DNA of 47,081 nt from Nostoc sp. FACHB-152 (GTDB taxonomy: Bacteria > Cyanobacteriota > Cyanobacteriia > Cyanobacteriales > Nostocaceae), in contig NZ_JACJRV010000055.1 of NCBI RefSeq assembly GCF_014697475.1, positions 1-47,081 of the forward strand, in the 5' to 3' direction. The notes beneath the pieces were generated by a model that did no database searches, was not told the DNA's origin, and worked only from the letters and a program-made list of their open reading frames with translations. Positions within the stretch are counted from its first letter, which is position 1; the number at the start of each line of letters is the position of its first letter. Below are positions 1 to 47,081 of the stretch, piece by piece. The translations under genes and the position numbers were made by a program.

Positions 1-20
1 ATTTTTTCTCTTCAATTTAT

Positions 21-3000
21 TTATCTTTGTATTCCTGCCGTTTGTTTTTTACTTTCTAAAGCCTCATCAAGTTTAGTGTTGGCACTCTCGAAGTCTTGCA
101 AAACTTGAGGAGTAACTTTATTAATTTGCACTTGCCCAGCCTGCACACGCAAAATTACATCGCCATTTTTGTGTGCGATCACTAAATCTTGGCGTTCAGA
201 ATTCAAAGACAAATCATAGATTTTCCCGGCGACACGGGTAGTACCATCTTCTCCACGCTGACCCAAGTTTGATGCTATTTTCTGAGAAATTTGGGCAACT
301 CGGCTGAGTGTATCTTGTTCCATTGCAGCCAGAGCTTTTGCTGATAATTGATTGGTAGCTTTAAATTCATTCGCAATTTCGACAATTCGTTGTTTGTATT
401 CTTCAGGTTTACCCAGGTTGTTAGCCGCAATGTACCACGAGCGCAGATGGTCGATGGTTACGGTTTGAGATTCTTGGCTAGGTGGGGCAAAGTTTTGCTG
501 CTGTGGTGGCGTTTGGGATAACGTTACTGAATGACGTGACTGTAGCGGTTTGAGATGCTTTGGTCTATCTGGCAGACTACGCACTTTCTGTTGATATTGT
601 TCGGAAGACTCAATCACTTCCCCAAATTTTAGGGTCATCGCCTCAAAAACTGGTTCTGGGATGGACGAGTTAGCCAAGGTAAAAACAGCCAATCCCTTCT
701 TAGTTTCTAGTGGGACTTCCTCTGGTGGCACTTGGGCAGTCGCTATGTTTTTGTCAGTCAGCCACTTAGTTACAGTCTCAACTTTATGATTATCGACTAC
801 CAATTGAGTTAGCCCCAGCATTTTATCTTCTGGCGTAGCAAACAACATAGTTGGACGTTCTTTGATTTGGTACAAAATCGCCGCAGTTTTTTCGATTTCT
901 CTTTGTTGTTCTTGATTAGCTATCTGTTGACCAAACACTTGGTTTTCTTTCACCCAAACTTCAGGATATTCAATAGTAGTTGGGTCAATCTGAACCATCA
1001 TTGTTGTTGAGATATTACTTTGCAATGTGGCTGGTACTAGAGTTAGCTTTCCAAAATTGAGAACCCCTAATTGTTTGAGTGCTTCTTTATCTTTCTTGAA
1101 ATGTAAAACTCCTAGTGGTTCCCCATCCAAAAACACTGCATCTCTTATTTGAGATTGCGGTACATCTAAGGTAAGTCTTCGGAAATCAGTATCGTTAAAT
1201 TTCTGGTCTTTAAAATTGTAAGAATTAGTTTTATCAATCTTTAGTAAATTGCCATTTGGAGATTCGGCAATCACAAAAGCATTATACTTGTCTGATATAG
1301 TTGTCAGTTTTAGGTTGAGTGGATTGCCATCTTTAATGTAATTTACTGCCTGAAGTTGTTTAATCGAATCTGCGTCTAGTTCACCTAAAGTTTTACCATC
1401 CAGTTGGATTTTCACTACCCCTGTGGGTACTGGTACTTTACCAATCTCTAAGGTCACAAATTCACCATGAAATATCCTGTCTGAGTGGGAGAATTTCTTG
1501 ATTTCTCTGATAGTAAACTCTACTGGCTCTGTCCCTGTCAGAGAAATTGTTGCATTGGCTGTGTAAGTTTCCCCTGGTAACACATTAGCGATGGCCTTTG
1601 TCCCAATTGGTAATTGTCCCGTTCTTGGTTCTAGTGGCGCGAACTCTTTATATTCCCCATCCTTATCGGCAACAAACACTAATCTTAAGCCGTGGCGTTC
1701 ATGTTCAGGTGGGTGGTGCGATGCCCTAATTTCAATTGAGCATTTCTCATCCTGATTCCACTCTTTGCCTTTGAAGTTGTTCGCCTCATTGCTTAAAGTC
1801 CCAACTCTTAGGTCGGTAAATTGCATTTCCCCTAACCGGGAGACAATCTCATCACCAAACGCCGCGAACACAAAGTTAGGATTTTTTTTGTAAATAGGGC
1901 TTTTATCAGACTGTCTATCCTCTAATTCATCTTGTCGTGCCGCCCCAACACTCCACGCTGCTGCCGCCGCCGACAATCTATCTTGCTCTGGTATGTTTTC
2001 TCGATATGCTTGGGCAAATTGGTACGCTTGCTGGAACATTAGTTTCGTCTGCCCTCGGCTGAGTTGGGGTTTAAATTCAACCAATGAAGCGTTGTTGGCC
2101 TTTGTACCTGGCTTGAAGTTGTATTCTTCAACCGACTGAAGGCTAAGAGTACCTAACTTACGGTATTGGGGTTGTCCATCATTCCCAACTTCATTATTTA
2201 TTTGGGCGAGTGCCAATAATTTTGAGGAGCGCTTGTCCACCTCTAGTTTCAAATTAATAGTTTGAGCTTTCCACATGAGAGGATGCTCGTATCTAATTAA
2301 GTTTGTCATCTCCAGTTTTGACCCTTGCGGCGTTTGAATAATTGCACTGGGGCCACGCTCACTGTCCCTCCGCCGCTCCATTGCTACGGCAGCGTTGTAC
2401 AAGCGGTCAAATTCGTACTTGGCAGCGATCGCACTAAATCTCTGCTGTGGAGTAAACTCGACCCCTTTAAATAAATCACCAAATTGAACTATGGGGCGTG
2501 ATTCCAGTTTTGATTCTTGGAAATATTTATTTGTTTGGTTAATTAATAATTCTACTGGGGAATAGCCCTCAGTTTTTATTCCAGAATTTAAATACGCTGT
2601 CGGGGATTTTTTATCTTTAATATAATCAACTTGGCGATATAAATAACGGTTATTTTCTCTAATTAAACCCATTGCTGGCTTTTTAGAACTTTTAAATAAA
2701 TCCACAGCAATTTGGTTGTGGTAACAAGCCTCCTCAATCATGCTCCTGTACATCAAGCGATTCTTATCCATTGCCTGAAAAATAATTTCAGGATTTCTGT
2801 TAGGATTTTGAGCCAATGCTACAAACTCTTGTATATATGGCTTATATTCTTCTCTAATTGGCTTGGGGTGTTCGTAATTTTCAGCTGATAATAGTTTTTG
2901 ATAATGTGCTAATACTCGGTCTAAATATTGGGATTTCTGCTCAGGTGTTCCGTAAGTTTTTAAAATCTCAATTTCCGATTCTAATGCCTCTAATGCGGTC

Positions 3001-4742
3001 ACTTGATTATTAATCACGCCCACGCTGATACTATCGCTCATGTGTATGGCGATTTCTTCAAATGGTGGTTGTTTACCATTTATATAAAATGATTGTTTCT
3101 TTTCTTTGACAGTAGGAAGATAAGCGTTGGCTGGCAGAGTCCTATACTCTGCTTCGGCTGTGAAGTTGGGATACTTACTCGCAAGTGCTACCCCTATACA
3201 ATCACCATCAAAATCGCGTCCTTGGCGTTGGGATTCTGTTTCTAGTAGTGCTGTTTCATTTGCTTGTAATCTTGCTTTGATACGTTTATGGTCTTCATCA
3301 TTGACAACAATAATTCCTTCTAGACGTGTACCATCTGGGCCTAAACAATCATCAATAAGTTTATTAGTAGATACACACAAACCATTAGAGTTAAGAAACG
3401 GAGAGCGGAAGTTTAAAACTTTCTCTCCTTCATCCAACCAAGGCACACAAATTTCTCCATTCTTCAAGTCCTTGGATGGAATAATCATGGCTCGGTCAAA
3501 ACTCAGCGTCCGCCCCAGGGAAATATCACGCCACTCGCCTTGGACAAATTTACTAAGTTCTTTCCTAACTTTCTCCGTTTCTAAAAGCTGATTATGCCCT
3601 CCAACTAAATCAGCCTTAATCAGTTTATACATTAATAAATCATCTTTTTCTAATTTCTCATCTGAGTCATCACTTGCTTCAAATTGTTCTTCAGCGTGAT
3701 TCCTAATGAGTAATTCTAATTGTTTAACAAGTGAACCATCAGCAACTTGCTCAAAAATCTCTGCTTTTAAAGATGATTTCTGTTCTTCAGTAAAAGCTTT
3801 GCGCTGTTCATACTTCTGACAGTAAGCTAAAGCAACTTTTCTAGGGTCATTTTGGGATTCGGCTAATTTTTGGGCTTGGGCTTCTAGTTCCTCCGCAAAG
3901 TCTTTAATTCCTTGAGGGAATGATGCTAATAGTTGTGAAATTGCTGTTTTACCACGCTCTGATTGTGATTTTTCGCCTAACCAGATTTTCTGTCTGTAGA
4001 GTCCTGGCTGAATTTGGGGTTTAATGGCTCCACCTGGGCGATCCTTATCTGTGCCTTTGAAGCTGGAGAGAGGGAGAATTAGGTCAATTTTAGGTTTATT
4101 ATTTGAATCTAAATATTCTACATTACTTAAATTATTGGGGCGTAATGTCCCTTTACCAAACCTATACTTACTATCTTCTCTATCTCCTTCTTTCCAGCCA
4201 AAGCGATGCTGAATGACACGATAACTTTTGTCTTGCTGTTCTTCCCTTTTAGTTAATTTGTCATATAATTGAGTTGAAATTTGCCCATAACAGTCGCCTA
4301 CTAATTTAAAGGCATCTTCCCTTTTAATTATTCCTCCATTTTCACCCGCTTCATCTGGTTCTGAATCATCATTAACCACTAGAATGTTTAGGGTTTCGTT
4401 AATAGAACTCTTACAAGACCCTAAAAATATTGAACCATAAGCACCCCGGTCTTTTCTATCAGGACATAACTTGTTAATTACTTCTAAACATTCTGGCAAA
4501 CCATACAGTAATCTGGTTTTAGAAGATAATAAAAGAGTATATCCATCTGGATGATTTTTTAAGTCTTTTGGTGTACTATATTCATCTAAATGTCCAAAAG
4601 AAAATTTCTTGCCAGGAAAATAAAATTCTAGTAGAGTATTGTCCAGCTTTTCAGTTAAAATTGATTGAGGATTCTTGCTATCTCCATCCACATGAATCCA
4701 AGTATTCAATCTAGTGTCGAAGTGTTTAAATTCTAGAGTCAT
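21..4742 (-). CDS. Large RNA-polymerase-like (YonO/QDE-1 type double-psi beta-barrel) protein, putative
   Basis: A complete 1573-aa protein. Residues 508-514 read GRDFDGD. DFDGD (510-514) matches the metal-binding loop of the second double-psi beta-barrel of multisubunit RNA polymerase beta' (NADFDGD), of the phage YonO polymerases and of QDE-1-type RNA-dependent polymerases (DLDGD). About 70 residues upstream is an R-S-P-F-L segment that resembles the R-x-P that precedes this loop in those families. Near residue 225, IDLILPLSSFKG followed by several lysines could belong to the first barrel, which should supply catalytic lysines; this part is weak. The C-terminal 500 residues are unrecognised. 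The length exceeds YonO (about 900 aa). If active, it would be a single-chain nucleic-acid polymerase making plasmid transcripts or primers. The start is the ATG at 4742, only 46 bp from the divergent neighbour at 4789. The DFDGD match is seen directly; the polymerase function is inferred. Confidence 0.6.
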   Translation of the reverse strand: MTLEFKHFDTRLNTWIHVDGDSKNPQSILTEKLDNTLLEFYFPGKKFSFGHLDEYSTPKDLKNHPDGYTLLLSSKTRLLYGLPECLEVINKLCPDRKDRGAYGSIFLGSCKSSINETLNILVVNDDSEPDEAGENGGIIKREDAFKLVGDCYGQISTQLYDKLTKREEQQDKSYRVIQHRFGWKEGDREDSKYRFGKGTLRPNNLSNVEYLDSNNKPKIDLILPLSSFKGTDKDRPGGAIKPQIQPGLYRQKIWLGEKSQSERGKTAISQLLASFPQGIKDFAEELEAQAQKLAESQNDPRKVALAYCQKYEQRKAFTEEQKSSLKAEIFEQVADGSLVKQLELLIRNHAEEQFEASDDSDEKLEKDDLLMYKLIKADLVGGHNQLLETEKVRKELSKFVQGEWRDISLGRTLSFDRAMIIPSKDLKNGEICVPWLDEGEKVLNFRSPFLNSNGLCVSTNKLIDDCLGPDGTRLEGIIVVNDEDHKRIKARLQANETALLETESQRQGRDFDGDCIGVALASKYPNFTAEAEYRTLPANAYLPTVKEKKQSFYINGKQPPFEEIAIHMSDSISVGVINNQVTALEALESEIEILKTYGTPEQKSQYLDRVLAHYQKLLSAENYEHPKPIREEYKPYIQEFVALAQNPNRNPEIIFQAMDKNRLMYRSMIEEACYHNQIAVDLFKSSKKPAMGLIRENNRYLYRQVDYIKDKKSPTAYLNSGIKTEGYSPVELLINQTNKYFQESKLESRPIVQFGDLFKGVEFTPQQRFSAIAAKYEFDRLYNAAVAMERRRDSERGPSAIIQTPQGSKLEMTNLIRYEHPLMWKAQTINLKLEVDKRSSKLLALAQINNEVGNDGQPQYRKLGTLSLQSVEEYNFKPGTKANNASLVEFKPQLSRGQTKLMFQQAYQFAQAYRENIPEQDRLSAAAAAWSVGAARQDELEDRQSDKSPIYKKNPNFVFAAFGDEIVSRLGEMQFTDLRVGTLSNEANNFKGKEWNQDEKCSIEIRASHHPPEHERHGLRLVFVADKDGEYKEFAPLEPRTGQLPIGTKAIANVLPGETYTANATISLTGTEPVEFTIREIKKFSHSDRIFHGEFVTLEIGKVPVPTGVVKIQLDGKTLGELDADSIKQLQAVNYIKDGNPLNLKLTTISDKYNAFVIAESPNGNLLKIDKTNSYNFKDQKFNDTDFRRLTLDVPQSQIRDAVFLDGEPLGVLHFKKDKEALKQLGVLNFGKLTLVPATLQSNISTTMMVQIDPTTIEYPEVWVKENQVFGQQIANQEQQREIEKTAAILYQIKERPTMLFATPEDKMLGLTQLVVDNHKVETVTKWLTDKNIATAQVPPEEVPLETKKGLAVFTLANSSIPEPVFEAMTLKFGEVIESSEQYQQKVRSLPDRPKHLKPLQSRHSVTLSQTPPQQQNFAPPSQESQTVTIDHLRSWYIAANNLGKPEEYKQRIVEIANEFKATNQLSAKALAAMEQDTLSRVAQISQKIASNLGQRGEDGTTRVAGKIYDLSLNSERQDLVIAHKNGDVILRVQAGQVQINKVTPQVLQDFESANTKLDEALESKKQTAGIQR

Positions 4743-4788
4743 TTATCTTCAAATATTAAAAATTTATCAATTTTGCGAGATGTTACTT

Positions 4789-5340
4789 ATGTCGAAAATA
4801 AATATGTCCAGAACCAAGCGATGGTTTAATATGCACAAAAAAGAATTTTTACCTGATGGGACAATGAGGGATGAAGTCAGGCAACAAAAAATATCTTCAG
4901 GGAGAAATCCGGCAGCTGTTGATGACTATGCTCATAGATTGAAGGCAGAATTTGATGAATGGAAACACCTAGACGAAACACAACCAGAAGAATGGATAGA
5001 GTACACTGCTTACGATTTCTTCACTCCTACAGAAAAACAACAGTTCAACCCTGATGGTTCTCTTAGAGCCGAATACCTTGAATCTGAACTTATAAAGGGG
5101 ACTAGTCAAAGCTGGCTAGAAGAAATGGAAAGGCGCAAGAAAATTGATGTTGATAACTATAATCGGGTATCAGAGCGAGAAGCAGCAATCGGCATCAATT
5201 TTGGTCAGCAAGAAATGAATAGGTTACGTGCCTCAAGTCGAACCTACAAACAACGTCTAGAACAAATGCAGGTAGACTTGAGAAATAATGAAGAACTTAG
5301 CAGTTTGCCCTTCGATTTAGACACACCACCTTTCATCTAA
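4789..5340 (+). CDS. Small hypothetical protein with a repeated PDG motif
   Basis: A hydrophilic, charged protein of about 183 aa that I do not recognise. It has two similar segments, FLPDGTMRDEV near the N-terminus and FNPDGSLRAEY near the middle, suggesting an internal duplication; the rest is helix-rich with a coiled-coil-like C-terminal third. There is no signal peptide or membrane segment. The frame is open upstream, but the ATG at 4789 has a weak GAGA eight bases before it and is preferred; ATGs at 4780 and 4804 are alternatives. It diverges from the RNA-polymerase-like gene across a 46-bp gap, so the two probably share a control region. Its stop overlaps the stop of the convergent Mrr-like gene by four bases. 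Confidence 0.6.
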   Translation: MSKINMSRTKRWFNMHKKEFLPDGTMRDEVRQQKISSGRNPAAVDDYAHRLKAEFDEWKHLDETQPEEWIEYTAYDFFTPTEKQQFNPDGSLRAEYLESELIKGTSQSWLEEMERRKKIDVDNYNRVSEREAAIGINFGQQEMNRLRASSRTYKQRLEQMQVDLRNNEELSSLPFDLDTPPFI

Positions 5341-5930
5341 ATATCTTGAGATAACAGTGAGGTTGATGTTATTTTGATAGGCTTACCTAAAACAAAATCA
5401 ACCAACCTCTGACCACTCACTAGAATTACTTGGGGACAGTCATTAATCATTTGTTTTGATTTGTCCCCAGTTTTTCCAGTATGAATAAAGAATCCACCAC
5501 TAGCACTCCTTTGCTGAATAATTTGTTGAAACTGTTGGATGTGTTGTGAATTTATATAATCTGCATACCGTTTGGCTTGAATCAGATATAAACTGTCCGC
5601 AATCCAAACCCGACCGTCAACGCCACCATCGCCGCTATACTTAAGATTGCGTTCAATTTGCCAGCCTTGTTCTTGGCAGCAAGCCAACAGTAATTCTTCA
5701 AAAACGTAAGGATCAATCTTACGTAATGTCGCTATTACTGTTGGTAATTCAGCTTCAGGGTTTTTGCTGCGAAGCCATTGCCTAATAGCATTAGCGTGGT
5801 TAATATTACGCTGGTGTTTTGTTTGATTCTTAGGTGATTTCTTCCTCTTAGCTCGTCGTTTAAAGTTCTTGTTTGGACTTAATGCCCAAATAAGAACTAC
5901 TACAACAATGATGGAAACGATTATTTCCAC
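5337..5930 (-). CDS. Membrane-anchored Mrr-like restriction endonuclease domain protein
   Basis: A 197-aa protein. Residues 3-18 form one hydrophobic N-terminal helix, followed by a strongly basic stretch (20-45) expected to stay in the cytoplasm. Residues about 70-180 match the Mrr catalytic domain: F-E-E-L helix (77-80), SGDGGVDG (99-106) and LIQAKRY (116-122), giving the PD-(D/E)xK set D105, Q118, K120. Proteins of this kind cleave (often modified) DNA; a membrane anchor is a known variant. It ends by overlapping the convergent gene by 4 bp. It lies next to an AIPR-type gene, suggesting an anti-invader role. The fold is well supported; the substrate is unknown. Confidence 0.8.
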   Translation of the reverse strand: MEIIVSIIVVVVLIWALSPNKNFKRRAKRKKSPKNQTKHQRNINHANAIRQWLRSKNPEAELPTVIATLRKIDPYVFEELLLACCQEQGWQIERNLKYSGDGGVDGRVWIADSLYLIQAKRYADYINSQHIQQFQQIIQQRSASGGFFIHTGKTGDKSKQMINDCPQVILVSGQRLVDFVLGKPIKITSTSLLSQDI

Positions 5931-5968
5931 TTATCAACCTTCAACTTGATATTCACTATGGCAATTGA

Positions 5969-6346
5969 TTAATGCGATCGTTCAACCCCAGATGGAGCAT
6001 TGAAGGATGACGATGGCTTTGCATCTTTGAATGCCCCATGAAACAATGCAATCATTCCTAAGATGGAAAAGGCGGTGATAGCTACTCTTTGAAGAGCGTT
6101 AAACACTGACTTTTCTTTTACTGTTTGATTCCAAACCTTGGTTAATGTGTCACAGTCTCTGTGCTTATAAAGAAAGTAATACAAGGCCTCGGTACATCCA
6201 GAGACATCTTCTCCTTGTTGGGCTTTCTGACACAACAAGATTTCTAATTGTTCTTGACGTTCTTGGGATGTTGATGTTAAGAAGTCTACTTTGGCTAACT
6301 TTTGTGAATTAGTGCCATTTAATGTGTTGTTAAGTAGTTGTGTCAT
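5969..6346 (-). CDS. Small single-pass membrane protein, unknown
   Basis: About 125 aa, starting at the ATG at 6346, which has a TTGAG ribosome-binding site seven bases upstream. The open frame extends further upstream to 6415, but that part has no ribosome-binding site. The N-terminal 85 residues are polar with three cysteines (LLCQKAQQGEDVSGC and the later HRDCD). A hydrophobic helix (AFSILGMIALFHGAF) lies at about 93-108, followed by a short polar tail. I do not recognise a family. It lies about 200 bp downstream of a composite regulatory element (site A, 6534-6589) that points toward it and is shared with the secretion operon and Arr gene, which suggests co-regulation with transfer functions. 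Confidence 0.55.
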   Translation of the reverse strand: MTQLLNNTLNGTNSQKLAKVDFLTSTSQERQEQLEILLCQKAQQGEDVSGCTEALYYFLYKHRDCDTLTKVWNQTVKEKSVFNALQRVAITAFSILGMIALFHGAFKDAKPSSSFNAPSGVERSH

Positions 6347-6533
6347 ATTTTTCTCAATTTTGAGTAAAGGTGCAGAAGATTTTTCTGCACCTATGATCCT
6401 TGAGGGTGGAGCCACACAATACTGTTAGACGAGGATATCTGTTTGTTGAAGAAGCCTGACATTCTCAAACAAACTTTTTCTCCTAACCGTACTATGAGGG
6501 GAACACGTATCTGTATTTACATTCCAGCCAGAG

Positions 6534-6589
6534 TTTAAATGTTCTATCCTGACAAAATCAATAAACTATCGTACTGAAAAAATCAGTAC
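6534..6589 (-). promoter_or_regulatory. Site A: GTAC-N11-GTAC operator with promoter, pointing left
   Basis: Reading the minus strand: GTAC at 6589-6586, the 11-bp spacer TGATTTTTTCA, GTAC at 6574-6571, then GATAGT, four free bases, and TTGATT (6561-6556) as a -35, with a weak TTTAAA (6539-6534) 16 bp further on as a -10. The centre is a perfect 15-bp inverted repeat (6563-6577 and 6583-6597), and a 10-bp outer repeat AAAATCAATA / TATTGATTTT lies at 6554-6563 and 6609-6618. Same layout as sites B, C and D. It could alternatively act as a bidirectional transcript end for the AIPR operon, but there is no T-run after the stem. Confidence 0.6.
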
Positions 6590-6620
6590 GATAGTTTCTG
6601 GAAAAATTATTGATTTTATG

Positions 6621-7016
6621 CTAAATTTCTAGCTCAAAATCTTGGTCTTGAGAGTTATCAAAGTATTTTTGTGCTGCTGAGACTCCTGATGTATCTGCCT
6701 CGAAAGGATCTGTGCCATCCTGAAAGATTTTCTGTGCCAGAGTTCTACCATCGCCATCAATATCAGACTGCATAATATATTCCAAAACCTGGGATGGCAT
6801 ACCTTGTTGAATAGCTTGAAGCAACCATGCTTTGACAAATTCAACGGACGCTTCACTATCAGACAAAACCTGCATAGTACGCTCGGCATCTTTCATAGTC
6901 ATTTTGGAAATATCTTCCACCTCAGCTTCTCGCCACACATCCCCAAAATATTCTAGATAACGCTCATCAAAATTCTGTTCTTGGGCGAATTTTACGAGTT
7001 CTTGAGCTTGTGTCAT
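6621..7016 (-). CDS. Small acidic protein encoded after the AIPR gene
   Basis: A 131-aa, very acidic, mainly helical protein. It starts 5 bp after the stop of the AIPR-type gene, so the two are almost certainly co-transcribed and probably act together. Residues 85-93 read DIDGDGRTL, which resembles the first half of an EF-hand or dockerin calcium loop, but the twelfth position is Lys rather than Glu, so calcium binding is doubtful. There is no membrane segment or signal peptide. The acidity and coupling fit an inhibitor, chaperone or immunity-like partner of the AIPR protein; this is inference from position only. Confidence 0.65.
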   Translation of the reverse strand: MTQAQELVKFAQEQNFDERYLEYFGDVWREAEVEDISKMTMKDAERTMQVLSDSEASVEFVKAWLLQAIQQGMPSQVLEYIMQSDIDGDGRTLAQKIFQDGTDPFEADTSGVSAAQKYFDNSQDQDFELEI

Positions 7017-7021
7017 ATAAA

Positions 7022-8221
7022 TTACCGTGCAAGTTTCAATTCTTCGCGTTTAGTGTTGGAGCTAACCATTTTCATCAACTGTTGATTCAGGTAACTTTGG
7101 GCGCAAACATAGAGGTTATCCCAAATCACCGGATTGCGACAGATTTTGCTGCCGATTGTATTTCCTGCCAGCTTCTCTGATATCAAATACTTACGGTAAT
7201 AATTCGTCCATAAATGCTGTAGAAAATCTTCGGCAAACTCCTCAAACGGTATTATCCAGTTGTATTTTTCATCCAAGAACACTCGGTAAGCGGCGATGAT
7301 TGGCATAGCAATATCCGCAGGCGCACCAAACCCAAATGAATACCGGCTATCAGGCAAGAGTGTATTTTTGCGTGGGTCAATTGAGGCCAGGTCAACTATT
7401 CCTTTCTTCCTTCTGGGGTTGGTAATATGTTCTTCAATTGTTTTAAACAGTCGTTGCTCAATCCACAAAGCTTTGGGCAGTAACGGCAGTAATGAGGATA
7501 GCCTTTGCCTTTCCGCCTCACTCAAGGACGGTGTATTACTAACAGGAGGGTGTTTAGTTCTGCTTTTTGAGTCTGGGTTGTATTTATTTCTATCCAGGCA
7601 GTTCATCAACTTAATTAAATGGTTAACGTTACACTGGGGACTTTTCGGCGCACCGCTTTGGTTTTGGTAATAGGCAATGCGAAATTTTATGTCTTCTTCA
7701 TGCTCTAGTTGAGCTAAAAACCGCTTGATAAATTTGTAATCACCCCTAGCATTTACTTTAGAACGCGCATCGACTGGGGCTGATGTGTTTGATGCTAGGG
7801 CTATGTCTTTGGCATCGTCTTCATTTAGCCCTATGTGAATTGTGACTTTAACACGCGCTTTGGATAGGTCATATTTGTTATTTCTAGCTTCTTCAAACGC
7901 TCTTACTGTATGTCCACCATTAACAATACCGTCGTTGCCACCTTCACAAGCTTCCAAAATTTCAAGTTCTAATTCAGTCTTATTTGCCTTAACTTTGTTG
8001 ACACACAATACAATTCCGTTACTTCGCCCAAAGAACTTTTCAGGTTCACCCGTCAATGATTCAAAGATTTGTTTGTATGTTGTACTTTTACGGTTAGGTT
8101 CCCGAATATTTGGTTCTAGCGGCAAGTCGGCAGGAAAACTATCTACATGAGCAGTAGCAATAATACAGTTGGAATTTGCATGAAAAAACTGGTCTACTTT
8201 TAATGTCCAATTCTTAGGCAT
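7022..8221 (-). CDS. AIPR-family (abortive infection / phage resistance) protein, putative
   Basis: A 399-aa soluble protein. Residues 97-107 (NDGIVNGGHTV) carry the I-(V/L)-N-G-x-(Q/H)-T signature of the AIPR family, which includes abortive-infection proteins. It is followed by VKVTIHIGLNEDDAKDIALASNTSAPVD split over 122-150, typical of the strand plus N-x-x-x-P-V segment of that family. The C-terminal half is helix-rich and less conserved. It is the first gene of a two-gene minus-strand operon with the acidic protein 5 bp downstream; the 170-bp gap upstream should hold its promoter. A role in defence against phage or competing plasmids is inferred from the family; no biochemical activity is visible. 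Confidence 0.65.
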   Translation of the reverse strand: MPKNWTLKVDQFFHANSNCIIATAHVDSFPADLPLEPNIREPNRKSTTYKQIFESLTGEPEKFFGRSNGIVLCVNKVKANKTELELEILEACEGGNDGIVNGGHTVRAFEEARNNKYDLSKARVKVTIHIGLNEDDAKDIALASNTSAPVDARSKVNARGDYKFIKRFLAQLEHEEDIKFRIAYYQNQSGAPKSPQCNVNHLIKLMNCLDRNKYNPDSKSRTKHPPVSNTPSLSEAERQRLSSLLPLLPKALWIEQRLFKTIEEHITNPRRKKGIVDLASIDPRKNTLLPDSRYSFGFGAPADIAMPIIAAYRVFLDEKYNWIIPFEEFAEDFLQHLWTNYYRKYLISEKLAGNTIGSKICRNPVIWDNLYVCAQSYLNQQLMKMVSSNTKREELKLAR

Positions 8222-8391
8222 AGTCTTCTTGTTTGAGTCGTATTTTGGATGTTAACCATTTAACCTACTTCGGTTTATTTTTAGTAATAAATACCTGATA
8301 AACCAGAAGTAAAGTTCAATTTTATCTGCCACATTTCAGGATATTTATTTCTAGCAAATCTTGTTAATTATATTTAAACTATTTTCTATTT

Positions 8392-10590
8392 CTAATTTAT
8401 TTTCATTAACAAAACTACAAATATAATACCAATCATCGCCGTAGCCAGCTTAATCAGGGCAAAGTTATTTTCATTAACATCGGTATAAAATACACTTTCA
8501 TATCCATCTAAAATTCCCTGAATTAACAAGTTTACTTTCAAAAAATCATTATTCAATGATGATGACCTTTTGAATCTTCCTATCCCCGGAAATTTGCATT
8601 TGGTAAACACATTCTTTCCGTAACATTTACATTGTGCTATTTGCGCCAAAGGTAATGATTTTCTCTGATACTCTGATTTCTGCCAGCAGACATCATCTGC
8701 CACATCAGTACCTAATCCTGATAGCGATACCAAAGATTCAAACGAATATTTTGATACCATTAATTGGCTGAAAGATTTGGCATTATCATCTAAGTGATCT
8801 GTTGCTTTAATTCCACCGCCAAACACAATTTGCAACACTAAAGCAATCAGAATTAACAACGGGGCAACGCTTTGATTGGGAGCGATCGCAGAAATAATTA
8901 ACCCCATCACACAGCTACTAAATGACGCTAAAAACAAGGTGAAGTACATCCCAGTTATGTTTGTAGCTGCACCCGGAATTTCTACTGCTGCCAGCATAAA
9001 CCACAGCAATACTGCGGATTGGTAAATTGCTAATATCAATGCCACAAACAATTTTGATGCTAAGTATGGTGCTACCTCCAAACCAACACTTCGCTCTCTT
9101 TTGTAGATGGGTCTTTCTTTTGCTATCTCTGACATAGTGGCCAGTGAACCAGACATGACCGCCATGATTACCACCACAAATAGCATCGAGATTGCTTGTC
9201 CTGCATTCCCTGATTTGGTGCTGAATAAATCTGATTTCCACAATGCGAAATTCAGTGACCCTAAAATTGGCGCACCTAAAATCATCAATGCCAAACTCAT
9301 CTTATTTTTGAGCAAAATCGCTAAATTGCGTCTGCATAAAACCGATACCTGCTGCATGAAGGAGAGCTTGAGAGCCGATGGTATGCTACTTCTTGGCGGC
9401 AACCCTTCAATGCGCTCACTAATAAATCTTTCGTAGTATGGCGATACGCGAAAATAATTTTCCCACTGCTGAGGAGTGCGTTGTCGCTCTACCTTGTCGT
9501 AAATGGCATCAAAATCCTGCACTTGGAAATATTTAAATGCTAATTTCGGTGGCCCTACGTATGCCAGCCGTCCACCCTTTGCTAAAAACACGACTAAATT
9601 CGCCAGTGCTACATTCTTGGTGGCATGAGTTATCAAAATTACTGTACTGCCAGCATCAGCTACATATCGCAGCACTTCCATAATTTGGCGTTCTGTACCA
9701 GGGTCTAGCCCAGTTGTCGCCTCATCTAGAAAAAATAAACTGGGATGGCTAATAAGTTCTACTCCAATGCTGACTCGCTTTCTCTGACCACCGCTAAGTC
9801 GTGCAATTGGCAGATTTTTTTGCACTGTTAATTGTAGTTGTTCAATTACTTCTTTTACACGCTCTTGTTGAAGATTAGTAGATGCAAAAGGGAGCCTCAG
9901 TTGGACAGCATAATTGAGTGCTTCTGATACCGTTAGGTCGAGATGAACAATGTCATCTTGCGGCACATAGCCTATTCTATTTTTGAATGCGTTGTAATTT
10001 TTATATAAGTCAGTACCATCAATCAAAACTTTTCCTTTAGCCCGACGTTGCCCATTGAGCGCGTTCATCAATGTTGACTTGCCACCGCCGCTAACTCCCG
10101 CAATTACGACAAATTCTCTCGGTAAGAACGACAGTGAGATATCGTTGAGTAAAGTCGTGCCAAACATCGGTCTAGAGCTTTTATTCAGCCCGATTGCATC
10201 TAACCTTAGCCCTGATGTTGTGATAAATGGTGAGCGCATTTTTACTTGGGCTGAACTGGGTTGTTGTAATGCTGGGGTGATAATTTCTACTTCAATAATT
10301 ACATTGCCGACTTGTATTAAAGTTCCATGCGACAAGAGATAACCTTGCTTGGGTTGGAGTCTAATTCTTCCAATTCTTGTTCCCTGCCCACTGTCAAGAT
10401 CCGCCAAATAGTATTTATTGTCTTGTCTGGCAACGATCGCGTGAAGTACATCCACACTCGGATCGTCTATCACTAAATTACAAGCTTTACCACTACCAAT
10501 TACATAAGATTTATTATCCGCAAAACAAGCATTATCAATTGAATATTCTTGGACGGGATTCTTGTGGACGAGCAGATGTAGAGTCTCCAT
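8392..10590 (-). CDS. FHA domain-ABC transporter ATPase-permease fusion (ABCG-like)
   Basis: A 732-aa half-transporter. Residues 20-100 form an FHA domain (IGSGKACNLVIDDPSV, later LADLDSGQGTRIG), normally a phosphothreonine-binding module. Residues 140-345 are an ABC ATPase with Walker A GVSGGGKST (165-173), Q-loop YVPQDD (208-213), signature LSGGQRKR (265-272), Walker B FFLDE (286-290) and switch H322. The C-terminal half has about six hydrophobic segments of the ABC-2/ABCG type, with a long, cysteine-containing loop before the last one. All catalytic motifs are intact. Such FHA-ABCG proteins are common in cyanobacteria and presumably export lipids or peptides under Ser/Thr-kinase control; the substrate is unknown. 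It is monocistronic, with its start at 10590. Confidence 0.9.
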   Translation of the reverse strand: METLHLLVHKNPVQEYSIDNACFADNKSYVIGSGKACNLVIDDPSVDVLHAIVARQDNKYYLADLDSGQGTRIGRIRLQPKQGYLLSHGTLIQVGNVIIEVEIITPALQQPSSAQVKMRSPFITTSGLRLDAIGLNKSSRPMFGTTLLNDISLSFLPREFVVIAGVSGGGKSTLMNALNGQRRAKGKVLIDGTDLYKNYNAFKNRIGYVPQDDIVHLDLTVSEALNYAVQLRLPFASTNLQQERVKEVIEQLQLTVQKNLPIARLSGGQRKRVSIGVELISHPSLFFLDEATTGLDPGTERQIMEVLRYVADAGSTVILITHATKNVALANLVVFLAKGGRLAYVGPPKLAFKYFQVQDFDAIYDKVERQRTPQQWENYFRVSPYYERFISERIEGLPPRSSIPSALKLSFMQQVSVLCRRNLAILLKNKMSLALMILGAPILGSLNFALWKSDLFSTKSGNAGQAISMLFVVVIMAVMSGSLATMSEIAKERPIYKRERSVGLEVAPYLASKLFVALILAIYQSAVLLWFMLAAVEIPGAATNITGMYFTLFLASFSSCVMGLIISAIAPNQSVAPLLILIALVLQIVFGGGIKATDHLDDNAKSFSQLMVSKYSFESLVSLSGLGTDVADDVCWQKSEYQRKSLPLAQIAQCKCYGKNVFTKCKFPGIGRFKRSSSLNNDFLKVNLLIQGILDGYESVFYTDVNENNFALIKLATAMIGIIFVVLLMKIN

Positions 10591-10714
10591 ATATAGTTGG
10601 GGAGTATTTCTGTTTTTGTCCTCTGCCGATAATACAGCAACTCAAGCCATAAATCATCTATTGCCTAATTAAAAGGTCTTCAAATTTTAAAACTCCTACA
10701 GCAACAGCCTTTGA

Positions 10715-10745
10715 GGATGTTAGACAGAGCTTCTGTCTAACATCC
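10715..10745. repeat. Perfect 14-bp stem, 3-nt loop hairpin
   Basis: GGATGTTAGACAGA (10715-10728), GCT, then its exact complement TCTGTCTAACATCC (10732-10745). It lies between the stop of the actin-like gene (10788, reading left) and the start of the FHA-ABC gene (10590). Neither flank has a T-run, so it is not a textbook intrinsic terminator, though it could end or stabilise the actin-gene transcript. It could also be an operator. Confidence 0.5.
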
Positions 10746-10787
10746 CTATCTTGCGGTTTTAGATTTTTCGCACAACTACAAAGTTTT

Positions 10788-12029
10788 TCAAGTCTTTGAA
10801 GCTCTTTGTTTAGCTACTGAATACCTATTTTTTGGTAAAATCTCAGTCGGGGCAGCAGCATTGATTGGTTGAACATAATAGTCAGGAACTAAAGGTTTGC
10901 CCTTACGGTCGTATTTGAAACTCCCATCCAACATCTTGATATGACTGATATGAGATCCCCAAACATCAGCTACTCTATCGCCTAATCCTTTTGTATCTAG
11001 ATATTTAGGAAGCTCCATACCTCCATTCCAACAGATGGGAATTCCTTCTTCTTCAAAATGTTGAGTTAACTCTTTACGTACAAATGTAGCTGTCCCACCG
11101 CAGATTATTACCTCATCCATGATGGCTATATTTTTCACCCATCTTAGTAAAGCACGGGTGTATTCTTCACGAACTACAGGTAAAACTTTGCGAAACAACT
11201 CTACATCCTGCTTAATTTCTTCCGGTTTAGTTTTGCGTGACAAACGGCGTAATGAATCATAATTCCCATTTCCGGCTTCGACTATTGCTGCAATTAAGCG
11301 TGAATCTTCTTTAGATAACCCTACAGCAGTTCGCTCTACAAACTGATCCACTACCCAATTCATCCCTAAATCTGTAGATTCAGCTTTTGATGAATTACCT
11401 TTGACAGCTAGTGTGAAACTAGCATTACGATAACCTAACATTAGCATTCCTACATTCTTTTGGAAATAGTTTATATTCTCGTTCCGACTGCGATATGCCA
11501 ACAGTCCAGACCCTTCCAACGCAGCGTTATAACTTCGTACTTTGCATTTGAATTTCCCTGTTGGTGTTTTTACACCTGCTTTTAGCAACTGCGTCAGTTG
11601 TTTTCCTAAATTATTGGCAGTAGCTATTTCTCCTGGTGGTAGCAATATTTGTACATAAACTTCCAAATCATTTTTCACTCCTAAGCGTCGGATTGCCAGC
11701 CAAGTCAATGCTGCTATTTTTGGTAAAGCATACTTGTATTTCAAATCTCGAATCGCTGATGACCCAGCAAACATACTTCTTGATAGCGATCCCAAGACAT
11801 AATATTCTTCCCCAATTCCAATCCACACTGTATTGTCTTGCAGAAGTTGACTCGATAAATACTCAATCGTCCCAGCCCCTACATCTGCTATCTCCGGCTC
11901 CATTGTTACTACTATTGGTACTCCGTCTGGATATATTTGGGCTATCTCTTTTGCTGTACTTGCTCCCAAATCCAGCGTCAGCACAACTTTTGTGTACTCT
12001 TTAGGAGCAGCATTAATACTTTTATTCAT
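10788..12029 (-). CDS. parM: ParM-like actin family ATPase (plasmid segregation)
   Basis: A 413-aa protein of the ParM/Alp actin-like family. Phosphate-1 loop LTLDLGASTAKEI (17-29), phosphate-2 loop LMLGYRNASFT (196-206) and the adenosine motif VIICGGTATF (307-316) are all present in order. Such proteins polymerise on ATP and push plasmid copies apart, working with a DNA-binding adaptor and a centromere. It lies 15 bp downstream of a 156-aa gene in the same operon. About 0.5-1 kb upstream of that operon lies a hairpin-rich non-coding region that could hold the centromere. The family call is firm; the exact role (segregation rather than another filament function) is inferred from context. The symbol is by similarity of family only. 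Confidence 0.8.
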   Translation of the reverse strand: MNKSINAAPKEYTKVVLTLDLGASTAKEIAQIYPDGVPIVVTMEPEIADVGAGTIEYLSSQLLQDNTVWIGIGEEYYVLGSLSRSMFAGSSAIRDLKYKYALPKIAALTWLAIRRLGVKNDLEVYVQILLPPGEIATANNLGKQLTQLLKAGVKTPTGKFKCKVRSYNAALEGSGLLAYRSRNENINYFQKNVGMLMLGYRNASFTLAVKGNSSKAESTDLGMNWVVDQFVERTAVGLSKEDSRLIAAIVEAGNGNYDSLRRLSRKTKPEEIKQDVELFRKVLPVVREEYTRALLRWVKNIAIMDEVIICGGTATFVRKELTQHFEEEGIPICWNGGMELPKYLDTKGLGDRVADVWGSHISHIKMLDGSFKYDRKGKPLVPDYYVQPINAAAPTEILPKNRYSVAKQRASKT

Positions 12030-12044
12030 CTTTTTACCCTTCGT

Positions 12045-12515
12045 TTAACCGTTCCATCCCAACATCTGATTAGCCTGTTTCACTTCTTCTGGTACTTCCA
12101 TTTCCATCCATTCATCATCCTCATCATCTTGATGCTCTCTAGAATTGAATTGCTCTTGGGACATATTTCCTAAGACAGGTACGTTTTCCGATGATGTCGT
12201 GATGGAAATTTGAGGCTTGAGTAACGATGTTATAGCTACTGGGTCTTGCTCGATTCCACAAATTCGTCTGATAGAGCTAATTTGTGCTTCCAATTGCCCA
12301 ATTGCCCAAATCCCTGTTTGTCTAAGCTGTTCATCTCTCACCCCTAACGAAAGCATTACCAGAGGTAGCCAATATACTTTGAGCGTGAACATTACTAATT
12401 CGGGAAAATCCATTCCTATTTCAAATGGATGAGATTGTAAATAGTTAATTGTTTTCCCGTCTATACTCTCATTTGGTCGTTTAATTGAAATTACTTTCTG
12501 TTTCGGTTCGCCCAT
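12045..12515 (-). CDS. Hypothetical partner of the ParM-like protein
   Basis: A 156-aa protein, first gene of the operon with the actin-like gene (15-bp gap). The N-terminus is basic (MGEPKQKVISIKRPNESIDG), the middle is helical with a hydrophobic patch (FPELVMFTLKVYWLPLVMLSLG at about 37-58, split by charged flanks), and the C-terminal third is very acidic (HQDDEDDEWMEMEVPEE). I see no clear ribbon-helix-helix or helix-turn-helix. By position it may be the adaptor or centromere-binding partner, but the classical order puts that gene after parM, so this is only a suggestion. Confidence 0.55.
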   Translation of the reverse strand: MGEPKQKVISIKRPNESIDGKTINYLQSHPFEIGMDFPELVMFTLKVYWLPLVMLSLGVRDEQLRQTGIWAIGQLEAQISSIRRICGIEQDPVAITSLLKPQISITTSSENVPVLGNMSQEQFNSREHQDDEDDEWMEMEVPEEVKQANQMLGWNG

Positions 12516-12792
12516 AGGTTATCAATTTCTAACTACCGCAACACAGATATTTAATAATTATGGCATTATTTATTCTTTAGCTTGGCTGCAATTAATTACT
12601 CTCTTATTAAAAGTTTTCAACTTTCTAACTTTAGCCGAACTAGTATTCAAAATTCTAACTGATTATTTAACTCTTTTTTTATCGAACAATTGTTATATAT
12701 TATTTGGTTTCATAGCTTGAAAATTTTACTTTCAACTTTTTCGCAATCGTTACTAGCTCAAAACTTTTTTCATCATCTTAATTAGAGTTTAT

Positions 12793-12817
12793 AAACACCA
12801 CTTATTTACTGGTGTTT
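12793..12817. repeat. Inverted repeat AAACACCA / TGGTGTTT
   Basis: Perfect 8-bp arms (12793-12800 and 12810-12817) around a 9-base loop. Shares the ACACC/GGTGT word with the palindrome at 12887-12904, so the two may be sites for the same protein. Confidence 0.45.
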
Positions 12818-12886
12818 GTGTAGTTTTAAGTGTTGATTTTGTAGCTTTAATCACCCTATAAAAAAGGTCAGAAATAGCACCCCTGT

Positions 12887-12904
12887 AGGTGTTGTTCAAC
12901 ACCT
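12887..12904. repeat. Palindrome AGGTGTTG-TT-CAACACCT
   Basis: Perfect 8-bp arms with a 2-base centre, too tight a loop for a good RNA hairpin and more like a dimeric protein-binding site. Lies 4 bp before the next, larger inverted repeat. Confidence 0.5.
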
Positions 12905-12907
12905 TTC

Positions 12908-12960
12908 TTGGACTTTCAAAGTTGCTTTGTTATCTTTTCGTGACTTTTTTGAAAGTCCAA
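12908..12960. repeat. 13-bp inverted repeat (stem 1 of an overlapping pair)
   Basis: TTGGACTTTCAAA at 12908-12920 and its exact complement TTTGAAAGTCCAA at 12948-12960, with a 27-base loop. Its right arm shares bases 12957-12960 with the left arm of the next hairpin, so the two cannot both form fully. Confidence 0.55.
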
Positions 12961-13011
12961 AATAGGTGTGGACAAACTGTTGTCTAGCACCTATTTTGGA
13001 CGCTCTTTTTT
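12957..13011 (+). terminator. 12-bp stem hairpin with inner stem and T-run; possible terminator/attenuator
   Basis: CCAAAATAGGTG (12957-12968) pairs exactly with CACCTATTTTGG (12988-12999). Inside the loop GACAA (12971-12975) pairs with TTGTC (12980-12984). Six bases after the stem is a run of six T (13006-13011), which fits an intrinsic terminator on the plus strand. The overlap with the preceding inverted repeat gives the look of alternative structures, as in attenuators or antisense-controlled leaders. No plus-strand transcript start was identified, so function is open. Confidence 0.4.
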
Positions 13012-13071
13012 GCTAACTGAATCGACATAAACCTTGTCAATAATACGCTGGAGCTACTTTTTTTGCTCTTT

Positions 13072-13107
13072 TTCATTCTCAATAACTCGAAAATTATTGA
13101 GAATGAA
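13072..13107. repeat. 14-bp perfect inverted repeat
   Basis: TTCATTCTCAATAA (13072-13085) and its exact complement TTATTGAGAATGAA (13094-13107), separated by eight bases. There is no T-run immediately after either side, so a protein-binding or origin role is more likely than termination. Confidence 0.5.
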
Positions 13108-13401
13108 TAATACAAAAGTGTTGCAAACATAATTCAAAAAACTGATTTTTGATTTTTTGTAATGCTACACACTACTAAAAGTTACAAATCAACACTAATT
13201 AACTTGATTAATTCTCATTAATTATTGCTTGTTGATAATAAAATAGCCCAAAGCCCTTGATTTTACGTTGTTCTTCTGTCGAAAACCTCAAAAACTAGCC
13301 TTTGTGTACGTAAGTGTTAGCCGTGCTGAAAACGACTAATTTGCTAGTGGTATTTAGGGTTAGCTGGTGAATTGCTGCTGGTTGGCTGTGGAATGTTTTA
13401 G

Positions 13402-13426
13402 AATAACCGTACTTACTACGGTTATT
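13402..13426. repeat. 10-bp inverted repeat upstream of the relaxase gene; oriT candidate
   Basis: AATAACCGTA (13402-13411), five-base loop CTTAC, then TACGGTTATT (13417-13426). It lies 138 bp before the MobV relaxase start. Relaxases of this family recognise a hairpin next to the nick site, and oriT is normally directly upstream of the gene. Seen: the hairpin and its position. Inferred: the oriT role. Confidence 0.45.
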
Positions 13427-13563
13427 TTGCATTTTTTGTGTTTGAGCGATTTGTCTTTGAAAACAGGGATAACTAAAGGGAAACTGGTAATAAATTAGGT
13501 AGTAATTATTGCCGTGTAGCAAAGTCAGAAAGCTGTAATTTCAGATTTTAGCTTAGTAGAAAA

Positions 13564-15288
13564 ATGGCATACGCGATCGCCAGATTAAAAAAATTAAAGC
13601 GGAGTAATATTACGGGAAGTGCATCTCATACAGCCCGTGAGAGAGAAACGCCCAACGCTGACCCGACCAAAGAGAATATTAGGTTCATTGGTAGTCTTGA
13701 CTCTGAAGAAAGGCTAGAAGATTTGGTATTAGCCAAAATCACTGAACATGAGCAGAAGCGGAAGATTCGCACGGATGGAGTGTACTGTGTAGAGTTTTTG
13801 CTCTCAGCCTCGCCCAGTTACTTCCGCCCAGATTGCCCAACCCAAGCAGGATATTATGAACCCCAGAAGTTAAATGATTGGCTAGAAGCAACACACCAGT
13901 GGTTAGCTGATGAGTATGGAGAGCGCATAGTTCGGGCAGAGTTGCACTTAGATGAAGCCACACCCCATATTCATGCTTACTTTGTCCCGCTTGATGATGA
14001 GGGACAATTACGCTGTAGTCATTTTTTTGATGGCAGGCAGAAAATCCAACAATTTCAAGATTCTTACTCCCAGAGAATGCGCTCTGTTGGGCTAGAACGC
14101 GGTCTAAAAGGTAGCAGAGCGCAACACCTGGACATTAAAGACTTTTACCGCATTGTAGAACAAGGACGAGATTTAGATGTTGATACCCTCAATCCTCAAC
14201 AGTTGAAAGCCAAAGCCGCTGACCGAGACAGGGCTACTCGCTTCCTTGAAGAAATGGAGGCCACTGCCAAAGCTTTAGCTCAAGAAAACGAACTGTTACA
14301 ACAACGTATTCGGCAACTACAGCAAGATAACCAGAAATTAAGACAGCTTGCCGAATCCAGAATGGATTTATCACTTGTTGATGTCGCCTGGGAGTTAGGG
14401 CTATGGCGTGAGCAGCATGGTTGGGTTGGGCAGAATCACATCATTAATATAGATGGCGACAAATTTACTGACCTCGATCCTGGTTCTCCTTTGGGGGGCA
14501 ATGGTGCGATTGATTTAGTGAAACACGTTAATGAGTGTAACGAAGCTCAAGCTTACGCATGGTTACGTGACCGATTTGGTGAAGCTGGCGCACAAAAAGC
14601 CGCGATTGCCCACGCTCGAAAGATAACTACTCTTATTATCCAAACCCAAGCGCGTCCCCAATTCCAGCGACCAGTTGAGGATAAAGCCCAATGGACAACA
14701 GTTTCTAACTACCTTACCCAAAAACGGAGCATCCCTAAAGATTTTGTGGAGGTTCTGCACAACGCTGGACTGGTTTATGCTGATCAACGAAAAAATGCTG
14801 TGTTTGTGATGCGGAATCTTGAGGGGATTCCTCAAGGAGCCTTCTTGCAAGGGACACAGAACAATACTTTTAAAGGCTATGTGAAAGGGACTTTTAGGCG
14901 TGATAGCTGGTTTCATTTTCACTTAGGCGGACAGCCGACTGATGAAGTCAAAAAAGTAGTTCTGTGTCAGTCTCCGATTGATGTTATCTCCTTTGCCATG
15001 CTGGAATATCAAGCTCAGGGTGATGTGCCTCCCAATAGAACCCTGTATATGGCTGTTGATGATCCCAATTGCTTGCCTGTAAAACAATTACAAAATATTT
15101 CTCATATACAAGTGGCATTTGGTAACGATAAAACCCAACAAGCTGCGGCACAGACTGTTAAGGAATTGTTGCCACAGTCCAAAAAGCTTAAGTGCAAAGC
15201 TAGTAATTGGAATGAGGAATTAGTTAATTTTTCTCCTCAATTGCAACATAATCATTCCTCAAATCAAAACCATGAATTAGAGTTGTAA
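13564..15288 (+). CDS. MobV-family relaxase fused to a toprim/primase-like domain
   Basis: 574 aa. The N-terminal 200 residues are a Mob/Pre relaxase: motif I region H22-x-x-R with NADP(31-34)...N38, and the metal-binding motif HLDEATPHIHAYF (128-140) with H128, H135 and H137. Residues 220-265 form a coiled coil. The C-terminal part (about 270-560) resembles the DUF3991/toprim architecture of plasmid primase-like proteins: GSPLGGNGAIDLV (307-319) and VLCQSPIDVISF (466-477). In toprim proteins the residue before S-P-I-D is usually Glu; here it is Gln469, so catalysis there may be lost. It would nick oriT and could help prime the transferred strand. An upstream hairpin region is the likely oriT. 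The ribosome-binding site is weak. Confidence 0.85.
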   Translation: MAYAIARLKKLKRSNITGSASHTARERETPNADPTKENIRFIGSLDSEERLEDLVLAKITEHEQKRKIRTDGVYCVEFLLSASPSYFRPDCPTQAGYYEPQKLNDWLEATHQWLADEYGERIVRAELHLDEATPHIHAYFVPLDDEGQLRCSHFFDGRQKIQQFQDSYSQRMRSVGLERGLKGSRAQHLDIKDFYRIVEQGRDLDVDTLNPQQLKAKAADRDRATRFLEEMEATAKALAQENELLQQRIRQLQQDNQKLRQLAESRMDLSLVDVAWELGLWREQHGWVGQNHIINIDGDKFTDLDPGSPLGGNGAIDLVKHVNECNEAQAYAWLRDRFGEAGAQKAAIAHARKITTLIIQTQARPQFQRPVEDKAQWTTVSNYLTQKRSIPKDFVEVLHNAGLVYADQRKNAVFVMRNLEGIPQGAFLQGTQNNTFKGYVKGTFRRDSWFHFHLGGQPTDEVKKVVLCQSPIDVISFAMLEYQAQGDVPPNRTLYMAVDDPNCLPVKQLQNISHIQVAFGNDKTQQAAAQTVKELLPQSKKLKCKASNWNEELVNFSPQLQHNHSSNQNHELEL

Positions 15289-15331
15289 ATCACCAAAAGT
15301 CAAGCAACTTTAGTACGGAAATTTTCAGTAC
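15276..15331 (-). promoter_or_regulatory. Site B: GTAC-N11-GTAC operator with promoter, pointing left
   Basis: Minus strand: GTAC (15331-15328), spacer TGAAAATTTCC, GTAC (15316-15313), TAAAGT, four bases, TTGACT (15303-15298) as -35, 16 bp, TCTAAT (15281-15276) as -10. The core is also an inverted repeat AACTTTAGTAC / GTACCAAAGTT (15306-15338, 10 of 11 pairs). The element is 53 bp upstream of the plus-strand AAA ATPase gene, yet the promoter half points into the 3' end of the relaxase gene, implying either an antisense transcript or an operator used in both directions. Confidence 0.55.
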
Positions 15332-15383
15332 CAAAGTTTGTGAGAAATTTTTGGGATGCCATTTATTATCTGATTGATGTTGT

Positions 15384-17012
15384 ATGACTAAAACCATGAA
15401 TTCAACATTGATCACCCAAGTATTTGACCTGATAAACCTAAATAATAAGTTGATTGCTGTAGAATCTCCCTTGCAAGAAAGGCTAAAATTACTCAACAAC
15501 ATCGCCAATCAATGCTTTATACAAAATATCCCTTGCTACCTGTGGACATTAGAAGATGATGCGTTGAACCAGTTAATCATTAATGGGCAAGATTTAGATT
15601 TACAACCTGTAACACAATATCAGGCGATCGCCAAAAATCAACGCGAACATTATTTTGAGATTCTACGTTTTTGGAAAACAACGCATTTACAAGGCATTTT
15701 GATATTAGAGGGGATATTTCCCTGGTTAGGAGAAACCTCCGACCCCGATTTTTTCTTAACTGCTGAGTGGATCAAGTCTGCACTCATTAACCTCAAACTC
15801 TACAACCGTAACGAAGAGAAGACTGCTATCCTTCTAGGGTCAAACGCTTCTGTGTCATCTGACATTGCAGCAGAAATACCAATTGTCATTCAACAACTAC
15901 CAACTGTTGAAGAAATTAGCTTGAGCTTGTCTAGTCATCTGCCCAATTACAGCCAAACAGAAATTTACTCTCTAGCGATCGCATCTGCTGGGATGTACTT
16001 GGCGGATATTGAGTATGGTATTAGTCAAGCTATCTCTTCTGGGTTTTCTAATACTCAAGAACTGACCCAAAAACTCTCCGCTTATAAAATCAGCTTGTTC
16101 AAGCGAGTTTACAATATCGAGTTTCTACAGCCACCAAACATCTCAGTTGGTGGATTAGAACTGATGCAGGAGGCATTTAAAAAATACAAACGCCTTTTGA
16201 CTCCACTGGCGAAAGCTTATAATCTTCGGCTTCCCAAAGGGATTTTACTGATAGGCCCTCCCGGTACAGGTAAATCTTACTCGGCTAAAGCTTGTTCTTT
16301 CCGTTTGGGTCTGCCATTGATTATTTTGGAGTGGGGCAGCTTCCGCAGTTATGGCAATGAGGCGGAATATAAGCTCAAGAATTTACTCGCCCTGGTTGAT
16401 CGGCTTAATCGTATTATTTTATACCTTGACGACTTTGATAAGGGGTTCGCCGGAGATGATGATTTATCTAGGCGACTGGCGGGGATGTTATTAACCTGGA
16501 TGCAGGAGCGAACTAGTGAAGTTTTAATTCTGGCATCAGTCAACCGCTTGGATTGGCTACCACCCGAATTGACTAGAAGCGGTCGCTTTGATGACATTTT
16601 TAAAGTTGACTTGCCTAATCATGGAGAACGCCACTCCATCTTCAAAATTTACCTAGCCAAATTTGACAAGCGTTTTTGTAATGGAGATGGCTTTACCGAA
16701 GACGAATGGCGCAGATTGCTCAAAGCCACACATCGCTGTGTTGGTGCTGAGATTCAAGCACTTGTAGAACGAGCCGCTATTTCAACTTTCTGCAAAATGT
16801 TCCCTGACGATGTTCTACCACAAGGCGAACTACCTCCACTATCCATTACATTGTCGGCATTACTGGATGCGAGAAAGAATATGAATCCTTTGGCCATCCG
16901 TGAAGCTGACCGGATTGAAAGCATAAGAAATAAAGCTGATCTACAGGGTCTACCATCCAGCCCGATTGATTCTTCTATATATAGTGTTGGCAATGTCGAT
17001 ATTTTTGGGTAA
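15384..17012 (+). CDS. Ycf46-like AAA+ ATPase
   Basis: 542 aa. The N-terminal half (1-240) resembles the Ycf46 N-terminal region, with the recurring YLWTLEDD and LLGSN segments. The AAA core follows: Walker A GPPGTGKS (291-298), Walker B IILYLDD (344-350, with the unusual D-D instead of D-E), sensor 1 ASVNRLDW (384-391) and arginine finger region SGRFDD (399-404). Ycf46-type proteins are widespread in cyanobacteria and plastids; their role is poorly defined, with links to carbon acquisition in some species. A plasmid copy between the relaxase and a DUF192 gene may remodel a plasmid protein. The D-D Walker B could slow hydrolysis. The stop is 3 bases before the next gene, so they are co-transcribed. 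Confidence 0.85.
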   Translation: MTKTMNSTLITQVFDLINLNNKLIAVESPLQERLKLLNNIANQCFIQNIPCYLWTLEDDALNQLIINGQDLDLQPVTQYQAIAKNQREHYFEILRFWKTTHLQGILILEGIFPWLGETSDPDFFLTAEWIKSALINLKLYNRNEEKTAILLGSNASVSSDIAAEIPIVIQQLPTVEEISLSLSSHLPNYSQTEIYSLAIASAGMYLADIEYGISQAISSGFSNTQELTQKLSAYKISLFKRVYNIEFLQPPNISVGGLELMQEAFKKYKRLLTPLAKAYNLRLPKGILLIGPPGTGKSYSAKACSFRLGLPLIILEWGSFRSYGNEAEYKLKNLLALVDRLNRIILYLDDFDKGFAGDDDLSRRLAGMLLTWMQERTSEVLILASVNRLDWLPPELTRSGRFDDIFKVDLPNHGERHSIFKIYLAKFDKRFCNGDGFTEDEWRRLLKATHRCVGAEIQALVERAAISTFCKMFPDDVLPQGELPPLSITLSALLDARKNMNPLAIREADRIESIRNKADLQGLPSSPIDSSIYSVGNVDIFG

Positions 17013-17015
17013 TTT

Positions 17016-17570
17016 ATGCAGGTAATAAAATCTCACAACGATTTATACTCTGGGGTGTTTAAATTCCTCAACATAGCTGGGCCAATCGCTGGCATCTCAA
17101 TTATTGTCGCTTCATCCCTCATGAGTTACTTGCAAACTCGACCCCAGCATTTACCCGTTACCCATACACTCACCCATAACAACCAAACATGGATGCTGGA
17201 AGTTGCTCGTACACCAGAAGAATTAGAGAAGGGACTAAAATTTCGCTCATCTTTGCCCAAAGATCGCGGAATGTTATTTGTTCTCGGCAGAGAATACAAA
17301 GATGTTCCTTTCTGGATGTCCCAAGTCAAAATCCCTCTCGATATTATTTTTCTCAAGGATAATGTAGTAACTACAGTAATTCACAACGCGCCACCTTGTA
17401 CCAAAAATCCTTGTCCCATCTACAAAGGTAGTGTTGCGACTCATGTTTTGGAACTTACCCCCGGTGTTGCCAGTATCCGAGTTGGTGACAGGCTCAACAT
17501 CCAGTCGTTTCCTGGTTTGTCGAAGAATGCTATCGGTTTTGATAGCAAATCATCATTACTCTGGAAATAG
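17016..17570 (+). CDS. DUF192 family membrane-anchored protein
   Basis: 184 aa. A hydrophobic segment at about 17-36 (FLNIAGPIAGISIIVASSL) anchors or exports it. Residues 60-170 match DUF192: ARTPEELEKGLKFRSSLP, GMLFVLG, VPFWMSQVKIPLDIIFL and a final RVGDRL segment. The two cysteines in PPCTKNPCP are as in other cyanobacterial members. Function of the family is unknown; it is periplasmic in most bacteria. It starts 3 bp after the stop of the AAA gene, implying translational coupling. Confidence 0.85.
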   Translation: MQVIKSHNDLYSGVFKFLNIAGPIAGISIIVASSLMSYLQTRPQHLPVTHTLTHNNQTWMLEVARTPEELEKGLKFRSSLPKDRGMLFVLGREYKDVPFWMSQVKIPLDIIFLKDNVVTTVIHNAPPCTKNPCPIYKGSVATHVLELTPGVASIRVGDRLNIQSFPGLSKNAIGFDSKSSLLWK

Positions 17571-17632
17571 CTTGTTGGTTATCACCCTAGTTCTAATATC
17601 AGTATCGCTATCGCTATTGTCTATAAATCAGT

Positions 17633-17815
17633 ATGTGGCTTGGCTCACAAAATGAGCTTAATTTTAAAAACAGCAATGACTCAATTGTGATTACGCTTGG
17701 CCCTTCAGATGAGATCGCTGAGGTCTGGTTAAGAAAAATTGATTTAATCAAGCAGATAAATATTAGTTTTATTTGTCACACTAATTATAAATCTTACGGA
17801 GAAAATCGGTTTTAG
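17633..17815 (+). CDS. Possible small protein, 60 aa
   Basis: Open frame with protein-like composition in its middle (NDSIVITLGPSDEIAEVWLR). There is no ribosome-binding site and no family is recognised. It lies 63 bp after the DUF192 gene and ends 12 bp before a hairpin, so it could be the last gene of that operon or chance. Confidence 0.2.
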   Translation: MWLGSQNELNFKNSNDSIVITLGPSDEIAEVWLRKIDLIKQINISFICHTNYKSYGENRF

Positions 17816-17826
17816 TTGGGGAAATT

Positions 17827-17850
17827 GCCAAAATAGGTCAAAATTTTGGC
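17827..17850 (+). terminator. Hairpin GCCAAAAT / ATTTTGGC, possible operon end
   Basis: Perfect 8-bp arms (17827-17834, 17843-17850) and an 8-base loop, followed by a short T-rich stretch TTTAT. Weak as an intrinsic terminator, but placed where the AAA-DUF192 operon should end. Confidence 0.35.
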
Positions 17851-18112
17851 TTTATGCCTAACCTATGAATGCTGAGGCTTTGGAAGAGTAAACTAAAAAA
17901 TAGTTTATGAAAATGTAAATTTACCAAAACTATTTTTGAGAAGTAGGCAGTTTGCGTAGGAGGGTGTCAATTGATAGAGAAAGCTTACGGATACTCCTGA
18001 GTAAGCTGATAGCAGGAAAACCTCTGCGCGAGGACTGGGTGATCTGTTGGTCGATTGGTGAGAAGATAATGATCTGAGCTATCTGTATTAATCAGGTAGC
18101 GCATAACAGATC

Positions 18113-19072
18113 ATGGGAGAGCGATCGGCAAGACAAATTGATTTAGTTCTGTCCACACCGCTACCGTTGACCCAACACCCAGCGGCAGTATATTTGTCGA
18201 GCTTGAGTTTAAGTTCACGACGAACAATGCAAAAGGCATTGAATGTAATTGCTCGGTTGCTAATTGCCTCGGAATGCGATGCACTGTCTTTAGATTGGTC
18301 AAAGCTACGCTACCAGCACACAGCAGCAATCAGAGCCATATTTATGGAGCAATACTCTCCAGCAACAGCCAACCGAATGCTTTCGGCTCTGCGAGGAGTG
18401 CTAAAAGAAAGTTTACGGTTGCGGCTAATTAGTGCAGAGGATTACCATAGTGCGATAGATATCAAGAACGTGCGTGGTGATTCCCAGTTGCGGGGACGAC
18501 TATTAAAACCTACTGAAATTGCCGCACTTGTTGACGACTGCAAGCAAGATAATGTAATTGGGCTAAGAGATGCGGCATTGATAGCAATTTTGAGTGGTTG
18601 TGGTCTGCGAAGGTCTGAGGTAGTAGCTCTAGAAACAAGAGATTTCAACCGTGAGGATTTTTCTTTAAAGGTGCGGCATGGCAAAGGAAGAAAATCACGC
18701 ACGGTGTATTTGCCTCCAAGGGCAGTTAATTTTTTGGATGAATGGCTAAGTATTAGAGGTAAAGTGCCTGGAGCTTTAATTTGTCCGGTTAGGCGTGGCG
18801 GACACATTCAGATTCATCAAATGACCGACCAAGCGGTGATGGCAATTTTACAAAAACGTGCTTTAAGTGCTGGGATAGAAAGTTTCAGCCCCCATGATTT
18901 TCGCCGCACCTTTATTACTCGACTACTCGAATCCGGTGTGGATGTTTTAACAGTCTGTGAACTAGCGGGTCATGCCGACCCAGCCACAACTAAAAAATAT
19001 GATTTACGTTCTGAAACTGCCAAGCGTCAAGCTGTTCAATTGTTGAACTTTATTTATGAAAATTCTTTTTAA
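18113..19072 (+). CDS. Tyrosine recombinase (XerC/D-like integrase)
   Basis: 319 aa with a SAM-like N-terminal domain and an intact catalytic domain: R166 in CGLRRSE, K191 in HGKGRKSR, HDFRR (261-265) supplying H261 and R264, H287 in AGHADPATTKKY and nucleophile Y296. Length and motifs are those of a simple Xer-like recombinase rather than a phage integrase with a long arm-binding domain. It may resolve plasmid multimers or move modules. The start codon lies in an inverted repeat (18069-18114) and has no clear ribosome-binding site. It is followed 180 bp later by regulatory site C and the secretion operon. Confidence 0.9.
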   Translation: MGERSARQIDLVLSTPLPLTQHPAAVYLSSLSLSSRRTMQKALNVIARLLIASECDALSLDWSKLRYQHTAAIRAIFMEQYSPATANRMLSALRGVLKESLRLRLISAEDYHSAIDIKNVRGDSQLRGRLLKPTEIAALVDDCKQDNVIGLRDAALIAILSGCGLRRSEVVALETRDFNREDFSLKVRHGKGRKSRTVYLPPRAVNFLDEWLSIRGKVPGALICPVRRGGHIQIHQMTDQAVMAILQKRALSAGIESFSPHDFRRTFITRLLESGVDVLTVCELAGHADPATTKKYDLRSETAKRQAVQLLNFIYENSF

Positions 19073-19250
19073 TACAAAAAATCCGAAAAAAGTCAATAGT
19101 CTTTGAATGATGACACTGAGGACGTTGCTGAGATATTTATACTTGCACTTAATTACAGATATCTTTACAGTAGCTTAAAAGCTTGATATTAGAGTATCTT
19201 TTTCAGGTATACGTAGGCAAATAAAGTAATAAATAACATCCAGTACGAAA

Positions 19251-19307
19251 GTACTGTTTTTTTCAGTACGAAAGTAGGTCGATTTTGATATTAACAGACC
19301 CAATAAT
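19251..19307 (+). promoter_or_regulatory. Site C: operator and promoter of the type IV secretion operon
   Basis: GTAC (19251-19254), spacer TGTTTTTTTCA, GTAC (19266-19269), GAAAGT, four bases, TCGATT (19279-19284) as -35, 17 bp, AATAAT (19302-19307) as -10. Transcription would start near 19314, giving a 30-base leader before the AGGAG and ATG (19344) of the VirB2-like gene. The 13-mer CAGTACGAAAGTA occurs twice directly repeated at 19241 and 19264, so an extra half-site lies upstream. Confidence 0.65.
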
Positions 19308-19343
19308 GTGCTTATTAACAACAACATCGTTCAGGAGAACGAG

Positions 19344-19952
19344 ATGCTCCCTTCCCACTACGATACCGAAAGCATTCCTCAGACAGCAACACTTTCTGAC
19401 AGCAAAAATTCTAACAGGATGAAAAACAGCACACTCTCTTTAATGGGGGTAACGGGTGCGCTAATGATAGCATCCATGTCAATCCACAATATATTATTAG
19501 GTGGATTTATGATTACAACTGCTATCATTATCGCTCTACCAAAGCAATCTCAAGCATTGTTCACAAACTTTGATAAATTACAACGCAAATATGGAGCGAA
19601 TTTATATGCAATATTATTTGCTATTTTGACCATCATTTGTGTCTTAGATTTTGCCACCGTTCCGGCTGATGCTCAATTTTTCAATAACGCTCAAACATGG
19701 ATGAATGGGGCTTTTGGCAATGGTAATAATGGGCAAACAACTGCCGTCATCGAATTGTTTTTCAACGTACTTAGAGGCTTATTCCTGCTATATGTCGGTA
19801 TCAGTTTAGTACGGATTATTCAAGCTGCCCGAAATGATGAAGATTGGCAGTCTCTTGCAAGAACTCCGCTAATTATTGTATTAGCAGTTTTTGTGGGAGA
19901 TTTAGTCACAGGTTTAATTATCGGGCCAGGGCAAGGCGGCAATGTAGGTTAG
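19344..19952 (+). CDS. VirB2/TrbC-like pilin subunit
   Basis: 202 aa from the ATG at 19344, chosen for its AGGAG six bases upstream and because the predicted promoter -10 lies at 19302-19307. The frame is open to 19308. Hydrophobic segments lie at about 35-65 and 85-110. The latter is followed by PADAQFF, a likely signal-peptidase site, which leaves a mature C-terminal part of roughly 85 residues with two hydrophobic helices (VLRGLFLLYVGISLV and TPLIIVLAVFVGDLVTGLII). Two helices and a small Gly/Asn-rich loop are the hallmarks of VirB2-type pilins. The N-terminal extension is longer than usual. First gene of the secretion operon. Confidence 0.65.
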   Translation: MLPSHYDTESIPQTATLSDSKNSNRMKNSTLSLMGVTGALMIASMSIHNILLGGFMITTAIIIALPKQSQALFTNFDKLQRKYGANLYAILFAILTIICVLDFATVPADAQFFNNAQTWMNGAFGNGNNGQTTAVIELFFNVLRGLFLLYVGISLVRIIQAARNDEDWQSLARTPLIIVLAVFVGDLVTGLIIGPGQGGNVG

Positions 19953-20079
19953 AGAGGTAAATTTAATTCAAAAACTAGACCCTCAAGACAATTGTTTTGG
20001 TTAAGTGCATCTGGGGGAAAAATTTGGGGAGAAAATTTCTTTCCCCTACCCAACTCAAGTTGTCCTGATTTTTCAAATT

Positions 20080-20382
20080 ATGAGAAATGAACATAGATTT
20101 AGAACTGTAAATAGAATTTTGGGGGATAGACCTAGACTAGGGCCTTTTCCTGCTGACCAAATATTTCCTTGGTCAGTCATTGCAATACTCAATATATTTG
20201 TCTTCAACTATCTGCTTAAAGCAAGTTGGTTAGGTACTGGCTTGAGTATTGCTTGGGGATGGGCTACTTGGTGGGTTTTATCTACAAATAAAGATTTCTT
20301 TGGCAAGTTTGTTAGCGTCCCTCGAATTACTAGAGGCTATATGCCTTATCAAACATTAAACAATAAACCAAGTCGCAAGTAA
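20080..20382 (+). CDS. VirB3-like inner-membrane protein
   Basis: About 100 aa from the ATG at 20080 (upstream in-frame sequence lacks a better start). N-terminal polar stretch, then a pair of hydrophobic helices (IFPWSVIAILNIFVFNYLL and GTGLSIAWGWATWWVL), the usual layout of VirB3/TrbD. It sits between the pilin and VirB4-like genes, the expected place for VirB3. The last codons (PSRK) and stop are made of AAGTCGC heptamer repeats that continue into the intergenic DNA, so its natural C-terminus may have been altered by repeat growth. Confidence 0.6.
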   Translation: MRNEHRFRTVNRILGDRPRLGPFPADQIFPWSVIAILNIFVFNYLLKASWLGTGLSIAWGWATWWVLSTNKDFFGKFVSVPRITRGYMPYQTLNNKPSRK

Positions 20383-20401
20383 CAAGTCGCAAGTCGCAAG
20401 T
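20370..20401 (+). repeat. Short tandem repeat AAGTCGC/AAGTAAC (STRR type)
   Basis: Four degenerate 7-bp units running across the end of the VirB3-like gene. The complementary units are found at 20524-20556, so the two blocks could pair across 120 bp. Heptamer repeats of this kind are typical of heterocystous cyanobacteria. Confidence 0.7.
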
Positions 20402-20523
20402 AAAAATAGTCTGATGCCCCCTAATTTACTCTTAAAAAACTAACAAGAAATTTTGTCGAGACACAAGCGTGTGAGACAACAAGTGTCTTTACTTCAATCC
20501 TCTAACTTCACTTATCGGGTATT

Positions 20524-20556
20524 ACTTCCAACTTCCAACTTCCGACTTGCGACTTC
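20524..20556 (+). repeat. Short tandem repeat ACTTCC/ACTTGCGACTTC (STRR type)
   Basis: Units AACTTCC repeated, then CGACTTGCGACTTC, which complements the AAGTCGCAAGT block at 20370-20401. It lies before the chosen start of the VirB4-like gene. A TTG at 20453 would read through it, but the repeat is unlikely to be coding. Confidence 0.7.
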
Positions 20557-20587
20557 GATAAATAAAATTAGCCCTTCCTCAATACCA

Positions 20588-23392
20588 ATGAAATCTCGTC
20601 AGTCAAAAAATTCCGATAAATTAGGCAAGAAGTCTCTAGAGAGCGAACAGATTGGCGTTGCTAAAACGCTAACTCCTTTTGAGGACGTTATTCATCTTGC
20701 GGGAATAGCTAATTTAAACTTAGGTGGTCGAAAAGGCATTGGTGCATTAATCCTCAAAAAAGGTGAAGACATCCAAATTAAATTCTGTTTTGACTGCTTA
20801 GGAATTCACCCTAATTTACCCTCCCAGCAGATTCTCCCTATATTTGATGGTATAGAAGCGGGGTTAAAAGAAATTCCTGAAAGAGAATTTCTCACTATAC
20901 ATTTGGGTTCGTTTACTTCTGACTACGCTAGACAGCAAGAATTAAAAAGTCTAGAGCATAATTGTGTAATTGACTCTCTTAAACTCTTGATTCGCTCTGA
21001 GAGATTACGTACCCAAGAGCTTACTAAATCTGGAACTCGGAAAAATAAATTCTTAAGGTTGTGGTGTACTTATACTGTTGCTGATGATGATAACAAGAAT
21101 CCTGATTTTATTGAATCTTTAATTAGAAGGTTAGAAAAAGGTTGGTATAGCTTTACTGGCGAAATTCATGCTTTCAATAATACCCGCATTGAAAACATCC
21201 TGCTCAATTCCTTTAATGATGGGTTCTTGCAGTGGGAATCCATACTCAGCAATAAGATGAAGTTGGCTCTAAGAGTTTTAAGTGCAGAGGAAGTATGGTC
21301 TGTGCTTTGGCAGCAGTTTAATGCTTCCTCACCTACAGCCATTCCTAACCCTTTAACCCTTGATGAAGTACATGGTCTTGTCGAAACCCAAACCAGTGAC
21401 TTTCACATCCGACATCATCTTTTAGAAAACGAGCATTCTGTTCCTTTCTTTGATCGAAAATGGGTCAAGCTGCAAGATAAATATATCGGTGCGCTTAACT
21501 TTAGCCAGAAGCCAGGGGGTTGGATTGATGAATTTTCACAACTGCGATACCTCTGGGAATTAATCTCTAGGGATAGTATTTTCGACACCGAAATCTTTTG
21601 TCAACTTACTAAGGCTAACCAAAGTATCACCAAAACTAACTTACAACGCATTACAAAGCAATCAATTACAAGCACAACTTTATCTGGTGAGAAAGGTAAT
21701 ATTGATGTCAAATCAGGTTTAAACATTGAAGAAGCCGTCGAAGCACAAAAGACAATCTACAAAGGTAATGTTGTTGTTCACTTAGGCGTGGTTTTTCTCG
21801 TACACCGCCTCACTACACGAGAGCTAGACGAAGCCTGCCGTTACTTAGCTAGTTATTTCTTGCGTCCGGCAGTTGTGGATCGTGAAACAGAATATGCCTG
21901 GAAGGTATGGTTGCAGTGCTGTCCTATGGTGTGGGAGCCACTATTAACAAAACCCTTTAACCGCCGACTGCCTTATTTTAGTTCTGAAGCCCCTGGACTG
22001 ATGCCATTGATCCGCACTGCCACAGGAGATCGCACAGGGTTTGAATTGATTGCCTCAGAAGGTGGCACTCCCGTACATCTTGATTTGTACTCTGAGCATA
22101 AGAATTTAGCCGTCTTTGGGGCTACTCGCTCTGGTAAATCCGTCTTGGTCGCTGGAATTTTAACCCCTGCCTTAGCACAAGATATTCCAGTCGTTGCGCT
22201 CGACTACCCCAAACCAGACGGCACATCCACTTTTACCGACTATACAAAATTACTCGGAAACGAAGGGGCTTACTTTGACATTTCCAAGGAATCAAATAAT
22301 TTGTTTGAACTGCCTGACTTGCGGGGGATGGAAACAGAACTTATCAATGAACGACTCAATGACTTTAAGGAGTTTCTTAAAGGTGTACTCATGACGATGA
22401 TCGTTGGCACTAGCACTCTCGGTGTCAGCCCTTCAATGATTACAAATATTGAATCCATTCTGGCTTTGTCTCTCCTCACTTTTTTTAATGATGATGAAAT
22501 TAAACTCCGCTATAAAGCAGCATTATCAGCGGGAGTTGGGACTAAAGCCTGGGCAGATACTCCCACGTTACATGATTTTTATCAATACTGTTCTCCTGCC
22601 TTTATTAAGCTAGACTCCATTGCTAGTAATAGTCGAGATATTTTAGAAGCACTAGAGCAAATTCGCCTTAGACTCAACTATTGGTTAACTACTAGAGTTG
22701 GTGGGTCTATTTCTCGTCCTTCTTCTTTTAAAACTGATGCAAAACTATTAGTCTTTGCACTCAGAAATTTATCTAGTGAAGCTGATGCTGCTATCCTCGC
22801 GCTTTCTGCTTATGCTGCTGCTTTACGTCGTGCTTTATCATCCAAAGCTAGTATTTTCTTCCTAGATGAAGCACCTATTTTATTTCAGTTTGATTCTATT
22901 GCTGAACTGATTGGTAGGCTCTGTGCCAATGGTGCAAAAGCTGGGATTCGCGTCATCTTGTCTGCACAGGAACCAGAAAGTATCTACCAAAGTAAAGCAG
23001 CAGCGAAGATCTTTGCCAACATTACTACACGCTTGATTGGCCGAATTCAATCTAGTGCCGTTGACCCTTTTATTACACGATTTAAGTATCCCCAAGAAAT
23101 TATCCACGTCAATAGTACCGAATCTTTTTATCCTAAAAAATCTGGGATTTATTCTCAGTGGTTATTAGACGATAATGGCAAACTTACTTTCTGCCGTTAT
23201 TATCCAGCCTACTGTTTATTAGCCTCTGTTGCTAATAACCCCAATGAACAAGAATTACGTACTCTTTTTCTCAAGAAATATCACGATAATCCGCTACTAG
23301 GTATGGTGAAATTCTCCGATGATTACATCAGAATGATTCGCTCTGAAGAACTTTCTTTAGAAGCTCAAAAATTATTAGTAGGTGTCGCATGA
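20588..23392 (+). CDS. virB4: VirB4/TraC-type conjugation ATPase
   Basis: 934 aa from the ATG at 20588. Upstream in-frame sequence from a TTG at 20453 consists of heptamer repeats and is excluded. Walker A GATRSGKS (511-518) and Walker B FFLDEAP with D760/E761 are intact, and the linker YPKPDG and the C-terminal RVILSAQEPESIY segment (arginine and Q after Walker B) fit the VirB4 family. The N-terminal 480 residues are the less conserved membrane-proximal domain. VirB4 energises pilus assembly at the inner membrane. It overlaps the next gene by four bases (ATGA), so they are coupled. A VirB11-type ATPase was not found, so this and VirD4 would be the only energy sources. Confidence 0.9.
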   Translation: MKSRQSKNSDKLGKKSLESEQIGVAKTLTPFEDVIHLAGIANLNLGGRKGIGALILKKGEDIQIKFCFDCLGIHPNLPSQQILPIFDGIEAGLKEIPEREFLTIHLGSFTSDYARQQELKSLEHNCVIDSLKLLIRSERLRTQELTKSGTRKNKFLRLWCTYTVADDDNKNPDFIESLIRRLEKGWYSFTGEIHAFNNTRIENILLNSFNDGFLQWESILSNKMKLALRVLSAEEVWSVLWQQFNASSPTAIPNPLTLDEVHGLVETQTSDFHIRHHLLENEHSVPFFDRKWVKLQDKYIGALNFSQKPGGWIDEFSQLRYLWELISRDSIFDTEIFCQLTKANQSITKTNLQRITKQSITSTTLSGEKGNIDVKSGLNIEEAVEAQKTIYKGNVVVHLGVVFLVHRLTTRELDEACRYLASYFLRPAVVDRETEYAWKVWLQCCPMVWEPLLTKPFNRRLPYFSSEAPGLMPLIRTATGDRTGFELIASEGGTPVHLDLYSEHKNLAVFGATRSGKSVLVAGILTPALAQDIPVVALDYPKPDGTSTFTDYTKLLGNEGAYFDISKESNNLFELPDLRGMETELINERLNDFKEFLKGVLMTMIVGTSTLGVSPSMITNIESILALSLLTFFNDDEIKLRYKAALSAGVGTKAWADTPTLHDFYQYCSPAFIKLDSIASNSRDILEALEQIRLRLNYWLTTRVGGSISRPSSFKTDAKLLVFALRNLSSEADAAILALSAYAAALRRALSSKASIFFLDEAPILFQFDSIAELIGRLCANGAKAGIRVILSAQEPESIYQSKAAAKIFANITTRLIGRIQSSAVDPFITRFKYPQEIIHVNSTESFYPKKSGIYSQWLLDDNGKLTFCRYYPAYCLLASVANNPNEQELRTLFLKKYHDNPLLGMVKFSDDYIRMIRSEELSLEAQKLLVGVA

Positions 23393-24069
23393 AAACTAAA
23401 AGAATTATTGCCATTACAGCTATTACTTTAACTTTGAGTGGGACTTTTTTAGTAGCCCCCAGCTATGGATTACAACTTGACAAGAATTTTCAAAGAATTA
23501 TTACTCTCATTAGCCAACTCAAGCAAGCTTGGGGCGAACAAGGGCAAGATGCTGAATCTTCGGCATCTAATTCTGTAGGTGACATGAGCGAACCAGACCC
23601 AGTAGCTGCCAGTGAAACTTTAAAGCAGAAAACTGCTGATGCCGAATCTTTACCTACTGCCCAAGAAAAAGGTGAGGCTTTAAGTCGTGCGATCGCTCGG
23701 CTCAAAATTTCTCAAGCTTTAGGTAAAGATGGGCAAGCCCAAACAAAAGCAATTATTGACGAGAATGATGAAATCGCCCAACAAGCACAAGTTCTTGCTG
23801 ATGAAGCACAGAATATGGATGCTTCTCAGAATATTTTGAAAGTCATAGCTGCTCAAAATGCACAAATTGTCAGTATGTTGTCTAATGGGCGCTCTGATTC
23901 ACTGCAACAACAGTACGATACTGTGCATTCAAATATGTTACTAACTCAAGTTGCAGACAATTTAGCAACTCAACGCCAGCAAAAGAACACCGAACAAGAA
24001 GGCTTACTGTCTTTGCTACATGAAGTCGCCCTTAATGCTAGATTAGACCCTGCTTCTGCTAACCAATAA
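23389..24069 (+). CDS. VirB5/TrbJ-like secreted helical protein
   Basis: 226 aa. It has a typical signal peptide (KRIIAITAITLTLSGTFLV, cleavage near VAPSYG). The mature part is Gln/Ala-rich and helical (RAIARLKISQALGKDGQAQT, NILKVIAAQNAQIVSMLSNG), as in VirB5 and TrbJ pilus-tip/channel proteins; the call rests on this architecture and on position between VirB4 and VirB6 homologues. The start overlaps the stop of virB4 by 4 bp. A weak hairpin follows the gene (24090-24116). Confidence 0.65.
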   Translation: MKTKRIIAITAITLTLSGTFLVAPSYGLQLDKNFQRIITLISQLKQAWGEQGQDAESSASNSVGDMSEPDPVAASETLKQKTADAESLPTAQEKGEALSRAIARLKISQALGKDGQAQTKAIIDENDEIAQQAQVLADEAQNMDASQNILKVIAAQNAQIVSMLSNGRSDSLQQQYDTVHSNMLLTQVADNLATQRQQKNTEQEGLLSLLHEVALNARLDPASANQ

Positions 24070-24089
24070 ATGCTTAAGAATCCAAGATA

Positions 24090-24116
24090 CCAAATTCTCT
24101 TAATCAAATAATTTGG
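24090..24116 (+). terminator. Weak hairpin CCAAATT / AATTTGG in the operon
   Basis: Perfect 7-bp arms (24090-24096, 24110-24116), followed by CATTTT. It lies in the 86-bp gap before the VirB6-like gene and may partly end transcription or protect the upstream message, reducing expression of later genes. Confidence 0.3.
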
Positions 24117-24155
24117 CATTTTGACTAAGTTAGTTAACATCAATCAAGATTTTTT

Positions 24156-25256
24156 ATGTATTATTTATTAGCTAAATTAGATGGCAGCGGACTAGCCCAA
24201 GAAGCCAACAATAATGCTGTGGCAGTTAGCCAAGGATTTAACGATTTATGGAATAAAATTATCGCTGGAGAAGTCTACTCCTCCATGTGTACAGTTGGAG
24301 CTTTATTTGCCATTGCCACTTTAACTTTTTTCCTAATTGAGTGGACAAAAAAGATGATGAGTGGAGATGAGCAACGTGCTTACACTGATTTCATCTGGCC
24401 TGCACTGGTAGTACTTTTACTATCTAATAATGGAAAACTTTTGGGGGAGTCTACATTAGCAATTAGAAACTATATCAATAATGTAAATACCTTAGTTTTA
24501 ACCAGTACTGCTGCTGGAATTAACCTGAGAGAAGCATATCAGCAAGCATTAGGAACAGAAGCCGCGCGTAGTGCTATTGGCATAGCAGTTAATCGATGTC
24601 AAAATTCATCTTTAACTCCTCAAGAAGAAGTAGCTTGTTTAGAGCAAGCCAAACAAGATCTAACTCAAAAATACCCAGATAAAATTCAAAATAATAGATT
24701 ATCTTCTTGGTTTATTGATGCAATTGTGGGGACAATTGATGCTTATAAAGATTTAACGCAAGGTAATGCTAACCCAAGGGATTTTTTGTTATCTCCTATT
24801 AATTCCTTCATTGGCTCTAGTATCACTGACATTATCTCCATAATATTAATTGGTATGAATGGCGCTTATCAGTGGGGAATTGAACTCACCTTGCTGGTAA
24901 CAGCACTTCTTGGGCCTATGGCGGTTGGTGGTTCATTATTACCCTATGGAGCCAAATCTCTTTACACTTGGCTTGTTGGCTATTTTAGTGTTGGGATAGG
25001 AAAACTCTGTTTCAACATTATTGTTGGCTTTGCTGCTCAATTAATTGCTGATTCTAAAACTTATCAGCCAATGTTTTTCTTATTTACTATTGGTATCATA
25101 GCTCCATTTCTAGCTACTGGTTTGGCAGCAGGTGGTGGCTTGGCTGTACTTTCACAAATCAATAAAGCTGCTGAAACCTATAGCAGTATTGCTATTGATG
25201 TTAGTAAGGCAGTCATTACTAAAGGTGGTAGTTTAGCCGGAAAATTATCTCGATAA
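24156..25256 (+). CDS. VirB6/TrbL-like polytopic membrane protein
   Basis: 366 aa. Several hydrophobic segments: VGALFAIATLTFFLIEW (about 45-62), IWPALVVLLLS (about 88-98), then a polar region of about 90 residues, and four more in the C-terminal half (including SIILIGMNGAYQWGIELTLL, GPMAVGGSLLPYGA and FTIGIIAPFLATGLAAGGGL). The Gly-rich last segment and the central polar loop are typical of VirB6/TrbL. It would form part of the inner-membrane channel. The start ATG at 24156 is directly at the beginning of the protein-like sequence, with a poor ribosome-binding site. Confidence 0.7.
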   Translation: MYYLLAKLDGSGLAQEANNNAVAVSQGFNDLWNKIIAGEVYSSMCTVGALFAIATLTFFLIEWTKKMMSGDEQRAYTDFIWPALVVLLLSNNGKLLGESTLAIRNYINNVNTLVLTSTAAGINLREAYQQALGTEAARSAIGIAVNRCQNSSLTPQEEVACLEQAKQDLTQKYPDKIQNNRLSSWFIDAIVGTIDAYKDLTQGNANPRDFLLSPINSFIGSSITDIISIILIGMNGAYQWGIELTLLVTALLGPMAVGGSLLPYGAKSLYTWLVGYFSVGIGKLCFNIIVGFAAQLIADSKTYQPMFFLFTIGIIAPFLATGLAAGGGLAVLSQINKAAETYSSIAIDVSKAVITKGGSLAGKLSR

Positions 25257-25339
25257 ATTTCTATTTATTAAGAAAATTATCTGGCGAATTCTGAATTTTT
25301 ATATTTTCTCAATTTCTCCTCTGCATCCTGAAGCCAAAA

Positions 25340-26134
25340 ATGTTGAATACAAAAGATAAAAATGGTTCTAAACAGCCACGAGAACCTTTACAATTACTCA
25401 AATACAATAAATCTGTCCCAACTAGAGTAGGAATAATTTCTCTAGCTGGTTTCTCAATGGCAACAATTTCCTTGATTTTGCAACTTTTAAATTATGGAGC
25501 CATTAGCGTTTTAGGACAAAAACAATTAGCTTTAGTACAACTTGTCAATGGAGATACTATTTATGCTCAAGCTGTAGAACCTCAAGAACGTTCTGATGAA
25601 GTCATTAAAAAATTTGTCTCTGATACTTTTATTAGGATGTTTAACTGGGATGGACTAATAAAAGCATTCAACGCCAAAGGGGAGCCAATCACTAAAGCTG
25701 ATCCAGGGATTGAAGTAGGTCAACTTAATTCTAAATCCAATAGCAGAGTTACTACTTCTGCTTACGATGCGGCATTTGCCCTGAGTGAGAAGCAAAATTT
25801 TCGCGCCGCTTTTTTACGTAAGTTAGCCAGCATAACTCCCTTCGGTATCTTCACTGGAGAACAACAAATTTCTTTAATTCCGCGATTTATCTCTCAACCT
25901 CGACAAGTTAAAAACGGTCGCTGGGAAATTGATTTCATTGGTACTCTTGTTACTTTTAATCGCTCTAATAATGCCGGAGCAGGTATCCCCTTTAATAAAA
26001 CTGTTACTGTTGAAGCAATTAGTACGCCCCAAGCTATCAATACTACTGAGCTATCTCAGAAAATTTATGCTGCCCGTCGTGCCGGACTCGAAATTATTGA
26101 AATTGTTGACTTAGATTTGAGGAAAAGAAGATGA
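25340..26134 (+). CDS. VirB8-like assembly factor
   Basis: 264 aa. A cytoplasmic N-terminus of about 30 residues, one membrane helix (VGIISLAGFSMATISLILQL at about 31-50), then a periplasmic domain with alternating strands (EIDFIGTLVTFNR, KTVTVEAIST) compatible with the NTF2-like fold of VirB8/TraE. Its place immediately before VirB10 supports this. Its last codon overlaps the VirB10 start by 4 bp. Sequence similarity to classical VirB8 is not obvious by eye, so the call is architectural. Confidence 0.6.
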   Translation: MLNTKDKNGSKQPREPLQLLKYNKSVPTRVGIISLAGFSMATISLILQLLNYGAISVLGQKQLALVQLVNGDTIYAQAVEPQERSDEVIKKFVSDTFIRMFNWDGLIKAFNAKGEPITKADPGIEVGQLNSKSNSRVTTSAYDAAFALSEKQNFRAAFLRKLASITPFGIFTGEQQISLIPRFISQPRQVKNGRWEIDFIGTLVTFNRSNNAGAGIPFNKTVTVEAISTPQAINTTELSQKIYAARRAGLEIIEIVDLDLRKRR

Positions 26135-27738
26135 GTGAAGTTCATCCAAATAATTATAATGGGTCTTTATCAGGCATCGACAATCTTCTGGCTATAGATG
26201 ACGATACTGCTAATAATTCGCTACCACATCAGGACTCCCAAACACAAATCCAACCTGAGTCTTTATTATTAACTAAACACACATTAGTTACTTCTCCTTG
26301 GTCGAGATTGTTAATAATTTCTGTTCCTTTTGGATTTGGCTTTTTAGCGATATTTTTTCTGTTAAATGGAGTTTTTCATCCGCAACAAGATAAAACTGCC
26401 CAACAACCTCAACAACAGTCCCAACTTACAGAACAAGCACAAGTCCAGGATGATAACGACGGAGATGCTCGTGCAAAACTTGCACTCTCGGATCAAGCTG
26501 ATGAATTAGGCAAAATGAACCATCCAGATCAAGACACTCAATCTTTACCATCCACTCCACCTCAAAAAGTGGTTTCTACACCAACAGTCCCACAAACTAC
26601 ACCATATCCTTCTCCACGCCCAACTTATCGCCCTTCACCGCGGACTGTTGAGCAACCTACCCCAGCTATCAAGGTCAACTCTACTCCAAAACCATCACGC
26701 ACCTATTCTTCTTTTCAACCTGCTACGGTTACTCGACCACTCACCCCTGTAGATCCTACTGCTGAATTTAACCGACTCCGCACTATTGGTTCTTATGGTG
26801 TCATAGCTTACGCAAGTACCGAAAATACTGATGTGAATACCAATTTACCCGTATCCACCTTAGATCCATTAGACCCTGCCGGAAGTAATGGAGCAAATTC
26901 TAATTTACAACAGCCGGGTGATTCAACACCTCATCTGAATGCAGATATCTCAAACCCCACGCCAGTCGTTACAACAGACGGTATTGAGCAAATCCGTCCA
27001 CGCTGGCAAGTCTGGGACAAAAATTACAAACCCGACAAATATCTAGCTCAAGAAAACCTAATCCTCAATGAACAACTTCTTCGTTATCTCACCGTTGGAG
27101 AAGAGGCTAGTGGTGTTTTAGTTACCCCTGTTATCAAACAACAAACCCATACCAATCACACCCAACAACAAACCGAAGATGGTAAACGTTTTGTGGCGCG
27201 ATTAACCCAAGACTTGCACGACAACTATGGTGATGTCGCTATTCCCGTTAGGAGCTTATTGGCTGTGGAATTAGTATCTGTTGACGCTGGTAATTATGCG
27301 ATCGCTTCCGTCAAGAGCATTATCAAAGACAACACGGAATATCCTATTCCAGATGGTGCAATTTCTGTACATGGTAAAGCAGGTCAACCTTTAATTGCTC
27401 AGAAGTTCCACTCATTAGGTGGCGAGATTGCACAGTACGACATGACTGTGGGATTAGTTGGGGGGCTGGCCAAAGTAGGTGAGATTATTAATCAACCCGA
27501 TGTTCAGCAATCTATACAAACTGCCTTTGGCGGTGGTTACTCCAACACTACTGTTCAAAATAATCGCCGTAATCTTGGTGCTGCTTTTTTAGAAGGTGCT
27601 TTTGGCAAGCTAGGCGATATTGTAAGCGAGCGCGCTGCTCGTTCCACTCAAGAAATACTCTCTCGACCCAATGTTTGGTATATCCCACAAGGAACAAAAG
27701 TTTCTTTTATCGTTAACCGTACTTTAGAACTGCCATGA
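26131..27738 (+). CDS. virB10: VirB10/TrbI-like envelope-spanning protein
   Basis: 535 aa. Cytoplasmic N-terminus, single membrane helix at 59-82 (RLLIISVPFGFGFLAIFFLL), a long Gln/Pro-rich linker (85-250, including PSPRPTYRPSPRT) and a C-terminal beta-barrel domain with IPVRSLLAVELVSVDAG and the terminal NVWYIPQGTKVSFIVNR, the conserved ending of VirB10/TrbI. It spans from inner to outer membrane and forms the core complex with VirB9. Overlaps both neighbours by 4 bp, so expression is tightly coupled. It precedes the VirB9-like gene, the reverse of the VirB order. Confidence 0.8.
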   Translation: MSEVHPNNYNGSLSGIDNLLAIDDDTANNSLPHQDSQTQIQPESLLLTKHTLVTSPWSRLLIISVPFGFGFLAIFFLLNGVFHPQQDKTAQQPQQQSQLTEQAQVQDDNDGDARAKLALSDQADELGKMNHPDQDTQSLPSTPPQKVVSTPTVPQTTPYPSPRPTYRPSPRTVEQPTPAIKVNSTPKPSRTYSSFQPATVTRPLTPVDPTAEFNRLRTIGSYGVIAYASTENTDVNTNLPVSTLDPLDPAGSNGANSNLQQPGDSTPHLNADISNPTPVVTTDGIEQIRPRWQVWDKNYKPDKYLAQENLILNEQLLRYLTVGEEASGVLVTPVIKQQTHTNHTQQQTEDGKRFVARLTQDLHDNYGDVAIPVRSLLAVELVSVDAGNYAIASVKSIIKDNTEYPIPDGAISVHGKAGQPLIAQKFHSLGGEIAQYDMTVGLVGGLAKVGEIINQPDVQQSIQTAFGGGYSNTTVQNNRRNLGAAFLEGAFGKLGDIVSERAARSTQEILSRPNVWYIPQGTKVSFIVNRTLELP

Positions 27739-28448
27739 AAAACATGATTATTGGCTGTGCTGTTGCGGTTGTTTGTCTGTCTCCAGCAATCTCCCTAGCT
27801 GCACCTGTAGTTCGTACCATTAGGCAATCTCAAGCGTCGGGACAGACAGCTAAACTCCAAACGATCAACGTCTGGAATGGTCATGGTGTGGTGGTTTCAT
27901 TTTATGAAGTAGGTGAAACAATACAACGAGTCTGGTTAGATGATCCATCTCAAATCTTGGTTGATACTGATGGCTGCTTGGAGGGCATCAACCCTAATTG
28001 TCAAAATTCAGGTGCGGGACTAATTCATCTGCGGCGCATCAAAAAAGTTAATATCCCAGGTCTACCACAAACCCCAAGCACTCTGTTAACAGTGATCACA
28101 CAGACCAATACAGGTGAGCGTAAGGCTTACAGTTTTCGCGTCATAGCTTCTAACGGCACTCCTAAATACAGCCAAGTAGTCATCAGTAATGATGTTGCTG
28201 TTGATAGCAAGAAAACACCACACCCTCAACTGCAACCATTACTTACCACTATTAAAACAGTTAATAGCTTGAGGAATGGCATGGCTGTTGCTATTAGGAA
28301 GAAATGGCTTACCTCTAATGATGATTTGCATCAACGTCTGCAAAAATTAATTACCTATTTACAGCAAGGTGATGACCTGAATGCTGCTGCTGATAAAGCT
28401 GTTGTCTCCACACAATTAGTCAACAAACTCATTACTCTTGGTTCATAA
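27735..28448 (+). CDS. virB9: VirB9/TraK-like core-complex protein
   Basis: 237 aa. Signal peptide MIIGCAVAVVCLSPAISLAA, then a domain with GHGVVVSFYEVGETIQRVW, LDDPS, LIHLRRI and the TLLTVIT strand followed by YSFRV, matching the N-terminal domain of VirB9/TraK. A C-terminal helical part (RLQKLITYLQQGDDLNAAADKA, split here by context) replaces the usual outer-membrane domain and is probably family-specific. It would contact VirB10 in the outer-membrane ring. The start overlaps virB10 by four bases. Confidence 0.7.
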   Translation: MKNMIIGCAVAVVCLSPAISLAAPVVRTIRQSQASGQTAKLQTINVWNGHGVVVSFYEVGETIQRVWLDDPSQILVDTDGCLEGINPNCQNSGAGLIHLRRIKKVNIPGLPQTPSTLLTVITQTNTGERKAYSFRVIASNGTPKYSQVVISNDVAVDSKKTPHPQLQPLLTTIKTVNSLRNGMAVAIRKKWLTSNDDLHQRLQKLITYLQQGDDLNAAADKAVVSTQLVNKLITLGS

Positions 28449-28478
28449 GAATTTTTCACTTCAGGAAACAATTAACCT

Positions 28479-29684
28479 ATGAAAATTACTAAACATTCTC
28501 CTGATGATCATACTTTACGTTATCTTATTTTATTTGGTTTACTAGGAAGTTTATTTCTTCATAGTTTTATCAAATACGGCTTACTCAATCAAGTTGTCGG
28601 TTTTTTAATGACTCCTGCTTACTCACAAGTTCCTTTAGTTAAATCACCTAATGGCTTTATACCTGATTGGTCACGCTTACGCTTTCAAGATATGATTATC
28701 TACTCTGATGGTAGTGTTACTTACCAAGCCACTAGAGGTAGAGAAACTAGAACTTGGAAAGCCGGACAAAGCATTGCCGAATTCATGGAACTCGGAGATT
28801 TTGAAACTCCCCATTTAGCTATTGAAAAATTAAACCTTTCTACAATCTCTCAAACGCAAAATTTAAGTTTAAGTCGCCTGAAGCTGATTGACTTTGAACC
28901 CACTAAATGGCAAACTTTACCTGATTTAGTTAACGCAATTCCTACTTTACGAAATCGATCTATAACTAGTGTCAAACCTCTGGGTGATTTTTTGAATAAA
29001 TTCGGGATTGCCAATGGCACAATTGGTAATGCTAGCACTAATCCCCGGCTTCAGAATATTCCCTTGATGAGAGTAATTAATTTACAAAATTACTCCCTCA
29101 CTTCTATCCCTAACATTCAAAATACTGCCATCAATCGTTTTGCTAATTGGCAAAATAGTAAAGTTAATGGTGTGCCTGGACTCGACACTTTAACCTGGGA
29201 TTATTTTCCCGGTTTACGTACTCTTGACCTCAATTTTGTTGGCAAAGTCGATATTGTTTTTCGAGATGTTGAAGCTAACCGGACTCGCTCTATCTCCGGT
29301 AGTTATCAACAAGGATTTAACGTACCCTGTTTGCAAAATAATTGCGCTCATGCAGAGATGTCTGGTGTTGGCAGCACAACAGGTTTGCAGTGGATTTCCG
29401 GCAAAGTTCAGAAGGTTAGGGGTGGATTTGGGATTTTACAATCCCTCAACCGTGGGCAGGAACCTACAGGCCGACATCCTTTTGGTTCTGCTTTTAAACA
29501 AGTCATTTGGGATATTGATGAAGCTAGTGGTTCTCTGGAAACTGCTATGTTTTTTAGAATCTGCAAAACTATCCCTTTTATTGGGCGTACTTGCTCTCCT
29601 TTTTTTATTGGGCCTGTACCTTTCATTGAATACAAAGAAAAAGACCCAATTATTTTTGGTCAACCCTCAACACTTCCAGATTAA
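28479..29684 (+). CDS. Exported protein of unknown function encoded in the secretion operon
   Basis: 401 aa. One hydrophobic N-terminal helix (YLILFGLLGSLFLHSFIKYG at 15-34) and a likely cleavage site after TPAYSQ (about 49). Residues 105-250 hold repeated short leucine/asparagine-rich segments (IEKLNLSTISQTQNLSLSRL, later NIPLMRVINLQNYSLTSIPN) that recall leucine-rich or beta-helical repeats without matching a standard consensus. The C-terminal third has cysteine pairs (VPCLQNNC, ICKTIPFIGRTC) that may form disulfides. I do not recognise a family. It sits between VirB9 and VirD4, so it is probably a surface or tip component of this transfer apparatus. Confidence 0.6.
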   Translation: MKITKHSPDDHTLRYLILFGLLGSLFLHSFIKYGLLNQVVGFLMTPAYSQVPLVKSPNGFIPDWSRLRFQDMIIYSDGSVTYQATRGRETRTWKAGQSIAEFMELGDFETPHLAIEKLNLSTISQTQNLSLSRLKLIDFEPTKWQTLPDLVNAIPTLRNRSITSVKPLGDFLNKFGIANGTIGNASTNPRLQNIPLMRVINLQNYSLTSIPNIQNTAINRFANWQNSKVNGVPGLDTLTWDYFPGLRTLDLNFVGKVDIVFRDVEANRTRSISGSYQQGFNVPCLQNNCAHAEMSGVGSTTGLQWISGKVQKVRGGFGILQSLNRGQEPTGRHPFGSAFKQVIWDIDEASGSLETAMFFRICKTIPFIGRTCSPFFIGPVPFIEYKEKDPIIFGQPSTLPD

Positions 29685-29734
29685 TTTTCTAGAAACAGCA
29701 GGAAATTTATAGACTTTCCATTTCCAATATCTTT

Positions 29735-31519
29735 ATGAATAAGTCTTTGGGAACGGCTAACAAAACTGATAGCCAAGAATTTCGGTTTGAGCAGTTGCAA
29801 AACCCTCACGATAGCATCGGCAGATACACCAATCATTTATTTACTCCATCAGGGTTAGCACTTTTGAGTCTTCTTGGTTCTTATTTGTTGATGAGGGTCG
29901 TTTTTGGCGATGCTTCTCATAAAAAGAAAATTGCTACTAGCTACTGGGGCGGAAGCAAGGAAACTACTACTGCACTTAAAAAAGCCCTTAAACAAATTAA
30001 ACAGCCTCAATGTGACAGTGCTGCACTTTATATTGGTCAGCATTCTTCTTCGCATCAAGGTACTAATACTACTTTTTATATTCCTGATGTCCAGAGAGGA
30101 ACAGCCGCAATTGGCACTACTGGTAGTGGCAAAACTGCTAGTGCTATCAACCCCATGATTTACTCCGCTATTGAGCAAGGTTTTGGGATCATTGCTTATG
30201 ATTTCAAATATCCCTCACAAGCCAAAATCGTGGCTTATGCTAAGTATCACGGCTATGATGTCCATATATTTGCTCCCGGTTTCCCTGAATCCGAAGTCTG
30301 CAATCCTTTAGATTTTCTGCGTGATAGTAGTGATGCGGAAACTGCTCGTCAAATTTCGACTGTTATCAATAAAAACTTCCGCCTGTTGAACAACAGTAAT
30401 GAAGATGGTTTCTTCGGCCCATCTGGCGATCAGTTAACTCAAGCCATCCTCATGCTCACTAAAGAGTTTGGTGAATTAGCTGATGTCATGACTGCTGCTG
30501 CCATTCTCTCTAGTGAACAGATGGTTAAACGCTTGATGGCGGCTGACCTCAATCCTTGGATTAAAATTGCTTTTGGTCAGTTGTTTAGTTCCGCCGCTAG
30601 TGAAAAAACTGTTGCCGGGATTGTGGCGACTGCCAGCATCATGTTCACTCGCTTCATGGCTAAGAATACTCTTGGTTGTTTCATCGGTAAAACCACTTTA
30701 CCTTTGGAGATTCAAGGTAAGCAGATGATTATCTTTGGATTAGATCGTGAGCGACGAGATGCGATCGCGCCTTTAATGACTAGCATCTTGCACATGACTA
30801 TCGCCCGTAACATTGCTAAAAAGCGTAAAGATCCATTAATCGTTGCATTAGACGAACTGCCTTCGATTTACCTGCCGGATTTATATAAGTGGCTCAATGA
30901 ATCTCGAAGTGAAGGATTCTGCGGCATTTTGGGCTGGCAGAATATGGGGCAGTTGGAGAAGAACTATGGTAGAGAAGTCGCTAAAACTATCTTGGGGGCT
31001 TGTAGCACAAAATTCATCTTTAACCCTGGTGAGAATGACTCGGCTCAATTGTTCTCCAGCTTTTTAGGTGATGAAGAAATTAAGTACAAGCATAAGAGTC
31101 GCTCAACCGGAGGCGGCAAAGCTAACACTACCACCAGCGACCAAGAGAAAACTAAAAAGCTGTTTGAATCGGCTCAGTTTCTTAAGCTTGTAGCTGGTAA
31201 ATGTGTCTTTATCAATCCTGCGTATTCTAATAAAACTGAGGGGTCTGTTCCTTTACTTAAAAAGATTAAAATCTCTCAGCCTTTAGAGAACATTGATACC
31301 TACAATCAACTCAAATGGCATGAGCTTGTCAGTTTATTAGCTAGAAAGAGTACACAAAAATTTCCTGACCAACAAGATTTAGCTCTTCGAGTTGCTCAAA
31401 TCGAGCAACGTTTTCCTATCCCCAGCAATCCTGATTCTGCTCCTAAAAATCCTAGCAAATTGAAAATATCTGATGTTCATACTTTAATTAACCAAGAAGA
31501 ACCTAATTTACCAATCTAA
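29735..31519 (+). CDS. virD4: VirD4/TraG-type coupling protein (T4CP)
   Basis: 594 aa. One N-terminal hydrophobic segment (LALLSLLGSYLLMRVVFG) at about 37-54. Walker A GTTGSGKT (127-134), then the conserved YDFKYPSQ, and Walker B LIVALDELP with D373/E374. The segments GFCGILGWQNMGQLEKNYG and IFNPGEND are the expected TraG/VirD4 motifs after Walker B. It brings the relaxase-DNA complex to the channel. Of the usual two N-terminal helices only one is clear. It is followed 34 bp later by a small relaxase-like gene. Confidence 0.9.
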   Translation: MNKSLGTANKTDSQEFRFEQLQNPHDSIGRYTNHLFTPSGLALLSLLGSYLLMRVVFGDASHKKKIATSYWGGSKETTTALKKALKQIKQPQCDSAALYIGQHSSSHQGTNTTFYIPDVQRGTAAIGTTGSGKTASAINPMIYSAIEQGFGIIAYDFKYPSQAKIVAYAKYHGYDVHIFAPGFPESEVCNPLDFLRDSSDAETARQISTVINKNFRLLNNSNEDGFFGPSGDQLTQAILMLTKEFGELADVMTAAAILSSEQMVKRLMAADLNPWIKIAFGQLFSSAASEKTVAGIVATASIMFTRFMAKNTLGCFIGKTTLPLEIQGKQMIIFGLDRERRDAIAPLMTSILHMTIARNIAKKRKDPLIVALDELPSIYLPDLYKWLNESRSEGFCGILGWQNMGQLEKNYGREVAKTILGACSTKFIFNPGENDSAQLFSSFLGDEEIKYKHKSRSTGGGKANTTTSDQEKTKKLFESAQFLKLVAGKCVFINPAYSNKTEGSVPLLKKIKISQPLENIDTYNQLKWHELVSLLARKSTQKFPDQQDLALRVAQIEQRFPIPSNPDSAPKNPSKLKISDVHTLINQEEPNLPI

Positions 31520-31553
31520 CTTTTTCCGGAAATTTATATCATCTGTAACAGCC

Positions 31554-32030
31554 ATGAAAATGACTATTCAAGAATCTGCTATTGATGATTTCAATATGAT
31601 TCACCAACTCTCTCAAAATAGAAAGATAGGTATGAGCAGCTTCCCGGAAATTGAGCCGACTATTTCTCAAGTTATTACTAATTTTCAGAATTTAGCGCAA
31701 AAAAGACCAAAACTTAGAAAGCCGGGAATTTATACCCAAATCAGTTTAAAGAATATTTACTTTCATGTATCTTATGAATCCTGCCATCAAATTGTTACTC
31801 AATATATCCAAGGCATCTGTTGGCATGATTTACAGTATGTTTGTTTTTTTGATATTCAGCATCATAATATTTACATTCATATTATCTTTAATCGAGTTAC
31901 TCCTGAAGGCAATCTCATTGACATTAGATGCCTTGGTGCTACATGGCAACAATATGAAGTTTTGCGTAAATCCTGTTCTCAGATATTTAATAGTTCTCAG
32001 AGTTTTTGTTTTCAAAATCCCTGCTTTTGA
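31554..32030 (+). CDS. Stand-alone MOBP-type relaxase core, short
   Basis: 158 aa. The central region matches the HUH relaxase core of the VirD2/MobA (MOBP) family: YFHVSYE (62-68), QYIQGICWHDLQYV, and the histidine motif DIQHHNIYIHIIFNRVTPEG (split: DIQHHN, IYIHIIFNRV, TPEG), which fits H-x-D-x-x-x-(H)-I-H-x-x-x-N-R-V. The usual full domain is over 200 aa and is followed by a long C-terminal part that is missing here. The N-terminal nicking tyrosine is not obvious; Y60 or Y64 could serve. It directly follows the coupling protein gene. It may be a remnant, an accessory DNA-binding protein or a working minimal relaxase, in addition to the MobV relaxase. Confidence 0.65.
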   Translation: MKMTIQESAIDDFNMIHQLSQNRKIGMSSFPEIEPTISQVITNFQNLAQKRPKLRKPGIYTQISLKNIYFHVSYESCHQIVTQYIQGICWHDLQYVCFFDIQHHNIYIHIIFNRVTPEGNLIDIRCLGATWQQYEVLRKSCSQIFNSSQSFCFQNPCF

Positions 32031-32104
32031 CTGATTTGGCTCTCTTGCCTAATTTTAGGTAATTAGGTAACTACATATTCTTAAATTTTTTAGTTTTAAT
32101 AATT

Positions 32105-35100
32105 ATGTTTGATGAGCGACATTTACAACTAACTTCTGCTTACGCTAGAAGCACTCAACACTTTGTTAGAGCAGTTATTTATCCTCTGGCTAACTTTCTC
32201 TATAAATCAATTGAAGAAGCTATTGATTTAAAATGCAAAATTGAACTAGGGCAAGATACTTATGCATTGACTCCTGATGGTAATAATGGCTGGAAATGGT
32301 CAAAGCTTGAGCGAGAAGTTGTTGAGGAGGAATTTGCCGAACTCGAAGAATTATTAGAAGATTTATTACCGCCTCTTTTACCAGGGAATAATACAACACC
32401 TCCTAATTTTCCTCCCTATGATTCCCCGCCTCTTTTGTCAGGGAATAATACAACACCTCCTAACTTTCCTCCCTATGATTCCCCTCCACTTGTACCAACT
32501 CCCGATTCTCCACTTAATATTCCCCCTGCTGCTACATCGCTTGAGTTCATGGCTGTACCATTAGAACGTCAAAATGCTTGGTTTTACGCACAAAACAATT
32601 ACCAACCACTGGAAGAAAAGCAAGATATTACAGATTCACCCCCAGTTAATAATAGTTTTCATTTAGATGAAGTTGCAGAGGAAGTTGAACCTCCATCTAA
32701 ACTAGAACTTGAAGCAGCCAAAGAATTTGACAAAGCAGAGGAAGTCGCACCTTCATCCGAATTAGAGCCTCATGATGAATCATCTTCTTTACTTGCCCAG
32801 CCAACTTTTAGTACCTCTGTTTCCCCTGCTGTAATTGAGGTTTGTCCACCTCACATAGACTTAAATCATTGGCAAGAGCTAATCAACGGTAGTGCGATCG
32901 CGCCATCTATTGCCGAGTTGAATTTCAAAAGTCTGCACTTCGACGCAATAGAGCAAGAGCATGAAGCGTGGGAATATTTATTGTACAGCACTCAGTTAGA
33001 ACGTCTTAACACCGGACGGCTCAAGCAAGAATTACTTTATACATACGCTCATATTGAGCATGGGGGTTGGTGGTGCAGTGGTGGGGTTAACCCGACTTCC
33101 TTTGCCGATTTAAAAGAGGGAGAACAACCAGCACAGAAAATTTGGGGTTGCTACAAACCTAACCAGCCAAGAGAAAAAATTGAGAAAAAAAACAGTTCCA
33201 AGGGCTATTTCAAATTTCTTCAAGATAGGAATACTCCTCAAGAGCCAAAAAAGACAATCGCTCAACCCAAGAAGTTTATCAAATATGAACATCCACCAAA
33301 AACGGAAACTAGTTTTTTTCTGTTAGAAGTCCCAAATGGCATTGCCGAACAAATTTACCTCAAATCTGAAGTTAGCCCCAGTGATAGCGATCGCGCCAGT
33401 GGATTTTGGTATTGCGTCTGGAAGCACAATATCCCCATTACAATCACTGAAGGAGCCAAAAAAGCTGCTTGTTTACTGAGTCAAGGTGAAGCTGCTATTG
33501 GTGTGCCAGGGATTTACAACGGCTATCGTAAGCAAGATGATGGTTTCAATCTAGCTTTACATCCTGAGTTAGCTGTCTTTGCAACTAAAGATCGCCACTT
33601 CAAAATCTGTTTTGACTACGAAACCAAACCCAAAACCAAACGCAATATCAATATTGCTACTTACCGCACTGGTCAACTTTTAGAAATGGCTGGGTCTACG
33701 GTTAGTGTCGTTCAATTACCAGGGCCTCCTAAAGGTGTTGATGATTTGATTGTGGCGCATGGGGCAGATGCTTACTTTAAAATCTCTGCTGCTTCTGTAC
33801 CTCTTGACCAATGGTGGCAAAACAATACTCCGCCTGATTTTCGTTTAACGATTATCAAGAAGGATGGCACTGTCAAAACGCTTTATGAACAAAAAGGAGA
33901 CGGTACTGTGACAGCAACTCCTGACAATCTAACAGAGCAGCCCATTGATGAATTTCTGAAACTTCCTCCTGCTAAATCGCCTACACATTTCCTAGTTCCT
34001 ACTACACCAATCATAGATGCAGAATTTGTTGATACTGATCTATTTGAAAGTGAAATCCCCTCTATCCCTCAAACACTAGAACAGACTGCCTCTTGGTCTA
34101 GGAAACAAGAGGTTACGCTTTACCAACAGAATTTTTTTAGAAAAAATTTAGAGGCTAAAGAAAATCAACAAATAGCTTCTGCCGCTTATGCACTGCTGAA
34201 GAAATATGGAACTGAGCCACCTGATATTATTAATGAACAGGCTGAAGGTAAAACTTATCAAGCTGATGCTTTTATTATTAAAAATCATGGAGACAAGTAC
34301 AGTATTTATCGTCGCCATGATCAACAACAGTTGATGACTTTTCAAGCAGATCAGTGGGGTCATGTTGGTAATATTAAACTTTCTGACGCTAATTCCTATG
34401 AGCAAAAGTCGAAACAGCAAATTAGTATTTTACCTATTGAAAGACAAGAGTTTTTATTAGTTGCTGATTATCTTAAAAGCGGAAAACCATTACCTTCTGT
34501 CGATGAAGACCCGCGCACTATCGCTTCAAGCCTTGCCTCACTCTCTCCTGGTGGTACACACAATCTTTTAGAAAGTTTCAAACAAGCCGAGGTTCTCAAA
34601 ATTCTTACTCAGACTTTGACAACTTTTCAGCGTGATGAGTTAACTCTCAGCAATTATCACATCCGTTACCAAGATAACTTTAGTGAGCATACATCTATCT
34701 TACAACTCTTCAAAACTGAACATGATGGCACTGGTAGAGAAGCGGTTCGGTTTGAACTCAAACAAACTGACACTGGCATCACTCACCAAGTTATGAAAAT
34801 GGCCATTACTGAAGCTGACTTAAATAAATTAAGGTTATTAGCACAAAAGCTTGATATTCAACGAACTTTAGCAACAATGGCTGCCAATTTCTCCAATGCT
34901 ACTCGTGATGTTGACTTACCTGTTCATCCTCATATCTCAAAACAATGGCAGAACTTAGATAATCGCCAACCATCACCGGACTTTTCCACACCAAATACTC
35001 AATCCTCAGCATCAGTAGAGCGACCGATAAAACGTCGTTCTAACGCTCAAGATACTCCTGACGTTCAACCTCAAAACCACCAATCTCAACTTGATAATCT

Positions 35101-35779
35101 TGCTATTCCTATTCATCCTCAACTTGCCGACTACTGGCAACAGCTAGAGTCAAACAATTCTTGGGCAACTGTAGCCCTGCATGGTCATGCTCAATTGCAA
35201 GAAAAAATTCAACTGTCTGGAAAGCTGACCATTGGTGAACAACGCGAACTCTATCAAAAAATCCAGAATCAAGCTTGGTATGAAATACAACAAAATGGAC
35301 AAACCTCGATTACACTTCCTCCTTTAGCTGGGATTATTCATGATTTACGCACACACTTAGCAGGGCAAACTGATGTACAAACCTACGATTCTGATCCAGT
35401 TCGTGATCCTCATCTGCCTCTGCATCAGGACATTGCCACTCATTGGCACAACTTAGAACAGAATAAAGCTTGGAAGAGTGTTGCAAATCAATATAATTAC
35501 CCTCTGCGCGACAAACTTGAAAAAACTGGTAAACTCTCTATTGGCGAACAACGCGAACTTTATTACAAGATTTTGCTTCAAAGTCAAGTTGAACAACATA
35601 ATCAGGGCAAGACTGATATTTCTCTCCCTCCACTTGAGGATATTCTTCAAGATTTGATGGCACAGCGTCGTCAATTTATTGACAATACTTATACACCCAA
35701 AACCGAAATTTATTCTCAACAATCAACAGCCCAGTCATACGAGCCGAATCAGTCTACTTCTGATGACATCCAGTTGTGA
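32105..35779 (+). CDS. Large DUF3854/toprim-like protein (plasmid primase or replication-related)
   Basis: 1224 aa. Residues 93-135 hold two copies of a 19-residue proline-rich unit starting GNNTTPPNFPPYDSPPL (57-bp direct repeats at 32384 and 32441). The central part (about 430-560) is a DUF3854 toprim-like domain: E449 in ITEGAKKAACLL, D504 in CFDYE, and GVDDL with D546/D547. These acids are where toprim catalytic residues lie. The C-terminal 300 residues hold repeats of about 103 aa (starting near 938, 1001 and 1104: LPVHPHIS, IPIHPQLA, LPLHQDIA), each with a KL(T/S)IGEQRELY core in the last two. DUF3854 proteins are common on cyanobacterial plasmids and probably prime or process DNA. It may act in transfer replication. 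Confidence 0.75.
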   Translation: MFDERHLQLTSAYARSTQHFVRAVIYPLANFLYKSIEEAIDLKCKIELGQDTYALTPDGNNGWKWSKLEREVVEEEFAELEELLEDLLPPLLPGNNTTPPNFPPYDSPPLLSGNNTTPPNFPPYDSPPLVPTPDSPLNIPPAATSLEFMAVPLERQNAWFYAQNNYQPLEEKQDITDSPPVNNSFHLDEVAEEVEPPSKLELEAAKEFDKAEEVAPSSELEPHDESSSLLAQPTFSTSVSPAVIEVCPPHIDLNHWQELINGSAIAPSIAELNFKSLHFDAIEQEHEAWEYLLYSTQLERLNTGRLKQELLYTYAHIEHGGWWCSGGVNPTSFADLKEGEQPAQKIWGCYKPNQPREKIEKKNSSKGYFKFLQDRNTPQEPKKTIAQPKKFIKYEHPPKTETSFFLLEVPNGIAEQIYLKSEVSPSDSDRASGFWYCVWKHNIPITITEGAKKAACLLSQGEAAIGVPGIYNGYRKQDDGFNLALHPELAVFATKDRHFKICFDYETKPKTKRNINIATYRTGQLLEMAGSTVSVVQLPGPPKGVDDLIVAHGADAYFKISAASVPLDQWWQNNTPPDFRLTIIKKDGTVKTLYEQKGDGTVTATPDNLTEQPIDEFLKLPPAKSPTHFLVPTTPIIDAEFVDTDLFESEIPSIPQTLEQTASWSRKQEVTLYQQNFFRKNLEAKENQQIASAAYALLKKYGTEPPDIINEQAEGKTYQADAFIIKNHGDKYSIYRRHDQQQLMTFQADQWGHVGNIKLSDANSYEQKSKQQISILPIERQEFLLVADYLKSGKPLPSVDEDPRTIASSLASLSPGGTHNLLESFKQAEVLKILTQTLTTFQRDELTLSNYHIRYQDNFSEHTSILQLFKTEHDGTGREAVRFELKQTDTGITHQVMKMAITEADLNKLRLLAQKLDIQRTLATMAANFSNATRDVDLPVHPHISKQWQNLDNRQPSPDFSTPNTQSSASVERPIKRRSNAQDTPDVQPQNHQSQLDNLAIPIHPQLADYWQQLESNNSWATVALHGHAQLQEKIQLSGKLTIGEQRELYQKIQNQAWYEIQQNGQTSITLPPLAGIIHDLRTHLAGQTDVQTYDSDPVRDPHLPLHQDIATHWHNLEQNKAWKSVANQYNYPLRDKLEKTGKLSIGEQRELYYKILLQSQVEQHNQGKTDISLPPLEDILQDLMAQRRQFIDNTYTPKTEIYSQQSTAQSYEPNQSTSDDIQL
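32384..32497 (+). repeat. Tandem 57-bp repeat inside the DUF3854 gene
   Basis: Two adjacent copies (starting 32384 and 32441) that are nearly identical at the DNA level and differ at only a few bases, encoding a proline-rich linker. The near identity shows a recent duplication, likely by slippage. Confidence 0.8.
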
Positions 35780-35837
35780 GCTTAACAATTAAAATTAATA
35801 GATATTAACTCATGCAATCTCAGATTGAATTTTTACT

Positions 35838-36641
35838 ATGCAGCATCATTCATCTTCTTCAATCTTAGAAACCATTAGCAGTATTAATCGTGATACTAAT
35901 ATTTCCCATAACATGATGGCCTACAGATTAGGGCTACTCATGGAAAAGCATTCTTCACACATACAACCGACTGTTAGCCTCGACACCAATGAACGCGAAC
36001 ATCTTTTAAAAGAAGCCAGAACAATATTTTCTTTATCTAATACTACTCAAAACATCGAAGATTACAGGCAGTCTCTTAAAGATAAATACTACAAAGAATA
36101 TCTCCAAAAATTTGAGATTAATCAACCAATCTCAGATGCTTCAGCACTCAATAATTCCATTAGAGTTGATAATTTAATTGCTGATAAGAAAAAAGTATTT
36201 TTACATCAAATAATTGAAAGGGAGCAACGCCAATTACCTAAAGATACCGAACCCAAAATCCAAAGTGAAAATCACGCTTCTACACCTGCTGAGGGTGAAG
36301 CTATCAATAAGTCTATTATTGGGTCAATTTTGAATACCCTAGTCAATATGGGTCAGGATACTGATAACCAAGGGCGTATTTATGACGGCATTGCTTACCA
36401 ATTACAGTTGTGGATGAAAGAAGGAATTCAGCTTCTAAATGTTAACCGCAAAAACGGCTCTCCTTATAATGCTTTTACTGCTGTCAAACAAGACACTCAA
36501 GCACAGTTCCAAATTCTCCAAAACAATCTTTCGCAAGAAGAATCACAACGAATTATCAACTTTGATCGCGTCCATAATACTCAACAATCACATATTCACC
36601 CTACTATTGACCCAGATGACAATGCCGAACTGGGTGATTAA
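35838..36641 (+). CDS. Hypothetical protein with internal duplication, downstream of the DUF3854 gene
   Basis: 267 aa, hydrophilic, helix-rich. The N-terminal segment SILETISSINRDTNISHNMM followed by AYRLGLLMEKH resembles the later segment SILNTLVNMGQDTDNQGRIY followed by AYQLQLWMKEG, so it looks like a tandem of two related domains. No membrane segments. It follows the DUF3854 gene by 59 bp, and one of the DUF3854 C-terminal features (short helical dyads) is similar in style, so it may be a binding partner. I do not recognise a family. It is convergent with the small membrane protein gene, overlapping it by 4 bp at the 3' ends (36638-36641). Confidence 0.55.
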   Translation: MQHHSSSSILETISSINRDTNISHNMMAYRLGLLMEKHSSHIQPTVSLDTNEREHLLKEARTIFSLSNTTQNIEDYRQSLKDKYYKEYLQKFEINQPISDASALNNSIRVDNLIADKKKVFLHQIIEREQRQLPKDTEPKIQSENHASTPAEGEAINKSIIGSILNTLVNMGQDTDNQGRIYDGIAYQLQLWMKEGIQLLNVNRKNGSPYNAFTAVKQDTQAQFQILQNNLSQEESQRIINFDRVHNTQQSHIHPTIDPDDNAELGD

Positions 36642-36880
36642 CGAAAGTACCCGGCTACTAGCCCTAGAAAGAACATTCCTCCGATTAGATAACGCTTAAG
36701 CATTCTTCCTAATCCTGAAAATGGTGCAATTATTGCCGCTAAAACTATATAGAACATCACTTGATAAATATCTTGACTACCAAGTTTGATGATGGCTGCA
36801 ATCACTAAACAAGCAAAAATTAACCATTCTACTACTGCTTCTATCTTGTCCCAAAGCTTGACATCATCTAGATAGCGCAT
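36638..36880 (-). CDS. Small membrane protein in the histidine kinase operon
   Basis: 80 aa with two or three hydrophobic helices (VVEWLIFACLVIAAIIKLG, QVMFYIVLAAIIAPF, IGGMFFLGLVAGYF) and short polar loops. It starts within the end of the histidine kinase gene, overlapping it by 13 bp in another frame, so translation is coupled. A membrane partner or input module for the otherwise soluble kinase is plausible; no family recognised. Confidence 0.6.
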   Translation of the reverse strand: MRYLDDVKLWDKIEAVVEWLIFACLVIAAIIKLGSQDIYQVMFYIVLAAIIAPFSGLGRMLKRYLIGGMFFLGLVAGYFR

Positions 36881-37632
36881 CTTCTAGCCTCTGGTATTTT
36901 TGGACAAATCTTACCATCCCCTAAGCCATAAACACCGTTATTATACGGGAATACAATACTAAACTTTGTTCCTTGCCCTACTATTGAATTCACTTTCATC
37001 TTCAATCCATGTGCATGAGCTACCATCAGAGCAATATATAACCCTAATCCCATTCCTGATTGATTTCTTACTTCATTTTCTCTTGCTCTCCAAAATGGCA
37101 GGAATATTGTAGATATTTGTTCGGCAGCAATCCCAATTCCTGTATCTTCAATTTCTATAAGCAAATCATCTCCTTGAGCCAGCAAACGTAAGAACACTTC
37201 TCCCCTATTGGTATACTTGATAGCGTTCTGTAATAAATTACTTATCATCCTACTTATATTTACCATGTCGCCTCTGACTTGCGTTCCGTGTTTATATGAC
37301 GAACTGGCCTCATAATGTAGTTTTAAAGATTGAGATTGAGCTATCGGACAAAACTCTATACTCATTTTTTTTAGAAATACTAACATATCAAACTGCGTAA
37401 CCATTGAGGAGTTAATCTCATAGAAAGCTGTGCTTTTAGCCTCTATCAGATTAGCTCCCCTATTATTCCTTTCTAATATTGCTATCAATAATGGTCTAAT
37501 CTCATCTAATGATCCCCCGTACAACCCATCAATTAATTGATCCAGAATTATAGATGTCCCCTTGAAAACGTTATGAATATCATGGAGCAAAGCTGATAAA
37601 TTCGGATCTCTAGCGAGACTTTCTGTTTGCAT
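36868..37632 (-). CDS. Soluble sensor histidine kinase
   Basis: 254 aa. Dimerisation/phosphoacceptor motif LLHDIHNVFKG with H17, then N box NLLQNAIKYTN, G1 box EDTGIGIA, F box region FLPFWRA, and G2 box GMGLGLYIA. All core elements are intact, but there is no sensor domain or membrane segment, so input must come from another protein, perhaps the overlapping small membrane protein. It is divergent from the response regulator at 38071, which is its likely partner. The start ATG at 37632 is followed directly by the kinase core. Confidence 0.85.
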   Translation of the reverse strand: MQTESLARDPNLSALLHDIHNVFKGTSIILDQLIDGLYGGSLDEIRPLLIAILERNNRGANLIEAKSTAFYEINSSMVTQFDMLVFLKKMSIEFCPIAQSQSLKLHYEASSSYKHGTQVRGDMVNISRMISNLLQNAIKYTNRGEVFLRLLAQGDDLLIEIEDTGIGIAAEQISTIFLPFWRARENEVRNQSGMGLGLYIALMVAHAHGLKMKVNSIVGQGTKFSIVFPYNNGVYGLGDGKICPKIPEARRCAI

Positions 37633-38070
37633 AACTATGATTCCACATCAATTTATGTTCTTGCATCTCTTGGCAGTGAGCTTAGATTTTATTTTTTGTA
37701 AGAATTCAGGAGTCAGAATCCAGGTGGTCACTGAGCTTAGTCGAAGTGAGCCAGAAGGGTTAAAGAATAAGGAGAAATATTTGATAAATCAATTTCCTAA
37801 TCTACTAGATACGTCTAAATTCTGACTTCTGACTTCTGGGTGCTGAATTCTTACTATTTTTTAAATTAATTTTTATTATATTGTTATTTTAAATCAATGA
37901 ATCTTCGCTGACTATCTACTTTTGGTATTAATACTTTTTGGGTTTTTGATCTGGCTCCACACTCCTGATTAACTTTTTTAAACTTCTATTTATTTGTGAA
38001 CAAATTAAAATATTTAATATTACCGATTATGTTATAAATATTGAGATGGCTTACACTTGAAGTAATCTAT
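37633..38070. other. Intergenic region between kinase and response regulator
   Basis: Holds a 149-bp inverted-repeat element (37702-37850, entered separately), then about 200 bp of very AT-rich DNA that should contain the promoter of the response regulator. No gene seen. Confidence 0.5.
37702..37850. repeat. MITE-like / short-repeat element with inverted ends
   Basis: Ends: GAATTCAG (37702-37709) pairs with CTGAATTC (37843-37850) and GTCAGAAT (37712-37719) with ATTCTGAC (37819-37826). Inside are CACTGAGCTTAGTCGAAGTG (37730-37749), a small inverted repeat of a type widespread in Nostoc genomes, and tandem TGACTTC units. A mobile or expanded non-coding repeat. Confidence 0.55.
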
Positions 38071-38727
38071 ATGATTCGGTTAGTAATTATTGAAGATGAA
38101 GAACTAATCCGCCTGGGCATTTCTACAGCTGTCAATCGAGAATCGAACATGACAATGGTTGGTGCTGCTTCTACTGGTTCTGAAGGTATCCAACTTATTG
38201 AGCAGTTAAATCCTGATCTAGTTTTAGTTGATATTGGTTTGCCTGACATTACTGGCTTAGATGTTATTGACCAAATCAAGCACCACGCTAATCTGAAAAT
38301 TATTGTCTTGTCTTCTCATTCCTCTCAAGATATTGTTCAGGCTGCTTTAGAAAAAGGTGCTAACTCTTATATCCTCAAAAAAAATAATGCAGGGCTAATT
38401 ATTGAAGCCATTAAATCTACTTATGACAACAAAAACTTTTTTGACCCTGACATTGCTAAAAGAAGTTTTCAAAGTTTTTTTCAGCCTCAGAGAATTAAAG
38501 GTAAATGTTATCAAGATCGCCTCACTAGAACCGAAATCAAAATCATCCGCCTTATGTCCGGCGGCTTATCTAATAAAAAGATAGGCGAACAGATGTTTAT
38601 TACTGAAAGTACCGTTAAAGGTCATAGCACTAACATTTTTTCTAAACTTGGTGTTGGCGATCGCGTTAATGCCATTATCAAAGCTAAAGAGCTTGGCTAT
38701 ATCGAAGACTCTTTAAAAGTCAGTTAG
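38071..38727 (+). CDS. NarL/LuxR-family response regulator
   Basis: 218 aa from the ATG at 38071; the frame is open to a TTG at 38041 but the protein-like start is MIRLVIIED. Receiver domain with acidic pocket E8-D9-E10, phosphoacceptor D54 (LVDIGLP), S81-S82 and K103 (YILKK). C-terminal helix-turn-helix of LuxR type (LTRTEIKIIRLM, NKKIGEQMFITESTVKGH, FSKLGVGDRVNAIIKA). Partner of the divergent soluble kinase at 36868-37632. LuxR-type regulators bind dyads of about 18-20 bp, so this is one candidate for the protein that binds sites A-D. It abuts the convergent gene at 38728 without a gap. Confidence 0.9.
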   Translation: MIRLVIIEDEELIRLGISTAVNRESNMTMVGAASTGSEGIQLIEQLNPDLVLVDIGLPDITGLDVIDQIKHHANLKIIVLSSHSSQDIVQAALEKGANSYILKKNNAGLIIEAIKSTYDNKNFFDPDIAKRSFQSFFQPQRIKGKCYQDRLTRTEIKIIRLMSGGLSNKKIGEQMFITESTVKGHSTNIFSKLGVGDRVNAIIKAKELGYIEDSLKVS

Positions 38728-39330
38728 CTACTTTCTCCTGCGCTGCATTTGGATCAGGCAGTAACCTTGCAATTTATTCTCCTGCTGGCAAGCTTCTATC
38801 GCTTGTTCATTTTTTAAGATTAATTGATACATTTGTTTACCTCTTGGGGATTTTGCCCATTCTAAAATGCTTAAATCTTGCGTTGATACTACTACTGACT
38901 GGCTTGTTCCTACATTCGATACGATATTCCACGTTGTTAGAGAACCTAATAATGCTCCAACTGCCATCACTACTCCACACACAGCTGATACTGGCCCTAT
39001 TCCCCAGCCGTTCATATCTATCTTTAACCCTGATGCTTTAGGCTTTAACTTTTTAACTTCATCTCGCACAGCCGAAGAGACTACTGTATAGTGCATTGAT
39101 TGTGCTGTTTTAGTTGTCTTTTCCAACTTCTGATCTATCAATGTCGCCCAAGCTTCCACCATTGCCTCCATTCTTGCCTGGAGGTCAATCATTGTCTCCT
39201 CATATCTGCCCATTGTTGCCATCACTTGAAACATCGGATCATCTTTAGTAATCCCTATGTCATGGCACAGTTGTGCTATCCGCTTTTGCTCTGCTTCTGA
39301 ATATCCTTTTAATATTTCCTTGGCCGTCAT
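38728..39330 (-). CDS. Membrane protein with coiled coil, last gene of the ParA-like operon
   Basis: 200 aa. The N-terminal 60 residues are polar and helical (CHDIGITKDDPMFQVMATMG, RYEETMIDLQARMEAMVEAW), followed by a probable coiled coil, a Gly-rich membrane helix (GPVSAVCGVVMAVGALLGSL at about 113-132) and a C-terminal, probably external, domain of 65 residues with two cysteines. It overlaps the start of the preceding operon by 4 bp (its ATG at 39330 lies in the 3' end of the P-loop gene). A related type is common on cyanobacterial plasmids, possibly DUF6753, but I am not certain. No catalytic motif is seen. Confidence 0.6.
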   Translation of the reverse strand: MTAKEILKGYSEAEQKRIAQLCHDIGITKDDPMFQVMATMGRYEETMIDLQARMEAMVEAWATLIDQKLEKTTKTAQSMHYTVVSSAVRDEVKKLKPKASGLKIDMNGWGIGPVSAVCGVVMAVGALLGSLTTWNIVSNVGTSQSVVVSTQDLSILEWAKSPRGKQMYQLILKNEQAIEACQQENKLQGYCLIQMQRRRK

Positions 39331-40229
39331 CTAGTCATCCCCAAATATTTGCTGGCTGAAGAATTATCTACTGAATCAAAGAAATGTTTAAGCCATCTAT
39401 ATATATAACTTCTGTAAATCACATATATTGATGTATCTTGATAGCAACTAGAATAAGGTTTTCCTAATTCTTCCATCGCTTGATAATGATCTCGATGCAG
39501 GGCTGTCAGTTCTACCTCCGCACCCCCTATGAAAGGCAGTTTACTCTGCATTGTCCGGCAGTATTCTCTAAAACTACAGTCAAAATGTTGATTTTTTACT
39601 ACTACATAGTTGGCGTTATTTGTGGCTGTATCTATTAATTGTTGCAAATAATCTAGACAGTCTTTCCTGTGAGAAATTGGTTGGACAAATGTTAATCTCC
39701 ATCCATATACAACTAGTAAATCTAACAATTGGCTTTTGTCGATATACTCGCAGATTTTATCTACATACTGCCCTGGCATATCCACCAGAATAATTTTTAA
39801 ATCCTGATTATTTAAATCTTTGAGAATTGTGTCTGTCTCACCTCCAAAAAAGTCTAGATTTTTAATTGGCACTAAATTTTCATACGCTTTTAATCTATTG
39901 CGTTGGTCGTGATTATACAACTGAATTTTCTGCCCTTGGGCTTGGTAACGCTCAACCAGTAATTTAGTTACTGTAGACTTTCCTACACGAGAATCACCTA
40001 CTGTCATAATCATTCTTTTGTCATGAATAGGGTATGGGGTGTAGGGGGTTGGGGGTAGTGTTGGCGTAGCCTCTCGTAGAGAAGACTGCATTGGTGAGGG
40101 TGACAAGGCTCCTCCAATGTTATCGTCTTGAAAAGATGGGGCTTGTATCCCAAGGGTGCTTGGAGCTATCTCTTCACCTACACCCCACACCCTGCCCCCT
40201 ACACCCTGTTCTTCACAGTTCAACTTCAT
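39327..40229 (-). CDS. P-loop (ParA-like) protein with repeat-derived N-terminus
   Basis: 300 aa from the ATG at 40229. Walker A is GDSRVGKST (78-86), without the signature lysine (K-G-G-V-G-K-S/T) of true ParA. VDMPGQYVDKI gives a Walker-B-like Asp, so it looks like a MinD/ParA-fold ATPase with altered activity. Residues 1-72 are encoded by cyanobacterial short repeats (GTAGGGGGTTGGGGGT and GGCGTAGCCTCTCGTAGAG), so they are probably not functional. The natural start could be the ATG at 40013 or 40007. It overlaps the preceding ParA-like gene by 17 bp, which supports the 40229 start as the original, with a later in-frame insertion. Confidence 0.7.
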   Translation of the reverse strand: MKLNCEEQGVGGRVWGVGEEIAPSTLGIQAPSFQDDNIGGALSPSPMQSSLREATPTLPPTPYTPYPIHDKRMIMTVGDSRVGKSTVTKLLVERYQAQGQKIQLYNHDQRNRLKAYENLVPIKNLDFFGGETDTILKDLNNQDLKIILVDMPGQYVDKICEYIDKSQLLDLLVVYGWRLTFVQPISHRKDCLDYLQQLIDTATNNANYVVVKNQHFDCSFREYCRTMQSKLPFIGGAEVELTALHRDHYQAMEELGKPYSSCYQDTSIYVIYRSYIYRWLKHFFDSVDNSSASKYLGMTR

Positions 40230-41070
40230 CTAGCCCTAATATTCCTTTTACTGGTTTAAGTTGTTCTTTGAAATCTTTGAGCCAGTATGATACTCTTCCT
40301 TTGACAGCCGGATATTCTATCTGTTCTGTCCCTTGCCTAAATGTTAGGTCATTTGCATCCAAGTGATCGTAGGCGTGTTCTATTAAATCCGGCATATTTA
40401 TATCGTAAAATTTTAGACTTTGAGATTTTAATTTTTTCTTAATATCTTTGATTTCTTCTGATTTATCGTATCTGGTAAATTGCTGTTCTTTTCCAAAAAA
40501 TAAGTTTTTTACTACTAGATAATCTACTTTATTATCGCAAAATTCATAGAGATTAATTAGCTGCTTTACTGAATCACTTATCCGGCTAATAACTACTACC
40601 ATCGTTACTCTTGTATCGTAATCTTCCTCTAGTATCCTCAGAAACTCCATTCTTTCTATAAACTCTTGTAATATTCTTCTAGATTGTGGAGGTAATTCTA
40701 GTAAAAATAGTTTCTCCGGTTGTGCTTGTTTCCCATCTACTATTTTGGGAAATATTTTTCCTCTTAAGTCATTGAAAAATATATCTATACTTCCACTTTC
40801 AAAAATATCTAAAGCTTCCAGGTTACACTGTTCTCCGTAAAATCTTAATAATTGGGAATTAGAACTGTCTGCATCAAATCCTATAAATTTTACGCCTCCA
40901 TCTATATAAGTTTGAACTAATCCTCTAGCAAATGTAGATTTTCCTACCCCTCCTTTATCTCCCGTTACAATTATTAATCTTCGCTGATATTTTTTTAGAC
41001 TTACTATGGTTGCATCCTTATTTTCCTGCCCTTGATTATTTGTTTCTGTTTTATTAATAGCATCTGTCAT
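40213..41070 (-). CDS. ParA/MinD-superfamily ATPase
   Basis: 285 aa from the ATG at 41070, chosen for its upstream AAGGAGA; the frame is open to a TTG at 41103. Deviant Walker A VTGDKGGVGKST (with the signature lysine after GD), FIGFDADSSNSQLL as the switch/DNA partition motif, and LLELPPQSRR as a Walker B-like region. Usually such ATPases position cargo or partition plasmids with an adaptor. Here no ParB-like gene is adjacent; its neighbours are a Bro-N-like protein (upstream) and the divergent P-loop protein (overlapping). The C-terminal part shares general layout with its neighbour, suggesting an old duplication. Confidence 0.8.
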   Translation of the reverse strand: MTDAINKTETNNQGQENKDATIVSLKKYQRRLIIVTGDKGGVGKSTFARGLVQTYIDGGVKFIGFDADSSNSQLLRFYGEQCNLEALDIFESGSIDIFFNDLRGKIFPKIVDGKQAQPEKLFLLELPPQSRRILQEFIERMEFLRILEEDYDTRVTMVVVISRISDSVKQLINLYEFCDNKVDYLVVKNLFFGKEQQFTRYDKSEEIKDIKKKLKSQSLKFYDINMPDLIEHAYDHLDANDLTFRQGTEQIEYPAVKGRVSYWLKDFKEQLKPVKGILGLDEVEL

Positions 41071-41106
41071 TTTTTTATCTCTCCTTTTCATAACATCTGT
41101 CAAAAT

Positions 41107-41439
41107 CTAAATAAACTCTTGCTGAAAAATTGGCATAACTTTACTTCTTACCCATTGCATAAATTGTCTAACTAAAACGGGTTCTACTATACTTGTTAAG
41201 TTATAAATAGCCAGAGAGTTTAAAGTCTCAATCGTTACTATCCCCGAATTACAATTTAAAACAACTGACCTTTTTTTCGACTTGATTTTTAAAGGTATTA
41301 TTTTTTCTTGTTTCAGTTCTGGTATAAGTATTTGAAATACATCTTTAGCAAATATTTCTAGCCCTTCAGGTGTCGCTATCACACGGACAGTATTATTTGA
41401 TGGATGTTCAAATTCCCAAAACTGCCATACTTTTGTCAT
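41107..41439 (-). CDS. Bro-N-like (antirepressor-type) domain protein
   Basis: 110 aa. The segments WEFEHPSNNTVRVIATPEGLE and FAKDVFQIL, later IETLNSLAIYNL, and the ending RQFMQWVRSKVMPIFQQ follow the layout of the Bro-N DNA-binding domain (V-R-V-I, F-x-A-K-D-V, F-x-x-W-V-x-S-x-V-x-P). The match is by pattern. AAGG lies just upstream of the ATG at 41439. First gene of the four-gene ParA operon. It may be the operon regulator or the DNA adaptor for the ParA-like ATPases. It starts 155 bp from regulatory site D, which points the other way. Confidence 0.6.
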   Translation of the reverse strand: MTKVWQFWEFEHPSNNTVRVIATPEGLEIFAKDVFQILIPELKQEKIIPLKIKSKKRSVVLNCNSGIVTIETLNSLAIYNLTSIVEPVLVRQFMQWVRSKVMPIFQQEFI

Positions 41440-41822
41440 TGACCTTATTCATAGATTTTTATCTATAAATATCTAGCTATATCCTCACCATTTTTCAGAT
41501 TCAGCAATTTGTTTTGAGTTTTTTAGCTTCTAGATTTTTATAGCGTTATTACTATGTATGACATATCTAGCCATTTCCCAGGAATCGCTAAAAGTACTGT
41601 TTTTTTCCGTACTAAAGTCTCTTGATTTTTATTAGCCGTTAGTTCTACAATATTCGGTTAAATTTCTATCATCTCTAAGTCTTATCAATTACCAACGTAA
41701 GTTCTCATGACAATAAAAGCCACCAACTTTTGATCGGCTATTGGAAAGATGTATTAGTCCCCTGGGAGAGTTATAACTATCCCGTGATTTCAATGCAGTC
41801 GAACAGTAAAAGGAGCAAGCCG
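41440..41822. other. Divergent control region between the ParA operon and the Arr gene
   Basis: Contains regulatory site D (41594-41651) and an AT-rich 150-bp stretch next to the Bro-N-like gene that should hold its promoter. No other gene seen. GC content rises toward the Arr gene from about 41750. Confidence 0.5.
41594..41651 (+). promoter_or_regulatory. Site D: GTAC-N11-GTAC operator with promoter, upstream of Arr
   Basis: GTAC (41594-41597), spacer TGTTTTTTTCC, GTAC (41609-41612), TAAAGT, four bases, TTGATT (41622-41627) as -35, 18 bp, TACAAT (41646-41651) as -10. Transcription would start about 165 bp before the Arr start codon, giving a long leader. The same layout as site C. Confidence 0.6.
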
Positions 41823-42542
41823 ATGGCAGCTATCCACGATCTGAGGAAGCAGCAGTTCTACTACGGTACAAAGGCAGACCTGAAGCTAGGAGACCTGATC
41901 GAGTCCGGCAATCCCCCGGATGTGAGTGAGCAGGATAGGATGGCAACCTATGTTTACCTAACCCCCAACTTGGATGCGGCTATCTGGGGGGCAGAACTAG
42001 CTCTCGGCGAAGGTCACGGTAGAGTCTACATCGTAGAGCCGCTCGGTCAGATTGAAAATGCCCCCGAACCCACCCAGCAGAAGTCTCCGAAGCATCTGTT
42101 GATGTCATACCGCTCCCGCGAACCGTTGCGGGTCACAGGAGTAGTCACGCAGTTGACTCTTTATCATGGCACAAGAGCAGACCTGAAGCCAGGAGACCTA
42201 ATCAAACCCGGTTATCACTCTAACTACGGTCAGCGCAAGAAGGCGACCTACGTTTATCTGGCTGCCACTTTGGATGCCGCAACCTGGGGGGCTGAACTAG
42301 CTCTCGGCGAGGGACGCGGCCGGATCTACATCGTGGAACCGCTCGGCCCTATCGAGAATGACCCCAATGTGACCGACAAAAAATTCCCAGGTAATCCAAC
42401 GAAGTCATACCGTTCGAGGGAGCCACTGCGGGTCATGGGCGAGGTCATGGATTGGCAGGGACACTCCCCAGAAGCGATCAACACCATGAAGGATAACCTT
42501 GAGCGACTGAAGCAACTTGGTGTTGAGGCGATCGAGGACTAA
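41823..42542 (+). CDS. arr: Tandem-duplicated rifampin ADP-ribosyltransferase (Arr-Arr)
   Basis: 239 aa from the ATG at 41823 (AGGAG seven bases upstream; the frame is open to 41730). Arr proteins, normally about 140 aa, inactivate rifampin by ADP-ribosylating it. Here two Arr domains lie head to tail. Copy 2 (about 110-235) has YHGTRADLKPGDLIKPGYHS, YVYLAATLDAATWGAELALG, GRIYIVEPLGPIENDP and KSYRSREPLRV, the full set, with H115 and D180 where the family has its key histidine and aspartate. Copy 1 (about 10-105) has YYGT (His to Tyr at 14) and IENAPE (Asp to Ala at 80), so it is probably inactive. GC-rich codons differ from the neighbours, suggesting recent transfer. Confidence 0.85.
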   Translation: MAAIHDLRKQQFYYGTKADLKLGDLIESGNPPDVSEQDRMATYVYLTPNLDAAIWGAELALGEGHGRVYIVEPLGQIENAPEPTQQKSPKHLLMSYRSREPLRVTGVVTQLTLYHGTRADLKPGDLIKPGYHSNYGQRKKATYVYLAATLDAATWGAELALGEGRGRIYIVEPLGPIENDPNVTDKKFPGNPTKSYRSREPLRVMGEVMDWQGHSPEAINTMKDNLERLKQLGVEAIED

Positions 42543-43032
42543 ATATTTTTCCTCTAAAGCTGGTCAGCGATACTGTTGTACTTCTCCACCCAGAATATCT
42601 GCTCCTGTAACAACAGCGATCGCTGTTTTACATCCCGGATCTTTGTATTATATGTACTACATTTTAATACAAACCGCCCCAACACAAAATAACATACCCT
42701 TATCTTTTGTCCGATAAAAACTACGATAAAAATCTAGTTTTTTGATAGCACAAATTTTTCGACATTCCCCATGCCGATTGCCGACCTATTGCAATTTTCT
42801 TAAGCTTTGATTTGGTTGTAGCACAGTTGATCTATTGGAGCGTTTCTTATACAACTGCTCATAATTAATCTTAGCTTTTCCTTAGCATTAATCTCTCAGT
42901 TTTAGTCCATCATTTACATAACTTATTATGGATAGCTTTAGGACGGCAGTACCTAAACTTGAAACGGGAGCAACGCGATTTTCTGAAGTCGCAAACGCAA
43001 CAGCTTTAACTAATTAACCTGCGCCTCTAAGA
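42543..43032. other. Intergenic region after Arr with no recognisable gene
   Basis: Contains one HIP1 site near 42616 and a 29-codon ATG frame at 42928-43017 without a ribosome-binding site. Reverse-strand frames at 42545-42720 look weakly protein-like but match nothing I know. It may hold remnants of older genes. Confidence 0.3.
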
Positions 43033-43303
43033 TCACCCATTACCTTCCCCAACATCAATCATCAAAGCAAGTGCTTCAGCATCAAATCTTGTAAGTGCTT
43101 CCGCTAATTGCTGAAAATATTGGTATTGCTGATCTGCATACTCGCTGGGTTCCAATTCCAACAACTCGCAAAACTTCACATAATCTACCATCCAGTTAAA
43201 CTCTTCAATTGCTGCGTGAAAATCGACGGGCCAGCTGTAGTGATTCTTGAGTTGGGCTTGTGGTACTGGCGTTGTGGGAGTGGGTGCTAGCAGGTTCAGT
43301 CAT
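43033..43303 (-). pseudogene. Probable frameshifted small gene
   Basis: On the minus strand, an ATG at 43303 (MTEPASTHSHNAS) is closed after 32 codons, but the +1 frame from just after that ATG stays open to 43033 and encodes a protein-like sequence: PVPQAQLKNHYSWPVDFHAA, IEEFNWMVDYVKFCELLELE, PSEYADQQYQYFQQLAEALT, RFDAEALALMIDVGEGNG. A single-base indel close to the start would restore a 90-aa reading frame. I do not recognise the family. Sequencing error is an alternative to decay. Confidence 0.4.
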
Positions 43304-43803
43304 AAAAACAATAGTAGTATACTTGTATTGGTGATTCTAGCATTGCTGTGAGTTCTCCCTCTTCTTGAGTAGCGTTCGCACTCGACGGAAAATAGAGTTA
43401 TCTCGACATTCAAGGGGCGATCTCACTTCCGAAAAAAATGGTACTATCTCAGCATTCTGTCTAGGACAATATTCGTGAAAAATACAAAGCTAGAAAAGAA
43501 AAGTTTGTTCACTGTCATAGATGATGTCGAAGCTATAGAAATAACAGGCAGTCTCAAGAGTGTTGAAATTAAAATCAAATGTCGATTTAATGCAAAACCT
43601 ATATTTGATGCACAGCCGTTTCCATCAGACGGTGTACTCACCGATGTTATACCTTCGACGGTAGCCTAAATACTCTTCTTACCGCAAGGAGCGCTCGCCG
43701 CTCGTGCTTCCTTTGTTGAAACCCTTTTCTTGTGACCATCAAATATTTTCCCCTTTGTCCGATTTTGAGATCAGCAACAGGCAAGTGCCATTGTTCCATT
43801 TTG
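43304..43803. other. Intergenic region between decayed gene and RHH gene
   Basis: Contains one possible short gene on the plus strand (43475-43669, entered separately). Nothing else recognised. Confidence 0.3.
43475..43669 (+). CDS. Possible small protein with GTG start
   Basis: 64 codons from a GTG. The translation is protein-like (KKSLFTVIDDVEAIEITGSL), with an acidic N-terminal third and a hydrophobic C-terminus. It has no clear ribosome-binding site and no recognised family. It might be a leader peptide or remnant. Confidence 0.25.
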   Translation: MKNTKLEKKSLFTVIDDVEAIEITGSLKSVEIKIKCRFNAKPIFDAQPFPSDGVLTDVIPSTVA

Positions 43804-44370
43804 TCAATTTACTGGGTAATAAAGCCCATCTTTCTCATTAAAACGCCAAGGACGATTACCCAAATCGCGGTCTTGTGTCCAGCGTTCAAAGTCCTTCGGG
43901 CGCATAGTTGCACGTTTTTGTTCGACGGTCGATACAGTAGTGCCAAGACGCGAGGCTAATTGTTCTGCATTCCGGGGTTCAAGCTTGACTGGTGCTTGAG
44001 CTTGGTAGGGGTAAGTGCTTGATTTGCTGCGTGACCTTGATGTGTTAATGGTATTTTGCATTTGGATCAATACCCCTTCAAATCGTGCCACTTTAATAGA
44101 TAGTTCTTCCACTTTAGTTTCAATATTGCTTTGATTGGGTTGAGAAAGCTTGTCAATCTGAGCTTGTAAAAGGAGAATTTCTTGTTCAAGTTTGTGCAAG
44201 CGATTTTCTACAGTTTCTTTTGTACTTGGTGCATCGCCTAAAACCTGCTGTATACCAAGGATCACCAACTGTGTGACGGTTGTTTTACGTTCTCGTGCCG
44301 CTTTACGAAGTGCTTTGATCAGGGTTTTGGGTAGTCGGAAATTAATCGATTCACGTTCTACATTTGTCAT
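43804..44370 (-). CDS. Ribbon-helix-helix protein with coiled coil, plasmid maintenance type
   Basis: 188 aa. N-terminal ribbon-helix-helix: INFRLPKTLIKALRKAARER followed by KTTVTQLVILGIQQVLGD, typical of CopG/Arc-like DNA-binding domains. Then a coiled coil (about 58-110, KLEQEILLLQAQIDKLSQ), a Ser/Pro linker, and a C-terminal domain with ASRLGTTVSTVEQKRATM, a possible second helix-turn-helix. AAAGGA seven bases upstream of the ATG (44370) supports this start. Such proteins often lie near cyanobacterial plasmid replication genes and may regulate copy number or act as a centromere-binding partner. It is a candidate binder of sites A-D. Confidence 0.75.
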   Translation of the reverse strand: MTNVERESINFRLPKTLIKALRKAARERKTTVTQLVILGIQQVLGDAPSTKETVENRLHKLEQEILLLQAQIDKLSQPNQSNIETKVEELSIKVARFEGVLIQMQNTINTSRSRSKSSTYPYQAQAPVKLEPRNAEQLASRLGTTVSTVEQKRATMRPKDFERWTQDRDLGNRPWRFNEKDGLYYPVN

Positions 44371-44945
44371 ATTTGTATCCTTTAACCCTGGTATAGACAG
44401 CTTACCGCGTTTAAGCCCAATTATTTCCCGGATTTATAAGCATTTGGGGCTACTGTACAGAAAATTATTACTAGCTCTATAGCTTTCCCAGTAACGACTC
44501 TGTTCATTATGTACATACGATTGGAGCTAATTGTATAGAAAGCCTTACTCTACCTTGTTTTTAATCTTCGCCAGGAAGTGAACAGCGTGTGTAGATATGG
44601 TACAGAAATTGTATATACAGTAAAAATTTATTTTAGTACGCTGCTAGCTGGGCGATTGTAGAACAGAGAAAGCTAAAAACCTTCTTGGCTTGGGGTGAAA
44701 TTTTTTCAATTAGTCCGCGAACCCAACCCAATAAGGTTCGGATAAGAAACTTACTTGTGTAGGCAAGCAGGGTCGCAGGGGAGAATAAACAGTAACCTCT
44801 CCTCTGCGCCTCTGCGATTTTAACGAAGAGATATCTTAACCGAACGGTATTGTCCGCGAACCGAACGAACGGTGTTTGTTAAAGCTGTTGCTTTTTTTAA
44901 TGGCTCTCCCTGATCTACCGGAATTTAGCTAATTATGGAAAGCGT
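44371..44945. other. Intergenic region with MITE-like repeat
   Basis: Holds a MITE-like element (44713-44866, entered separately), and upstream of the RHH gene about 340 bp with no recognisable gene. The latter part should include the RHH promoter. Confidence 0.4.
44713..44866. repeat. MITE-like element with 19-bp imperfect inverted ends, flanked by direct repeats
   Basis: CAATAAGGTTCGGATAAGA (44729-44747) and TCTTAACCGAACGGTATTG (44834-44852) are inverted repeats with 16 of 19 matching positions. Directly outside lies GTCCGCGAACCCAAC (44713-44727) and GTCCGCGAACCGAAC (44852-44866), a direct repeat with one mismatch. The interior contains ACTTACTTGTGTAGGCAAG and CTCCTCTGCGCCTCTGCG, which are common in Nostoc repeats. 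The long direct repeats may be a target duplication or the remnant of a tandem copy. Confidence 0.6.
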
Positions 44946-45446
44946 TCACAGAAATCTTTCGATCATAATTTCATCTATATATATTCCGTTAATTTTTGCG
45001 TGTCTTCGTGCTGTACCAATACGGTAAAACCCTTGGCTGAGGTAGGTTGCCAATGCTGCTGCATTATCTGCACGCACAAATGAAAACAGTTTCTCGTATC
45101 CTTTGTCACGTGCAGCTTCAAATGTAGCTGGAAATAAACTTTTAGCTACTCCTTGCCGCCGATGTGAAAGATCGACAAAAGTTCCAATGACTCCAACATG
45201 AGCAAATGCTGGAGAGTAGGTGGCAAACGGTTCTACGTTTTGACAGCCCACAATCTTCTGCTGTTCACGCCAGACCGCGACCAGAAAAATACCCTGCCGA
45301 GGAAAGTTAGAAATAAACTCTTGTTCAGCTTCAATGGAGAATGGGGTAGTGAGTGCAGTATATACTCCAGCTTCAATAATCGGGTTGAGTAAATTGACAA
45401 TCGCTTCGGCATCATCGATTTGAGCTTCTCGAACAAACAAATCCAT
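44946..45446 (-). CDS. GNAT family N-acetyltransferase
   Basis: 166 aa. Typical GNAT pattern: VREAQIDDAEAIVNLLNPII at the N-terminus, FLVAVWREQQKIVGCQNV (beta 4 region), motif A TFVDLSHRRQGVAKSLF with the acetyl-CoA loop (R-x-x-G-x-A/G), and YEKLFSFVRADNAAALATYL plus QGFYRIGTA as motif B. Similar to phosphinothricin-type acetyltransferases; the substrate cannot be told. GAGG eight bases before the ATG at 45446. Located between the RHH gene and the replication gene, typical accessory cargo. Confidence 0.85.
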   Translation of the reverse strand: MDLFVREAQIDDAEAIVNLLNPIIEAGVYTALTTPFSIEAEQEFISNFPRQGIFLVAVWREQQKIVGCQNVEPFATYSPAFAHVGVIGTFVDLSHRRQGVAKSLFPATFEAARDKGYEKLFSFVRADNAAALATYLSQGFYRIGTARRHAKINGIYIDEIMIERFL

Positions 45447-45542
45447 GTGACTACCTCTTCACATCAGCAAATGCTTGAAACTAGAAATCTCATTGTATCG
45501 AGGTTGCCATAGCAACAATTTGAAATTCACTCTCACCAATAA

Positions 45543-47081
45543 CTAATACCCAGCACTACCCTCCATTGGCAACACCAATTCATCTAACCAGGAGTAAAAT
45601 TCCGGTACTAATGTCTCAACCGAACGTAGTTCATTCGCCGCTAAAGCATCCAACTCCAGCACCACCTCCCATCGCCAATCACTGGCCCATCGCTTGAGAA
45701 TTCCTTTGATGGCTTCGGCTCCTAAAGCGATGCCAGAGCGAAGCATTTCTACACAATGAAGTAGAGTGGTGCGATCGCACTCGGAGGCTTCGGGGCAAGA
45801 ATCTTTCTCCTTTACTTCTAAAGAAGGCGTAGTATCCGCCCCCTCAATTAAGGGATTCTCTATACCATTTATGGGGGGGGCGGATACGGGAAAAGAAACA
45901 GGCTCAAACCCTTGTAAGGACTGGGTTTGAGCGTAATCAGCGCGTTGCTGTTGACGATGAGCGATAACTTGTAATGCAAAATCCAATTCGGATTTTGACA
46001 GCGAAAATAGTTTAACCTGCATTCCACGTGGCCCAGATTTACGAAAATCTAAACTTAGCCCCAACTGCTGGACTAGGGTGGCCAACAGCCAAATCGGTTG
46101 ACAATCAGGCGGGACAGTAAAACCAAGAATTGCCTTAATGTGAGCAGCGCATTCTTTAGCTCTGTGGGTCAGATTTAATAGTTGTTCGTCGGCAGCAGTA
46201 ATTTCTTCTCCTGTGACTAATCGTTTGAGAATGTCATGCAGTCCTAAGTTAAATCTAGCCAGCCACTTAGCAGAGTAATTTCCCCAATCTGTACAGAAAG
46301 GTAATTTATTTCGCTCTTGCAAGTCTTTAGCACTGACAAATTCTGGTGGTGCGGGGTATTGTTGGTTAGTCCGAGAATCAAGGAGCCTCTCTTGGGATGG
46401 AGATAAGATGGACTCTAAAGATGCGATCGCACCTATTAACCGACCGCCGTTATCTTTCTCGACTAGAGATTCGGTGACTTCCATACCGTAGGAATCCCAA
46501 ATACGGAACTTCTCACATTCAAAAAATTCATCAGGCGAAAGATAATCCTGACTTTGCCGTGCGCGGTACTCACTTCTGGAGATGGTATTTGCTTTGGCAA
46601 CGGACTGATGATGATCTGCATCTAGAGCATCAGCCGCATATTTTAAGGATTCCCAAGCCTCAACATCAATATGATCTCCCTTTGGGACGATAGTATTGCC
46701 CATATCGGACAACAGCGATCGCAGATCAGCCCGAAGATTGTTAATTGATTGATGACGAGAAGCTTGAATTTGACAGTAAGCGTCCAAAGCCCAATCTTTC
46801 TCAACCCCACGTTTACCAGTCTCGCGGTCGATTTTGATTAAGAAAGCAGTAATTTCGTTGGTTTGGAGTAAACGTTCCTTGATTTTGGTAGGGTTGGTTT
46901 CTTTGTAACCGAATGGTGGCTTGGGAGCCACCCACACATGAATCGGCACTTTCGGGCGATAGCGATACAGCTGTTGAGCACATTCGGTGGCGGTTTGACT
47001 GACGGCATGGAAGACACCGAATACTAAATCAAAATGATATTGTGAGATGTCAACACCAGTACCCAGACTAGGCGAAGTTAA
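45543..47081 (-). CDS. C-terminal part of a CyRepA1-like plasmid replication protein (partial at right edge)
   Basis: Open from the window end to the stop at 45543, 512 aa visible; the 5' part lies outside, so any start within the window (such as the GTG at 46949) is internal. At the edge, SPSLGTGVDISQYHFDLVFG resembles a helicase motif V/VI region of the cyanobacterial plasmid replication proteins, and the following C-terminal half is a mostly helical region ending PEFYSWLDELVLPMEGSAGY. The N-terminal toprim/helicase parts expected for CyRepA1-type proteins are not in the window. It is the probable replication initiator of the plasmid. The family name is from memory of the pattern, not a search. 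Confidence 0.6.
   Translation of the reverse strand, partial: LTSPSLGTGVDISQYHFDLVFGVFHAVSQTATECAQQLYRYRPKVPIHVWVAPKPPFGYKETNPTKIKERLLQTNEITAFLIKIDRETGKRGVEKDWALDAYCQIQASRHQSINNLRADLRSLLSDMGNTIVPKGDHIDVEAWESLKYAADALDADHHQSVAKANTISRSEYRARQSQDYLSPDEFFECEKFRIWDSYGMEVTESLVEKDNGGRLIGAIASLESILSPSQERLLDSRTNQQYPAPPEFVSAKDLQERNKLPFCTDWGNYSAKWLARFNLGLHDILKRLVTGEEITAADEQLLNLTHRAKECAAHIKAILGFTVPPDCQPIWLLATLVQQLGLSLDFRKSGPRGMQVKLFSLSKSELDFALQVIAHRQQQRADYAQTQSLQGFEPVSFPVSAPPINGIENPLIEGADTTPSLEVKEKDSCPEASECDRTTLLHCVEMLRSGIALGAEAIKGILKRWASDWRWEVVLELDALAANELRSVETLVPEFYSWLDELVLPMEGSAGY

Follow-up and report, generated by a model that had tools for sequence, protein, structure and literature searches.

Four copies of a two-dyad operator-promoter element lie on a plasmid contig of Nostoc sp. 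FACHB-152 (47,081 nucleotides, analysed over its whole length and called the window below), and we are close to certain that they form one regulon. Judging from sequence, this regulon probably serves conjugation and would be activated by the plasmid's own histidine kinase and LiaR/VraR-type response regulator, a reading that we favour with modest confidence.

The repeated element and its conservation

The four elements described in the initial annotation proved correct in both position and letters. Their 19-bp core, GTACTGWWWWTTTCMGTAC, occurs exactly four times in the window. Allowing up to three mismatches gave seven matches, three of them these palindromes seen again from the opposite strand, against 0.23 expected. 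Zero-mismatch core matches in the host's own 8.62-Mb genome were these four only, all on the contig that makes up the window; the copies are thus in excess over chance and specific to the replicon, as in a plasmid regulon. A 38-bp model built from 25 sites of other plasmids, with the window sites held out, gave scores of 39.8 for C, 39.8 for A, 36.3 for B and 27.2 for D. The next unrelated stretch, a fifth weak match at 43417, scored 7.7, which is under the maximum of 14.0 reached in 100 dinucleotide shuffles. The proposal of one repeated operator-promoter element is supported.

Each element consists of two 14-bp dyads, approximately AGTAC-N4-GTACT, whose centres lie 23 bp apart with an A/T tract between them. 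The element originally delimited is therefore present, but its size of 36 bp was too small because the outer half-sites had been overlooked. Its last block, (T/C)GA(T/C)TTT, is partly kept: on the side first annotated, it is exact in 1/7 A, 6/7 B, 3/7 C and 6/8 D sites.

As anticipated, the consensus is conserved in other Nostocales plasmids. In six of six complete plasmids (1.79 Mb), as in the window, all four sites are present at matching positions, which suggests a single plasmid-borne regulator; plasmid A of Anabaena (Trichormus) variabilis ATCC 29413 has all four. A strict A/B-type pattern was found at 44 places in 25 of 217 genomes of the family, compared with none for a reversed control, and scans of viral contigs with the strict pattern gave no match. 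The C site of ATCC 53789, which carries a 1-bp insertion, fell under the model threshold and was recovered by alignment. Among 16 divergent-group loci without a model match, a regular expression detected a diverged D element in eight. Some 4.5 kb separate the two parts of the regulator gene in the plasmid taken as that of Cylindrospermum NIES-4074, yet A is intact there and B and C still score 45 and 32; D is without both inner GTAC cores and B without one. The very divergent Nodularia plasmid pUHCC0039a has a transposase gene in the regulator's place and no D-type site, and a short look at 30 kb of the distant A. variabilis plasmid C (37.5% regulator) revealed no related element.

Promoter geometry and candidate targets

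Of 42 offsets tested in the forward direction, the best mean −10 offset was 38 for A, B and C and 37 for D, the −10-like hexamer starting about 38 bp beyond the first base of the right inner half-site. Because this distance is fixed in all four classes, as in a regulon, the dyads are placed near −42.5 and −65.5, a predicted layout that is activator-like and agrees with the constant spacing and geometry originally proposed. The −35 region is poor at A, at B (rightward) and at C. At D, the forward −10 scores low on average (−0.1) and the −35 is good, reading TTGACT or TTGATT in five of the seven complete or window plasmids, which makes D unlike a typical activator-dependent promoter. The −10-like hexamers are kept on both sides of A, B and D.

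The first suggestion that site C controls the secretion operon is supported (Table 1). In the type IV secretion row, whose start at 19308 is that of the ORF list, an ATG behind AGGAG is found at 19344. Site A in this plasmid also forms a 15-pair inverted repeat. Site B had been described as facing left. That side is indeed conserved, with TTGACTTT in 6/7 sites, but the better −10 lies on the right: the leftward TCTAAT-like hexamer falls within the 3′ end of mobV and is antisense to that gene, whereas the rightward hexamer (TATTAT/TAATAT), toward the AAA gene, has a mean score of 4.1 versus −0.6 and shares the offset of 38 with A and C. We therefore rejected B as a leftward-only promoter. For D as the promoter of Arr there was no support outside this plasmid; none of the six complete relatives has an Arr homologue, and Arr was rejected as a conserved target. 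What the relatives do keep is the place of D ahead of the Bro-N-like operon, with a lipoprotein gene on the other side of D in 13 of the 44 D loci. The possible extended −10 of D toward the Bro-N-like operon (Table 1), with the pattern TATGN[CGT]ATA[GC], is present in 23 of 44 D loci, with a hexamer offset of 39 in 22 and 38 in one.

Table 1. Sites, −10-like hexamers and genes of the proposed regulon, in window coordinates
Feature	Position	Strand	Remarks
Small protein	5969–6415	−	Candidate A target; one hydrophobic stretch, by inspection
Site A −10-like TTTAAA	6534–6539	−	TTTAAAC in 7 A sites
Site A	6562–6599	−	Two-dyad operator; orthologous site in 6/6 complete plasmids; downstream of ORF 6621–7016, upstream of small gene
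MobV relaxase (Mob_Pre)	13564–15288	+	
Site B	15303–15340	+	Two-dyad operator between MobV relaxase and AAA ATPase (15384–17012)
Site B −10-like TATTAT	15364–15369	+	Faces AAA/DUF192 genes
AAA ATPase and DUF192 genes	15384–17570	+	Candidate B target
Site C	19241–19278	+	Two-dyad operator upstream of type IV secretion operon
Site C −10-like AATAAT	19302–19307	+	AANAATGTGC in 9/9 aligned sequences
Type IV secretion/coupling-protein gene row	19308–36641	+	Candidate C target; start from ORF list
Sensor histidine kinase (HATPase_c)	36868–37632	−	Divergent from response regulator
Response regulator	38071–38727	+	Proposed binder; receiver domain plus GerE (LuxR/NarL) domain; closest solved structures are of VraR
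Rest of D-left gene row	38728–41103	−	Two P-loop proteins and DUF6753 protein
Bro-N-like small protein	41107–41439	−	Rival candidate binder; first gene to the left of D
TATGTCATACATA	41553–41565	−	Possible extended −10 of D toward Bro-N-like operon
Site D	41584–41621	+	Two-dyad operator; Bro-N-like operon left, Arr right
Site D −10-like TACAAT	41646–41651	+	Rightward

Candidate binders and rival explanations

The LuxR-type regulator had been listed among the candidate binders, a choice that sequence comparison supports. It combines receiver and GerE domains, and its nearest PDB relatives are VraR entries, which is consistent with a LiaR/VraR-type protein; it scores below the NCBIfam equivalog cut-offs. 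Both regulator and kinase are present in all six complete plasmids, the MS1 kinase match beginning at residue 62. The RHH protein (43804–44370), also listed, was rejected: four of the six four-site plasmids have no homologue, and the matches in the other two are weak (25% and 29%). Among 29 sites from eight plasmids, which are homologous and non-independent, the C, T, A and G of CTnnAG are kept in 24, 24, 21 and 29 left dyads and in 27, 13, 23 and 28 right dyads. The dyads appear closer to LiaR/CesR sites, with their CTnnAG core, than to LexA boxes. The available text of PMC4447274 gives the CesR palindrome as TCAGHCTnnAGDCTGA and states that LiaR also requires an adjacent A-stretch, and that of PMC11034029 places the pneumococcal VraR motif 31–34 bp ahead of the transcription start site. 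The −10s predicted here are consistent with this spacing, with start sites themselves predicted from the −10s.

We compared distances between D sites with distances between neighbouring proteins in two sets drawn from 61 rows: 32 loci with a D score >10, after removal of duplicates and partial genes, and 23 with a D score >28 plus a kinase match. D-site distance correlated with regulator distance at r = 0.956 (n = 32) and 0.950 (n = 23), compared with 0.755 and 0.433 for the Bro-N-like protein and 0.431 and 0.227 for the first ATPase. In a control with 32 and 24 loci, the flank beyond D tracked the regulator nearly as well (0.88 and 0.91), so these correlations lend mild support only. With a fixed reading direction, the 32-locus value for the D site was 0.84, below that for DUF6753 (0.87). 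The B site was predicted about equally by regulator, AAA and mobV (0.73, 0.71 and 0.71). Canonical sites also occur despite a different recognition helix, namely A and B in ATCC 53789 and B in locus L200.

A serious rival, although an unlikely one in our estimate, is that the Bro-N-like protein binds the elements as an autoregulated master regulator, which may act as a repressor. Its gene is present in six of six complete plasmids and lies directly beside D; all 25 genomes with A/B-type sites fall among the 43 that carry it, and none among the other 174. BRO-N domains are DNA-binding, and the label given to the protein appears correct by structural modelling: its AlphaFold2 model (mean pLDDT 81) matched, in Foldseek searches of viral models, an unnamed protein (E 5.8e-4) and next proteins with a BRO N-terminal domain (E 9.2e-4 or weaker, probability 1.00, TM near 0.5). 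The same model had no PDB match at E <0.001, and Pfam assigned the protein no family above cut-off. Regulator and Bro-N-like gene occur together in 45 of 49 loci with sufficient sequence; four loci are without the regulator, and two of these (L226 and L235) still show a diverged D element together with the Bro-N-like gene, the regulator being absent from the stretch covered. Against this protein as the binder, identical D sites adjoin Bro-N-like proteins 45% to 56% identical to that of the window, and once the regulator is accounted for, the partial correlation between this protein and the D site is 0.25 (n = 32) and 0.04 (n = 23). That host LexA binds the dyads and places the transfer genes in the SOS response is improbable. 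The dyads do resemble the LexA box of Mazon, RGTACNNNDGTWCB as quoted in PMC3091678, with an exact match in the left dyad of C (19242–19255). Such a box, AGTACTAATGTTCT, also starts 48 bp ahead of the host lexA match. However, the box pattern has 100 matches on both strands of the genome versus 66 for a reversed control, so a single exact match carries little weight. Of 33 published boxes (from 48 in the table of PMC3091678; box AGTACWNWTGTACT), 32 have T at position 9 and 19 have A at position 6, compared with 2 and 1 of 58 plasmid dyads, and the available part of that paper describes no fixed doublet. We rejected LexA on position 9. Binding by a different regulator, perhaps a chromosomal or an unrecognised plasmid one, is quite improbable: zero-mismatch core matches confined to the plasmid contig favour a plasmid-borne regulator.

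The elements might instead act by means other than as operators. They are palindromic and dispersed, a tyrosine recombinase gene adjoins C in the window and a ParM-type partition gene is annotated in the relatives' backbone, as would suit recombination or centromere-like partition sites. A constant −10 offset within each class would be odd for such sites, and C has no adjoining recombinase gene in UHCC 0302 and ATCC 53789, leaving this explanation very improbable. RNA hairpins, as terminators or attenuators, are the least probable. A strong fold (z −6.31) and a terminator-like score were obtained for site A of the window, but relative to shuffles the other window sites fold weakly (C, z −1.25; D, −1.37) or moderately (B, −2.35), and Rfam gave no match; on the weak folding of C and D and the lack of an Rfam match, we rejected this possibility.

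A proposed conjugation switch and related systems

The sequence, conservation, positions and −10 spacing of the elements are directly observed, and we infer the binder's identity, activation, the operon limits and the side used at A, B and D. The plasmid's histidine kinase would phosphorylate the LiaR/VraR-type response regulator, and two regulator dimers, side by side on the dyads, would recruit RNA polymerase to a sigma-70-type −10 at each element. This would turn on the type IV secretion genes from C, the AAA/DUF192 genes from B, the small gene from A and, from D, the Bro-N/ATPase genes, the gene on the opposite side or both.

VirA/VirG of Agrobacterium Ti plasmids is a plasmid two-component system that activates several type IV secretion operons through a repeated box upstream of −35; VirG is OmpR-type, and a vir box consists of one short motif. 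The Nostoc plasmid likewise encodes a two-component system beside type IV secretion genes with a common box. By contrast, its regulator has a GerE domain of the LuxR/NarL type and not the OmpR winged helix, and its operator is a doublet of dyads, so that the comparison concerns only how the systems work. KorA, KorB and TrbA of IncP plasmids are repressors with other boxes, and the present system can be likened to them in that one operator is repeated at several conjugative-plasmid backbone promoters. With LiaR, VraR and CesR of Firmicutes, as described in the available parts of PMC4447274, PMC11034029 and PMC6560143, it shares the regulator family, a palindrome with an approximate CTnnAG core, an adjacent A/T stretch and, by the published spacing, a predicted site centre near −40 to −42. 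Those proteins govern chromosomal stress regulons through one palindrome per motif, whereas here two dyads lie 23 bp apart, the targets are plasmid transfer genes and the outer letters differ. The outline GTAC-N4-GT(A/T)C is common to the dyads and to the cyanobacterial LexA boxes seen in PMC3091678; in contrast to those boxes, 56 of the 58 plasmid dyads have a base other than T at position 9, and the dyads are arranged as doublets.

Taken as a whole, we hold at a little less than even confidence that this is a signal-gated conjugation regulon of a widespread Nostocales plasmid family, in which a near-symmetric two-dyad operator able to fire both ways lets a plasmid-borne kinase and LiaR/VraR-type regulator, not an OmpR-type VirG, jointly activate the type IV secretion, AAA/DUF192 and Bro-N/ATPase genes and that of the small membrane protein. 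Among the open-licence PMC papers listed, we found no account of timing control of transfer in cyanobacterial conjugative plasmids and, within the literature searched, this would, if true, be the first conjugation switch described for such plasmids. If right, it would name a regulator and four target promoters, with an operator open to direct testing, for example in ATCC 29413, and would provide a natural on/off handle for gene transfer in filamentous cyanobacteria.

A two-dyad element at four plasmid sites

The initial annotation had proposed four copies of one operator-promoter element, and all four are present in the window at the positions it gave. When the whole genome (8,618,724 bp, 190 contigs) was searched for the 19-bp core with zero mismatches, the only matches were these four sites, all on the window's contig. 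A model built without the window sites scored them at 27.2–39.8, compared with 7.7 for the next unrelated stretch and a maximum of 14.0 over 100 shuffles. Alignment with relatives revealed two 14-bp dyads, approximately AGTAC-N4-GTACT, with centres 23 bp apart and an A/T tract between them. Across 29 sites, conservation is highest in the inner GTAC half-sites (left dyad, positions 10–13: G 29, T 27, A 19, C 27; right dyad, positions 2–5: G 28, T 29, A 29, C 27) and lower in the outer half-sites.

We scanned six complete Nostocales plasmids (358, 122, 299, 304, 366 and 337 kb) using a seed set that took in sites from the window and from two of the six. Five contain four strong sites apiece (score 23 or more); ATCC 53789 has three, and its C site, which carries a 1-bp insertion, was recovered by alignment. 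Besides opposite-strand readings of the same sites, the other matches listed scored at most 14.2. In the window and all six plasmids the sites occupy the same four places, 5' of the small gene (A), the AAA gene (B), the first T4SS gene (C) and the Bro-N-like gene (D); the element put forward from the window recurs in other Nostocales plasmids. Site B lies between mobV and an ATPase gene in all three plasmids aligned with the window. Sequence 5' of a Bro-N-like gene was readable at 61 loci or plasmids, of which 44 have a D site scoring above 10; the remaining 17 are Nodularia and the 16 loci of a divergent group, 8 of which have an altered D element recognisable by pattern. A strict A/B-type pattern matched 44 places in 25 of 217 family genomes, all among the 43 with a Bro-N-like gene, and its reversed control had no match in the 217. 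The window's own genome is missing from the 25 because its sites deviate from this pattern. We conclude that A–D very probably form one operator-promoter regulon.

Predicted promoters and target genes

Using a generic sigma-70 matrix, we scored candidate -10 hexamers at 42 offsets, counted from the first base of the right inner half-site. The best forward offsets were 38 for A, B and C and 37 for D, in agreement with the constant dyad-to-promoter spacing claimed initially, with mean scores of 3.7, 4.1, 1.7 and, at D, only -0.1. The altered element of pC052_B, in the divergent group, has its -10 at about the usual distance (39, by hand count). With the -10 set at -12 to -7, the dyad centres would fall arithmetically at about -42.5 and -65.5. 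Sites A and C, and B read rightward, have poor -35 regions (for example, TAGTTC, TAGTAA, TCGATT); the one at D reads TTGACT or TTGATT in five and TTGTTC in two of the seven plasmids (window plus six). On the reverse side, A has a -10-like hexamer (best offset 38, mean 4.6), and the best offsets of C and D lie elsewhere, at 19 and 45. Site B had been described as facing left; its higher mean score is rightward (4.1 versus -0.6), although a leftward TCTAAT-like hexamer persists at best offset 37, with TTGACTTT ahead of it in 6/7. Toward the Bro-N-like gene, 23 of 44 D loci contain TATGN[CGT]ATA[GC], which places the hexamer 38–39 bp out. Use of this promoter is putative, as the gap to the gene start in one group is just 32 bp, too short for an ordinary leader.

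Site A would serve the small gene, and B, rightward, the AAA and DUF192 genes; a leftward B transcript would run antisense into mobV. Site C probably serves the T4SS genes, as the initial annotation proposed: it lies 5' of them in 8 aligned plasmid records as well as the window, and an ATG at 19344 downstream is preceded by AGGAG. In C057, transposons have broken up the T4SS genes behind C. Site D lies upstream of Bro-N/ATPase/ATPase/DUF6753 genes. On its far side, 13 of 44 D-site loci have an outward-facing gene for an LGAC-lipobox protein 190–713 bp away, with one more fragment in locus L209. Matches to this gene lie 5' of the Bro-N-like gene at all 16 divergent-group loci, and in pNLP1 and pC052_C it sits divergent from C instead. 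We guess that this conserved protein of ~220 residues is an entry-exclusion or VirB7-like lipoprotein. In the window Arr occupies the far side of D; none of the six complete plasmids has an Arr homologue, so Arr as a D target is not supported beyond the window plasmid.

Further gene content was noted (table). A. variabilis plasmid C has no annotated Bro-N-like gene, and its record is absent among the matches listed. UHCC 0302 and Nodularia have an ABC-domain gene at a place similar to that of the window's ABC transporter.

Coordinates of elements and genes
Feature	Location	Remark
Site A	6562..6599 (-)
Site B	15303..15340 (+)
Site C	19241..19278 (+)
Site D	41584..41621 (+)
ABC transporter	8392-10590	N-terminal FHA domain
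Arr	41730-42542	two tandem Arr-ms stretches
LGAC-lipobox protein	L065:14554-15222; L196:9276-9932	examples
A. variabilis plasmid C	L246:14992-18198	MOBP relaxase; response regulator, DUF6753 and two more genes in row
Split response-regulator gene	G039:C3:128135-133307 (L209)	interrupted after residue 73 by ~4.5 kb; putative Cylindrospermum NIES-4074 plasmid
Extended Bro-N-like protein	L066:8171-8995; L067:12321-13151; L069:19995-20807	extra C-terminal ~165 residues, no Pfam match over cut-off
Second Bro-N-like gene	G076:C1:4704204-4704521	contig C1 of two-contig genome; perhaps an integrated conjugative element

The candidate regulator

The kinase, the response regulator and the Bro-N-like protein are present in all six complete plasmids. 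Receiver and GerE domains make up the response regulator, for which VraR entries are the best PDB relatives. D-site types pair with its recognition-helix types, and D-site distance tracks it more closely than the Bro-N-like protein. However, the flank beyond D tracks the response regulator nearly as well as D itself, and local genes predict B equally well, so common ancestry accounts for much of the match. Canonical B sites are kept in two loci with a different helix type. The response regulator occurs in 45 of the 49 loci whose available sequence runs 5.5 kb or more past the Bro-N-like start; of the other four, L226 and L235 retain a diverged D element, L245 has a Bro-N-like fragment and a weak D site, and Nodularia has no D site. 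On balance, the plasmid response regulator may well be the activator of A–D. In eight loci (L205–L208, L210, L211, L213 and L239) it occurs without a kinase homologue in the available stretch.

Relation to known regulons

The available parts of PMC4447274 give the CesR motif as TCAGHCTnnAGDCTGA and state that LiaR binding requires an A-stretch adjoining the palindrome; those of PMC11034029 give TMMRYCTRARGWYKGA-N31-34-TSS for VraR, and the corresponding distance is 32–34 nucleotides in PMC6560143. Letters of a CTnnAG core are frequent in the plasmid dyads to varying degrees (of 29, left dyads: C 24, T 24, A 21, G 29; right dyads: C 27, T 13, A 23, G 28), an A/T tract adjoins the core, and the distance expected from the predicted -10s is similar. 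LexA is an unlikely binder: T occupies position 9 in 32/33 of its boxes, compared with 2/58 plasmid dyads.

VirA/VirG govern the vir-box regulon of Ti plasmids. The plasmid regulon would work in a similar way, but it is not a member of the VirG type because its response regulator is not OmpR-type. Among the literature matches listed, drawn from open-licence PMC, none described the regulation of these plasmids, and the available part of PMC8600333 lacks the words promoter, two-component and response regulator. The combination of a LiaR/VraR-like regulator with a doublet operator would be a new form of plasmid-encoded two-component regulon.
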